Source: Asterochloris sp. CNOR1 (taxonomy: Eukaryota > Chlorophyta > Trebouxiophyceae > Trebouxiales > Trebouxiaceae). From it: 64,000 nt of DNA. The stretch is taken from the NCBI GenBank assembly GCA_963969365.1, contig OZ017753.1, positions 1,364,001-1,428,000 on the forward strand, read 5' to 3'. A model generated the notes under the pieces. It was given only the letters and a program-made list of their open reading frames with translations. It ran no database searches and was not told the DNA's origin. This document shows positions 1 to 64,000 of this stretch, in pieces; within the stretch, counting starts at the first letter, position 1; every line of letters starts with the position of its first letter. A program made the translations under genes and the position numbers.

Positions 1-2162
1 TGCACATCCAGTGTTTGAGTGCCTGGCAACAGCGCTTGGCTTGTCCAGGGAGTCAGAACCCAGCTAGCCCCTGCACCAAAGGGAGCATTTCTCACGGAGC
101 ATTCCTTAGGGAAACTCCACATTGAAGCGGCGCTCACCCTTGCTGATGTGTGGCTGCAGGCGTCCTTTGGCAGCGGCGCAATGAGCGGGGCAGTGGCCAG
201 CGCACAGCCAGTGAATGCTGTGTTAGGAGACCTGCGCTCATCTCTGGGACTGGGCACCCCGATCCAGCGGACCCAGCTGGCCCGCTCCCAGTCAGCCGCC
301 CACGCATGTCTGCTGCGCCCTGGGCAGCAACCTCAGGGCAGCCTGCCAGCTGTCTGGGCGCCTGAGCTGGCGCGCGCCAACTCCCTGCAGGCCACCTTTG
401 CCGAGGCGCAGGCCAGCCTGCTGCAGGCCCAGGCTCAGGCCAAGGGCCTGGCAGGGGTGCCCCCTCGTGTTGGGGGGTCAAAACGCGACTTCGCCTCCAT
501 CTCCACCCTCGGCACCAACGACAGCGTGGCCAGCCACCAGACCGTGGTGCGCAAGGCTGCCTCCCCGTCCCAGGTGAGGTTACTGCTCTGAGGTCGCGCC
601 TGCGCTTGCAGTGCGCGATGCAGCCCCGTCCTTCAAGATATGGTCACACCTGGCATGGTCAGGACCAGTTGAAAGTGCATAGGTCAAGACAGAGGCCAAG
701 ACAAGGGAGCCTTGAGGCCTATAAGGTCCTGGCAACTGCTTCTGTGGTCATCGCATATGCGTGCAGGCAGCCTGCTGGCCCCACCTGCAGGGAAGCTCAT
801 TGCTGAGGGCTGCCTCAGCCCCTGGAGACAGCCTCTGCTACACTTCTTGGCTGCATGATGCGCATGCCAGCTGCAGGGGCAGCAGACCGTCTCGCTGCTG
901 TGCATACTGGAGTCGTGGGGAACCTGGGCGGCATGATGCGCCTGCAGCAGGTCTTGCAGCCACCCCTGAAGGATACCCAACGGTTTCAGCACACATCCAG
1001 TGACAAGCTGCTGATGTTTCTGTGCAGGGAACAGGGGAGCTCTCAGCTGTGGGCTGCCCCTAACCACAACGTCAGCCTCTGCCGACTGGCGCTGCTTGGC
1101 ACTCACCACACACACATGCTGAGTACCTGCAGCCGCACTCTCACAGTGACCACACTCACCTCACTGCCCCACCGCAGGGAACCTCATCGCTGTGGGCTGC
1201 CCCCGCCCCCGAGGACAGCCCCAGCTCACCCGCGCTGGTGGGGCCCCGCCATCGCTACACCACACGCGCTGCCAAGGCCGCTACTGGAGGGGCCGCCCCC
1301 AGCCTGGCATCTCCTGAGGAGGAGGGCAGCGGGGACAGCAGCTTGGGGCTGCCACCCCCCCAGCCAGCTCCCACCAAACGAGGTGAGGTCTTCAGTGCTG
1401 GGCTTGGTGACTTGCAGACTGCTGGCCGGCAGGTGAAGTACGGCTGAGTGGCTCTGTTAATGCACTCAACCTGCACGCTCTCAGGGGATGCAGCAGACAC
1501 GCCCCGATTGCCAGGCTACCATACACAAAGGGCAGCAGTTCAGTGCATAGGCTCCCGTGCAGCATGCTACATGTGCTCAAATGGCAGCTACTCGTTTGCT
1601 GGGCAGCCTTTGCAGTTGGCCTTGCACCGTCGGCCTGCAGGCGCTGCAGTGTGGCTGTAGACTGGAAACCCCCTGTTGTCCTGCAGGTGTCAAGAGTGGG
1701 CCACCACCAGTGTGCCGTAATTGTGGAGTCACATCCACCCCGCAGTGGAGAATTGGCCCTGGTGCGTTGCTCTTGCACCTTGCTGGCCCTCTCTCACTCC
1801 ATGGTGTCTAGGCAAGCATGCCAGCAGTCGCTGTTCCGTCGCATTGCATGCTGTGCTGTCATTTGCTGCGCTGGCATCATGTAAATTGGGCTGAGCTGAG
1901 CCTACTCTGCTGAAAACATGCGTTTTTGTGCGTGCAGAGGGACCGCGCACCCTGTGCAATGCGTGAGTGGTAGTGCTCGTTTGCGGCTTCTGCTCCAAAC
2001 TGCTGCACTATGTCTTGCTGCTTGCTTGCTGCAGCTTGCTGCTTCTGGGGCTCCTTTCTGGCCAGGCGCACCGAGCTTACCAACATGAGACTCCACTCCT
2101 GCAGGTGCGGAGTGCGCTACAAAAAGTGTTTGCCCCTTGCCGATCGGCGGCATGCGCCATAG
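1..2162 (+). CDS. GATA-type zinc-finger transcription factor (5' partial)
   Basis: Exons read as (<19)-573, 1178-1382, 1687-1761, 1938-1962 and 2105-2162 (TAG); the pieces keep one frame. The last three exons build a plant-type GATA finger, CRNC then 18 residues then CNAC, with the usual [20 protein letters not shown] core, followed by only about a dozen residues. It should bind GATA motifs in nuclear DNA. The part before the finger is Ala/Gln/Ser-rich, with a possible helical stretch around AEAQASLLQAQAQAK, and shows no second domain. The frame is closed by a stop at 16-18, so either an upstream exon joins just inside the window or translation starts at the ATG at 181; I cannot decide. The finger being split by two introns, one inside the second Cys pair, is unusual but the frame demands it. 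Target genes are unknown. Confidence 0.85.
781..1221 (+). repeat. Decayed copies of a splice acceptor and exon start inside a GATA-gene intron
   Basis: The intron between 574 and 1177 ends at an acceptor followed by exon 2 (1173-1221). Two earlier stretches, 786-833 and 1023-1060, resemble that junction: each has TGCAGGGA, then a CTCA.. GCTG..GGGCTGCC core. Copy 1 also keeps the later AGACAGCC block. They look like degenerate duplicates of the acceptor plus exon edge. They could act as decoy 3' splice sites. Confidence 0.6.
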
Positions 2163-3667
2163 AAACAGTACCTGTACGTAAGCCACAGTCAGCCCTGCTC
2201 CTACTGTTCAGCCCCGGCCCAAAGTGCACAGCACATAGCGTACCTATGCTCTGCCTTTTTGCCCAGCCCATCCATTACGATACTGCTCGTCCCAGAACAG
2301 CCCCACCTATGAGCTTCCCTGCTCACCTGCTATACCTCCACCAGATGCCTCCATCAGTGGCGGCATCTATATCTAGAACAACACACCTGAACCTGAACAA
2401 GCCACTGCTTGCCCTGCTCCACTTCTCACATGTCCCTTGCGTTTGCCTCACTCATAGTCATATACCACAAGGGCCCCCTTGAGCCTCCTTGCCCCACAAT
2501 TCCTGCAGGCCTCGTAGTGTGATTTGCAGATATTGCTGCAGCTTGTCCTCATGAGGAGTGACAGTCTCGAAATGCCTGTGTGTTCATGAGCTGAATTGAA
2601 CCTGACAACCCCTATTATGACTGATGCTTGAGGGTCTTTGGAAGCTTGAGTCGGATTGTTCAAGGCAAAGCTTGCTTTTGTTTCAGGGAGGCACCTTTCA
2701 ATGTCCAGGTAAAAATTAAGGCAGGTCAAGCTGCTCATGCATGCAGCCAGACTGCTCGCAAGTAGAGTGACTGGGAAAGTCCCCTAGTCTCTGTTTATGT
2801 GACAGCCACGGACTACTGCACATATGCTACTGCACAGGGGCTGCCTCAGCCTTCCTGAGAGCTGCACCAGCAATGGCCGCACCAGGCCTGCTGCACAATC
2901 CGTGATTGAACTGGCCTCTAGCCTGCTCCCCACTTACTGCAGAGGAGAACACTTGCCAAAAGAATCAGTGTGCCTGGTATTGAGCAACATTCACCTGGAC
3001 TTCCAGGGAAAACACATGAGGCTCATGCAGGCAGACTACGCACCTGCTGACTGCAAGGATGCCAAGATGGCCTCAATGCCCAGGCCCAGCAGGCTGCCTG
3101 TGCCTGTGGAGCAGTCGAGGCCTGTGCTGCAGAATGTGGCGCTGCCCTGCAGCAAGATCTGGGGGTGTGACACAGCAACTGGCCTCAGCTGCAAGCCGTC
3201 AGTACAGGAATCTTACAGCCACACAAGCAAGGCAGCAGAAGCAGTAAGGCCAAAGGCAATCATGACAACACAGCACAATTAGGGCAGGCAGCAAATGCCA
3301 AGGCGGACGCACAGCACACACTACCATGCACAGAATCTACCACGACTGGGAGGTGCCCCGTCCCTTGCTGTGGAACGGCACTCCCAGGTCACACCCTACA
3401 TCACTGTAGCCAGGTGCAGTGGAACCTGCTGTTGGCCGCGGGATTACCCAGGCACTGATAGCCACAACATGGCTCCTGTCCCTTCTGCCTCTTAAGATGG
3501 GAGTTACACAGAATTCTTTCTCATGAGAGTAAAACCAGCCACAAGAGCATCATATGACTTACTGGCAAGGTAACGATTGCTTGCACAGGGGCCTTTTGAC
3601 ATATTTCTGACACTCATCAGGCTCACACCAGCTGGCTTTTCAGGTCTGCCTCCTCAATCCACATCTT
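2163..3667. other. Gene-poor stretch between two convergent genes
   Basis: This 1.5-kb stretch separates the GATA gene end from the end of glyoxalase II. A 152-codon open frame at 2824-3282 on the plus strand shows no recognisable motif, no splice context and ordinary non-coding composition, so I do not call it. The stretch probably holds two 3' UTRs. A TGTAA poly(A) signal for the minus-strand gene lies at 3504-3508. Confidence 0.5.
3504..3508 (-). terminator. Putative TGTAA poly(A) signal of the glyoxalase II gene
   Basis: TTACA on the plus strand reads TGTAA on the minus strand, 160 bases past the stop codon at 3668. TGTAA is the usual chlorophyte nuclear polyadenylation signal. Confidence 0.4.
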
Positions 3668-6302
3668 TCAGAAGTTGTCCTTGTGCTTTCTGATAGCTGC
3701 CCAAGCTTCCACATCTGGTGCATCAGGGGAGATACCTGCATGCCACAGATGACCGCTCAGCTGGAGGAGAGCCAGCCATCGCAGCTAAGCAAAGCTCCAC
3801 CCAGTGTCTGAGGAAGCGGCCACCTTGCCCCTCACCCAAGTTGTGGCGAATGTTGGGGTCGCTGGGTCTCAGGAAGGGGTTGGTGTCCAGCTCCTCCTGC
3901 AGCGTGCTGGGGATGGTGGGCTCGCCCTGCAGGGGCCACATGGACGCTCTCAGGACAGAGGACATCTCTGCAGCAGGAGGCGGGGCACGTATTGCCTTGT
4001 GGAGCCACACCCTGCACCAGCCAGTGGGGACCAGAAGCATGCAACACAAGCCAGGAACAGGTAGGTCCACAGCATCATCGATGTTGGAGACCCTGCAAGA
4101 GTTTGCTGGCTATCCCCATGCACTTTGTATGCGCTGCTGGACTGCAGACTTCCTGTTCGAGGGCCTGACACATTCACCGCCACCGCTGCGAGTGTCCTCA
4201 CCCTTCTGTCCGCTAGCACAGCGCAGTGTCACATGTGGGCAAGCTGCAGCTGCACAGCCCAGCCCATCTAGTTGTGTCAGCTGGTTGCTTCTCAAACCCA
4301 CCTTGCTGCGCAAACCATCAATCTGCTCCTTGCGCTGCTGCAGCTTCTTGTTGTTGGGGTCCACTGTCACTGCCCACTTGGCATTGCTCTGCGTATACTC
4401 GTGAGCACTGCACCACAGCACGGCAGGTGCTCCAATCTTTGGAAGTATCACAGGTCCCACACAGAGGTGCACAATTTGGCATCAAGGTGGGCAGCAGCGT
4501 GGTAGCACAGTAAGCAGCTAATGTGGTCACACCAGCATGGTAGCAGCTGACATGCCAGACTGTGCAGGGTGCAGATGGATGGAGGGCATCATGGTAGCAC
4601 ATTGTGCAGGTAGCATGCAGGCAAGCAGCAGCCTGAAAGGAGGCCTCACCAGAACACCTTGGCAGATGGCGACAGGGGAATCATCTTGGACAGAGACCCC
4701 CACATCTGGGCAGGGTTGCCCTCAAAGAGGCGTCCGCAGCCCAAAGCAAATAGTGTGTCCCCTGTAGGGCCAGGCAGCAATCAGAGTGCTGGCCACAGCT
4801 GATGGTGATGCGGTGCAGCTGCACTGCCTCAACCTGTGGGCGGGGGTGGCAACGTAGTTGCTGAGCTCCACATGCTGACGCATCAGAGTTGCTGTTGCAT
4901 GCTGCACAAGCCTGCACAGCAACATCACTGCAGGCAGGTCAACTGCTGGGGCAGGCAAGCGTACTGGCTAATTGCAGGGCAAGCATGCACAGGCTGGGCC
5001 ATGTGCTTGTGCGGCATTGGCAGCTTCAGCCTCACCTGGGAAGAGGGCATCTGCTTCAGGGAACCAGAGTGTTATGTGGCCCCGCGTGTGCCCAGGCGTG
5101 TCAAACACGTGCATGGTCTGCTTTCCAAACTCCCAGGTGTCACCATCCTGTAGGCAGCACGGCAGTCAGCTCGAGCATTGACCACATCAGGCCAGGACTA
5201 GCAGAGTCCTGCAAGCTGGGCACAGCAGGTCTTGACTTGTCCACAGCCACATACGATGTATGACCATGGTCTGCCGTTGTGATGGCTGCAGCAAAAACCT
5301 GTTGGGGGAAGCCCCAGCACATGTCCAAATGCAAGCGGAATGTCGTTGCTGCTGGGCGGGTGATGATAGCACGTAAGGGATGCAAGGCCAATGGGGGCAC
5401 CTGATGTGCCCTGGACTGCCACCCAACCTGTGCATCCAGCAGAGTGTGGAGTGCCGAAGTGCCACCAGAAGTCGCACAACTGTGGAGCTTGCCTTGAGGG
5501 CAATGTCGATGCCTGGAATGCGCCCCTCATCTGCCTTTGGCCCCACAATGGTACAGTTGAACTGCTTCTTGAGGGCCTCATTGCCGCCTGCGAGGCAGGT
5601 GCACTGCCTCTCAAAGAGGGGCCAATCAACACCCTTGCAGAAAAGCAGCAAGGTCACATCAGCTGCTGGTCTGTGGGCAGCTCGGGCGGCAGCTTGAAGG
5701 GGGTCCAGTTCGTAGGGACCCACCGGTGTGATCCCAGTGATGGTGGGTATTGAGGATGAAGTCAACATGAAGGCCCCTGCAGGCACAGAGCGTCTCCATG
5801 TGGGTCTGTGCCCAGAAGTTGAGATTGCAACAGATGAACATGAAAAGCAAGTCAGCCATTGCGGCCAATGGTCACTTGATATACTGATAATGCACAATGG
5901 CAGGAGCTGGGTGCGTCGACTGGACACACACCTTTCCTTGAGGGCTTTTACCACGGGCTCAGCCTCTGACGGGTCAACAACAGCCACCTTGCCACTCTCC
6001 TTGTCTTGAAGCAGCCACACATAATTGTCCTGTGGGGGTACAAGATGAGCAGCTGAAGAGCATGCACAGCGCAGGCGCCAGGTCATTAGTGAGCTGCTGC
6101 TTGTCTGCATGGAAATCTGCTGTAGACAACATCTCACACTCAGAGCTGGGATCCTCTGCACTTCAATGTTGCCAGCAGTCTCCAGCCCACTGGTGCTAGC
6201 TGCCATTGCCGCAAAAGAGCCAGCAGAAAGGCCTCTCTGCCCCGCAAAGCGACTGGTGCTCCTGCCCTGTAAGCTGCCACCACCGGACCTGTGCAAAGTC
6301 AT
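3668..6302 (-). CDS. Hydroxyacylglutathione hydrolase (glyoxalase II), organelle-targeted
   Basis: Nine exons: 6302-6138, 6029-5932, 5776-5724, 5587-5493, 5147-5036, 4761-4650, 4407-4302, 3926-3836, 3735-3668; total 299 residues in frame. The enzyme hydrolyses S-D-lactoylglutathione to D-lactate and glutathione, the second step of methylglyoxal detoxification. The metallo-beta-lactamase fold is clear: [13 protein letters not shown] (metal-binding THxHxDH), [26 protein letters not shown], and CAHEYT for the last metal-binding His. Substrate-binding residues lie in the C-terminal helical part, which ends in the family-typical [14 protein letters not shown]. About 50 residues precede [12 protein letters not shown]; they are rich in Ser, Arg and Gly and look like a mitochondrial or plastid transit peptide. 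The intron after 5493 has a GC donor. The gene is divergent from thiamin pyrophosphokinase. Confidence 0.95.
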
Positions 6303-6703
6303 GCCAAGTCAAGACAGTTGTGGGGGCAGGCCATCAAGGAAACATGTGGTGTGGCACTCGTTACCTGCAAATTTGTGTATCTAGCTGATGTCTGTACAGA
6401 GCAGCAGCTGAGCCTGCACAGGTTAAATGATGAACCTTGAGGCTGTGAGGAGCGCAACGCGTGCATGCAGAAGCATGCTGACAGGTGGCTACCTCTCAGT
6501 TGAGGCCTGGTGCTCAGGCACCTCAGGCAAGCTGATCTGGCTGTCAGGCCGAAGTGCATGAAGAGTGTGATGATGAGCAGGAGGAAGGTCAAAGTCTGAC
6601 CAGATCACTCTTTGGAGCAAGGTAGCATGGCATGTTGGCACTGAGGTGCAGGCAGCAACCCCGGATTCTGACCACATCTGGTGTCCGACGGAACCAGGCT
6701 GTA
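6303..6703. promoter_or_regulatory. Shared upstream region of two divergent genes
   Basis: The 401 bases lie between the start codons of glyoxalase II (minus) and thiamin pyrophosphokinase (plus), so both promoters and 5' UTRs must sit here. I see no TATA-like box or other element I can defend, and no riboswitch-like TPP aptamer that I can recognise by eye. Confidence 0.4.
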
Positions 6704-7922
6704 ATGTCGGTCAGACAGCACAAGTGCTCCTTTCTGCAGCCCAGACAGCAGGGGTCATCTGATTGCATCATTGCGGTGCTGCTCAATTGGACCCTGCCCT
6801 CGCAGGTCCCTCTTCTGTTGCAATCAGGTAGCTCATCACTCCTGCTGCCCCCTGCACCAGCCTGCCATGCACAAGTGTAAGCATGGGCCCCTGCTGTAGC
6901 GCAGGCAGTCATCTGCGCAGATGGTGGCGCCAATCGGTTGTATGATGAGCTGCCAAGCATGGTGCCAGGGGAGGATGCAGCTCAGCTGCGCAAGCGCTAC
7001 AGGCCAGCTGCTATCAAGGGAGATCTGGACTCCATCAGGCCCAAGATCAGGCAGTTCTATGAGGGCTTGGGGGTCCACATCATCGACAACTCAGATGACC
7101 AGGACACCACAGACCTGCAGAAATGCCTGGCCTGGGTTCGGGAGCAGCAGGGTGAAGAGCTCAGCAAATGCCAGGTTGTGGTGGCAGGTGGGGCCACTGC
7201 GTTGCCGATGGAGCGCTGCCTACTGTGTTTGATGCTTCTGGGCCCTGCTGATGCACCTTACTTGCTCCAGAGAGCAAGACGGTGCCTGTCTTGCCTGTGC
7301 ATGCTGTGGCTGAGCAGCCCTGAACTGCAGACTCCGATGCACCTTCAGGCAGCAGCTGCTGGCAGATGCCATGTGTGGAGCTGTCGCTAGGCTCAAGTCA
7401 GAAGCCTTTCACTTTTGGCTTTTGCAGGAGCCCTTGGAGGGCGCCTGGACCACACCCTCAGTAGCCTGAGCACCCTGCACAAACATCGTGACATGAACAT
7501 TGTGCTGTGGGGAGAAGGCAACATGGCTCAGCTGCTGCCCATGGGCAAGCATGTCATTCACTCCTGGCCCCAGATCAAGGGGGCGAGCTGCGGATTGATC
7601 CCACTGGCAGGACCAGCCACAGTCACAAGCACAGGACTGCATTGGGACCTATGTGAGGCACTGTTTGACGGCAGTCCCAGCTCATGTTGGCCAGTGATTG
7701 CTACGTGACCCCGGCCGCAGTCCCCTGAAACGATATTGCCTGCGCCTGTCCTGAATCAACCCAAACAACCAAAGATGGCCTGCACTGAGTTGCTATTTGG
7801 TTGCAGACAACTCAAAGATGGAGATGACCGGTCTAGTCAGCACTTCAAACTACATGATTGCAGACCAGGTGAAGGTGGAGACAGATGCTGACATCTTGTG
7901 GGTTACAGAGGTGAAAGATTGA
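6704..7922 (+). CDS. TPK: Thiamin pyrophosphokinase
   Basis: Exons 6704-6827, 6909-7187, 7428-7652 and 7807-7922 give 247 residues. The enzyme transfers pyrophosphate from ATP to thiamin, making the cofactor TPP; in plants it is cytosolic. The protein aligns along its whole length with the plant family as I remember it: HKCSFLQP near the N-terminus, then AVLLNWTLP, ICADGGANRLYDELP, IKGDLDSIRP (the Asp-rich catalytic patch), DQDTTDLQKCL, GALGGRLDHTLS, GASCGLIPLAGP and GLVSTSNYM near the C-terminus. The ATG at 6704 is chosen because the following residues already match the family N-terminus. Intron 1 must use the AG at 6907-6908 to keep the frame, not the AG three bases upstream. The gene converges on the small membrane-protein gene at 8005. 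Confidence 0.95.
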
Positions 7923-8020
7923 TCCTACAAAACGAGGTTAAAGCTTCAAAAACACATTTCAAAGATTTTCCGGCCACAAAGTCATTGAGTGCCCGTAGAT
8001 CTGTTCACCTTGAGTTGTAA
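7903..8020. terminator. Overlapping poly(A) signals of convergent genes
   Basis: TGTAA on the plus strand at 8016-8020 lies 94 bases past the thiamin pyrophosphokinase stop, inside the end of the opposite coding region. TGTAA on the minus strand (plus 7903-7907) lies about 100 bases past the stop of the opposite gene, inside the last thiamin pyrophosphokinase exon. If both are used, the transcripts overlap by over 100 bases. Confidence 0.4.
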
Positions 8021-8241
8021 CCTCCTGCGAGCCTGTCAAGATACCCACTTTGAAAAGCCACTCCGAGAATTACCACCACTGGCAGCACAAATGTTGCCAG
8101 CACCACAAACCAGAACAGTCTATTGTCACGGCCAGACGAGGTGTTCATGTACTCCTGCCGCTTCCGCCTTCTGCGCTCAACAGCTGTGAGAGTCACAGCA
8201 GCTTCCTCCTGCTGCTTCTGGAGCTTCTGTGCTATGGTCAT
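8005..8241 (-). CDS. Small single-pass membrane protein, unknown
   Basis: A single-exon reading frame of 78 residues starts at an ATG at 8241, just after a good acceptor (TGCAG), so a 5' UTR intron is likely. The order is: a charged amphipathic N-terminal half rich in Gln, Glu and Arg with a RRRRKRQEYM block; a short polar NTSSGRDN stretch; one strong membrane helix, roughly residues 47-66 (starting LFWFVVLATFVLPVV); and a short tail SGYLDRLAGGYNSR. The basic block before the helix suggests an N-in, C-out or tail-anchor-like topology. It has the look of the small conserved plant and algal ER or organelle membrane proteins, but I cannot name the family. Confidence 0.65.
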   Translation of the reverse strand: MTIAQKLQKQQEEAAVTLTAVERRRRKRQEYMNTSSGRDNRLFWFVVLATFVLPVVVILGVAFQSGYLDRLAGGYNSR

Positions 8242-8567
8242 CCCCTCGGATGCACCTGCACAAGGTGCACCCGGCAGTATCTCAGCCAGAAGCAAGAATG
8301 CAGCTGAAGGAAGCTCTGCCGGCTCCACGGCATTGCCAGGACTGTGTGTAGGCAGCAGAGGATTACCAAGCTTCCTGCAAAGCACTAACAGCATGTTCAG
8401 CCACCAACATCTTCACTGCCGCACTGCAGCAGGCATGCAGCCTCATGCCCCACACTGCCTCCATCTTCTTGCATTGCTCTCCAGCCGTCATCATGAATAG
8501 AAACCAGACTTGGACTGCTCAAGAGGAACAGCAGTGCTCACGGCCGAGCAAGCGGCTTGGCCCTTGC
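8242..8567. other. Intergenic stretch between two minus-strand genes
   Basis: This 326-base gap holds the presumed 5' UTR and promoter of the small membrane-protein gene and the 3' UTR of the PDZ gene. I see no other feature in it. Confidence 0.4.
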
Positions 8568-9358
8568 CTAGCTTGAGCGGCGCGCCTCACTTTCTGATTT
8601 GGCCGGAGGTGCCCAAGCCTCCTGCGGTTCCTCCTCCTGCGCAAGGGGCTCCTTGCTGAGCACCAGCTCCATCTGTTCCCCGCGCTGCATCTGCAGGGCG
8701 TCCCTCACAAAGCGAAGGCTGGGCCTGTCATTTAGCTCGAGCATCTCGCCTCGCCTCACAGGATCAGAGATGGCAAACACCCGCTGCCTCGGCATCACCC
8801 CTGCCTGCACGCAAACAAGCGCCTACGCAAAAAGAAGGAGACTTGTGAGGCCACTGCAGTCTCCTGTGAGCGGAGATGAGCACCTGCTCGGCTTATCTGC
8901 CTCGCTCTGTGCAGAATGAGGCATGATAAGGGCATGCATGTGGCATGAGCATGCAGGACTGGGTAGGCACCTGCTCTGCTGGACTGCCTGGCGCCACCTC
9001 TGCGAGGATGATGGCTCGTGCATCTCCAGCCTTGGCCTCTCCCAGCCGGATTGCGGCACGTAGGTCAAGCGTTGCTAGCTCTAGCCTTCACAAAGCAAGT
9101 GCATGTTGCCTTGTCAACGACCTGCTTGGCATGCTTTGCATGCAGTGATGGCCGAGCTGCTTACTGGATAGTCTCTGGCCGTGCAGTAGTTCTATTGATC
9201 TGCTGGGGTGCCTGGGCAACAGCTGGGCATCGCTGCAGCCTTCTGGCACCCTGCCTGCATGCCTTGCTACCAGAGGGTTTCTGCCGCTTCTGTGAGGCTG
9301 TTGGGAGTATCCTTGGGACTCCAGTGTGCCTAAAGCAACTCATTTGAAGGCCCAACAT
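8568..9358 (-). CDS. PDZ-domain protein, probably plastid-targeted
   Basis: Exons 9358-9165, 9085-8971 and 8804-8568 give 181 residues. A PDZ-like domain spans about residues 65-160: beta strands around AIILAEVAPGSPAEQAGV, then QRVFAISDPVRRG, then a helix RPSLRFVRDALQ and a last strand QMELVLSK. The APGSPAEQAG turn is the classical PDZ signature. The first 60 residues are rich in Arg, Lys, Ser and Ala, poor in acids, and fit a plastid transit peptide. The tail is acidic and Ser/Ala-rich. PDZ domains bind C-terminal peptides; the partner is unknown. There is no protease domain, so this is a stand-alone PDZ protein. The start codon lies only 74 bases from that of the divergent plus-strand gene. 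Confidence 0.75.
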
Positions 9359-9432
9359 GATGGCACAGAATCAGATTTCAGGAGCTAAACCTATCTGACC
9401 CAGACCAGCGATTTTGCTCGCTAGCCTCCAGC
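9359..9432. promoter_or_regulatory. Very short bidirectional promoter
   Basis: Only 74 bases separate the start codons of the PDZ gene (minus) and the proteasome chaperone gene (plus), so both 5' UTRs and the transcription start sites must be squeezed in here or overlap. No named element is visible. Confidence 0.5.
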
Positions 9433-10918
9433 ATGGACATGGCTGATCCACTCACAGGTACTGTGATGATGTGTGAACCTGTTGCCCTCCTCACGAAAGC
9501 CTAGAAATCCAATGCGCCTGCAGCCGATTTTCCCAGGCGGGTTGTGGATCAGGAGGAGGAGGAGCTGGCCCAGGCAGAGGCCCTCCACTTTGATGAGCCA
9601 CCAATTGTCATGGTATGTTGTCAGCCAAGCAAACGGAAATGATTGTTCTGTCTGGGCAGCTGAGCTGCTTTCCTTGATGTGCAGTGGAACAGTCAGATCC
9701 TCAAGCATCTGCATCAAGGCAGGCTCCTTGTGCAGCAGCTGGTGAGCCTCCGTTGAGCATATTGCCACGATGAATCTCCTGTTCCACGAGCCTCACATGC
9801 CTCTGCTGCTGCAGGTGGTTGCCACAGATCACCTGTCCTGCCACCTGCTGCACCATACCTGCCAGCTTGCATTGGTGAGGCTGCCGCCAGTCATCTGTGC
9901 TGTGCTTGTGCTCAAGGCTCCAGCCACACTTGAAAGTGCTTGCACTCCAGGAGGCTGGTCGTGGCATCATAGCAGGCAGCATACTTCTCCCAGAGCTAGA
10001 CCTGTCAGGCAATCACGCCCAGCCGCAGCTCGGTGACAAGGGCTGCTACATGTACCTTGTCCTGCCTGAGGCCATTGGCGCTGGTCAGCAGGGTCCTGCT
10101 GGGGCTGCCAGCTGCAGAGGGCACCTGGCTCCTGCAATGGCCCAGTTGCAGATCAATGGAGGCAGTGCTGCTCAGCCAGACAAGCTGGGCACTCTCATAG
10201 TCCCATGCCAGTATCCTGTGCCCCCAGAGAGGGCAATGCTGTGGGCTCAAGAGATGTCTAGCAGCGTGCAGGCCTTGCTCACAATGGTTCTTGGCAGCAT
10301 TCCGGTGGGTGCCAGTTGGCCTGTGTGGTCCTGCCATGCTGGCGATGCAGGTGTGCGCTGCCCTGAAGCAGCACGTGAGCTGCAGTCCACCGGCACCAGG
10401 GCAGCTCTGTCCTGCCTGCCCTGCTGAAGGCTTGCCAGTATAAGCCGCGCATTGCACTGACAGTTCCACTGTAACTATTGCAGGTGGATGCCTGCAGAGG
10501 CCAGCCTGATTTGCACGGAGTGACTTTGCACCATCTTCTCACCAGCAGCTGCCAGGCTCCCTTGAAGCTGTCTGCCAGCACACCCCTGCCCATTGGGTCC
10601 CTTGTCAGCGGCCTGCCGGCTGCCATCATGACTGTCCTCGAGGTGGGCGGCTGCTGTCAACAGCAACCGGACTACACATTTGGTCTACCTGAAGCGGAGT
10701 GTCACACCTTGCAGGCTCAGAATCAGGACGGAGCTGCCATCATCCAAGTGGACACAGGCGAAGCATCAACTCAACAGAAACTCGCAGCAATAACGACTAC
10801 TGTATTGCAGCTTGTTGCTGATGCTCAGCTCTGCAAGGAATTCCAGCAGGCATCCCAGAGAGCCTCAGAGACCTCTGGTGCCAAGTCAAAACATTTCACT
10901 GGCCTGCTGTACATCTAA
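9433..10918 (+). CDS. Proteasome assembly chaperone 1-like protein
   Basis: Exons 9433-9457, 9524-9612, 9685-9741, 9815-9874, 9951-10083, 10201-10286, 10351-10374, 10484-10642 and 10715-10918 give 278 residues in frame. The order of motifs follows the plant relatives of PSMG1/PAC1 as I recall them: an acidic EEEELAQAEA segment; a strand pair ending GSILLPELDLSGN followed by LGDKGCYMY; PVPPERAM; CRGQPDLHG; PIGSLVSGLPAAIMTVLE; and a final GAAIIQVD strand with a helical tail. PAC1 pairs with PAC2 to build the alpha ring of the 20S proteasome in the cytosol or nucleus. Family similarity is by eye and moderate. The donor after 10286 (GTTCTT) and the 24-base exon at 10351 are the weakest parts. It is convergent with a proteasome alpha-subunit gene. 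Confidence 0.6.
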
Positions 10919-11100
10919 GAGGCAAGACCTCTTCAATGTACAAGACCACCGCCAGCTGGCAGGTGGCGTTTCATGAAGCATTTCTTAGAGGACTGCTTCA
11001 GAATAAGCTGCCTTCAGAGTTTAGCACCGGAGCAGAGACATGGGCTGTAGGCTCACAGTTGCAACAGAGGTGAGCATCCATCAATCCTCCCTGCATAACA

Positions 11101-11105
11101 TTACA
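11101..11105 (-). terminator. Putative TGTAA poly(A) signal of the proteasome alpha-3 gene
   Basis: TTACA on the plus strand reads TGTAA on the minus strand, 71 bases past the stop at 11176. This is a normal spacing for chlorophyte nuclear genes. Confidence 0.45.
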
Positions 11106-11175
11106 GGTACAGTTGCTGCATTGCAAGCACTTGTGGGGTCCTAGCTGCTGACGCATCAGCAATATTTCAGACAAC

Positions 11176-13406
11176 TTACATGTCAGAATTGAGGGCATCC
11201 TTAGCTGCACGATCTGCCTCCTGGGCCAAGTCGACTGGCACCCTCTGGAACTTCTTGTCACTTTCATTGCAGATCCACGCTAGCTCGAGCTCAAAGGGCT
11301 TCTCCTCATCATGCACTGTGTGCAAGCTGCAGGGATAAACACGCCTCAGTGCTGCGCAGGAACAGCAGCACATGGCCAGCAAACCATAATCAGAAGCACT
11401 GGCTGCAGCGACTAGCTGGCTCACTTTGAGCACAGGACAGGAGCACCGTTGCCAGTAATTCGCTGACCACTGAGCAAATGAACAGGAGCACTGAGTGCTT
11501 TTACTAACTGGCCCACATGTGCGGTCATGCAAGAGCTTATGAGTCAGCATCTGCAGCAGGGTGCAAGTGGCTGGAAGAGGCACCATTGGACGAGGCATGG
11601 TCCGACAAAGGGCCTCGCCGAGGTTCGCCCTGGCTCCTGAACCTGTCAGTCGGCCCCAGGTATACAGGGCAAGCAAAGTCTCACATTTTTGCGACTTCCT
11701 TGACTGCCTGTCGGCAGGTGATGTTCTTGAGGTCCAGCCGCTCCACATCTGTCTTAGCCCCTTGCCGGCCTTTGCCAACAGCTGTGCCAAAGAAGCGCTG
11801 CAGGTCAAGAATTTGTTGCGTTTCAGAAGCTGTCCCAGGTTGTCGAGCTCTGCTCTGGGAAGGACCAACAGTAGACACATGCAGACGTAAGCAGTTGTAG
11901 CCTACAGAAAAATTGCTGAACCAGGGTCTTTGACAGCAAGGAGAGACATGCTTGCGGGCACAGACAGCATGCGAGTGGTGCACTGGTGAAGCCCACACAG
12001 TCCAGGTGAGGTGGCAGCGCTCACCGCCGACACCCCAGATGGCTCCACGAGGTACAGCTGGGGCCCTTTTTCATCATATACAGCCAGCAGCGTGCTAGTG
12101 CCAAATGGTCTGTACCCATGGAGAGCAAGGGGTCTTGAGGCCCCAAATCATACTGTTATACAGGCCCAGCAGCTGCCCACATGCTTGCAGAGCGCCAATA
12201 TTGACAAGGAAGTTGCAGCACTTATTCAACTGGCGAATGCTGCGAATCACAGCAGGCCCACCTGAGGTACCAGTAGAGGTTAAAGAGGTGCACGTAGCTG
12301 GCAACGCGATCGGCTAACACATGCCCAGGTATCTGCTCGCCATAGAAGCTGCAGCAGCCAGGTGATGGTCTCTGAGCGCGATAGCAAGCAAAGGATCCTC
12401 CCAGGCACAGCAGCTGCTTATGCAACCATTGGGAAGCCTGCACAGAGGCATGAGAACTCCTGCATCTGCCTCTCGCCGCGAAGCATGTTCTCACTTTTTA
12501 TACTGCTGGGCTTCAGCCATGGCCCGGTTAACAATCTGCCGCCCGTCAGCTGACACGCCACCAGCAGCCTACAGCAGCGAAGACAGGGCAGGTTGATGAA
12601 GTCTACCAGGTGACTCTGTCAGGTGTAATGCAGCCTGTCTCAGAAACCTCACGCAAGCAGCGCTACCTGCAGCCTGCCCAAACATGACACGCTGGCCAGA
12701 CTGCACACCGAGGCTTACAGGGCATCAGCCTGTCTAGAATTGCCAGCTGCTGCAGGCTCAAGCGCAGGACCTCACCACTCCAGCATGGATGTCGACTGCA
12801 TATGTCCTCCTGTTGGAGCCCTCCACCAGCATTTTTGAGACAATGGTCTTCTCAACGCCCTACAAAGAGGACAGGATTAAGTGGGCAACTGCTTACTTAG
12901 GAAGGAGGGAGCCAGTGGGCATCAGGGTGCAGTGCTATGCAAGAAGTCAGCCTGCAAATTCCCAATTCTGACAGCGCAACATAAGGAGGCAGCCTGTTGG
13001 CTTGACCAAAAGTGAGGAAGCAGCCTTCTCGCAGCACGAAGTGAATTTGGGCAGGGATGAGCAGCTTGCGTAGAACCAGCCGCCAAATTTGAAGCTTAGA
13101 GAGCGCTTACCAGCACAACGCCGTCTGTGCACCTGATGCCCACAACAGTCCTGCAGCATGCACGTCATTCAGCACTCGTGCCATGTTCATAGCTGGAGAT
13201 GACTGTACCAATGGCGCCTGTGCAGCTCACCCGCTGTTGTCTATGGCCTTCTGCGCATAGTCAGTCTGGAACACTCTGCCGTCAGGGGAAAATGTGCCTA
13301 CTGACAGGTCATACTGCAGCAAAGAGCATAGGCGCCTTGAATTTTGACTGCTGAGTTGGGATCTGCAGCTGCCATTGGAGCTTACCCCTGTGCCAATCCC
13401 AGACAT
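11176..13406 (-). CDS. PAG1: 20S proteasome subunit alpha type-3
   Basis: Nine exons, 13406-13386, 13313-13231, 13150-13111, 12859-12776, 12568-12495, 12348-12262, 12109-12025, 11797-11685 and 11326-11176, give 245 residues. This is a structural subunit of the outer alpha ring that gates substrate entry. The N-terminal [20 protein letters not shown] is the conserved gate and H0 region; [15 protein letters not shown] and [14 protein letters not shown] follow. [20 protein letters not shown] and [16 protein letters not shown] are specific to alpha-3, as is the C-terminal [17 protein letters not shown] with a helical, acidic tail. The first exon codes only seven residues. The length and motifs are normal for the family; I see no missing segment. 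Confidence 0.96.
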
Positions 13407-14166
13407 GCTGGGTGGCAGCTATCTGCTGGTCTGGCCCTCTTGTCAGGCCTGGTCCACAGGGGAGTTGATCTGCGACTCGTGCTGCACCTGATCTGCAGCC
13501 TGATGCAGCAGACACGACCAACAGCTTCTCTAGCCAAGATCAAACGCTTGTCAGCTCTGTGCAAGATGGAGGGCACTCGAGTACCAGGCCCTTTCCATTC
13601 ATTGGGCTGTCCACACGTAGTGGTTTTGGGAAGGTTCTTACACTTGCCACTGTCTTACAGTCCGCAAACTCCGCGCAGGAGAATCCAACACTACGTGGAC
13701 CTGACCTGCCCACCCAAAGCTTTCCAGGTGATTACCATTGGCAAGGCAGTGCTGAAAACAGTCAGATGACAGTCGTGCCTGCGACAGGCAAAAGTGGGCT
13801 GATCTGCATGCAGCAAGCTGATCTTGACATGCACTTGCAATGGTCTTTGCTGCCACAATGATCGGCACGTCATGTGCTGCAGACCAGCGCTGAGGCAACA
13901 GGTCCATTCTCTGCGGCCAGCAGCGCAAGGCAAAACTGCAATTTGGTAAGGGATTACGAGAGGCACAGCCAGCCTTCAGTGGATGGCAGGCGACACCTAG
14001 CCTGCGCAGTTGCTGGCACCTGCCAGCAGGTCTCTCCTGAGCAGCCGCACGCAGACAGCCGCTCACAGAGCTGTCCCTGCTAGCAGGCCTCTCCTAAGCA
14101 GCCGCACGCGGACACCTGCTCACAGAGCTGTCCCACTCACAGGCCACACTCCTCGAGAAGCTGCAA
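13407..14166. promoter_or_regulatory. Divergent upstream region with a 57-bp tandem repeat
   Basis: The 760 bases lie between the start codons of the proteasome alpha-3 gene and the type I membrane-protein gene. Open frames here carry no recognisable motif. The plus-strand side ends in a 57-bp tandem duplication, listed separately. Confidence 0.4.
14021..14134 (+). repeat. 57-bp direct tandem repeat, two copies
   Basis: Copy 1 spans 14021-14077 and copy 2 spans 14078-14134; they differ at only a few positions and share CTCTCCT, GCAGCCGCACGC and GCTCACAGAGCTGTCCC. The array ends 32 bases before the start codon at 14167, so it lies in the presumed 5' UTR or core promoter of the membrane-protein gene. 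Confidence 0.85.
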
Positions 14167-17100
14167 ATGGCGCAGCCGCGCTGGCTGTGCGGTAGCAGTC
14201 CTGGCAGGCAAAGCGCACTTCAAGTAGCCGTATTGGCCGTTTCGTTGCTGCTGCTGCTGGAACTCCAGCCCGGGGCAGCTCAGACCAACTATACAGTCAA
14301 TCAAGCGTATGATCTGGCCTATGCCTTCTGGTCCAAGGCAGATATCATCTACATCTACGACAGCATTCAGATCACACTGGACAACTTCCCAACGTCTAGC
14401 GTCACGGTGGTAAGCTTGGCCCTGCAGAAGCGGAAAGCGACAGCCACAGCCCATGCTGTGTGCCTGCCTGCACAATGTGAACAAGCTACGCCACCTCGGC
14501 GACAGCAGCAGATGCTGTGTACCTGCAAAATTCTATGCAGGCCATGCTGGCTGCATGATGCAGGGCCCATGCTGTGTGCTCCCCTTACATGTGTGTGAGG
14601 GCAGTGGCAGCTGCATGACAGCCTGAAGGACCGGCTGCATCAACCAGATCTCTTTGACACAAGCACCTGGAGGGCCTTGCACTGACCCCCTCAAGTCAGT
14701 TTCACCGATCCTAGTTCCTGGGCATTTCTCTGGGAGGTACACTGGTGACGTAGGCAGCAGTCAGCAGACACAACCTCTGTGTAGCATGTCCCCCTGACAG
14801 GCTGTCCCCTGCAGGTCAATCATTCAGTGGAGATCAGGCCTCACCCAGCAGTGGAGAACACCACCGTCATATCCATTGACTTTGGCAACCTCATCACCAA
14901 CCGTGTGGTGCTGCAACAGGGCAGTAATGTGACGATCTGTAACCTGCGCATGTGAGTGAATGTTCAGGCCGGCTGTGCAAACTGCCGTGCTGGGCAGGCG
15001 TTCCTGTCACATCGCTTGCCAGGGTTCGTACTGTCAATGAAAATCATGTCATGACAGCTTCACTGCCTGCCTGCTGGCCTGACATCTGGCACAGCTCAGC
15101 CAGCCCTGAGGTGCCTGCACAGTCTGTTGAGCTTACCAGTGCGCGCTGAACACCATGTGGCAGCAGCCAGTGCAATGCTGATGCCGTCCGCCTGACTGGC
15201 AAGATCAATGGAATGTGCATCATTTCATAGCCTTCACCTCGCAAAAGAGTTGGGCAGCCATGTCATGTGCAGCTGCACAGGCCTAGGCCGCCTGACCCTT
15301 TCAGTGGACAGCTGTGTATGGGGCTGCACAGGCATGAGGCACCTGCCTGCTTGGTCTTGCAGCAGGCAATGCTGCACAGCCCCAGCTGTCTGCTGTTCAG
15401 ACTGAAGATGTAATGCCTGCCTTGCACACTGCAGAGTCAATTTTTACTTCCCTGTGACAGAAGACCTGGCAGTGTCGTCCTTTGTCCCCTTCTTCTCTTT
15501 TGATGCCACCAGCAACCTCATCGTGGACAATGACGACTTTGCTGTGGATGCCACGCGGTGTGCCTCCTCCCCTGACTACCCTGCATTTGTGGCCAGCACG
15601 CGCACCCCCTGGCTCATGGCCACGCACCCGGATGTCTTTGAGGGTGAGCCCAGGCTGAACAAGTGCCCAGGCCTTGCATGCTGGGTGCGGGTGTGCTGGG
15701 AGCGCAGGGCAAAGTTCATGAGCCCTGGCCAGCGTGCGCATCCCTGGGCTTGTTCGCCACTCGCCCAGATGTCTTCTTAGGGAGACTGTCAAGCGCTGTG
15801 GTCTTGTGTGCTGGGTGCGTACGGTCAAGTGCATGAGACCTAGCCCGCACACGTGCCTCTAGGCTGACTGGCACACACCCCACATCTTCAGCAGGTGAGG
15901 ACTGGGGCTGCGTTGTAGGAAGCTGCAGATTGCCTGCAGACCGACCTGCTGCAGTCAGACCTGCTGCAGAGCAACAAGGTGGTCCTCCAGGTTGCCAGCA
16001 GAGTCTTGTTGGCCTCTGCGTTTGCCCAGAGCTCTACTCCCTTCAGCAGCAGCTGAGCCCCTGCGCTCCCTACAGGTTACCAGGTGGCTGCCACAAGGCC
16101 CCCTGGGCTGCCTGCGTCAGGCCACATCAGACCTGGCGGAGATCGTGCCCTGCCTGCGTGCTGCTAGAGAATGTTGCTGCCATCCTAAGCAGCCAGCAGC
16201 AGCCAGTGAGCCCTTGCACAGGCTGGACTTTGACTTTTGTCAGCAGCCAAGCCACTGTCTTCCCTGTGCACAAGTCAGTCCAGTCCTGCAGCAGAGCTCC
16301 TGCCCTGCCTGCAGGCTGCCTGGAGAACGACACCTACTACTGCGACTACGCCATCGCCCCCTTGAACTACTTCCGCGCCAACCTGACTACGGTGGTGGGC
16401 GTGCCCACTGCGGGGCAGTGCTTCATCACACTGTGCAGGTGGGTGGGCCCGGGGGTGAACTGGTGCTGAGCATGCTTTGCATGAAAAGTGAGAGCCGTTT
16501 GGGGCCTACATTTTATGACGCTGGGCGCCAGCTTGGGAGGCTCGAGAACCCAGGGGGTAGCCAGTCAGGTTCATCTCCTTTGAGGAAGCAGCTTCCCAGA
16601 AGGGCATCTGGAGCTGTGAGGGATCATGCGCTGCGTAGCCGCAGCAATGCAGATTGTCAGCAGGCAGGTGTGCCAGGGGAAGATGCCTCTACACTACCGT
16701 GGGTGTGCGAACTTACCGCCCTGCACACAGCCTGGGACTGCCTGCAGCCATGACGCCCGGGGAACAGGCGGGTAGACCACTGCCGGAGAACATGGGCAGT
16801 GCCTGCACAGCTGAGAGTCGCATCTCTGCTCACAGCCTAGGCTTTCAATGCTTCTGAGGGGGTGGTGCCTGCTGGGCTGGACGTTGGCATGTGCCTTGCT
16901 GCACCCACGGACGTGCAAGGTCATAGCCTGTACGCACATTGCTCTTTAGCAGTCGGTGGCTGCTGTACTGCCATCTCAACAAGTTACGGCTCACAACCAG
17001 TTTCTGTCCAGCAGCGCCCTGAGAGAGGCGTCGTTTGTGACCAGCTGGCAGCAGAATGTCGCGACTGGGCTGCCTTGCGCTGCAGGTGGACATGCGAGGT

Positions 17101-19489
17101 CACCTCCCTGCCTGTCAGCCTCTATGACATTGTGACGCGGGCCTACACCTCCAACGACATCCTGGTGGCGCTCAGCTACACAGATTCCCGAACCATCTAC
17201 CTCCACGACAACATGACCACCCCCCTGGGCGCATGGGGCCCTGACGACCTGACGGTGGCTAACTTCAGGTGGGCTTGCCCTTGGCCAGGGTCCAGCCGGC
17301 CAGGAGTGGGCTTCTGCATTATGAGAGCTTAAGTCTTGAGAGTACGTGACCTCTGCTGCGTGATGTCCCCCGGCAGCAGACAGCCTACAACAAGTTGCAA
17401 CGGCCCGCTTTGGTGCAGGGGCGCTGCAGTGGCCCATGTTTAACGTGCTGAGGCAATGTCCCAGGGTGGCACACAGGGCCCAGGCCCTTGGGTGCTCAGC
17501 ACCCCTTGCAGCGGCAGGGAAGCTGCAGTAGAAGCAGCACAGGCCCTGTGCAGGCTCGGGACATGCGACGTGCTGCCTGCCTGCATCTGAGGGGGCTGGC
17601 ACCTGAGCAGATTCAGTGGTGCTCCCTGCACATCAGCACTTCGCCCTGCTGCAGAGACATCACATTGGGCGGTGACCCCAGCATGGAGCAGCCCATTCTG
17701 TGGGAAATCGAGGGCGCAGACCTGTTACAAGTTGGCTACGCAGGACTGCTCACCTTCCAGGCAAGCCTTGTCCTGCAGCCAATCTCCCACATGTGCTGGG
17801 TGCCAGCCCGCCAGCTATCATGAGTCTACTGCATCCCAGAACTGGGCTGACCTTAAACCCTGGACACAACCCCGGGACCACCTGCAGCATGGCACTGTCA
17901 CACGCAAGCTGTGCGCAGTTGCCCAGGCATGGTGTTACCTGGCTGTGGCAGCCCGATCAACAGCTGAGTTAAACAAAACGGCTCTGTGTGCCTGCAGGAC
18001 ATGACAGTGTTCCTGCCCAAGCCCTGCTGCAGCCAGATCCCAGACCAGCTGGGAAGCTGGTTCTTCCTGGACGTGGAACTGAACTACCAGGTAATCACAG
18101 GGGACGAGTGCTCATGAGTGCTGCCTGAAGGGTGGGCTGGGAACTGCCACTGCTGAGAGCTGCTGCAGCCCGTCTGAGGTAGCATAGTAGCTGCAGAGCT
18201 GAATCTCCCTTGGAGCTGTTCAAGCACGTCTTGAAGGGCAGCATGTATGGAGCGCCTAGAAGCTGCTCAGCGTCGTCCAACTCTTTGTAAGTGGCTCGTC
18301 AGCAGGGTGTACAGGCTTTGACTCTCTGCTCACAGCTCAGAGCTGCCCTCAGCTCAGCTTGATGCAGCAATCTGCTACCCAGGAACAGCAGCAGATGCTG
18401 GCCTCCTGGCACAACGCACAGCCTTCTTAGACCTCCTCTTCAGCCCTGCAGGTCTTTGATGTGGTGCTGCCCTCAGCTATCAATGTACAGCCTGTGCGGG
18501 TGCCCATCCTGACACTGCCAGCCAAATTTGTGGCCCAGGACGTCCACTTTGTGTACAAGCAGTGCGATGCGGTTGCCTTCCCGGCGGCTGTTGCGCAGCT
18601 GCAGAGCATTGCCAGCCAGCACACGTACAACAGCACCGAGACGCCTCAAGTGTGAGCCCTTGGGTCCCGTCTCTCGGCATGCTGGCTGCTGCAGCATATT
18701 GGCCCAAGTCCAACTCTAGCCCTCCTCTATGTGTGGGCTGCTTGGGCCTTTTGGGGGTGCACCCCTTCACAGGCAGGGAGCAGTCTGCACGAACAGGATG
18801 CCGCAGCAGCTGCCAAGACCCTTGCTGCTCTTCAGGCAGAATTGCAGCACCATTGAGATAGAGTTTGCTGGACATGTGAGCTGCTCTGGCTCCAAGTCAC
18901 AGTCTTGCAAGGTGACATAAAGGTGCTTGGGGGTGCCTTGCAGGTGCAGGTGGGGCAAGTCTGTCCAGCACGCTGACCTGCGGGTGCTGCATGTGGCATG
19001 CGATCCCAACCATCTCCTTTACTGTTGTGCAGGTTCAGCTTTGACAACGAGACCAGCACGCTGACCTGCGAGTACTGCATGTGGCAGGCAGCCCAGCAGC
19101 CGCCAGCCTTCTACCAGGATGCAGTCTCCACAGCTGAGCTGATAAACAGTACGGTCACCTGCCTCAGCTTTGTGATGCCCAGCCCTGACAGCACTGCTGC
19201 AAACGCTAGCGCTGCAGGGGGCAAGGGGCAGCCTAACACTGGCAAGGCTGGGTGGGGCCCCTCCACAGCTGTTGTCGTGGTGGCCGTGCTCATAGCCACA
19301 GCCATTGCAGCTCTGATGGGGTTCATAAGCTGGCGACTGATACGTGCACGGCGCAGGAGCAGAGCTGCTGCAGGGCCCAAAGGCACTCTGGCAGCAGCTC
19401 CCAAGCTGAGGTCGCCTGCCTTCAGCAATGTCCGCAAGTCAGATTCCCTCAGCGAGCTGCAGCACCTGCGCTCCAGCACAGCAGTATAG
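14167..19489 (+). CDS. Type I membrane protein with large Cys-containing ectodomain, unknown family
   Basis: Nine exons, 14167-14409, 14815-14951, 15435-15643, 16315-16438, 17086-17268, 17655-17760, 17998-18090, 18452-18651 and 19033-19489, give 583 residues in frame. Residues 1-39 are a signal peptide (hydrophobic core AVLAVSLLLLLELQ, cleavage probably after GAAQ). The ectodomain of about 460 residues has several N-glycosylation sequons (NYT, NHS, NTT, NVT, NLT, NST), paired cysteines (ENDTYYCDY, KPCCSQ) and beta-rich patterning. A membrane helix follows near residue 510 (TAVVVVAVLIATAIAALMGF), then RLIRARRRSR and a Ser-rich cytosolic tail of about 60 residues. It should sit in the plasma membrane or secretory system. 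I recognise no domain; adhesion or receptor roles are guesses. The intron after 17760 has a GC donor. Confidence 0.75.
18966..19090 (+). repeat. Intronic near-copy of the start of the last exon
   Basis: The intron segment 18966-18999 and the exon segment 19057-19090 are nearly identical over about 33 bases (shared AGCACGCTGACCTGCG, then CTGCATGTGGCA). The copies lie 91 bases apart. The simplest reading is a local duplication of the exon edge into the intron. Confidence 0.8.
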
Positions 19490-19699
19490 GTCAGCGACCT
19501 GCCAGCAAGCTGAGGGCAGCAGCATAACGAGAGCGCAAGGCAATCGGAGCCGCCGCTTCATAAGTATGCTGTACAACACCACTGCTCATGATGTTCAGCA
19601 TGATGATCTGGACAGAATCCGATGCAGCCTCTCTCTGCCATGATGTCCTCGACCTCAGTTTGGTCCAATTGCTTTGCAGCACCCTGATGTTGCAGCTTC

Positions 19700-19704
19700 T
19701 TACA
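19700..19704 (-). terminator. Putative TGTAA poly(A) signal of the S1/EF-Ts gene
   Basis: TTACA on the plus strand is TGTAA on the minus strand, about 100 bases past the stop at 19806. Confidence 0.4.
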
Positions 19705-19805
19705 ATCATGAAGACGGCCCATGCTAAGTTGCAAGTTCACATTCAAAATAGAACGTCAGATTGCTATCTGGCATCAAAGAGAAGCGTATGGGCACACTTT
19801 GCAGG

Positions 19806-22800
19806 TCAAGATGACATGCCAGTCTGCTGGGCAACTTCGTCCGCAAAATTTTGGGTCTTTTTCTGGATGCCCTCGCCAAGGTTGTAGCGCACGAAACGGC
19901 GGACCTGCCAGCCAGCAGCCAAGTTAGAGCACGAGGAAGGAACAGCTGGTGTGGACAGGTGCTTTAGAAAGACACCAAGAGATGCTGGCATGAGTGAAAA
20001 GAGATTCCCCAGTGCAGGGAGCCGGCAGCAGCCCGCACAGGATCAGGACAGTCACCTGAATGTTCTCGCCAAGAGAAGCGACAACAGACTTGATGTGCTC
20101 TGCCACAGTCTTGCTAGTGTCCTTGATGAAGGGCTGCTCTAGCAAAGCCTTCTCCTTTCTGATCTTGCCCAGCCGGCCCTCCACAATCTTGGGCCTGCAG
20201 ACATTGGGACTGCAACAATGGCAAGCACAGCCCTGTGTCTGCGAGGCCAGAAAGGTGGGGCGCTGTGTGTAAAGACAGCATTCGCCCGACCGCCAAGCTA
20301 GGCAGGCGGCTGTCTGCCCGGCCAGGAAGCTGCTTGCTGATGAACAGGTGGGGCTTATACTATCAATTGTTGGCAGAGATGGTGATGTGCGCACAGCAGC
20401 ACCTCATGCTCTCTGGCTTGCCACAAACCTTCTGCACTTGGCCCAGCGAAAGAGCAACCAATCCAGGCTAGCCCAAGCTGGCACTGGTGGCCTCTGGCTT
20501 GCCTGGAATGCCATCAACGCCACCTGTGATGTATGATACAAAGCCAGGTACCTCCAGCAAGTTACTGAGCGAGCCCCAGCACACCTGATGGCTTCAGGCT
20601 TGCTCTTGATGTCCTCCTTCTCCATCTCGATTCGCCTCTCTTTCTCCATCTCGTCCTCAGGCACATCATCCACCGAGACCACGATGGCCTGGGAGCTTGC
20701 AGCGGCCTGCATGGCCAGATCCTGCAGGCAGGGCAACCATCTCCAGAGTCTGGGTGGGCACCACATGAGACGTTGGTCAGTGCCAGCCCTGGCATGGCAC
20801 ACTGTGGCTTTTGAGCCAGCTGCTGCAGCTTGCCTACGTATGCAGAGGGGTTGAGCAGGGCGACAAGCAAGCAGCAAGACTGTTGCACCTTGCACATGCA
20901 TGCAGAGCTGGTGCAGAGGGCAGCTGCGCACGCAGGCCTGGCAAGGTGACTGCTTCCAGCCACATATGAAGGAGGTCTGGTATGCGTGCAGGGGAGCACC
21001 CACCTGCACAAGCTCCTTGAAGTTGGGGCCACGCGCGACAAAATCGGTCTCACAGTTGACTTCAATCAATACACCCAGCCTGCAGGTGCGGCGCACAATG
21101 AGCGTCAGCAGCAGTGGTACAGGCTTCACATATGCAGGCTGTGACAAGTGTGGGGCCAGATTGGGGCCAGCTGCCGAGCAGTAGATATTCGACCAGTTAT
21201 ACACAGCCCGGGTGGCACAATTGGTACACGACCAGATTCTGTGGTGACACCTGCCACACAAGATCAGCCTCAGTGGATGCAGGCAACCCATGCCAGCAGC
21301 TCAGCTGGGGTCAAGCATCATGATCTGGTGGCCAGCAACTAGGCCCTACGCAGTGAAGTGCCCTTGATGCGCAAAAGAAACGCACTTGGATCCTGCATGG
21401 ATGTACGCCCCAATGGCCCCCTCACTGGCCACCCTGCCAGCCTTCTTGTCTGCACTGGCCAGTCCCTTCTTTCGCAGGTACTCAGAGGCCTTCTCAATGT
21501 TGTTGTCGTTGGCAGCCAGCGCGCGCTTGCAGTCCATCATGCCCGCCCCACTGCTCTGGCGCAGCTCCTTCACCAGCTTAGCGTCCACCTGCACGCCAGA
21601 GGAGTTTGTGGGGTGGACAGCCTGGCAGCCCAGCTGCTGAAGGTTGCATCAAGTCCTCCCACTGCTGGCGCTGTTGCTGTTGCACATCCCTCGGCAGCTG
21701 ATGCAGCAGGGCCCCCCAAGTCCCCTAGCTAGGGCAGCGCTTCTAGAGGTTGCTCAGGCTTTTCCCTCCTTGGTCTTTGACCTGCACAGGCCTCTGCCTG
21801 AGTATTGGTTGCATTGCCAGCTGGCATCAAGCCTCAGCTGTGTGTGCACTGCACAAAGCCTGAGATGGCAGGACCTGGCAAGCTGCTCTGGGGTCAAGCA
21901 GCCATGGCAGGACATGCAACGCTACAGCAGAGAGTGCATTTTGGTCATGAGGGCTGAGCAGCTGCCTACATCCACCTCTGTGGCAACCTGGCAGAGCCTC
22001 ACTACACTTTTTACAGCTTGGCCACAACCTTCAGTAGCCTCTGCGAGAATCCAGAATAAGCCGATCTTGACTGCACAATGGCCATAGCCTTCTCCCTGTC
22101 CCATGCCTGCCGCAGTCACCACGCAGTGATGTGCATCACATCCCAAAGCTCATATGTCCTCATCTAGCAACCTCCACAGTGAATGTCGCTTTGTCCTCTC
22201 CTCTGTTTTGGCTGTCTCTGCAAGTTCCAACATGAAACAACCTCCAGCCAAACCAACAGCAATCACGAATGACCCACCTGCACAGTGGCCACTGCTTTCT
22301 CCTCTGCCTTGGCTGCCTCAGCATCTGGCTTAGCATCCCTTTTCTCCTCCGCCTTCTTGGCGAGGGCTTCCTGCTGCTCAGCCACGTCCTTGGCCAGGTC
22401 AGCCTGCTTCTTCTCGATGCCCTCGCCCAGGTGGTACCTGCCACAGCGGCCAGAGTGGTGCATCAGAGAACAGCAATGCCGATGTGTCCCTCAGCATTGT
22501 CAGCCTGCTTCTGATGATGGCCTCGCCTGAGTGTTACCTGCCGCAGCAGCCAGGGCACTCTAGTACTTTGGCCTAGCTGGAGGAGTCCAACTTGATGAAA
22601 GATCCTTGATGCCCTTGCAACAATGGTAGCTGCCACAGCATCCCAGAAGGGTCTCAGTGCCGCGAATCAGAGAATACTGCCTATTAAAGCAGCCACCTCC
22701 TTTTTCAAGGAAGGCTCCCTAATCGCTGTGCGTGGAGGGTGGCAAGGGCTTTGAGCAAGCCCGTTCTGGCAGGCGTCTTTCAGCCTGCAAATCTGCAGAT

Positions 22801-25800
22801 GACACACCAGAAGGGGTACGTCACTACATGCAGGCGCTACCAATGCAGCTTGCCAACACCCCAACAAATCCCCACCTCTCAAAGCGGCGGATGCTGATCT
22901 TCTCGCCCAGCTGGGCCACAGCCTCCTTGACCACAGTACCCACAGTCTTGCCGGTGTCCTTGATGAAGGGCTGCTCCATCAGGGCCTGCTCTGCCACAAA
23001 CTTCTTGATGCGCCCCTCCACAATCTGGGGCCTGCAGGCACAGCACAACAGTCAGGGGTGTGAGGCTGGTGCGCTACTGCAGCAGGGTGACTGGGCTTGC
23101 AGCTTTGGGTGCCGGGCAACCTCCATGATGAAGCACTGGCATATACTGGGGCCATAAGGGGCCAGGCTGGAGCATTTGCAGGGGGTGGCGGGCTTTGACC
23201 TTGCAGCGCTGGGTTTGCTGATACTATTTGAGGACCCACACATCCTGGGGGTGCACAAAGCTTGAGAAGGTGGCGCACTGCGGCGCCTTGGCTGCTTTTT
23301 AACAGCAGTGGCCACCTGTTGATGGATGGCTTTGGGCTGGCAGGCTGCCAAATTCTGCCACAAGCATGCAGTTCTGGCCATGCACAACATCAGGCACTTC
23401 CTGCAGGACAGTCAGCTGCCCTTCCAGTCATTTCAGAGAGACACAGCCAGGGGCTAAATGCACCTTATCGGCCCAGGCATGCTGCCTCTCCCGGCACACA
23501 AGCTGCTTCCCACACAATGACTCATTTGCAAAGCACCGTACCTGATCTTCTCAGGCTTGCTCAGGATGTCTTCCTTGCCCATCTGGATCTCACGCTCCTT
23601 GGCAACGATGTCCTCGGGCACATCCTCCACGTTCACATAATTGGCTCCTGCAGGGCAGGGCAGGCCAGTGCACCCCGTGTGCTCACAGGGCAATGCACAT
23701 GTTCCAGGCTTTCAGGCGCTGCAAGCCGCCAGCAAACTTGTCCCTGGTGCCCAACGCTGTGGCACACACCCACCCGCTGAATGAGTGACGTGCTGCCTGC
23801 CAGCATTGACACCCTGTACGTACATCATACAGGCCACAGGAATTCCTCACAGTATCAACTATGGTGCTTCTGTCCGCCTGGATGCTAAGTGTTGGCTACA
23901 GCCTGGCAGCTGCCACCCCACCAGGAATGACATGCATACAAGCACAAAGCAGGCAGCCACACCTTGGCTAGCAGCAATCTGCATGGACATGTCATCCACC
24001 AAGGTCTTGAAGACGTCACCACGAGCCACAAAATCAGTCTCAGAGTTGATCTCCACAAGCACCCCCAGCCTGCAGGGAGCCAATGGCTTGAGTCATTCGG
24101 TTGCAGATGGGGTGTCCTGGTCACTGAGAGCAGCCTGTGGTCGCGTGCAGCACTGCCCTGCCGCGAGGGCTTGTAGGCTGGCTGCATGTGGCAGCTGGTG
24201 CAGGACCATGCTTTATAGGCCAGGCAGCAGCAACGAGTTTCAGAGTCGACTGTGGGCTCCAGAGCAGACTGGGACCAGGCAGATGGGCAGCGCTCCAGAT
24301 GTAGTCAGATCATGGAGAGCAAGTCAGGCCAGGCAGCAGCACAGTGCTTCCAAGCACAATTCAAGCCTCCAGTGCAGAAGCCCACCTGGCCCCAGCATGG
24401 ATGTAGGACTTCAGCAGACCCTCGCTGGCAATGCGGCCGGCCTTCTTGTCAGCGCTGGCCAGGCCCTTCTTGCGCAGCAGCTGCACAGGCACAGGGGTGA
24501 TGAGGTTGACATACCAGAAGGCTCAGCCAGGCCCAGGGAGAGATCTTTGATGCAAGCACAGTGCAGGTCTGTTTGACAGGTGTCCCTGTTGGGGCACCAC
24601 AGGCTCAAACCTCAAACTTGCTTGACTTTGGACCACTCAGACATGAGTGCAACCCATGACTCTATGCGATGACCCCTTACCTCTGAGGCCACATCTGCGT
24701 CTCCTTTGGCCTCGATGAGGGCCTTCTTGCAGTCCATCATGCCCGCCCCGCTGCTCTGGCGCAGCTGCTGCACCAGCTTGGCCGAGATGGCCCCAGGAGC
24801 AGCTGCAGGTGCGCCTGCGCTGCTGGCCTGCTTTGCCTGGGGCGCCTCTGGGGCAGGGGCTGCTGCCTCCTGCTGGGGAGCCTCAGGTGCTGCAGTGCAC
24901 AGTGAGGGCCAGCCTCAGGGGCTAAGGCATGCGAGATGGTTGCATCAGGGCTGCAGAGTCCGTGTCCTGGCAACGAGATGCCAGAAATCGAGGGAACAGC
25001 AGGGCTCCTTCAACATAACTTGCAGGCACCACCATTGCACCGCCGGGGGCCACCAAAGCCCTGAAGCAGCCCTTAACAGTCCCAGCAAGCCCTGCCACAG
25101 GCACAAGGGCTCATGTCCTTGCTCATGTTGGAGGGAGAGAGGACATGTCCAAGAGCTGCCAACAGGCAAAGACCGCCCTGAACAGTGGACCGCTAAGCTG
25201 GAATATTGGGGCTGTACCGCTCAGATCTGTTGAGCTTGGTGAGTTACTGGGGTCGAAGCAGCAGCAGGGGGACTGTGGGTACATGGCGGCCGCCATGCTA
25301 TGGCAGCACACCAAATCAGTATGCACATCCTGGGTGAGGCACTTTGGCTGTGGTCACAAATGCTCATGCACAGTACCACTGACCTCAAGGTCAAGCGCAA
25401 GAACCCAGGTGCTTCACAAGCCTGACATGAAACTGCTGTGTGCACAACCAGCAGCAACCTGGCCTGCTGTTGGGACACACACTCAACAAGCCTGCAGCTT
25501 CCTGACCAGGAGGTGCTGCTGCCTCTGCTGCAAGCTTCGCTGCGCCCTAAGCAGGAGCCTTGGCTGCTCAAGCTCACTCAACCTGGCCAGCAAGAACATG
25601 CTTCCTCGACAGTAGGTACTGCTGCCTCTGCTGTTAACTCAGCTGTCTCATGAGCAGGAACCTTAGCTCTCGGGGAGCACCACCGCACATGCAGCCAGCA
25701 GACACGATCTTGCCTCACCAACAGGAGCAGCTGCCAGCGCTGCCGCCCTCGGTGCACAGGCACCCACACACTGGACCCCAGTATAGGGCAAGTGCGTCCT

Positions 25801-28800
25801 TACCAGCAGGGGACGCAGCGCCTGCAGCCGGCGCCAAGGCTGCCTCCTCAGCAGGGGCCTCTGCTGCTGCAGCCTCGTCCTCAGATGCCCGCTCCGCTGC
25901 TGCCCGCTCCACTGAGCCCCGGATATGCTGCGGCAAATACACGGGCTGGGGGTCCTTGGCCTGCCTCAGCTGGCGGTCGATGGCCATCTTCTGGACGTCA
26001 TCATCAAGGTCCACCGAGGCTGAGCTGACTGCGGAGGGTGCCTGCAGGGCGGGCTAAGCCTCTGCACTGATAGCAGCTAACTCGCACCACATGCTGAGCC
26101 AGCACTTTGCAACACCACAGCCCTGGCAACAGCCAGGTAGCAGCCTGGTGGCCCCACCGGAGCCTGCAGTCTCACAATGTTTAACCTTGCAGGCTCAACC
26201 AGAGACAGGTGGTATTGCAGGAGCTTGCAGGGCAACCACTGAGGCCGAGACGGCATCTTCAGGTGCTGATGGCCCCCTGTTGCTGGGCTGTACTACTGTC
26301 AAGTTTACGGGCTGCCGTCCCAGCACAGTGGCTGTCTGCCAATGCATGCAGGCAGCTGCTTTACCCTTCTTGCCTTGGGGTCAAGGCTGTAGCCATACTG
26401 GTACTTTTGAGCATCTGCTGTGAGCACAGCACGCAGCAGGCACCTCCGCCCAATTCAAACGTGTAACCTGGATCACAGCCTCAGGGTGTTCGACAGCTTC
26501 AATGATAGCGTTTAGAAGCTTCCTTTGATTCCTGGCAGAACCTCTGCCCACCTGATCAGCTGTGGTCTGGGGCACAGCGTCAGGCTGTGCCTGCGCGTCC
26601 ACTGCAGGAGGCTCCTCCCCTTCTGCCACCTGCTCTGCAGCTGGCGGTGAGCTGGGAACGGCGTCTGCTGGCTTAGGGCTCTCAGCCTCGGGCAGGGGGG
26701 TGAGCTCGGTGGGCTTGTCCTCTGCAGGGGTGGCCACAGCCTCTACCTTCACGCCTGGCTGGTCTGCGGGGGGGTCTTCACCCTCAGCTATCTCCTCCTG
26801 GGCTGGTGGGGACGTGGGCACAGCATCCCCTGGCTTGGGGCTCTGCTCGGAGGGCGTGGGGGTGGTCTCAGTGGGTTTGACGTCCGAGGGGGCAGGCGCA
26901 CCCGTCTGAACCTGCAAGGCGGGTGCATGAGCCCTGTCAGCTGCAGTTGCTGTGGTGGATGGGTGCCCGTGCCAGGGCAGCATTGCGGCAGGTGTATGCA
27001 TGCAGGAGGTTCCAGATGCGTATTGGAGACAGGTAGAGCACACCACACAAGCTGCAGCCTAGTCTGCATGGGCAATGCCTGTGTCCGGGGAGAGCAGCAA
27101 AGGAGGCTTCAAAGAGCTCCTCAGACTGCCTGTGAAGGTTTGGCGACCTGACACCTGGGCATTTGTGCAGCCCGCGCTGCACAGCCGCTCTGGTGCATGC
27201 CCAGCAGCCTCGTCTGGCCAGGCTACCCCAGGGATCCCTGAGAGTAGACCTGACGGGAATGCCATCTGCCAACCCTGTGTGTAAGTGGTGTTGGCACCTC
27301 TAGAGAGTTGAAGCTGCACGTCTCGGGGACAAAGTCCACCGGCAGGCCTGGTGACCTGTGCCGAAGCCTGACAGCTGCCATCCCCAAACCCCTGCTACCT
27401 GACTTTGGACTGCTGCTGGTTACACTCCTGAGTCAGGAACTGATCAGAACAGGTGTGCCTTGCAGAAATAAACGCTGCGGCTTGGTGCCCTGCTTCATCT
27501 CACCTGACAGCAAGGAGAGGGACTTGTGAGTGAGCTGCAGAGCATCCTGCCTTGCTGCCTGGGCAACTGTCAGGCTGCATGCACAGCCCAGACTGCATGC
27601 ATGGCCCAAGCGGCTTTGCACAGTCGCCAGCCTCACGCAGTGACTGCTTCCTTCACCTCCTTGGGATGCTCTGCAGGCTTCTGCACTTCTGGGTGTGCAG
27701 CAGGCTGCTCCTCAGCCTCGGCGACCTCAGGCTCTGCCTGCTGCTCAGCCTGCAACTTGGCTGCTGGCTGAGCCACCTCCGTCTCCACCTGCACAACCCA
27801 TTGATGTGCTGTGAAGGTCTGGAAGTTCCAGCAGTACTGGCTGGTTTGGCACAGTCGTCCTTGCCAGGAGGGGTGGGACCCAAATCATAGGAGCAAGCAT
27901 CAGGTGGGCCTACATTCATCACAGCTATAGGGCTGGCGGCCTGCCCAGACAGCACCACCAGGTTATCCTCTGGCTTGGCCCACAGGCTCCACTAACCCCA
28001 GCTTGAGCAGCCCTGCCCACCTGAGCAACAGTCTTCACCGCTCCAGGGATCTGCTCAGGGGCGGCGTCTGACGCTGGCTCTGCCTGCTGCACAGCGCTGT
28101 GGTCAGGCTGTGCCTCTGGCATCGCTTCCTTCTGCTTCACGGCACTGGCCATCTCCTGGGCAGTGGCTGTATCCGCAGGGGCAGCAGTGGCCATGGTAGT
28201 GCTGGAGTCTCCCTTGGCCTTACCCTGCAAGCGACAGGGGGCCCTCACAATCTCAAATAATCATGCCTTGCCTTTGAAGATGCAATGGTGCTGGGGCACT
28301 AGCCTGCTGGCGCAAGCAGAGCAGCAATGGACATCAGTCCACCAGCGTGTGCAGGCAGGCAGTTGCAGTGTCCACCGACCTTTTTCTTGGACTTGGCAAA
28401 GCCTGCCCTCTGCAGAGCAGCCTCCAGGCTGTTGACAGCGCCGTCTGCCTTGACGCCCGCCCCCTGGCTCTTGAGCTCAGTGGCGTCGCGCCGGTCCTCC
28501 TCACTGCGAGTGGTCAGGGCCACCTTATTGTCGCCCACAGACAGCACCCTGACCTGCACAGCACATGACAGCACCTCAACCACTGCTTGAAGAGGGCTGC
28601 GGTTTGCATCTTACTGCAAGTGATCAGCACCACCCTGAAGTTGCACAGAGGGCCCTGCCCTACACAGCACGCGGCAGCAGGCTATGTACTGGCTGCTGTG
28701 TGCATCTTGTGTCAAGTGATCAGCACCACCCTGCTGTCGCCGATGGACAGGATGGCAGCCCAGAGGCAGTCCTGCTGTGATCAGACATGATCAAAGTTGT

Positions 28801-31585
28801 GGCCCTCATTGCACATAGGACACCAGCTGTTGGGCCTCGGTCTTGGGCTGGCTTCCATACAGGCGGCAGCTGCCCACCGCAACTGCCTGCCACCCTGCAA
28901 TTGAACCCCCAGGAGGCACTGCCTGGGCATGCAGGTGCATGCCCCTACCCACTGCACTGCAGCCGCCAGAGTCAACCTCCCTTAAGGAACGTGCAAGATC
29001 TTGAAGCAACCAAAAGCATCAGCAGAAACAAAAGACTTTCGGTTTTGTGACTCACCCTTGACTTGCTCCTGCTGCAAGCAGCCTGCCTCCCACGGAGAGC
29101 ATGTCAGTCTCTTACCAGTGGTCCCCACCCATGCTTTGCAGCAATGCCTGGACTACTCTCTGCAGCTGTTGGAAACCCAGCTGGCCCCCAGGGAGCTTAC
29201 CTTGATCTCGTCGTCCAGCTTGTAAATGGAGTCTGCAGTCGCATCAGGGTTGCCAGCGGGCTTGGCAATCTCATCCAGGTGCAGCAGGGCAGTGAAGTTG
29301 TTGCCCACGTCCACAAAGGCTGCCCACTTCTCCAGGCGCACCACCTTTCCGGTCACCTCCTGGCCAGTGGTCACCGGGGGCTCGGGGCGAGGCTGGCGAG
29401 GACCAGTGCGGCCCCTGTTGCCTGCAGGCCCCAGTACATTACAGCTGTGGGTGCTGCAGAAACGAGCACGTCACAGCGTGGCATGCTGCAGGAACCAGCA
29501 CAGTGAAGCCTCAGGGGTGCTGCAGTCTGGAGCTGATAATGCAGCGCAGACAAAATTTGTCAGGGCTATCACTGCCTGCAGGCACTCAAAGTGCAGAGGT
29601 GCAGTCAGGATGTATAGCTTTCAGCGATCAACTGCTGACCCATGTATGCGTGTGAGAGGGCTGTACAAGCATTGCAGGATATATTGAGGCACCCAAAGCA
29701 TGCAGAAGGTTACACAAGTCAAGCAGCAGCCTGTGGCCTCCATCCTTTGAGCGTCCAGGACAGTCAGCCCTTCCCCAAGCAGACTGCAGCTTGCTTCTGC
29801 ACCACCACAAGCATTGCCATGGAAGGGGCCAGCAAGCAGCTGCCCAGAACTCCTGCCAAGCAGAGGCCCATGAGACATCCAGCCTCACCCTGAGACCAGC
29901 TGCCCAGAAATCTGGCAAAGCATGGCCGCGTAAGACATCCAGCCTCACCCTGAGTGGCCTGACGGGGCCTTTGCATGGGAGCACCGCCAGGGGCACTACC
30001 GTTGGTGGCAGGGCCTGCGCCACCGCTATCCTGCCTGGGCTCTCTGGCAGGCGCCTCCCCTATCTTCATTGTCAGCGACAGCTTCCTGCTGCCCACGTCA
30101 TAGGACATAACCTTGACTTTGACCTTGTCGTCCTTCTTCACCACGGCGTTCACGTCCCTCACAAATTCCCACTGCGGCAGGACAGAAGGCCATGGGCTGC
30201 GGAGTAAGGGAAGAGTCCAACTTCAGAGCCACAGCTAAGGTGCCATAGATGCAGCTGCCAGCGCTGCCTTTATGTCTCTAATAGGCTCCCACAGCCGCAA
30301 GCCATGTGCCTACACAGGGCCCATCTCAGCAACCAATAAGTCGCTGCTCTGTCTGTGCAGGCTGCAAAGAGCATTGTGAGCAAACTTGAAGCAACTCTGG
30401 GTACCCTCAATGCAATGCCTGTGCAGCTATGGGCCAAGCCAGAAGGACTGCAGGCTGCAGCAGGAGGGGTAGTGCAGCCGCGGTGAGTGCAGCTTCAGAT
30501 GTCAGGTGTGCAGGTAATGCTCAATGCAAAATGGGTCATGCACTTAAAGCTGGGCAGCTTTGTATGGTGCCATGACTTTCAGGCATTGTCGCGACAGCAT
30601 GGTGTGGTCAGCGTTCCTTAGGGCAGTAGGCAGGCAACAGATGGCAGAGACCAGCTTAGCTCACCCCAAGCTGTGAGATGTGAACCAGCCCATCAGTCTT
30701 GGCCCCAATGTTGACAAAAGCACCATAGGCCATCACGCTAACCTGCATGGACAGGAGAGGCTGCTTCTGCTTGCTGGCACACTTAGAGACATGAGGTGAG
30801 GCTCAACTGCAGCAGCAGTGCAGTGTGTGACAGTGCAAGCTCAGGGTAGGTGCTGCAGCAGGCAAGGCAGCTTGGCACTACACGTGCACAGCAATCCCCT
30901 CATTGGCTTTTCGGCACCCTGCCCATGTTTATCACCAAACTTTTCAGTCAGCAGAGCTCACAGAGCCCTTCAGCGCAGCCACAGCAAGGGTTCCTGGTGC
31001 CATCCCCATCACACACCACTGTGCCTTCCCACTCAGAGTCTGGGATCACAGCGTCATCAGGGACTGTCGCAGTACGGTTCCCCCTAGTGCGGGTGCGGTT
31101 CAACGTTCGGCGGCGATCTCCGTCGCCATTCTGCTGTGAGGGTTGCTGCGCAGCCGCCTGAGTCTTCTGCTCAGCAGCTGCCAGGTCCCCCTGTACAGGA
31201 CAGCGGCAGGTGAGGCAAGGCTGCAAAGATCTTCTGCTGGCTGAAGCCCAGATCTACTGGATGCGATGTGCAACTGTTGTGCTGTCCCCATGAGAACAAG
31301 GTGAGCCTCCTGGCCCGTGTTGTGTTGGTTGGGGTGGCCTCTCATTGCAATCTCTGCTTCCAAGAATTGTGCAGTGTTGAAGTGCACCTGGTCAGCCTCC
31401 TTGTGGTGCAGGTCTGTGACAGCCATGCGAGCATCGTCAACCTCCACCACAGGCTCCGCTGTGGCAGTGCATGGCAGGAGATGCCTGCTGCGTGCTGCCC
31501 TGCTGAGTCGGTCTCCACGCCTGCATGGTGGCTGCTCATTAGCCAAAGTCGAGTGCCAGGGGCCAGGCAGCTGGCAAATGCACAC
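19806..31585 (-). CDS. PETS: Plastid polyprotein: two S1 domains (PSRP-7) plus two elongation factor Ts domains
   Basis: About 21 exons give 1,162 residues. The last 20 are 31190-31017, 30742-30665, 30171-29949, 29421-29201, 28553-28380, 28224-28021, 27788-27657, 26911-26552, 26041-25804, 24889-24681, 24480-24386, 24069-23963, 23647-23542, 23031-22876, 22437-22278, 21588-21386, 21079-21004, 20721-20585, 20194-20056 and 19904-19806. Order: transit-like N-terminus; S1 domain 1 ([20 protein letters not shown]); S1 domain 2 ([18 protein letters not shown]); about 300 residues of Pro/Glu/Ala linker; EF-Ts 1 with its UBA-like start ([18 protein letters not shown]) and SETDFVARG; charged linker; EF-Ts 2 (CETDFVARG). 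EF-Ts recycles EF-Tu-GDP; the S1 part is the ribosome-bound PSRP-7. The fused precursor is known from Chlamydomonas. The first exon (31585-31388) is the least certain part. Confidence 0.9.
22400..22645 (-). repeat. Three degenerate copies of an EF-Ts splice acceptor and exon start
   Basis: The true acceptor and exon edge lie at 22400-22453. Similar blocks follow at 22501-22553 and, weaker, 22606-22645, all within the upstream intron. Each carries a GATG, CC(T)CGCC-like core, then ACCTGCC(A/G)CAGC on the plus strand. These look like tandem, decaying duplicates of the junction. Confidence 0.6.
26552..26911 (-). repeat. Internal duplication in the Pro/Glu linker exon of the EF-Ts polyprotein
   Basis: The 120-residue exon contains two units of about 50 residues. 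Both carry SPKP(G/A)DAVP(T/S)SPPA, then (E/Q)(I/V)AEGE(D/E)PPA. The linker joins the S1 half to the EF-Ts half and is probably disordered, so it may serve as the place where the precursor is cut. Confidence 0.8.
28503..28757 (-). repeat. Three copies of an S1-domain exon edge within an intron
   Basis: The exon edge at 28503-28560 is followed, inside the intron, by degenerate copies at 28613-28675 and 28711-28757. The two intronic copies share AAGTGATCAGCACCACCCTG, and both match the exon's AGTGGTCAGGGCCACC block. This is another case of junction duplication. Confidence 0.7.
29835..29954 (-). repeat. 60-bp tandem duplication spanning a splice donor
   Basis: Units 29835-29894 and 29895-29954 are exactly 60 bases apart; both end in GACATCCAGCCTCACCCTGA on the plus strand. 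On the minus strand the upstream unit holds the functional donor at 29949-29948, and the copy holds an identical donor-like GGGTGAGGC. Confidence 0.85.
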
Positions 31586-33283
31586 TCACCGGCTGGAGCA
31601 TTGCCCTGGCAACCGAAGCCTCACCAGTCTTCCCTGCAGGCGGCAGTCAACCAGTGTCACCCCGGCAGTCAGCTGTGCAGCTTCTCGAGCAGGGGACACC
31701 TACCTGACATGCAGCTGTGTGCTGCAGCCGCATGTTGCACAGTGTTTGCTCCATTTTGAGGTTCAGATCTTCCAGAGGCACGGCTGACCTAGGGTTTCCT
31801 TTTCTTTTTTCGTGTCCTTTCTTTCCTTCTTCCTTGTAAAGCTTCGGCACACGTTGAAGATCTGCAGTCAGTTTTGCAATCAGAGGGAGGAGGTGGCGCA
31901 CTCCAGGCAGTGTCCAGCCCTCTGCCGGCTCTTCTGCAACAAGCCATCCGCCACTGTCCCTGCTGTGGTGCATTGTTGGAGACATCACTGCAGTGGACGA
32001 TGGGCCTGTGCAAAGATCCTGCTTGTGAGAGCCAGGGTCCACGCCGAAGAGACAGCTCAAGCTCCTTGAAGCAGGCTATACAGATGAGGCTTCCAAATGA
32101 CTACATGTTGAGGAGCGCATCAGGAATTTGGCAGAAGACGCACGCTCACTGCAGGACGCAGCTGCACAGCCACGCCCCGGCACAGGACAGCATGGCAGAA
32201 AGTGCTCTGCTGGAGGCGGCACAAGTGCATGGCCTCACCATGTAGCCTAGGTGCATGCCTTTGGTGTAAGGCAAAGCAACATGGGCAGAAAAGACCATTG
32301 ATGTCAGGAGCAGACTGCCCAAGCCTAGTGCCTGGCTGCAGACCTGCCAATAAGTGGACAGCAACACCCACACAAATCCAACAACAGCATTGCAGCTGCC
32401 GCTGTGGAGATATTCTGCTAACGAGCAATCACAGAAAGCCAGATCAAGCCAAAGTCAAGATATGATTGACCAATGAATGCAAGAGAGCTTGAGAAAGGCA
32501 CCTAATGCTCACTGATTTTGTTTGGATCAGACATACTTATCGTTTCAGCAGTGTTTCCTTGATTACTCATTCTCCAGTGCCGATGCAGGCCAATGAATTC
32601 TCATACTGGGGTAAAGGGAACGCAGGTGGTTCATTTCCATGCTTGTGGCAGCAACATCTGCCTGCAGAGCATGACGTGCTCTGCAAGCTTTACACTGCTG
32701 CATGCAGGAGCCTTGAGGCACAGGGGTCCATGAAAGGCTGGTAGCTGTAGCTGCTGCATATGTTGGTCAGAGGCCTGCTGGTGCCACGATAATGTCATTG
32801 AAGCATGTCATCTTGTCAGGCGAGTCAAAGAGTACAGGTATGGCACCTGCCAGCGCGCGAGCTTGCCCCAGATGAGCGCCCATATGCGCCCCAAAGCCGA
32901 TTGAGTGCAAGGCGAGGAGGACCGGAGCTGGTCCTCATGCAGACGACCACAGGGTACTGTGCATGTGCAGGGTGCATCCTGCTGGAGCGCCTGGCGGCCC
33001 CAGCGGACGCATGCATGTGCTGAATGCATGATCCTCCACAATGACAGCAGCCGCCAGGGCTGAGCTGTGTGTCTTGGGGGTTGCTAGGATGAGTGCGTTT
33101 TGTGCAGCTTGCGGAGCGGTCTACCCTGCAAGTAACCATGGGAGAATGCTGGTTCAGGCACTCCGTGCCAGCAGTACACATCTTTGGCAGTAAGGTACCG
33201 GGAATGCCTGCACATTCCACAGCGCAATGCCCATGGCAGCATCACTCAAGCTGCACAATACAGCCAGTCGCTGCCCTCACATT
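31586..33283. other. Largely unassigned stretch between the EF-Ts and importin genes
   Basis: Two minus-strand pieces look exon-like but I cannot join or name them. At about 32241-32425 an open frame codes a hydrophobic stretch (GFVWVLLSTYWQV, then GLGSLLLTSMVFSAHVA) that would span the membrane twice and ends at a GTGAGG donor. At about 31707-31880 a strongly basic, Lys/Glu-rich stretch follows a CTGCAG acceptor. They may belong to one small membrane-protein gene with a basic tail. The part 32430-33283 shows nothing I recognise. Confidence 0.3.
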
Positions 33284-36200
33284 CTACTGCGCCATGCTGG
33301 CAGCAGCAAAGTTGAATCCGCCTGGCTGCTGTGGCTGCTGGCCGCCAAACTGGTAGGCGCCAGCATTGGCGTCTGTCTCAGGAGCCAAGTTTTCAACCTC
33401 GCCATCCTCAACATCAAAGAAGGTCTGCAGCGCACCCAGGACCCTTTTTGCATGTTTCAAGGGGGTCAGAAGCGAACATTGAGGCTTACAGGCATGTTCA
33501 CGGCAGCTGAGAAGCCTTGCAACGGGAGGCAGGCAGCTGTCCAGCAGGTGCTGCAGGACAGGATAAGGTCCTGCTGCAGTGTGCCTGGCTGCCTTTGGGC
33601 ACCCAGGAGAACAGTGCAGATGCGTTCTGATAGCTCAGGTGGAACAGCCCACCTCCAGTATGCTGACCGCCTTCTCGTAGATGTCCTCTGCAGTGTGGTT
33701 TTGCAGCTGCTCAATCCTGTCCAGGCCGCCCGCCTCGTCGATCTGGGTGGCGTAGGGATTGGTCCCCTCGGGTCCACCCAGCTCCTTCTCAGCCTCGCCC
33801 ACCTTCAGGCAGCCACCACCATGTATGGGGCTGCACAACATATGTGCTCATGCAGGTGCAGGCTTCGCTGCCAGGTCCACTCAAAAGGCAGCAACACAGA
33901 TTTCTGGCAACTGAGCCCTGCCAGGGGCAGCTTTCGAGTGTAATTTTGCATGACAATGCATCTCCATGTCCTGCACCCAAGTGAGAAGGTACATCACAGC
34001 GCTCTCATGTGCTTCATGCAGCAGCTGCAGCAGTGCTGCTGCCCCTTTGCAGCCACAGGTGATACGTGACCGCAGGCACAGGGCCATACCAACCTCCTGC
34101 AACAGGGGTGCATCTGAGCTCACTGTGAGATGGCAGCATCGGCACCCAGCGGCCTCACATGAGCCCGTACCCCGAAGGCATGCCCAAACCCCCGCAGCAG
34201 GATTGCTGCTCAGGTCACCTTGAGAATGTTCTCCAGTCCCTCCAAGGCCACTGTGACGATGCGCACATCTGAGCAGGTCAGCAGCTCGCAGAGGGGCTTG
34301 ATGCAGCCCACATCCACCAGGTACTTGAGCTGCTCCTTGGTGCCACCACTGGTGGCATTGCTGATGGCCCATGCGCTCTCCTTCTTGATGTCAAACTCTG
34401 CCACGCCCAGCAGGTGCACGAGGGGAGGGATGATGCCTGACTCTATCACCGCCTGAACACGTGGCACAGTGCAGTGCGTGAGCCATGATGCTGCTACTGC
34501 AAGGAATGCAACAAGCTCAGACGTATCAGTGGGCTGCACCACTGACAGCACAAAGTGAGTGGCTGTGCCCCAGGTGGCAGGGTTATACCTGTCTGTGGGT
34601 TGGTCAGCAGACCTGAATTAGCAGCAGATGCGCAGCAGACTTCGGGGGGCAAGGCAGGGCCACCACTGCAAGTCCAGGGGGCCCCCTGCACAGCCAACAG
34701 TGCTGGCAGCCAATGCTTTGCACATGCCAGCAGTGTCAGAAGACCTGCCAATGCTGCAAGTGTGCTGCGGCAGCGGTCACCTGGATCTGGTCCTTGGTCC
34801 CTGCAGTGATGTTGGAGATTGTCCAGCAGGCCTCCTTCTTGATGCTCTTCTTGTGGCTAGTCTGCAGCAGGTTGAGCAGGCAGGGCAGTGCGCCGCAATT
34901 GATGACAATCTGCGTCTGCATGTCATCCCCTGTCACGATGTTGCCCACAGTCCGCAATGCCGGCACCAGCACAGCAGCCGACTGCTGCCGCCTGCAGGGG
35001 ACAAGGGGCGTCAGCAAGTGGGGTGCCAGCTGCAGTCCTGACAGACTCACGACAGACAAGCGGCACTTCTGCTGGCTGCACAAAGCACCCTGACTGGTAG
35101 GATTGCACCGATGCAGCACGCGGGGCTTGCTTTGCAGCGGCAGGCTGAAACTCGAGATGTTGCCAGCAACACAGCTGAATGCTGCCAGCAGGACACAGGA
35201 TGATGAGCCAAAATCCCCATCAGGTGATGGTGATCATCACCATAACCAGTGCCAAAACCATACATCAGGTCCCACAGTTGCACCCATGACTCACATGAGG
35301 AGCTCCACAAGCCGCCTGCAGACACCTGCCTCAATGACTTCCTGAATCTTGTCATTTGTGCCATCTGACAGGTAGGACAGCGCCCAGCATGCATCTGTCA
35401 GCACCTCATCGTCGTTGGAGTGAATCAGGCGGGCTAGAGTGGGAAGAGCCAGCTTTGTCTGCAGGCAGATAGGTCACACTGAAGCTGCAGCACACAAAAT
35501 AGATGGCTGCTGATGTCAAATAAGGCTGGGGAATGTTGCTCTGCCGCATGCAGCTGAAGCTCCCAGTACTAGAAGCAGGCACACAGCACCAGATCCAATG
35601 GCTGCAGAGCAGCATGACATGCCAAGTTAGGAAAAGTGCAGATGTCAGGCAGGAAGACCACGTGTGCCTCATTGCAACGCAGTCCCCACAGAGCACTCCG
35701 GCTCACCTGCTCAAAGGGAGGCTGTGGCTTGCCCCGGCAAAAGTTGGACAGCGTCCAGGTTGCATTTCGCAGCATGGACAGCTTATTGCCATCCTTGAGC
35801 TGGTCCAGCAGTGGCTGCAGAGCGCCTGCCCCCAGCACCTGATCCCTGCACTTGGGAGAGTCCCCTGCAATGTTGCCCAGCGCCCACACTGCCTGCAGAG
35901 AGGTGGGGACAGAGGCTCATGGTCAACCATACTTCCAGATCGCTGGGCAGCCTATAGCCACTAGACCATACCAGCAGGGCTGAAGACAGCCTCTGGACCG
36001 GGCTGCATGATTGCCAGCCTCCAGATAGCTTAGAGAAAATCACAATCACAAGATTTTCATCTGGTGAGCTTCTCTGCTTACCTGCTCCCTCACATCATCG
36101 CTTTCTGAGTGGAGCAGCTGCACAAAGATGGGCACGGCCCCCATGTCCATCACTACCCGAGTATGCTCGCTGGTGCCCGAGGCAACGTTCGTAAGGGCCC

Positions 36201-37132
36201 AGGCTGCCTCGAACTGCAGGGCAGCAGCATCGTGAGGGCATCTGATCGGGGATCGAAAGTCGAAGATGAGGCTGGAAGCAAGCAGACCACCCTTACCTGC
36301 AGCTGGGGCATGTCTGAGCGCTGCAGGAACTCTACAAAGCGTGGGATGACTCCCTGCCCAATGACCTCCTCAATGGGCGGGTTGCGCTCTGCATGGCAGC
36401 AAGCTATTCAGCACAGCATCGCAAGACTTCTTGCATAGAGGTCACATTGACGGCCCACAGCTGTATCACAAAGAAATCAACACAGCTGCAAAGCTGCAAG
36501 GATTATCACTTGTCTGCACAGCTGATCATCACACCTCGCGTCAATATAATTTGAGCACAAGCTGTTACCTATAGAGAGCAGCTTCCTGAACTGAGTGGTG
36601 GCCTCCAGCTGCTGCTCAGGACTTTGGCTCCAGACGCCTTGCACCATGAGCGGGAGGCTCTCCAGCTGCAGGGGACAGAAGACCTTGAGAGCAACGCCAA
36701 GCTGGTGGCAAGGATCTTTGCACCTCAGAAACTGCTCACCGCTCATTGCAGCTGGACCGTCTTGTGCCAGTGTCAAGCGGGCACAGCACACAGCGCCAGA
36801 ACAACAGTGTGCCAGCACAGCCCAGCATGCCGAGGGATGCCTGAGAGCTTGCCTTCTGAGCAGCGCCGGCCCTATTGCTATCCTCTGATGCGCCCATGCC
36901 GCCGCTGCTAGCAGGGAAGACAGCACGCTTCTTCTGCAGGTTCTCATCGCGCTTATCCTTGCGCAGCTGGACTATGTTGTCCTCGCGCTTTCTGCATGGC
37001 ATGATGCATCAGATCCCCTGCCTCCAGGACCTGACCCCCTGCAGATCTGCCAGCACCTCACCTCCTGGCGTCCTCTGCATCAATTCCCTTCTTGAAGTCT
37101 TTCCGGCGCTCCCGCCTCCCTGCTGCCCTCAT
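33284..37132 (-). CDS. Importin subunit alpha
   Basis: Eleven exons, 37132-37062, 36991-36853, 36665-36569, 36388-36297, 36213-36082, 35892-35707, 35458-35295, 34991-34781, 34452-34219, 33802-33653 and 33424-33284, give 538 residues. This nuclear import adaptor binds cargo nuclear-localisation signals and importin beta. An N-terminal importin-beta-binding domain is clear ([18 protein letters not shown], then [14 protein letters not shown]). About ten armadillo repeats follow with the conserved Trp/Asn ladder ([74 protein letters not shown]). The tail has the acidic exportin-binding end ([15 protein letters not shown]) and a Gly/Gln-rich tail [14 protein letters not shown]. The intron after 36853 uses a GC donor. 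The length is standard for the family. Confidence 0.97.
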
Positions 37133-37397
37133 TGCTGCAGGTTGCGCAAGATGCTGGCTTGCTGGCTTGATAAGGCGTGCCGCTCTTTGTGGGGCTGCTT
37201 GAACTTTATATTATAAATTCTGCGCATGCTTTAGAATTGAGACTAAATCACAAGAAGGGGCAGGGGCAGAGGCAGAAGCCCCTGTCAGAGCAATGTTCAG
37301 CAGGAGAGGGAGTTCCAAACATGCCACAGCATCATGCATGTGAGCATGATCGCCGCCTGGGTACATGTGGGCAGACCGCCGAGATCTAACATGGCAT

Positions 37398-40300
37398 TCA
37401 TTGCCCGCTGCGGCCTGCCTTGACAGACACAGATCGCGATTTGAGCTGCTGCTGCCCGGCTGCGCCATTGCCATTGGCTGTCCCTGGGTTTGAGTGTGGT
37501 TCGTTGTTGCGCAGGGGCACAGGGCGGATGTCATCTTGTATCTCTTCACCACCTCGCTCTGGCACAGACTTATAGGGTCGGTGCATGTAGCCACTGTAGG
37601 ACTGCAGGCGGCAGCGTGAGCGCTCACTTGGTGGGCAGGTATACCTTGTTGCAAGAGCTCCTGGTCTCACTATGGCATACAGGCCAACTTGAATGCTGTG
37701 ACTGAACCCAGAGCAGCGCCAACAAATGGGAGCCATGTTGTCTCACCAGCTCAGACTGCCAGGCTACCATTACTATGCAGCAGTGTGACAGGCCAGCAGT
37801 GCTGGATTTGCCTGACATGCACAGTAAGCTGGGCTGGCAGCAGAAGGGGCGCCAATGCTGCATTCAGAACAGGCTTGCGAACTTCAGCCCTGCATAAGAG
37901 ATCAACCACCCCTGCCTGGCCCCACCTGGCGGGGTCTGGAGATTTTGCTGAGCTTTTCCTCTGCCATCTCCTTCCACTGCGACACCCACCCCACAGTCCG
38001 AGCCACAGCAAACAGCACAGTATACCTGTAAGAGCAGGGCAGCTTGATGTGCTTCGCTGCTGTGCTGATACTGGCTTTCAGGCACTGCAGAGCCAACATC
38101 AGAGGCCAGAAGCCAGTCAGCGTCGCTTAGCTTGAACCTGCGCAGTGCCCTGCCAACTGTGCCGACAGTGATGAGCAGGGCAGGCTGCAGCAGGGCGGGC
38201 TGGACATTGAGCATCAGGCTGTGACCTAGCTCACAGATACAGTCTGCACATGCTCGACATTGCACAGCTGGCTGCTGCAGAACCTAGACAGGGGCCAGCT
38301 GCCCAGCTCACATGGCAGGAATGCCTGTGAACTGTATCAAGCACCTCCTGGTGCCATGCAGACGCCAAGTAGGCTGGTGGCCAGCTCACATGCTGATGCC
38401 AAACAGCAGACCAGGCCCTGGCGCCTTGGCTCACATGGTGATTGGGTGTCCATGGCCCCCTGCAAGCTGGTCAGGCACGCTCTGCTAATGCGCAAATTAC
38501 ACAACAACCTGCAGCTCGACTCACATGCTGACTGGGATGCCCATAGCCCTCAGCACAATGCCGGAGAAGAAGTCCACATTGGGGTACAGGCCGCGCTTGA
38601 CAAAGTATTCATCATGAGTGGCAATGTGCTCAAGCTCCATGGCAATCTCCAGGAGAGGATCATTCCTGCGACAGACACCAGGTGTACTTGAGGCAGGCGC
38701 CCTTTTCTGCCTTGACAAGCATGGCGGCAGTCTCTGGCTGCAGCGGGCATCTGTGGGAGTCAGCAAGACAGTGAGGGGTGTCCCTCCTTGCAGAATGTAG
38801 GGCAGCTGCTTGAGCATTGCTGCACAGGATATCCTGATGTACCTGCCTAGTTGAGGCATGCCAGCTTCTCCAGCGATGCTGGCCTGTGCTGTGCAGCACT
38901 CCCAGTAGCGGAGAGGCCTTCAGTGCAGCCGCGCTAGCTGACCTTGGGTGTGAGCAGCTGGTCAGATGTCAAACACTGCACCAGATGACAAGCAGCTCAC
39001 TGAATATTGAGGTGCTCCAGAAGCTTGTGGCAGGTCTCTTTCATGATCTTTGCGCGGGGGTCAAAGGTCTTGTAGACCCTGTGCCCAAAGCCCATCAGCC
39101 TACAGCAGGCCAACCGCTGAGAGTCAGCTTGCTGGCAATCTAGTTGTGAGGTTTGTGCTGCTGCGCCTGTGCGGCATTCTGCCCAGACGCTGTTGGTGCA
39201 TGTTGACTGCAGGGCAGGACAGTGCAGAAACAGGTAGATGAGGCAGAACACTCAACAGGAGTGTTGCTGTCTCTGTCGCAGTGCATCACAGGAAGCATTG
39301 TCAGGGGATGGAGTGCTCTCCTCCTTCTGCAGGGCAGCCCAGAGCAGCAACGGGCAGGCAAGGGGACAAGCCCAAGCTGAAGTGGCCACGCCTGTCATCA
39401 TGCATTGCAGCGCAGCGATCGGCAGGGCAGGCACAGAGGCACCCCTGGAGGGATGTCAATGCTATGAGGGATCGCACAGCAACATAACCCAGGGCACACC
39501 TGAAGGGGTCACTCTTGTCCTTTGCCCGCGCCAATGCCTCTGGGATTTTGTCCTTGGTCCCGATGGTCTTCAGCATGCTCAACACAGCCTCATTGGCACC
39601 ACCGTGCGCCGGACCCCACAGGGCTGCGATGCCAGAGGCAATGCAGGCAAAGGGGTTGGCCTGGCTGGACCCTGTACCAAATACCCACACATCAGATGCT
39701 GGCTGTCCCCACGGCATGAGTCACCGACATACAGGGCACAGCAGCAAGCCTGCCTGGCTGCTGCAGGCGAGCGCAGCCTGCAGGAACAGCACATTTGCAA
39801 CACCATCGCGCAATACCAGGTCACGGCAGGCCACATGATACCACATTGTCTCCAGTGTCAGCCCTCTGCAGCCCGCATGGCAGCAGGCTGCCCAGAGCCC
39901 AGGGTCTCGAGACCAGCTCCTACTGGACGTGTGCAGCAAGAGCATTGAGGCAGAGACAATGCTCACCAGCCACCCGCACAGTTGATGTGGAGGCGTTCTG
40001 CTCATGGTCCATGTGCAAAATCAAGATGACCTCCAGGGCACGAGCCATCACGGGGTCCACCTGCAAAGGAAATGCCTAGTCAGTCTCTGGCGGATGGTCA
40101 CTGGGGGTGAGCAGCTCCACGGCGCTTATGAGCGATCTTCGACCAGCGATTTGCAAGGCCCTGTGCCATCAAGTGCGGCTGGAGATTGAGGTCACCCACC
40201 TGGTACTTCTCTGAGGGGATGGCAAACATCATGTGCAGGAAGTTCTCTGCATACGACAGGTCATTCCTAGGGTAGACGATGGGCTGCCCTGTAGGACACA

Positions 40301-42164
40301 CAGGTATGTCTGGCACCAGGGACTGGGTGGACAGGCAGCATAGTCAGGTCTGCAGGGAGCAGGGCACTGACATGGGCTGCCCACACATGCAGGCTGCGGC
40401 AGGTTGCAGACAAAGATGAGGACATGCAGGATGTTTCGGCTGCAGGGGCGAGCAGGGGGGGTGCAGCAGGTTCTCACCGATTGCAAACTTGTATGCAATG
40501 GCAGCCAGTGTCGGCATCTTCGAAATCAGACGCATGCAGGACCGCAGGCGCTCCTGGGGGTCACTGCATCGGCACAGCAGTGGGTCACACAGCCTGCAGC
40601 AGCACCGAACAGTGCAGCAGGCAGTCCTTGCCAGTCTGCTGCAGTTACATGCAGCGTTGCGGGCACTCCCTGCTGGTCACCAGCATCACAGGGGCAGGAT
40701 GGCACAGCCTTCAGTGCCCAGGCACACAGCATATGAGGGAGGTGCCATCAGTGTGGTGCAAGCTGAGCACCCCCTGCACTGGTGAAGCAGCAGGGCCAAA
40801 GGGCCTCATGATTTTGGCAGCTGGGCCCCAGCAGCTTGCCTGATATCTGCTGCGCTAGCATAGAAGGCTGACAGGGCGCCGGTCACACCAACCATGATGG
40901 CCATGGGATGGGCATCATGCCGGAACCCCTTGTAGAACTGGATCAGCTGCTCATGCACCATGGTGTGCCTAACGACTTCCTGCAGCCGCCCAGCACAGCA
41001 ATATTTCACAGCCATGGCTTTCAAAGTGAGCCAAGCCATGGCTGGTGCTGCAGCAGCTGGCAGGCATCAGCTGCTGGAGACTCGCAGATTGTGGGCCAGG
41101 TGGCAGCCCCAGACCCTGGTACCACACCCGGGTGCAAGCTCACTGTCAGGACAGGCCCTGTTCCATACTTGCCAATTTGCAAGCAGCTTCCTAAGTGCAG
41201 CGCTCAAAAGATTGGGAACAGCCTGGTGGCGACCCCTGCAGGCTGTTAGTGACAGATGACCTGGTGAAGGTCACAGCGCCACGATGCACCCACTCCCGTG
41301 CTCAGCAACCACGCAATGTCGAGTCCACAACACAGCGGCCCACCCAATGTCATGCTGCTGAGCACTCTGCCATGTCACTTTCACAACCCACCTGGTCAAA
41401 GTCATGCTTCTCAGCTGCAGTTGGCAGCTCGCCATGCAGCAGCAGGTAGCAGCTGTCAGCAAAGTCGCCTTGCTGAGCAAGCTCATCAATGGAGTACCTG
41501 TCACCGCCAGGAAGGGGGGTGTCAACTGCCTCTGTGCAGCATGTTTGCTGGTGTGCAGCCAGGAATGCATGCATGTCAGTGTGCAGCCAGGAGACATGTT
41601 CGGGACGGGCACACTTGCGGCATGGGCTCACCCTCTGTACAACAGGACCCCCTTGGCGCCATCAATGTATGTGATCTTGGAATCGCAACTACCTGCAGGC
41701 GTGAGTGCTCACTGAGTTGGCGGAATCCTGAAGAGTCAAGACTGGGACAGAAGCAGGCCGCGCACCTGTGCTGGTGAATCCAGGATCAAAGGTGCAGATG
41801 CCAGTGCTACAGGACAACAGCCAGCGGGTCAAGTGCTGCGAGTCTGCATCTGGCATGGGCAAGCAGCACTGCTAGCAGGGTGCTGGTGCAACTTTACATA
41901 TGTGTGTCCTGGCCAGGATGTGCTTCATGAATATGCTGCTCATGCAGTCGGCAGAGAGCAGAGAGCACCGGTACCTTGGCTGCAACTTGCGTACATCCAG
42001 AAACTTGTTGCCAGCTGCATCCTGCACTTGGGCTCGCAATTTGAGCTCAGGTGCCCTTCGTAAGCTCTGCCGGAAACAATGCTCCAGCGCCCCACCTGAA
42101 GGAGGGGCAAGTCGATCACTTGTCCGTCTGGAAGCTGCAGGGTGCCCACCCCGAGGTCCTTCAT
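37398..42164 (-). CDS. Citrate synthase, peroxisomal/bacterial type
   Basis: Fourteen exons, 42164-42096, 42021-41975, 41806-41766, 41692-41632, 41497-41392, 40979-40840, 40563-40478, 40288-40200, 40060-39967, 39671-39500, 39099-39001, 38665-38525, 38025-37926 and 37601-37398, give 482 residues. It condenses acetyl-CoA and oxaloacetate to citrate. Active-site segments are intact: [11 protein letters not shown] (first His), [12 protein letters not shown] (second His), [14 protein letters not shown] (third His and Arg) and the catalytic Asp in PNVDFFSG. The pattern matches plant peroxisomal rather than mitochondrial synthases. A 45-residue polar, Gln/Asn/Ser-rich tail follows [14 protein letters not shown] and lacks a PTS1. 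The start is uncertain: an in-frame upstream exon edge at 42186 and an ATG at 42298-42300 could add a targeting peptide. The intron after 40840 has a GC donor. Confidence 0.93.
38307..38550 (-). repeat. Four donor-site copies in a citrate synthase intron
   Basis: The true donor edge is at 38517-38550 (plus strand CTCACATGCTGACTGGGATG). Copies lie downstream in the intron at 38428-38460, 38385-38400 and 38307-38329, each with GCTCACATG; the first also keeps a TGATTGGGTGTCCATGGCC match to the exon. On the minus strand each copy presents a CATGTGAGC donor. Confidence 0.75.
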
Positions 42165-42339
42165 GCTGCCTTCCGGAATTGTAATGCTGCAGGCTTGCAA
42201 TCAGACGAAGCAGGCTGTCAGGCTGGCTGCCTCAGACCTAGTGCCGGCGACCTCAGCACAACGATCCAGGCTTGTTCAGGCGGGGCAGAGCCTCAGGCAT
42301 TAGTTGCTAGGCAGCTGAGGAGCTGAGCAGCTTGCCAAC
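42165..42339. promoter_or_regulatory. Compact divergent promoter of citrate synthase and eS17
   Basis: At most 175 bases separate the two coding regions, and only about 40 if the upstream citrate synthase ATG is used. Ribosomal-protein genes need strong promoters, so the citrate synthase gene may be driven by the same nucleosome-free region. No TATA box is visible. Confidence 0.4.
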
Positions 42340-44078
42340 ATGGTAAGCGCCTCATTTTGCGAGCCCTGTGGCGCTTGCAGCTGCAGCCTTTGTGCAGACT
42401 GCAATACAGCGAGCTCTGCACCCTGTGGCTACCATCATCAATAGCTTGGTGTGCCTTTGAGAAGCGTAGAGGGTGGCCAGCTGGGCCAGCTCCGGCAGGG
42501 GCCTGCACAGGCTGATATGGCAGAGTGGCAGAGGCGCTGCTGCCACTTCAGGACGCAAAAGCTGCGAATGAGATGCCCAGCTCAGCCTGTGCCCACCTGC
42601 AGGGGCGCGTCCGTACCAAGACTGTGAAGAAGGCTTCCCGTGTGATCATTGAGAAGTACTACAACCGGCTGACGCTGGACTTCCACACAAACAAGCGGGT
42701 GGCTGAGGAGATTGCCATCATCCAGAGCAAGCGTCTGCGGAACAAGATTGCGGGCTTCACCACTGTGAGCGAGGGGCTGGGGGATTTGGGGCCCTGGATC
42801 ATGGCTGGTCATGCAGTCCTGGCTGTGCCTCAGCAGCTCGTCCGAGGATCGCTTCGCCTGGGCAGCTCCGCAACAGGAGCCCATTTGCGCGTAGCCTTCC
42901 GGGCTGGGTTCAATCAAGCTGGGCTGAGCTGGCCTGCCTTGGAACCCTGCAGCTACTGGGCAGCTGTGTTGATCTGTCTGGGGCGGCCTGGGCTAGGTTG
43001 CAGCTCAGCTGAGACAGCGCCTTGACAGCTGGGTTGTTGCTGGAGCAGCCGCTGTGCCCTGAGGCATCCCATGAGGCACACAGGTCAAAGAATTAAGGCA
43101 GGACGCGCATGGCAGCTGCGTCCAAACCAGCACTGCTTGCCTGGCAGGGTGCTACACGTAAGCAGCTGTTTGTGCGCACAAAGTGCTCAGTGGGCGACAT
43201 GAGGTGACAGTGACAAGCTTGCAGTACCATCTGAGCACATGCTGCCCACCATCCCCTCTGCCGTCTGAGTCTGGTGCTGGCTCTGAGGCGGCCGGCTCTC
43301 ACTTTGTGCCTTTGCCTTGCAGCACTTGATGAAGCGCATCCAGAGGGGGCCTGTCCGCGGCATCTCCCTCAAGCTGCAGGAGGAGGAGCGGGAGAGGCGC
43401 ATGGACTTCGTGCCTGACGAGTCAGCTGTCAACACAGAAAACATTGAGGTGTGCTTCAAGCACTTGGCAGCAGTGCTGCCGTTGCTGGAGCAAGCCTGCT
43501 GCCTCAGCATTGCTGTGGCAGAGGACGAGGGGACTTGTTCTGCTACGTGTACTGGCAGCTTGTGCTTCAAAGACCGTAGGGCAAGCGCAGCAAGGCTGCT
43601 GCGGAATAGCAGCGCAGACAATATGTGGCTCGAATGGCAGCAGCGAAGTGCTTCTAGTGCAGGCCTTGCTGCTAGGAGAGCAGTGATGTCGTGTATAGTG
43701 TTATTCATCTAGGATGCTTATTGCCTGGAGCGTTTGCATGGGGCGGCAAGCTTGGGGACCTCCAACAAATGTCTATGTGCTGCTGCAGATTGACCAGGAT
43801 ACACAGGAGATGCTGCGACAGCTTGGCATGTCCAACCTGCCTGGAATCAAGATGGTGCCGGTGAGCAGTGCTGCCAGCCAGTCTTGGTCTGCTTGGTTGT
43901 CTGCAGCTCCCTTTCATGTGCTTTGCATGCCTTGCTAGAACGGGAATGCAGGTCTGGTCATAGCAGGCTGCTTACCCCATTGCACATGCAGGTCACCGCG
44001 CCCAACCAGTCAGGCCAACAGGACGCCGGCATGGGCCCTGGCCGTGGCTATGGCGGCCAGAGACCACCCAGGCGTTAA
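42340..44078 (+). CDS. RPS17: Small-subunit ribosomal protein eS17
   Basis: Exons 42340-42342, 42603-42764, 43323-43448, 43789-43860 and 43992-44078 give 149 residues. It is a cytosolic 40S ribosome component. The sequence is unmistakable: [20 protein letters not shown], then [48 protein letters not shown] and MLRQLGM. The C-terminal tail is Gly/Arg-rich. The first coding exon consists of the ATG alone, followed directly by GTAAGC; this split after the start codon is common among ribosomal-protein genes. The convergent neighbour is the ankyrin/U-box gene. Confidence 0.97.
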
Positions 44079-44142
44079 AGGCTCGCCTTGGCCGCAGCCT
44101 GACCTTGGTGAAAAGAAGCCTTCAGATGGAAATGGTATCATG

Positions 44143-44147
44143 TGTAA
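44143..44147 (+). terminator. Putative TGTAA poly(A) signal of eS17
   Basis: TGTAA lies 65 bases past the eS17 stop codon, the normal place for the chlorophyte polyadenylation signal. Confidence 0.55.
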
Positions 44148-44444
44148 CTTTGCCTCTTTGGCCTCTCTGTAAGGAACCAAACAATGCAGCCCTGGGTTTC
44201 GGTCAGTTGCAATCACTACTACACAATTCATTTGGGCAGGAATGACCAGCACTCAGAAGCGCTCCCGAGCAGATCACACTACGCATTCATCACAATCTGC
44301 TTGGGTGCCCTGTCCATAGTACTGCACCCCCATGTCTGGGCTGAGATTTCAAGGACCTGACCGAGCAAAACAGAGATGGGCAACGCTGCTAAAACTGCCA
44401 GGCATGCTGTGCAGGACAGCTGTGTCCAGGGCTATTATTGCATC

Positions 44445-47400
44445 TCAGAGGGCTGGCTGGGACGGCATTAGCAGCCGAATGGCAGATGTCATGGTCAAGT
44501 TGGGCACCAGCTCTGTGTGGGGCAGCGGCTTGTTGCTGACAGGGGAGACTGTTTCACTCTGGAACCACTTCTGAATGGCGCTGCGCTCATACTGCATCCA
44601 GGAAGGGGGCAGCAGGCTTCACAGGTGGCCGCCCCACACATGGCCCTGGCACTCAAGTTCCACTGAGCAATCTGAAAATCATGAGCCACGCTTGGCGGCT
44701 CTGTGAGCAAGGCACCCCTTGATGCTCCTGGACTTCCTCAATGGCAGCACAGAGGCGAATCCCTCGGCTGTGTGGCATCAACAAGTACGATTATCGCCGC
44801 TGAGCAACACTGGACAGGGCACCATGCCGAGCCCGTCTGTCACACAACACATCCACCTGTCACTCGACATACCACACCATGTCTCTGCTGTCCAGCGGCA
44901 CCAGCATGTCCTGCTCACAGCAAGGCCCCACCGCTGGCTCGCTCACTGGGTCCATCACTGCCCAGATTGCTCCCATGTAAGTCTTGCAAGAGGCAGCCAG
45001 GCTTCTCACCGTGTAGCCGTCGCTGGCCACCACTGGGTCCATCATCAGCGTCTTTGTAATGGGGCAGGCCAGGCCGTATATTTGGGCCATATGGTTTAAC
45101 TCGGCACTGCCTGGGCGCCCGGCCACACTGCGTGTGCGATCCAGTGCGGATGGGCTGGCAACACCTGCGCAGAGAGCATGTGGAGGCTGCGTGCAGCTCT
45201 GACTTGGTGGACACTCAAGCTCAGGACCTGGCTGCGCGAGGAGCATGCGAATGCTGCATTTGCACGCTGGCCAATGCAAATCTGTGGCAGGCTGCAACGG
45301 GAAGCGGCCCATACAGAACGCAGGTCACGACACTTGATGGCCGTCAGGTGGTCCCATGCTGAGACTCCCGCACAGACAGCTGTGTCAAACAAGCACCGCA
45401 AACCAGTGACAGCGAGCCTGCCGCTTGCCTGGAGAGCTGCTTGCCGCGCTGGGCCAGGCAGCGCGCAGCGCATCCAGGCTGCCGCCAGGGGCCTCCTGCC
45501 CACCCCCGCCCCCATTGCCGTTGCTGCCCCAGATCTCGCTGAGGAAGGGCAGCGCCCCGCTGGGCTGGCCCCCAGAGGGCGCCTGAGCGCCGCTCATGGT
45601 GGCGGGAAAGGCTGTTGCAGGTGCAGACTCAGGGGGGTGGCTGCGCGCCATCCCCATCTGCCTGCCCTGCCCCTGCCCTGAGCTGTACTGGTGGCCCCCC
45701 TGCGGCTGCTGGTGCTGCTGCCTCTGTGGGGCCTGGGGCTGCTGCATCTGCCCGCTCAGCATGCCCTGCTGCGCGGGCAGGGCCGTCTGCGGGCGGGCGA
45801 TGGCCCCACCGTTCGCCCCCGCCACCATGAAGCCTGTGGTGGCTGGTGGAGCTGCCCCGTTGGCCCGCGGGAAGGGCTGGGGCTGGGACTGCCCCAAGCT
45901 GTTGCCACGGAACAGGTCCCCAGAGCCCTCCATGCTGAAGGCCTTGTGGCCTTGCCCCTGCAGCTGCGTGGTCACCCCGGCTGATGAAGGGTGCCCTGTG
46001 CTGGCAGCCGCAATGACCGGGCTGCCCCCATTGCTGAGCTGCTCCAGGTTGCCTGCAGCAGGGGAGAGGCGATCAGTCTGAGGGTCCTTTGCTCCTGATC
46101 GCAGCCACTGCTGCTTGCATTGAGCCATCTGGGAGCAAGCAGGCATGCTGTCAGCTGAGGAACCATGCTTCAGTATGTCCTTTGCTGCATGCTCTGGCAC
46201 GATCAGCAGAGGGGAGGCAGGATGCTAACCACACAGCCGCCTGGCACGCCGGGGAGGTGGGTGCAGTACATGATGATTTCCTGCTGTGCCATCCCTGACG
46301 CCCTGGGCAAGCCTTCGGCTCACCTGCAGAAGAGGTGCGTCCAAAAGAGTTGCCGCGCTGCCCCGAGAATGCCCAGTCGGGGCGCCCTCCCCCCGCAGCC
46401 AGCAGCGGCTGCCACACCTGCGCCCGCGAGGCCAGGGCCTCAATCTGGTGCTGCATGTGCACCGGGTCGAGGGAGGCCTGGAAGGGCGGCGCCCCCACCC
46501 TCAGCTGGGCCCTGCCCTGCTGCATGGGCGCCTGCGCCAGCCCCGTCTGCTGCTGCTGCCGCAAGGGCAGCCCCTGGTGCAGGTGGGGCAGGTGGCTGGT
46601 GGCCAGCTCGGGTGGTGGCCGCCCCCCAGCCAAGGCTGGGTGGCTTGGGGCTCCCTGCTGCATGGTTGCCAGCTGCTGCGCCGGCTGCTGGTGGCCCACC
46701 ACGGGACTGGCAGCCTGTCGCGCGTGCAGCTCGGCAGGCTGGGCCTCCTGGCGCGCAGACGGTGGCTGGGACGGGACCAGTGCCGCTGGGGTCTGGCCGG
46801 GGGCCGGCTGGTGCGCCTGCCAGGTGCGCTGGTGCCCCTGGCCGGCTGCCTGGCCGACAGGCGGTCCTGCAACCGCAGCGCTGTAGTTCACAGGCTGCTG
46901 ACGGGGTGCAGGCGTCGGGGCCTCACTCGCCCTCACAGAGGGTGCCTGGGACGCAGGCTGCGCCTGTGGCTGCGGCTGCTGCCGCGGCGGCGGCGTCGGC
47001 TTCTGCAGCGGCCGCGTGCTGGCAGCAGCTGCGCCTGCAGCCTCACCAGCAGGCCGCTGCTGCTGCCCAGCCCTGGCCCCTGCAGGCTGCTCTCCTGTGG
47101 CCTGTGGGGCAGAGACTTGCTGCTTGTTCCCCCGGCCGCGCGACGTTCTGCCCCCTTCGTGCTGGGGGGAGGCCGGCACCGAGGGTGCGCCCTGCCCTGC
47201 CCTTGCCCCCCCACGCTTCTGCCCGGACACCTGCTGGAAGGGAGCGCCCCCGTCCTGAGCACCCCCCGCCTGTCCCCTGCCGCTGGATCCGGCCTCGCCA
47301 GCCTTCCCTCCGCCCTGAGCTGCGCGCCTGGCTGCCCGTTCTTGGCGAGAGGTCTGCGCAGTGCCAGCGGGGCCTTCGCGCGGGACAGCACCAGCCTGGC

Positions 47401-50400
47401 GGCTGCGTTGTGGGGCCGCCGCAGCGGCAGCTTGCCCAGCGCCTGCACTGCGCCCTTGCTGCTGTCTGCGGCTGGAGGGCTCTGCTTGGACCTCGTCCCA
47501 GTCTGCAGGCGGCCACAAAGCCTTGCTGAGCTGCTAGCTAGTGCTGCATGAGGCGGCAGAGGTGTGACAAGCATTTGCGGACAGGCTGGCCATGACCTGT
47601 GGCCGCGATCGACACATCTGAATGCTGCAGAGCACCAACAGGAGGCCTGTGGCCACCAAATGAGCAGCAGGCTGCAAAAGAGCGACACCATGGAAGCTAC
47701 CTGCTACAGGGCAGCATGCAAGATGACGCAGCTCAGCAAGCAACTCCCTGAGTCGTCCTGGCAAGGACTGCTGGGGCCACCCACAGCACGTGAAGGCTGA
47801 CCTGTGCGGCTGCCATCCTTCTGGCCTGCACGGTCCAGCTTCATCTGCTGCAGGTAGCTGGCTAGGGCAGCACTGTCTGAGACATGCCCGTCCTCCCCGT
47901 CAGCCTGCACAGCAGCCCCGGGTACCATCTGAGGGGTGTCAGCCACGTCTGGGATGCGAGTGCATTAAGTCTGCCACCATGTGTGCAGCTGCCAGCGCTC
48001 CGCACCAGGCCAGCAGATGTGCACTGCTAGGAGTATCTGGAAGCAGTTTGTTCACTCCTGAGAGAGTCTGCGACCTTGCTGGCACGATGCACCCGCCATA
48101 GAGCGCCAACACAGGCAGAATTCAGGGTTTGCCGTTCTGGTTGGTATTGGCATGCATGTGCATGCAGCCAGATGCAGCAATTGGGAACATGTGCTGGCAG
48201 GCATGTGGCGCGGGCAAGGTGTGATGCCTGGTTCAACTGCTCACCTTTGCCTCCCTGGACGCCTTGGCCTTGCGCCCCCTCTGCTTTGCCCCACTGCCCG
48301 CACCACCCGCCCCAGCGGCCGCAGACTCAGCGGGCGGCTGCAAGCCGCTGACCGCTGCTCCTGTCGAGCGTGCAGATTCAGTAAGGGAGTGCTTGCCCTG
48401 TGGGCTCTCAGCCGCCACAGCAACAACAGAATTCTCGAATGCTGGCGGTGCAGGGCTGGACCGCGCGGGAGAGGCGCCAGACTCCCCCTCGGGCTCAACT
48501 TCCACCTCAGAGGCATCTGCTGGGCTGCCGTCTGCCTCCTCGGCGGACGTCTTCTTCTGCTTCTTGCGCCGCTCCTTCTTCTTCGCCTTCTTCCGCTCCT
48601 GCTGCTCCTGCATGCACGTGGATGGAGTCAGCACTATGTCCAGCAGCAGGTGACGCTGCTCCTGAAAGCGCTCCGTGCATGACAGCACCCTGCAGGAAGG
48701 ATGTCAGTTGCTGGCTGTGCAATGCAGGAATGAAGGCAGCCAGCTGCAGGCAATCTGTGCTGTCCACCTGACTCCATCTTGAGGGGCAGGTGGAGCCAAT
48801 GACCCTCCACCTGGGGTCTACCAAGATGGGCATACCAAGCCGAAAGCGCTTCGCAGCGGAGCAAAGGCAAAGCTTCAGCCCCTGGCAGCACACCTTGAGA
48901 GCATCCTCCTCCTCCAGAAGCTTGGCCATGTTGGCGTTGGCAGCCTTCTCAGCAGCTGCCCGCTCCTCCTCACTGGCCTGTGCAGTGACTGGCGCCGCCT
49001 TGCCGACGGGGGCTGCTGCCCCCACAGCCGCGGGCTGCCCTCGTGTGGAAGCCCCCTTGACCCGCTGCCTCTCCCGACTTTCTGCCAGACGCAGACGCCC
49101 CTCCACATAGCTTGCCCTGCAAGGCAGCAGTCCAGCTTGATGGGTGCCCCTCACATGCAGCAATTCTCTGCCAGTAGTAGGCGGCCTCTCACACAGCTTG
49201 CCCTGCAGTGTAACATGCCAGCCAAGGGAGTATCAGGTGCTGATATGCAGCTGATGTTGCCAAATGGAGGTGCATCTCCCTCATGGCTTGCCCTGCACCA
49301 GGTGGGAAGTGAGCAGCACAGAGCGTACCGCATGGGAAACAGGACAAAGCAGCTTTAGATTGAAGCAGACAGCCACCCTCTACATCGCTAGCCGTGCAGC
49401 AGCAAGGCTTCCATGAGAGCCTGCACAAGCTGTTGCCGGGCTTACAAGAGAAGGCCATGATACATGCTACAAAGCATGGGCCTCAGCCGCACAACAATGT
49501 GGTGCAACAGTAACAGCTGCAGAGCCATCACATGAACAATGTTGACAGGAGGCGACTGACGCTGCATGCTGGGTCTGCCAACACAGCAAGCCAGGGGTTG
49601 CATGGGCTTTGCAAATACAGGAGCATGTGCTGCCAGCAAAGCGCCAAACAATGCAGACCCTGCTGACTGACTCACTTGAAGCTGGACTTGCGGCAGATCA
49701 TCTTGATCACGTCGCAGTCTGCCTTGCTACGGTAGCTGGCCCCATACTGCACCAGGCGGAGCACGGCCTCAAAATGCCCGCACGCCGCCGCAGAGTGCAC
49801 TGCTGTCCAGGACTTAGAGTTTTTGATGTGGTGGTCTGCCCCCGCCGCCAGCATGGCCTCCACCACCTCTGTGTGGCCTGCACATGTAGTCAGGCTCATC
49901 GCTCAGGAGGCTGGATCCTGATGAGCAGGCAAAAGGCTGATTTGACAAGAGCTGCCACAGCCTTGCCACAGATGATGCTTGTCTGTCCAGGGCTCAGCAT
50001 GGTGCAATGCGGCAGGATATAAGCAGCCAGTACTGCATCCGATGTAGGCACAAACAAGTGGTCGCAAAAAGCCAGCCGGGCAACGTGGTGTGCAGCCCGA
50101 TGGGCTTGCTTGGGCCTATCTGGGCACTCCTCCCCCATGCAGCCCACCTTTTGATGCAGCCACATGGAGGGCGGTGTTGCCGTTGCTATTCTGGATGTCG
50201 CAGTCACAGTGCAAAGCCAGGGCCTCTGCTGCCTCATGGTGGCCATTGGAGGCTGCATTGTGTAGCGGGGTGGACCCATTCTGTGCCTGCAGGGCAGTGT
50301 CAAGGTCATGAACACCAGACATCGCTGCCAATCCCCCTATAAGCTTCAAAGCGCCCGCAACTTCATCAGAGGAGCTCATGTTGCATGTTTGGCCAGGTGT

Positions 50401-53400
50401 GATGGCTCAGGCTCTGGTGAGGCAGCATCTCACCTGAACATCAGGATCTGCCCCGGCATCCAACAACCTTGCAACGACAGCAGCATGACCATTGGTGGCT
50501 GCTGCATGCAGAGCTGTGGCTCCTGTAGTGGTGGGAGTGTCCACTGCACTGCCAGCCCCAAGCAGGAGATCTGCGCACTCCAAGTATCCTGCAGCAGATG
50601 ACGGTGAATGACTAGCAAAGACGTGAGCACATGCAGCCACTCTACCAGCTTGACAGTGAGGCCGCAGAGTGGCTGCACAGGCGTTTTAGCTCAACTGCTG
50701 GTGGGGCAACAGCTGCACAGGGCAGAGTGGCCGTGTGTGACAGCTTCAGCCAAGCTACAACAGCCCTTGATGCAGACGCTGTAAGCTATGTGCGAGGAAG
50801 CACCCTCACCTCCTGTCGCAGCATTGTACAGAGCACTGGCGCTGCCCAAGGTGTGGATGTTGACGTTGCAGTTGGCTGCAATAAGGAGGCGCATCACATC
50901 TGCATGGCCACTGCTGGCAGCATTGTGCAGAGCTGTGGAGCCGTTGGAGGTCTTCAAATTGACCTGCAGCCAGGCATGGGTGTCAGACGCAAGCAGTGCT
51001 GACTGCATGACTAGACGCTTGCTGCACATGTGTTCTTGTGTGTCAGATACAAGCAGTGCTGATTGGATGGCTTCATGCATGCCCAGCTTCTGTTCCTTTG
51101 CCCTCCGTGGGTTTGCTATGCATGAAGTTGTGAGGAGGGGCAGCTGTTGTTGAGTACTGACACTTGAGTGGTAGCGTGAGAGCATGCCCAGCTTTTTGTT
51201 TAGACGGGCTCAGATGTCGTGCCTCTACCAACAGCACTGGTGACTGGGGTGCTGAGTGCCAGCCAGCAGGCAAGCACCAGAAGTGAGCTGGGAGGGGAAA
51301 GGGGCAGTGATGCCTGTGCCCAAGGCAACAGCTTGCCAGGGTCTGGGAGGGCCAGTTTGCAGAAACCCTGCACACTGTGCAACTCACCTCAGCACCCGCC
51401 TCCAGCAGCTTCTGCACTACTGCAGCATGCCCATTGGAAGATGCCTCATGCAGCGCCGTCCACCCATCATTGGTCAGTGCGTCCACGTTGCACTTGGCAG
51501 AGATGAGGGCGTCAATGATCTCCAGCAGGCCTGCAGGAGAGATCATCCCAGCATCACGATTGCAGCACAAATGAATGACCACCTGCATCATGTATGCAAC
51601 TTTGTATGCTGCCCAGCACAACCCCGTGTGACACTGCAGCCCCATAGCCCTTAAGGCAAAGTTGACCCCTAAAAGCTGCCAGCGTGAGGCAGCTCCTACC
51701 CTCTGTGAGCCAGCCCTCAGGCATGCTGCAGACATCACACAGCTGTGCCACAGGACACAGCAGCCGCTATGTACATGACCCTGGACGATTGGCGCCAGCC
51801 TGTTGGATCACAGCAGAGCGGCCAGTGGCGAGGCAGCAGCCGCACCTTTGGAGGCTGCCCAGTGCAGCGGAGTGAGCCCATCCACATCTCGCGGCGACAC
51901 CTCGCAGCCCGGCGTCTGCAGCAGTTGGCGGACCAGGTCCATCATGCAGTGCTGCGTGGCCAGGTGCAGCGCTGTGTAGCCCTTCTCGTCCTTGTTCCTG
52001 GCGCTGTCCAGGATCTTGGCCACAACATCATGGTTCCCATTGTCAGCCGCCAACTGTGCTGCCGTCAAGCCATCTGCATCCTGCAGGCCAGGCAGAGCGG
52101 GGTGCTTGGTGCCAGTGTTGAGGCAGTCTAGGCAGATCAGATTGTCGCCTGCCAGGCTTTGAGAGAGCTAAGGCACAGCTGCACGCTCCATGTTCTCTTA
52201 AAGAATGGGCCCAGCACCTCCCTGAGGGTGCTCCCATTGCTTGTCCAGTCGCTGCCAGTTGCTGCATGCAGTCATGGCAGCCAGGGGTGGCACACGTGCG
52301 GCGTGAGAGCAGCCAACTGCATGTCAAGCAGCGGATGAAGCCTGCACCAACTTGGCTGATGCAGCATGCCTGTGTCGCAAAGTGTAGCATGTTCAGGCCT
52401 TGCCTGCAGGTGGACATCAACCCCAGCATCCAACATGGCAGCCACCAGCACGCCTGCTGCGTCGGCGTGTCCCTGCTCAGCTGCCCAGTGCAGCGCAGTC
52501 CGGCTGCGTGAGTCGCACTGCTCCACCGGTGAGCCCAGGCTCAGCAGCTTGCCAACCACCAGGGCATGTCCACCTGCAGACAAGATGCTTGCTGCTGAGG
52601 GGCAAATCGTCTTCCGACCGCCGCAGACAATGGCACTCCATTCGAGGCGACAACGCCTGCCTGTCCAATCAGGCATGCATAGCCTCTACTGAGCCAGTCA
52701 GCCAAGTGGACATCCCTACATGTGCTCACATACATGTAAGGGACAGGTGGCTGCCCAAAAGTGACCCACCTGCTGCTGCCCAGAACATGGGTGGCCAGCA
52801 GTTGGCATCAATGTCATGAACGGAAAGCTGAAGACTTATCAAGCGCTCCACGATGGCCAGGTTGCCAGACTCTGCAGAGCAGGGACACCTCAATCAGCGC
52901 TGGCCACCGTGTAAAGCAAGCACGGCATACTCTACTGTCATGCAAATGGCTCCGGCCCAGAATAGCAGACATGCTCAAGGAGACCACACCTGCTGCACAC
53001 TGCAGCGCTGAGCAGCCCTGAATCATAGGCTTGAAAGGACTCCCCACCTGCTGCATAGTGCAGGGCTGAGCAGCCATGGCCATCAATGGCCTGGGCATCT
53101 GCTCCGGCGCCCAGCAGCATCTCTGCGCACTGCAGATGGTTCACGCTGCTAGCAATTGCAATGGCACTGCAGGTCGTGGCACATGGCCCCTCATCCTCCC
53201 CAGCGTCGCCCTTGGCAGCACAGTGCAGGGCCGTCCTGCACAGCAGGGGCCACATAAGAGTGATTTGAAAACACAAGGATCACGGCAAACAGGAGTGACC
53301 ACCTCATGCACCCCTAAGCAACACACCCAGGGCAAAGAGCAGCAGGTTTAGTAGAGGCAAGAAACACAGCAAAGCTGGCATATAGATGATGTCGAGAACC

Positions 53401-56400
53401 CACATGGAGCCAGCTTTGAGCAGCCTTCAAACTCACCTGCCATCACTGGCCACTGTTGAGGCCTTGTAGCCTGCCTTCAGCAAAAAGGGCAGCAGATCAA
53501 TATGTCCCTTATGCGCTGCTAGGTGGAGCGGCGTGAAGCTCTCACGTCCAGTGTCTGCCATGCCATGGCCAGTGAAGAGCAGAATGCCCACAATGTCTGC
53601 ACTGCCACCCATCACAGCATGGTGCAGCACTGTGTAGCCTGCAGAGCAGCAGACAAAGCTGATGTTGGAGCCATGCATGAACACGGAAGACAACCAGCTG
53701 CTGATGCCAGATGCATGTGTGCTAGCCCATGTGGTGCTCTGCAGGCATGCTTCAGGGCACGCACTGCAGGCAGCCTTCAGTGCACACAGATTGCGAGGGC
53801 CGGCTGGACTGCATGCTTGAGGAGGGATGAGGCGGTGGCGCACCCTTAGCATCTGCGCCCTGCACGTTGCACCCAGGGTGGCTGTACAGAGCCGTGAAAA
53901 GCTCCATGTCTGGCTCCTCAACTGCGTAGTGCAGGGAGCAGCACCCAGTCGCATCCTTCAGGCTGCCATCAGCCCCTGCCTGCAGCAGGACTTGGACGAC
54001 CGGCACATGCAGGTTCTTGGCTGCCAGGTGCAAGGGGGTGAACCCCTGCACGCTGGAAGCATTGACCTCGGCCCCAGCCTGCAGGCACACAGATGTAGCT
54101 TGAGGGCACTCTGCCACGTGCCAGGTGGGTTTTGCTTTGAACAGCTACAGCAGCGAGGCTTATGCAAGGCCCAAGGCTGACCCAGCCACGCAGGGTTAGG
54201 TCAGGGACAGGCAGGTGTTAGGACAGGTTAGTCTGATGTGAAAGCAGGGCTGACCTGCAGCAGCAGTTGCACAACCTCCACGCTGCCCTGCTCTGCAGCA
54301 TTGTGCAGAGCCGTCCAACCCTCCTCATCGCCACCGTTGACCAGCTCAGCATCTGCCTGCTGCAGCAGGCGTTGCATGACGGCAGCATGGCCCCACTCTG
54401 CTGCAGCGTGCAGGGCTGAGTAGCCATCCAGCGTGACTGCACGGATGTCTGCTCCCCTCTCGAGCAGGAAATCGACAATCTCAGCAGAGCCTGCAAGGGG
54501 AGTCAAGCTTGAGCTGAGCTGAGATATGAGGCCACGGCGCAGGACAGCAGCAAAACAGAATGCACTGTGTGAACCATCAAGGGTAACAGCCAGGTATGTC
54601 TTGCCACCTTACAGAACAAGCACAAGCAGCTGCAGTCATGATGGTTACAAAACAGGCTGGCCAGCACCATGTGTCAGGTCACACGCCATGGCTGCTAAGG
54701 GATGACCTAAGCAGGTCCTCGCACATGCGGCAGCAACTCACCTGCTCTGGCTGCAAAGGACAGGGCAGTGCAGCCCGGGCGGTTGCCCTTCTGGATGTCT
54801 ATTCCCATCTCAGCCATCATCTTGATGTTGGCAAAGTTACCGCCCTCCGCAGCTGCGTGCCACGCTGAGCTCCCCTCCTGGTCTGTGTCCTCCAGCTGGC
54901 AGCCCAGCTCAAGAAAGCGCTGCATCATCTTGGGGAAGCCACCTGCAGTAGTAGCTTGTTAGATGCCATTGGAGTGAAACATGTAAAGGACAGGCAGAAC
55001 AAGGGTTGCATGGCCCCGTGCAGACTGCTCATCAGCTCTGCCTCACATGCACCCCATGATGCTGCATTGTGCTGAAAAGTTCCTGCATGGGGGTCACCTG
55101 CAATGGTGGGCTGGTCTTCCGCATGGCATAATCCAAGCACAAGCTGGCCACAGGGTACACAGTCTGGCACACAAGCTGCGCACAAGAGGCAGCAATCTGC
55201 GGTCTGCTAAAGCCAGTTGCGTGCACAAGTCTGGCATATGTGGCAGCAACCTAACAACAGCAGCAATGCCACCTGCTGCGCTGTGGCAAGCATGGCAGCC
55301 TCCACGGTATTGCAGCCAGCACCCATTAGGGTGCCTTGTAGCTTTGCTGAACATGACAACATGTAGCATGCTGCAGCTAAGCACCATCTGAGGCAGCTTT
55401 TTGTCTGAGCAGCATCTTCTAGATGTCGTAAAGCAGCATGCGATGCCTTGGTGCTTGCTACAGAACTTTGAAAGCCTGAGCCAGACAGCCAGCAAAGCGC
55501 ATCACACTGCTGGCCTGCTGCATGGTGGCCGAGGGACAGCTGCCATGTTCAGGCACACTTGAGATCCAGGAGGGACCAAGAATGGCACAGCATCACGCTG
55601 TGTTCTGGGGAGCGCTTCTGCCTCCAGGTCCAGGCACAGCTCTCTAACAGCGGCAAAGTGCAACAGTGTGCGCCAGCCACACAGTGGCCAGGGCGTTGGC
55701 ACCTGGTCCAGGCATTTACGTGGCAGTTTGCAGCACCCTTTGGAGACATCAGCAGCAAAAGGGCTGAGACAGAGCATCTGAGACAGGTCCAGCCAGTGAC
55801 CCACCAAAGGCAGCAAAGTGCAGCACGCTGCGCCCCAACTGCGTCGTAGCCAGAGGGTCAGCCCCCAGGTCCAGGCACTCCTCCACCAGCTCGAGACTAC
55901 TGCCCTGCGCTGCGCTGTGCAGCACCGTGACCCCAGCGTCGTCCGCGCAGAGCGCTGAGCAGCCAGCCTCCAACAGGCGCTCAAAAATCTCTGCGTGCCC
56001 ACCCTCAGCAGCGCACTGCAGCGCCGTGCAGCCCCGGTGATCCAGGAGCTTGGCATCAGCGCCAGCCTCCAGCAGCTTGTGCACCATCTGCAGGCAGAGA
56101 AGGGTTAGACGTGTAGTGGGGCAATTATTTTGAAGCCCGCCGGTTGCTGGCAAGGGCAAGTTGGCGCCAACCTTCAGCAGCTGGTGCACCATCTGCAAGC
56201 AGAGAGGGGATGGCTTTGCAGCGTTGCCATGGGCAACAGCCAGCTGCAGGCAACTGCGGCGAGGGCAATTGCAATTTGACATCAGCCTCCAGCAGCTTGT
56301 GCAGCATTTGCAGGCAGGGGTGCAGGGGTGAGAGCATCAGAAAGCCAGCAGCAGTCCAGCCCAAAGATGCAACAGCGTCCGGCCATCTGGACTTTCATTG

Positions 56401-59400
56401 TGTTGCATTGCTCAAAGCCCACATCATGCATCTCGCCTTGGCCCTGATAGGCAGCATACAGGACCTCCGGCAATCTCTGCAGAAAGACATTGGTGTGTTG
56501 CCTGATGGTGTGAGACATGTTAGCAGCCAAAAGGGCAAGCAGCTAGACGCAGGTGAGCGACTCCTCAGCAGAGAACACCTGCTGCAATGCGGTGATGCAG
56601 ATGACCAGCATAGACAAGGCAGTATGCAAGGCAATCCCTGCAGGTTTACTAGCCACTGCTCACCTCAACATGGCCGCCCTGAGCTGCAAGGTGCAGCGCA
56701 GCGCTGCCAAAGTTGCCGCCGTCAGTGGCACCAACGCCGCCGGGCATGTCCACTGCATAGCCTGCCAGAAGCAGCTTGTCCATGACCTCATGGTAGCCAT
56801 GTCGCGCTGCCAGGTGGCCTGGGGACAGGCCGTCCGCATCCAGGCGGGAGACGTGGCTGCCAGCAATGACCAGCTTGGCCACCACTGTAAGGTGGCCTGC
56901 GTCAGCTGCATGATGGAGGGCTGCAGGCAGGGCACACTTTTCAAAGAATGCAGGGAGAGGGAGATCTTCTGGTGCTGAGCCTCAGGAGAGGCAGCATGGC
57001 ACTCCTGAGCATCCTATGGCTCCACATAAAAAGCTTGAGAGCTGCGGCTACTTTGTGCAATGGTGCAATATGGTACCCTTTAGAAATCAACAAAGGATCA
57101 TGGCAGCGCGGCCACGTGGACCTACTGCTGCCACAATGGCACGTAGCATGACTGCCGCCCCTGGCATTACTCTGCCCTGTGCTGATATAGAGGACACCAC
57201 CAGAGGCAGACAGAAGTGAAACAGGCGCTGAAGTCCACGCTTACATCAGTTCTGTAAAAAGCGCTTCTCAATCACCTGTCGCGCCATGGCCATCCACAGG
57301 CTCAATCTCAGCGCCCCGTGCCCAGAGCTCCATGACTACAGAGTCCATGCCCAGCGCAGCTGCATGGTGCAGGGCTGTGCGCTGCTTGTTGTCTGCAGCA
57401 TTGACCTCCACGCCAGGGGTGCGCGCCAGGCGCGACACCACTGTGGAGTGGCCCTGGTGGGATGCCATGTGCAATGCCGTCAGGCCCTGTGACGCACGCA
57501 GAGTGGTGTTCAGTGTGCATAGTTTGCACACGAGGCAGGGCTTAAGTGCTCAGGGACACTGCTAAAGCCAAGCCGTTGGCAACCTCCACAACAGCTGGTT
57601 TGCAAAGTGTATGTGACCAAAGCTTGGACAGCTCACTGCTGCAGCCGAGCATGCCACAGCACTGGATAGCAGCCTGCTGCAGATGGGCAAGAGCGGTGGA
57701 CAGCAGCCTGGATACAGGCCAGCATGCAAGAAGTCTGGGCAGCAGCCTGCACAGTCATCCCTGCCAGCCTACCTGTGCGTTCCGCCCACGAACGTCACAG
57801 GCGCCTGACAACAGCAGGAGGTCAACAACCTCCAGGTGCCCGTGATAGGCTGCCAGGTGCAGCGCGCTGGCATACTTGAAGCTGACAGGCTCGATTTGAG
57901 TGCCTGGGCGCGGCTCGCACAGAGGCAGGCGCTCCGCCATCTGCGTCGCAGGTGGGCAAGACGCTGACTGCAATGCTCAAGACGCACATGCATGCTGCAA
58001 CTGCAAGTTGCCACAATGCTTCCAGCAGCAGCTCAGACCATGCAGCCGGCTGATTGAAAGATGGCTGCCCGAGACTGAGGTCCTGCCTCCATTGATGAAA
58101 GCGACTGCAGACTCAGTGAGCTGGCATGCAGAAAGACCACCTGAGGCTGAGGTCCCGGCCTGGGGGAGGCCGCCGCTTGCACAGCAGCTGCGTCCTCATC
58201 CCACAGGCTGGCTGCCGGAACTGCAGTGCCACCTGATGATGCTGCCAGCTGCAGCTGCCTGCAGACATGCACGCCAGACAGTCTGAGAGTCTGCTGTCAA
58301 AGGACATGATGATGATCCATCAGAGCCAAGCATGCTGACCAATTGTGATGCAGCTGGAGACAGCTGCAGCTAAGACAGCAAGTCATTTTTATCTTGCTTG
58401 CTGAGCACAAGCTTTGCTTCCATGCCACAAGGAACCTCAGCTCAAGACTCTGGACTGCTGATCCAGCGCGTAGGCAAGCAGTTGAACCCAGCAGCATGAG
58501 TTCAATCGTAATTTGCCTGCATGCACCTGCATGCAGCAGCAGCGCGGAGATAAGCAGCACAGATATCACCTGTAGTCCTCAGGCAGCCACTTGCCAACAT
58601 CGCAGCCAGCATACAGCAGCTGCTGCACCATGTCGCCCCGCCCGGAGGCAGCCGCCACATGTATGGGGCTGCGACCCCAAGCGTCGACCCCATCAAAGAC
58701 CTTCCCGCACAGCAGAATGGGCCCTGCCAGGTCAGCGGGCGCCAGCGCACCCCTCTGCTGAAGCTTGACCCCCTTGGCAGACCCCGCACTGCCCTCCTGC
58801 TGGGCAGCTGCAGCTGCTGCTGCCTGCTGGAGCAGCTGCACTGGGCACTGCTGCTGCTGCTGCAGCAGCAGCTGCTGAGCCTCCGTGCCAATGGCAGGGC
58901 CTGGCATTCCCCCGCCAACCAGAGGAGCCCCAAAGCCGTTGGGCATGCTGGTCACCTCTGCAGCAGCCGGCTTGGCCCTGTGCCTGGCCTTTGCCACCTC
59001 GTGCTGCCTGCCAGCGCCCTCCTGCTGCTGGCTCTGCTTGCCCTCACCCCCAGCCTTCAGCCTGGCCTCCAGGGGGAGCCCTGCAGCCTCGATGGTGACA
59101 CTGCTGGCAGAGGAGGCACTGCAGTCAGTCTCGTCCTCGCTGGAGGATGCTGCTGTAGAGGCCAGGGCAGCAGGTGCTGCTGCTGGCTTGCTGGGGGTGC
59201 CGCTGGTGTCAGCCGCCAGTGAGCCCGAGGCAGCTCGCTTCCTCCGGTTGGGCTGCTGCAGCTCCTTCTGGGGGCTGCTGCTTTTGCGCAGCACGTTGCT
59301 TGTGCCCGCAGAGGCCGGGCGGGCGCTGTGCCCTGCCCCCCCAAACACGCTGCTGGGCTGGTGGGGCCACAGCACCGGCGGCCGCGGGATCGGTGCCACT

Positions 59401-61892
59401 GTGGCTGTGGCGCCTCCCCCTGCCAGCCGTTGCTGATGGTCCATCAGCAGCTGTTGGGCTGCCGGCGACAGCAGGGCCATGGGGTTGGTGAAGGCACCAT
59501 AGGGCAGGTTGAGGAGAGGAAGGCCTGCCGCAGCCTCGCTGCCACCTGCAGCCCCGCTGGCACCAGGAGCAGCAGCACTGCCATCCCCATTCAGCGCCTC
59601 AGCTGGGGCTGCAGCTGCCTCAGGCTGCTGTGGAGTTGACCTGGAGGTGGGAGCTGCTTTGCGCCTGGCTCCTGCCTGCTTGTGCCGGATGATCTTTACA
59701 GGCCGCCTCTGCCGGGGCACCTGCAGGGTGCACTACAAATTGCCCCTCAGCTGCCTCTGTCAGTAACTGCACCACCCAGAGGTGGTAGGAAAAGAATTGC
59801 ATCAGGGCAACCGCGTGGCACGACTGGAGTGTTGGGAATGCCTCTTATAGCTTTCTTGGGTGACACAAACATGCACCTGTGTGCGTATGACCCTCAAAGT
59901 CAGCAACAGTCCCACAAGCTGCTGGCTGCAATGCCATCTGGGTCCCCCTACATGCTAGATCAGCAGCCTTGTCTGGTCGACTGCAGCTTCAGCCTGCCAC
60001 CAAACCCTTGCAGTTGCGCTCTTGCAGGTGCAAATCCTCTTCAGCCCCACCTGAGGGAGGCCAGCGAAACCTTCGCCCATGTGGCTCGGGCGCCTGTTCT
60101 CTGTGCTGCTGTCAGGGCTGCCGCTGAGCTCCCCATCCACCTCAGCATCGTCAAAATTGGGCAGCATCAGGTTGAAAGGCGGCCCGGATCCTGCATCGCT
60201 GCCGCTCTCCCCCAGCAACGAAACACCCATGAAACCTGTGGCAATGGTGGAACTGTGTCAAGCAGGATGCAAGTTTGCAAGTAGCAGACAAGAACCCACT
60301 CTTGCAGCCTCAGCAGTGGTATGCAGTGTGGCACCAGCCCAGGGAGGGCGTTCAAGTTGCAGCAGGGAGGACAACACTCGCTGGGATCCTTTTGCATATC
60401 CCTGCAGACTGCTGCGTCTTCCTGAATGCTGCCCAAGAAGCAGCGTCAAAGCAGCATGTGGGGACTCTAGCACAGATTCACAGCCTGCCAAACTGACCCG
60501 GGCCTGCTTGCTGAGCATCAGCGCTGCGCTGCGTCAGTCCTACAAGCTGCGGGTGGGCCAGGATCTGGAAGCTTGGGGGCAGTAGATGCAGGCCCAGACC
60601 AGCCATGGGCAGGGCTGGCAGTCCCCCTGTCCATTGCGGAGCAGAAGAGCTGTCAGCGTCACCGTCAGTGTCGGTCGCATCTGACAGGCCGGGGATGCAT
60701 GCCCTGATGTGGTTGGCAGCCGCCTGCATGACAAGTGCAGGGTCAGTGCAGTGTTTAGTACTAGCTTCTGTGCTGCGCAGCCCATGGCAATGGCAAAGGC
60801 ATCACACGCATTTGCACCAGCTGTCACCAAAGCAGAATACTGGAAGGGAGGGCTGCTGCAGCATCCCCACAGCAGGGCAGCACGTGCGAGTCAGACAGGA
60901 CCATGAGCCACTGGCAGCTCTGACCAGCCTACCTGCAATGCCGCATGGGCGCTGCTGTTGGCCAGCTGGGCAGGACCATCATCGCCGCCTGCTGCCGCGG
61001 CCGCGGCAGCCTCAGCAGCGCGCAGCCGTGCCAGCGCTGCAGCAAGCTCCGGCGACTGGGCGCTGGCGGTGCTGCCGCTGCTGCCTCCTGCGCTGCTGCC
61101 TGCAGGCGCCTCCTCTTCCCCATGCTGGCTTGCTGCACAGTCGTCCCGGGGTCCAGCCTGGGCCTTGCCGCCGCCAGTGCTTGCAGGCCCGCCGCAGCCG
61201 CCATTTGCCGCAGCCTGGCCCTCTGCCTGCGCCTGAAAGCTCCCAAAGAAGGAGGCATTGTTCAGGTAAGCCTGCTGCATGGTCAGCTGCAGCATGGCGT
61301 GCACCTCACTGCCAAAGCGGGTGCGCCATCCGTCGCCAAATGCCAGCCTGAGAGCAGGCTCCCAGTTGGTGGCCACATGCTCCTCCCAAGCATCCTGCAG
61401 CCAGCAGGGTAGGGACTCCAGCACCATTTGGCACCTGTGGCGAGCTGATCATGACATGTGCCATCACAACAAAGAGACTTTGGGCGATGCATGGCCAAGC
61501 ACAGTGCTGTGCTGCAATGTGCCAACATGGTCTATCCTGGCTTGCCCTGCTGGTGACTCATGCCCATGAACCCAGATCTCAAAGGGCCAGTTCTGTCTGA
61601 ACAAGCAGCAGAGCCTAGCTGGCCCCACGATGATCACAGGGCACAGACCAGCAGCAGCAACTTTCTTTGCAGCTTGATGCGTTCTGCAGGCTGCCAGACC
61701 ATGTAGCAGCAGCTCATGAGCTCAGGCAGCTCAAATCCTGTGAAAGGTTCTGACCTCGTGAAGGGCCTGGTCGGCAGGATCTCCCAAGCCTGGTCCGTGC
61801 GTCTCCTCAGCAGCACGCATGGCCACAGCAGCTGCACTATCTTGGGGGTATGTGTCTAGCCAGTCCTCCAGGTTCTGGCCCTCAGTCTCCAT
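44445..61892 (-). CDS. Giant ankyrin-repeat / U-box protein (putative E3 ubiquitin ligase)
   Basis: About 31 exons give roughly 2,790 residues. Residues 1-400: an unrecognised part (LPCWLQDAWEEHVATNWEPA, FGDGWRTRFGSEVHAML) and acidic segments. Next comes a low-complexity exon (59720-58570) that opens with a basic, NLS-like stretch (RQRRPVKIIRHKQAGARRK). More than 30 ankyrin repeats lie in exons 57940 to 49676 (for example GWTALHNAAEQGSVEVVQLL). A charged coiled-coil (ERAAAEKAANANMAKLLEEE) and a Lys-rich stretch follow. Two exons (47502-46324, 46052-45429) are Gln/Pro/Ala/Gly-rich. The C-terminal U-box is split over 45110-45010 (GLACPITKTLMMDPVVASDG) and 44591-44445 (YERSAIQKWFQSETVSPVSN). A U-box recruits a ubiquitin E2. 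All junctions keep frame except 48245 to 47948, where a micro-exon may be missing; the first intron is also ambiguous. Confidence 0.85.
49090..49405 (-). repeat. Four copies of an acceptor and exon start in the ankyrin gene
   Basis: The exon that begins at 49116 opens with residues ASYVEGRLRLAE. Upstream in its intron, on the same strand, three further stretches could encode related peptides right after acceptor-like sites: ASCVRGRLLLAE (near 49210-49170), ASHEGDAPPFG (near 49300-49265) and ASDVEGGCLL (near 49400-49370). They look like successive, decaying tandem duplicates. Confidence 0.65.
50970..51070 (-). repeat. 60-bp spaced duplicate next to an ankyrin exon
   Basis: Segments around 50979-51009 and 51039-51069 share GTGTCAGA, CAAGCAGTGCTGA and GGATG/GCATG in the same order, 60 bases apart, in the intron just upstream of the exon that starts at 50963. 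Confidence 0.7.
56061..56322 (-). repeat. Three copies of an ankyrin exon start with its acceptor
   Basis: The true acceptor and exon start at 56087 reads MVHKLLEAGADA. Two copies lie upstream in the intron: 56203-56160 (acceptor TTGCAG, then MVHQLLKVGA) and 56322-56280 (decayed acceptor TGCAA, then MLHKLLEAD). All three keep the ankyrin helix pattern. The nearer copy has an intact AG and could serve as an alternative 3' splice site. Confidence 0.85.
58848..58877. repeat. CTG/CAG palindromic run
   Basis: Five CTG triplets run directly into CAG triplets and back to CTG, making a near-perfect inverted repeat inside the low-complexity exon of the ankyrin gene. It encodes part of a Gln/Leu run. 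Confidence 0.8.
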
Positions 61893-63067
61893 GATACATG
61901 GACCTGCAGCAGTCAAAATTTGGTGCAATGTCAAGGACGCCTAGATGCTGGCACCATAAAAGGGCAGGCCCGATGCAGGATGGCTTTGCTTGCTTGCTGG
62001 TCCTGCAACTGCGCTCGGCAGCTGCATGAGTTCATGGCTGCGCAAAGACAGGCAACAACAAGGTGGAGCCCAAGCCCCTGACTGGCTGCACAGAGGGATG
62101 GTCACTCATTGCTATAGCTCGTGGCCACTGCAAGCACTGCAGTCCCGCTGCCACCAATGTAAGCAGGGTGATGGCCGCACTTGCACCTTGCACCAGCAGC
62201 CACATGGATTGCCACAACACTCTGGAAACTGCACGATCGCAGCCAGCAACGTAGGGTCCAGGCTGGACTCACCTGTCCCAACTTTGGTGGCTCGCTACCG
62301 CCTAAGTTGAAAGCAAACTGGGTGCTGGCCTTGACGTCAGGCTGCTGATGAGTGACTGCCCAGCTGCTGCTTCCTGGATTGGCTGGACCCGTTCATGCAA
62401 ATCTGAATCGGCTCGTTTAAAGCCAGTTTTTGACTCAAATGCGCTTCACTGCTTTGCTGCTGCTTCCTGTTCTGGTCCTCGCAAGGAGGCAGGTGCTGAC
62501 AGCAGGAGAGTTATGTCGGTTCCTGGGTCATGCCAACCTGCCAACCTGCCTGCATTGGATCGCTTGCATGTATCACAAGTAGGTTCTGAATGCCACCGAT
62601 GACTGTGCAGATGTGAGCTGTGATGATCTCAGGCTGGAGCAGGACTGCATCAAGAGCGACTGTGCCTGGTGAGCTGCATGCTGCCAGATACATTGCTCTG
62701 CACAGGAAACGAAGAGCGCCTGGCCCGCACCCTCTTCATCTGGATGCATCACATGCATTCCTTTGTTGCAGGTGCCAATCTTTTGCGGTCCCTTCTGAAT
62801 GTGTCTCAAGAGTAAGTGCTGCAGACCAGGACTGTCTAGATGGTGTGAGGCAGGCAACTTAAACCGTACAGCATATTACATACAGGCGGATGCTGGAAGG
62901 CTGCCGCCTGCGGTCTTCAAGTGTGAGACACAGACAGCAAGTAGCCTGGATGTGGAGCCATCTGACGGGAGCCTCGACCAGGCCTGATCACTCCAGGCAG
63001 GCGCCCTTGAGGCTGACTTCCCACTCTGATCTTCGATGGTCCATGCCTACATAACTCTGCACGCCAG
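61893..63067. other. Gene-poor stretch
   Basis: About 1.2 kb between the ankyrin/U-box start codon and the end of the LYR-protein gene. The open frames here have no motif or splice support. It should hold the ankyrin-gene promoter and the 3' UTR of the LYR gene, whose possible TGTAA signal is at 62876-62880 on the minus strand. Confidence 0.4.
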
Positions 63068-63655
63068 CTAGAGAGGTCGTCCACCATGCTTGCAACCTGA
63101 CATCAGCCATTTGCTCATGCGCTGGACATTGTGAAAGTTGCCCACCTGCAGCTGCCCCAGGGACGAGACTGCCAGCTTGCGGGCCTTCTGGATTGCATCT
63201 GGATCTGTTAAAGTCTGCAGGCAGAGACTGGGAGGTCTTGCATGGTAGATGCAGGCGCACTGCACAGACCAACATAAACCGGTGAGGCCACAAGACTTGC
63301 TGAAGTCAAATTTCAGCGGGTCAAGCACTCACCTTGTTCTGGTGAAACTCTACCTGCAAGGAAGCAGACATGGTGTACGGCTGCCGGCTCCATCAAGATT
63401 GGCCATACTCCTATAAAGCATGGCTGCCAGCACTGCAGTGGACATGCAACAAGCTCAGACATAGCTTGCCTTGATGTCTGCCACCAGCCCGTCCCGCTTG
63501 ATGGTGGGAAACCTGCAAGCAGAGCTGGGCTCAGTAAACAGGTAAAACCAAATCACAGGGAGCATCACTGCAAAATGCAACCTGCTGTGCCACACTCACC
63601 GTTTGGCAGCCTGGAGGATGTGGCGATACAGCCGAAGCACCTGTTGGTCCACCAT
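63068..63655 (-). CDS. LYR-motif (LYRM1-like) mitochondrial assembly factor
   Basis: Exons 63655-63600, 63512-63470, 63353-63333 and 63214-63068 give 88 residues. The LYR tripeptide lies near the N-terminus (VLRLYRHILQAAKRFP), followed by the second conserved block, FHQNKTLTDPDAIQKARK, where the Phe and NK..TD pattern is typical of the Complex1_LYR family, closest by eye to LYRM1. Such proteins pair with mitochondrial acyl carrier protein and help assemble respiratory complexes or Fe-S clusters in the matrix. A Cys/Lys/Gly tail ends the protein. The intron after 63470 has a GC donor. The start codon lies 28 bases past the stop of the upstream gene on the same strand, so the two may share one transcript. 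Confidence 0.82.
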
Positions 63656-63683
63656 CTTATTGTTGGTCACTACCTGCCTGCCC

Positions 63684-64000
63684 TCATTGCTTGGAGGGCT
63701 GCTGCTCCTGCTTTGCCTTATTGAATTTGCTGTAACAGTCCTTGAGGGCCTTCACTTCTGCATGGGCACAGACCGCAAGGCGGTCGTGAGCGGGGAGCAT
63801 GCTGTAGCTCTTAGCATAGCAGAGGCCTGCACCTGCTTGACAGGCACGCCAGTCTCTAGAGTTGTCTCCCAGGCACTCCTCCAGCTGGGCATAGACCTTC
63901 CCACACCCCTGTGCGTGCAGCAGCAGCAATGCTCAAACCGTGATTTGCATCACCCAGAATGACAATGCTACCTGTTGATCTGTTTGTGGATCTATCCAGT
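63684..64000 (-). CDS. COA4-like twin CX9C mitochondrial protein (5' partial)
   Basis: Exons (>64000)-63972, 63908-63833 and 63757-63684 are visible; the gene runs off the window end. The readable part carries two CX9C motifs: CGKVYAQLEEC and CQAEVKALKDC, joined by LGDNSRDWRA, then a Lys/Gln-rich tail ending in SKQ. This coiled-coil-helix-coiled-coil-helix arrangement, with the DWR.CQ..V.A.KDC pattern, matches cytochrome c oxidase assembly factor 4 (COA4). Such proteins are imported into the intermembrane space by the Mia40 disulfide relay and act in complex IV assembly. The second CX9C is split by an intron between CQA and EV. The N-terminal exon is incomplete, so targeting cannot be judged. 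Confidence 0.8.

Follow-up and report, generated by a model that had tools for sequence, protein, structure and literature searches.

This window, a stretch of 64,000 nucleotides from Asterochloris sp. CNOR1, raises the question of why intron sequence beside a splice site should resemble that same site and the adjoining exon. Either introns grow by duplicating their own borders, as the original prediction proposed from at least eight introns, or the borders are where duplications of a more general kind can still be recognized. An ab initio gene model made for this study (penalty −6) predicts 98 introns in the window. Runs with weak penalties were discarded since they produced many tiny exons, and the model at a stringency of −8 was sparse (46 exons). 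Each border query, composed of 60 exon and 15 intron bases, was aligned to its own intron with a threshold score of at least 30. The controls were non-own introns (9506 pairs per border type), dinucleotide-shuffled own introns and inverted own introns. Stringencies of −5, −6 and −7 were also compared after removing introns that were no longer than 60 bases or adjoined an exon shorter than 30 bases, which left 90, 88 (of the 98) and 79 usable introns, respectively. An importin-alpha protein search of viral and genome contigs gave 3 and 12 pattern matches with no relatives among them.

At the threshold score, 7 of 98 acceptor borders and 7 of 98 donor borders matched their own intron, in agreement with the expectation that both kinds of splice site are affected. 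These matches belong to 12 distinct introns, or about 1 in 8. From the non-own introns, in which 6 of 9506 acceptor pairs and 10 of 9506 donor pairs reached a score of 30, the chance expectation is 0.06 acceptors and 0.10 donors. Thus, the proposed comparison of adjacent with random exons yielded an own-intron excess (7 + 7 against 0.06 + 0.10). Shuffled introns (0.00–0.20 matches expected at score 30 over three stringencies) and inverted introns (0 matches at score 30 at the same three stringencies) agree. The counts at stringencies of −5, −6 and −7 were 4/90, 7/88 and 7/79 for acceptors and 5/90, 7/88 and 7/79 for donors. Comparing borders with the intron that flanks the opposite end of the exon gave a top score of 28 in 184 comparisons. 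The rarity of non-own matches also bears out the claim that each copy resembles its own neighbor, unlike introners. Introner transposition was rejected within the window, given the few non-own matches and a total of just 8 direct repeats scoring 40 that lay at least 1.6 kb apart.

Alignments were obtained at the anticipated places in all eight introns named at the outset. Several second or third copies are individually unconvincing (38252–38325, and the third ones of the introns at 22438 and 56088; 64% each). The acceptor of the GATA gene intron (574–1177, + strand) is copied at approximately 778–843 (82% over 66 bases) and 1032–1108 (69% over 77, gapped). This intron scored 65 against its own border, ranking first of the 98 introns, and BLAST paired 778–839 with 1166–1226 (82% of 62). 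The membrane-protein gene intron at 18653–19032 (+ strand) was annotated by eye and lies outside the 98-intron model; the exon that follows (19033–19489), also read by eye, is open in one frame. In this intron, 18965–19001 is a copy of next-exon sequence at 19053–19089 (92% of 37, offset 88); the alignment starts 20 bases into the exon, leaving the acceptor outside the aligned part. A CAGGT was seen by eye 89 bases before the real one, 1 off the 88-base offset.

Three of the named introns are found in a gene with two S1 and two EF-Ts domains, an arrangement typical of green algae and plants. All are on the − strand. The acceptor of intron 22438–22875 is copied at 22499–22553 (82%) and 22605–22652 (73%), with a BLAST pair of 22398–22453 and 22499–22553 (82% of 56). 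A match of EF-Ts to 1aip is ungapped at the 22438 border but extends only about 5 residues beyond it. In intron 28554–29200, acceptor copies at 28614–28679 (71% to the exon) and 28715–28750 (75%) are accompanied by a BLAST pair of 28500–28573 and 28610–28679 (72% of 74), and the copies are also alike (28595–28637 and 28691–28733, 86% of 43). The donor of intron 29422–29948 takes part in an adjacent 60-base tandem copy (29837–29894 and 29897–29954, 83% of 58, TRF score 171) that includes only about 6 exon bases, an exon share of 0.10.

In the citrate synthase gene, the donor of intron 38026–38524 (− strand) is copied at 38373–38464 (70% over 96, gapped) and more weakly at 38252–38325 (64% over 78). 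BLAST paired 38430–38464 with 38520–38555 (81% of 36), and a protein match to 4e6y is ungapped at the intron border. The last two named introns belong to an ankyrin gene on the − strand. Acceptor copies in intron 49117–49675 lie near 49185–49222 (79%), 49258–49297 (75%) and 49362–49404 (78%), with 49081–49121 and 49167–49207 paired by BLAST (78% of 41). Those in intron 56088–56663 lie at 56164–56230 (78% over 67, including 38 intronic bases) and 56283–56333 (82% over 51); the BLAST pairs are 56059–56104 with 56164–56209 (89% of 46) and 56063–56097 with 56283–56317 (94% of 35).

Five introns beyond these eight reached a score of 30, two of which are doubtful. Both ends are copied in the membrane-protein gene intron 15644–16314 (+ strand; border scores 37 and 30), with a donor copy at 15726–15819 (70% over 102) and acceptor copies at 16111–16171 (72%) and 16020–16084 (69%). 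Donor-side copies are present in EF-Ts gene intron 21589–22277 (− strand) at 22071–22115 (78%) and 22170–22217 (71%), and in ankyrin gene intron 52574–53047 (− strand) at 52977–53020 (score 53, rank 1, offset 58). A weaker case is EF-Ts gene intron 24890–25803 (− strand), with border scores of only 28 and 27. Its donor-side copy at 25497–25573 (69% over 80) has a copy of its own at 25600–25668, the two being 75% identical over 69.

The two doubtful introns are both in the ankyrin gene (− strand). Donor-side copies in 54943–55804 (55473–55556, 73% over 88; 55611–55714, 68% over 108) could be worn ankyrin exons. Intron 50287–51387 is alike to both neighboring exons (scores 32 and 32) and, read by eye, holds ankyrin-like coding pieces that resemble them; these stretches are probably worn or unpredicted ankyrin exons. 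Such an origin might be extended to every copy in this gene, which accounts for 5 of the 12 introns, because similarity among exons is to be expected where a gene carries ankyrin domains. As an explanation for the gene as a whole it is possible but doubtful: the matches include intronic bases (38 at 56088, 20 at 49117), and 7 of the 12 introns, in addition to the hand-annotated 18653–19032, belong to other genes.

Coding sequence that had been duplicated should retain a bias of mismatches toward third codon positions. In 16 alignments from 11 borders, the mismatches were even across the codon positions (34/214, 47/212 and 40/212; p = 0.33), and the candidate that the copies are coding duplicated or alternative exons was rejected. 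A related proposal is that they have been kept as functional decoy or alternative splice sites giving unproductive or alternative transcripts. Of the 16 alignments, 11 reach the splice site, and in 9 of these the copied GT or AG is still intact; at 56088, use of the copied AG would lengthen the coding sequence by 105 bases, in frame and free of stops. By informal comparison, however, this intactness is not far above what an identity of 70–80% would give, six of seven copied acceptors tested would add a stop if used, and the codon-position bias is absent. A retained splicing function is therefore very unlikely. False copies from an assembly error or collapsed alleles are barely credible, as the copies are approximately 65–94% identical, differ from one another and occur at many offsets.

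Over 12 units, identity was 0.76 in the exon parts and 0.63 in the intron parts, against 0.58 and 0.57 for wrong-offset controls; the exon extents were taken from the best alignments, which inflates the exon identity. Taken singly, the intron halves were no better than many wrong offsets (e.g., 44/62 and 45/72), and full units can thus be recognized at a few loci only. The suggestion that copies farther from the exon are more decayed was not borne out. At least two alignments were available for 16 of the 17 borders listed; six were left aside as too weak or mixed, and the ten compared by eye divided about five in each direction with no clear gradient.

Local duplication is not restricted to borders. 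Direct pairs 18–400 bases apart with a score of at least 34 numbered 24 in the window, compared to 0.69 expected from far offsets. The strongest in the custom scan, though missed by BLAST, is a 57-base tandem at 14019–14134 (+ strand; TRF score 190) that touches no predicted exon and lies near a gene start in an intron or leader. Two duplications are contained within single exons on the − strand, at 26602–26892 (offset 162, or 54 codons) and 46515–46693 (offset 138, or 46 codons). Both offsets are multiples of 3, whereas all 32 offsets divide by remainder into 12, 13 and 7. Among introns without a border match, 13 of 1031 interior windows matched their own intron at a score of 30, compared to 0.012% for other introns; these 13 came from 4 of 54 introns and five of them represent the 14019 tandem. 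Local matches were found for 25/550 exon, 86/1808 intron and 22/450 junction windows. Since the exon and intron windows include the partners of border copies, these rates alone cannot separate border-specific from general duplication. Inverted local matches at score 30 were absent from exon, intron and other windows, with a small exception at junctions (0.9%, against 0.2% for far offsets). Thus, of the proposal that introns grow by repeated border duplication, the local duplications and the border copies within their own introns stand, and the border specificity is doubtful, as interiors and exons are also duplicated.

Breaks or polymerase pausing, for instance, might nonetheless target duplication to exon–intron borders, so that copies of its own edges would make up most of an intron's growth. 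Whether this is the case depends on how the share of border loci is read. Of 15 non-exonic loci, 11 touch a border, against 30–44% at a constant rate. In two of the 11 the overlap amounts to only about 1 and 6 exon bases; under a strict rule that requires at least 8, the count weakens to 9 of 15. Simulation gave a border share of 0.26–0.44 at a constant rate, 0.58 at an age of 0.23 substitutions per site and 0.86 at an age of 0.28. Accordingly, 11/15 has p = 0.002–0.02 at constant-rate shares of 0.33–0.44 and p = 0.17 at age 0.23, while 9/15 has p = 0.006–0.11 at shares of 0.26–0.41. If the events are mostly old, the excess loses significance, because copies that have a conserved exon as partner remain recognizable longest; such an excess is expected from detection bias when duplications are approximately 0.2–0.3 substitutions per site old. 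At a constant rate the share is high, and a general account therefore requires that the events be mostly old or that borders be genuinely but modestly preferred, perhaps roughly two- to four-fold in odds; the numbers involved are small.

The case for targeting also draws on serial copies in several introns, on both ends being copied in 15644–16314, and on introns with a border match having about six times the share of internally matching windows (28/343 against 13/1031). This contrast may reflect hot spots, but it arises partly from border copies matching each other, and four introns without border copies are duplicated internally at score 30. Targeting to borders is on balance improbable. Similarly improbable is the fuller proposal in which introns lengthen mainly by serial edge duplication, with borders as hot spots for 55–160-base tandems and competing splice sites made and then silenced.

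The border copies are instead quite probably the traces of ordinary small local duplications that lengthen introns and are revealed by conserved exon edges. Many such duplications, some clearly head to tail and with spacings mainly of 55–162 bases, would have struck exons, introns and borders alike. From the two cases in exons, only frame-preserving duplications appear to have survived there. As to the likely order of events and splice-site usage, the site adjoining the intact exon would stay in use when a border is duplicated, stranding the extra copy in a longer intron. That copy would decay neutrally with the exon copy under selection, so border copies would outlast purely intronic ones and be seen mainly at borders. 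As to the molecular origin, breaks were most likely repaired by fill-in and end joining. Small tandem duplication is a known class of mutation, and its local density is seemingly high here.

Short tandem duplications made by staggered-break repair, with CST-Pol alpha fill-in and end joining, are described for human and mouse cells, and head-to-tail duplications are reported there as the commonest short (<100 bp) human-genome insertions, contributing to genome expansion (PMC8355091). Short duplications, some clearly head to tail, are likewise found here; unlike in that account, they are only old sequence footprints and many exceed 100 bases. Joints are readable at two loci, the clearest tandems at 14019 and 29837, which by eye share about 0–2 bases. 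Direct adjacency of the copies is clear from the offset and unit length at 14019 (57 and 59) and 29837 (60 and 58) and nearly so at 52977 (58 and 44); at most other loci the intron part is too decayed to show it. In a vertebrate set of repair-mediated duplications of nearby DNA, as described, 824 human events include 4 with partial exon/intron donors (PMC2671141). Its local copies with splice sites and partial exons resemble those found here, but they were identified via interrupted transposons with copies within 50 bases excluded, and that tally cannot be set directly against the dozen introns found here in 64 kb. Comparison of an intron's two ends has revealed short direct repeats close to splice sites, averaging 11.4 bp (PMC11782384). 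The repeats here also lie at intron–exon borders, although one border was compared with its own intron. A literature search, with subscription papers thinly covered and hence weak as evidence of absence, turned up no account of green-algal introns growing through duplication of their borders. Schiml and colleagues reportedly obtained short tandem duplications from staggered-nick repair in plants, and Zhuo and colleagues are said to have published on human tandem-array introns.

Under the reading of ordinary local duplication, selected exon edges serve as reference copies for the adjoining intron sequence and offer a simple gauge of the rate of intron growth by local duplication. A comparison of intron with intron loses sight of this growth when both copies are decayed. 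Should 12 in 98 prove to be the genome-wide density, small duplications would add intron sequence in amounts that can be counted and would keep supplying splice sites with the potential to compete.

The further suggestion that introns perhaps arise by border duplication did not find support. In the Rogers model, an intron is gained by duplication of an AGGT-containing segment, leaving the opposite exon repeated at the intron's far end (PMC3443670, PMC2891723). That model and the present introns have in common that gene segments bearing splice motifs are duplicated in tandem; in contrast to the model, the far-end signature was found here in 0 of 50 introns at each end (introns >300 bases, last or first 150 bases, score 28). 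In the potato RdRp gene, an intron gained by tandem duplication across an intron–exon boundary is described and proved by RNA reads and comparison with relatives, together with an 83-base tandem duplication within an intron (PMC4974935). In contrast to that new intron, the copies described here appear to remain within an old one. Two near misses for a far-end repeat were observed: the donor of intron 50287 in the ankyrin gene matched sequence 160–209 bases from the far end, and the donor at 51531 scored 27.

Worn duplicates of an intron's own exon edge, lying inside that intron, are a recurrent feature of the window. The original prediction held that introns here grow, and perhaps arise, by repeated local duplication of their own exon-intron borders. 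The local copies it had placed at particular introns are borne out: when the window was compared with itself by BLAST, all seven top-scoring direct repeats at short distance (15-1000 bases) fell at those places. The comparison overlooked the tandem at 14019-14134, the strongest local repeat of all according to TRF and a pair scan.

The window DNA is eukaryotic and intron-rich. Genes were modeled by a small self-training ab initio gene finder, written for the analysis and run on the DNA sequence alone, which at its working stringency yielded 104 exons and 98 introns with donors of the form CAG|GTGAGC and acceptors of the form CCTGCAG|G. By eye, the predicted proteins look like a proteasome-like subunit, a glyoxalase-like enzyme, a membrane protein, citrate synthase, importin alpha, an S1-S1-EF-Ts-EF-Ts protein, ribosomal protein S17 and a large ankyrin protein. 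Pfam confirms the GATA finger, S17e, S1 and ankyrin domains; a piece of the membrane protein had no Pfam match. Citrate synthase aligns gap-free with solved structures at the border of intron 38026-38524, as does EF-Ts with a solved structure at the border of intron 22438-22875, where the alignment ends only about 5 residues beyond the border. The membrane-protein intron 18653-19032, missed by the gene finder and annotated by eye, lies outside the 98 and is included in the labels for the simulations and locus count. On the minus strand, 19806-31200 is a single predicted gene apparently encoding two S1 and then two EF-Ts domains.

When 60 exon and 15 intron bases from each border were compared with the border's own intron and with the 97 other introns, own-intron matches at a score of 30 were found for 7 acceptors and 7 donors out of 98 of each, or 12 distinct introns, far above the 0.06 and 0.10 expected from the other introns. 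The intron across the same exon gave no match at this score (best 28 in 184 comparisons), and the signal was upheld at three gene-model stringencies and against dinucleotide-shuffled and inverted introns. Newly recognized at score 30 are introns 15644-16314 (copied at both ends), 21589-22277 and 52574-53047, along with 54943-55804 and 50287-51387, both doubtful given the ankyrin repeats; 24890-25803 is weaker (score 28). The ankyrin gene holds 5 of the 12 introns. Its predicted intron 50287-51387 (1101 bases) has stretches that resemble ankyrin coding sequence, are similar to the neighbouring exons and are likely unpredicted or worn ankyrin exons.

With the window tiled in 60-base pieces and a local match set at score 30 over a distance of up to 350 bases, matches were found for 25 of 550 exon, 22 of 450 junction, 86 of 1808 intron and 9 of 354 other pieces, with far-sequence rates of 0.12%, 0.22%, 0.08% and 0.05%, respectively. 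Since these exon and intron counts take in the partners of border copies, the 85 of 98 introns without a border match were considered separately, using the 54 of at least 260 bases. Interior pieces matched their own intron in 13 of 1031 cases, spread over four introns, versus 0.012% for other introns; local duplication therefore extends beyond borders. The 13 introns whose borders matched at score 28 had a sixfold higher interior rate (28/343). Border copies resembling one another account for part of this rise, and a hot-spot effect is possible. The 57-base tandem duplication at 14019-14134 (TRF, 89% matches) lies close to where the membrane-protein gene is predicted to begin and touches no predicted exon. 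Inverted local matches at score 30 show a slight rise in windows spanning a splice junction (0.9% versus 0.2% for far sequence).

At score 34, the 18 clusters comprise 11 that touch a border, four confined to introns and three exon-exon. Border clusters 29837 and 58796 are marginal, with about 6 and 1 exon bases, and among the intron-only clusters 25497 and 28595 are copies of border copies. A null simulation with randomly placed duplications decaying at a constant rate gave a border share of 0.38-0.44 when units measured 55-160 bases, 0.30-0.38 when they measured 55-110 bases, and 0.26-0.41 under a strict rule of at least 8 exon bases. With only 15 non-exonic loci behind these statistics, the observed 11/15 exceeds shares of 0.33-0.44 (p = 0.002-0.02), and the strict count of 9/15 gives p = 0.006-0.11 against 0.26-0.41. 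This excess, together with the richer interiors of border-match introns, speaks for a possible real border preference, in which duplication would be targeted to exon-intron borders. The simulated share also varies with age, from 0.36 when young to 0.58 at an age of 0.23 substitutions per site and 0.86 at an age of 0.28, and against 0.58 the observed count gives p = 0.17. The exon parts of duplicated units, their extents picked from the best alignments, have a measured identity of 0.76, consistent with ages of about 0.2-0.25; the intron halves, taken one by one, do not outscore many of the wrong offsets. From the simulated age shares and this identity, the border emphasis is ascribed mostly to conservation of the exon copy: the exon edge would be held while its non-coding copy decays inside the intron. 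General small local duplication, with border copies recognisable longest beside a conserved exon, is thus the best explanation and probably the correct one. Weighing against it are the constant-rate excess, the richer interiors, the intron halves and best-alignment exon extents, the purely sequence-based gene models, the small number of loci, the ankyrin gene's share of the 12 introns and the raised inverted matches at junctions. The interior contrast and locus counts slightly lower confidence in it and raise that in targeting, which nonetheless appears unlikely. 

Exon-copy mismatches are even over the three codon positions (16 alignments, 11 borders), and copies therefore decay like non-coding DNA. 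Of the 11 alignments that extend to the splice site, 9 keep the copied AG or GT unchanged, and a copied acceptor, if used, would add a stop in 6 of 7 cases, the exception being a 105-base copy at 56164-56230. Greater decay of farther copies, noted as a tendency in the original prediction, was not seen consistently: among ten borders judged by eye, taken from 16 with two or more alignments, the farther copy was worse in about five and the order reversed in about five (574 in the GATA gene, 28554 and 21589 in the EF-Ts gene, 54943 and 56088 in the ankyrin gene). Offsets at score 32 (n = 32) range over 33-387, with 23 within 55-162, and all three remainders occur. Two single-exon duplications, 26602-26892 (54 codons) and 46515-46693 (46 codons), are in frame, their offsets of 162 and 138 each being divisible by three (one in nine by chance). 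Of 42457 intron bases, 1366 lie in pairs found at score 34 and 2345 in pairs found at score 28, where about 5 of 53 pairs are expected by chance.

The birth of introns by such duplication finds no support in the window, as none of the 50 introns above 300 bases carries the opposite exon's edge at either end, although donors 50287 and 51531 come close. The mutation class is already known. Published work describes a tandem duplication across an intron-exon boundary that yielded a new intron in potato (PMC4974935), repair duplications that include splice sites in vertebrates (PMC2671141), intron gain by duplication in review (PMC3443670) and in Drosophila (PMC2891723), and short direct repeats near splice sites, averaging 11.4 bp, from mutual comparison of an intron's two ends (PMC11782384). 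The interest lies in how densely intronic border copies occur in the window and in having exons serve as frozen references.

In the clearest two tandems (14019-14134 and 29837-29954) one copy directly follows the other, and by eye the joint shares about 0-2 bases. Such joints are expected from fill-in followed by end joining (PMC8355091); two loci are too few to establish a mechanism. At 29889-29948, a near-identical donor pair is spaced 60 bases apart with the intervening frame open by eye, and the inner donor, if used, would give 20 extra residues.
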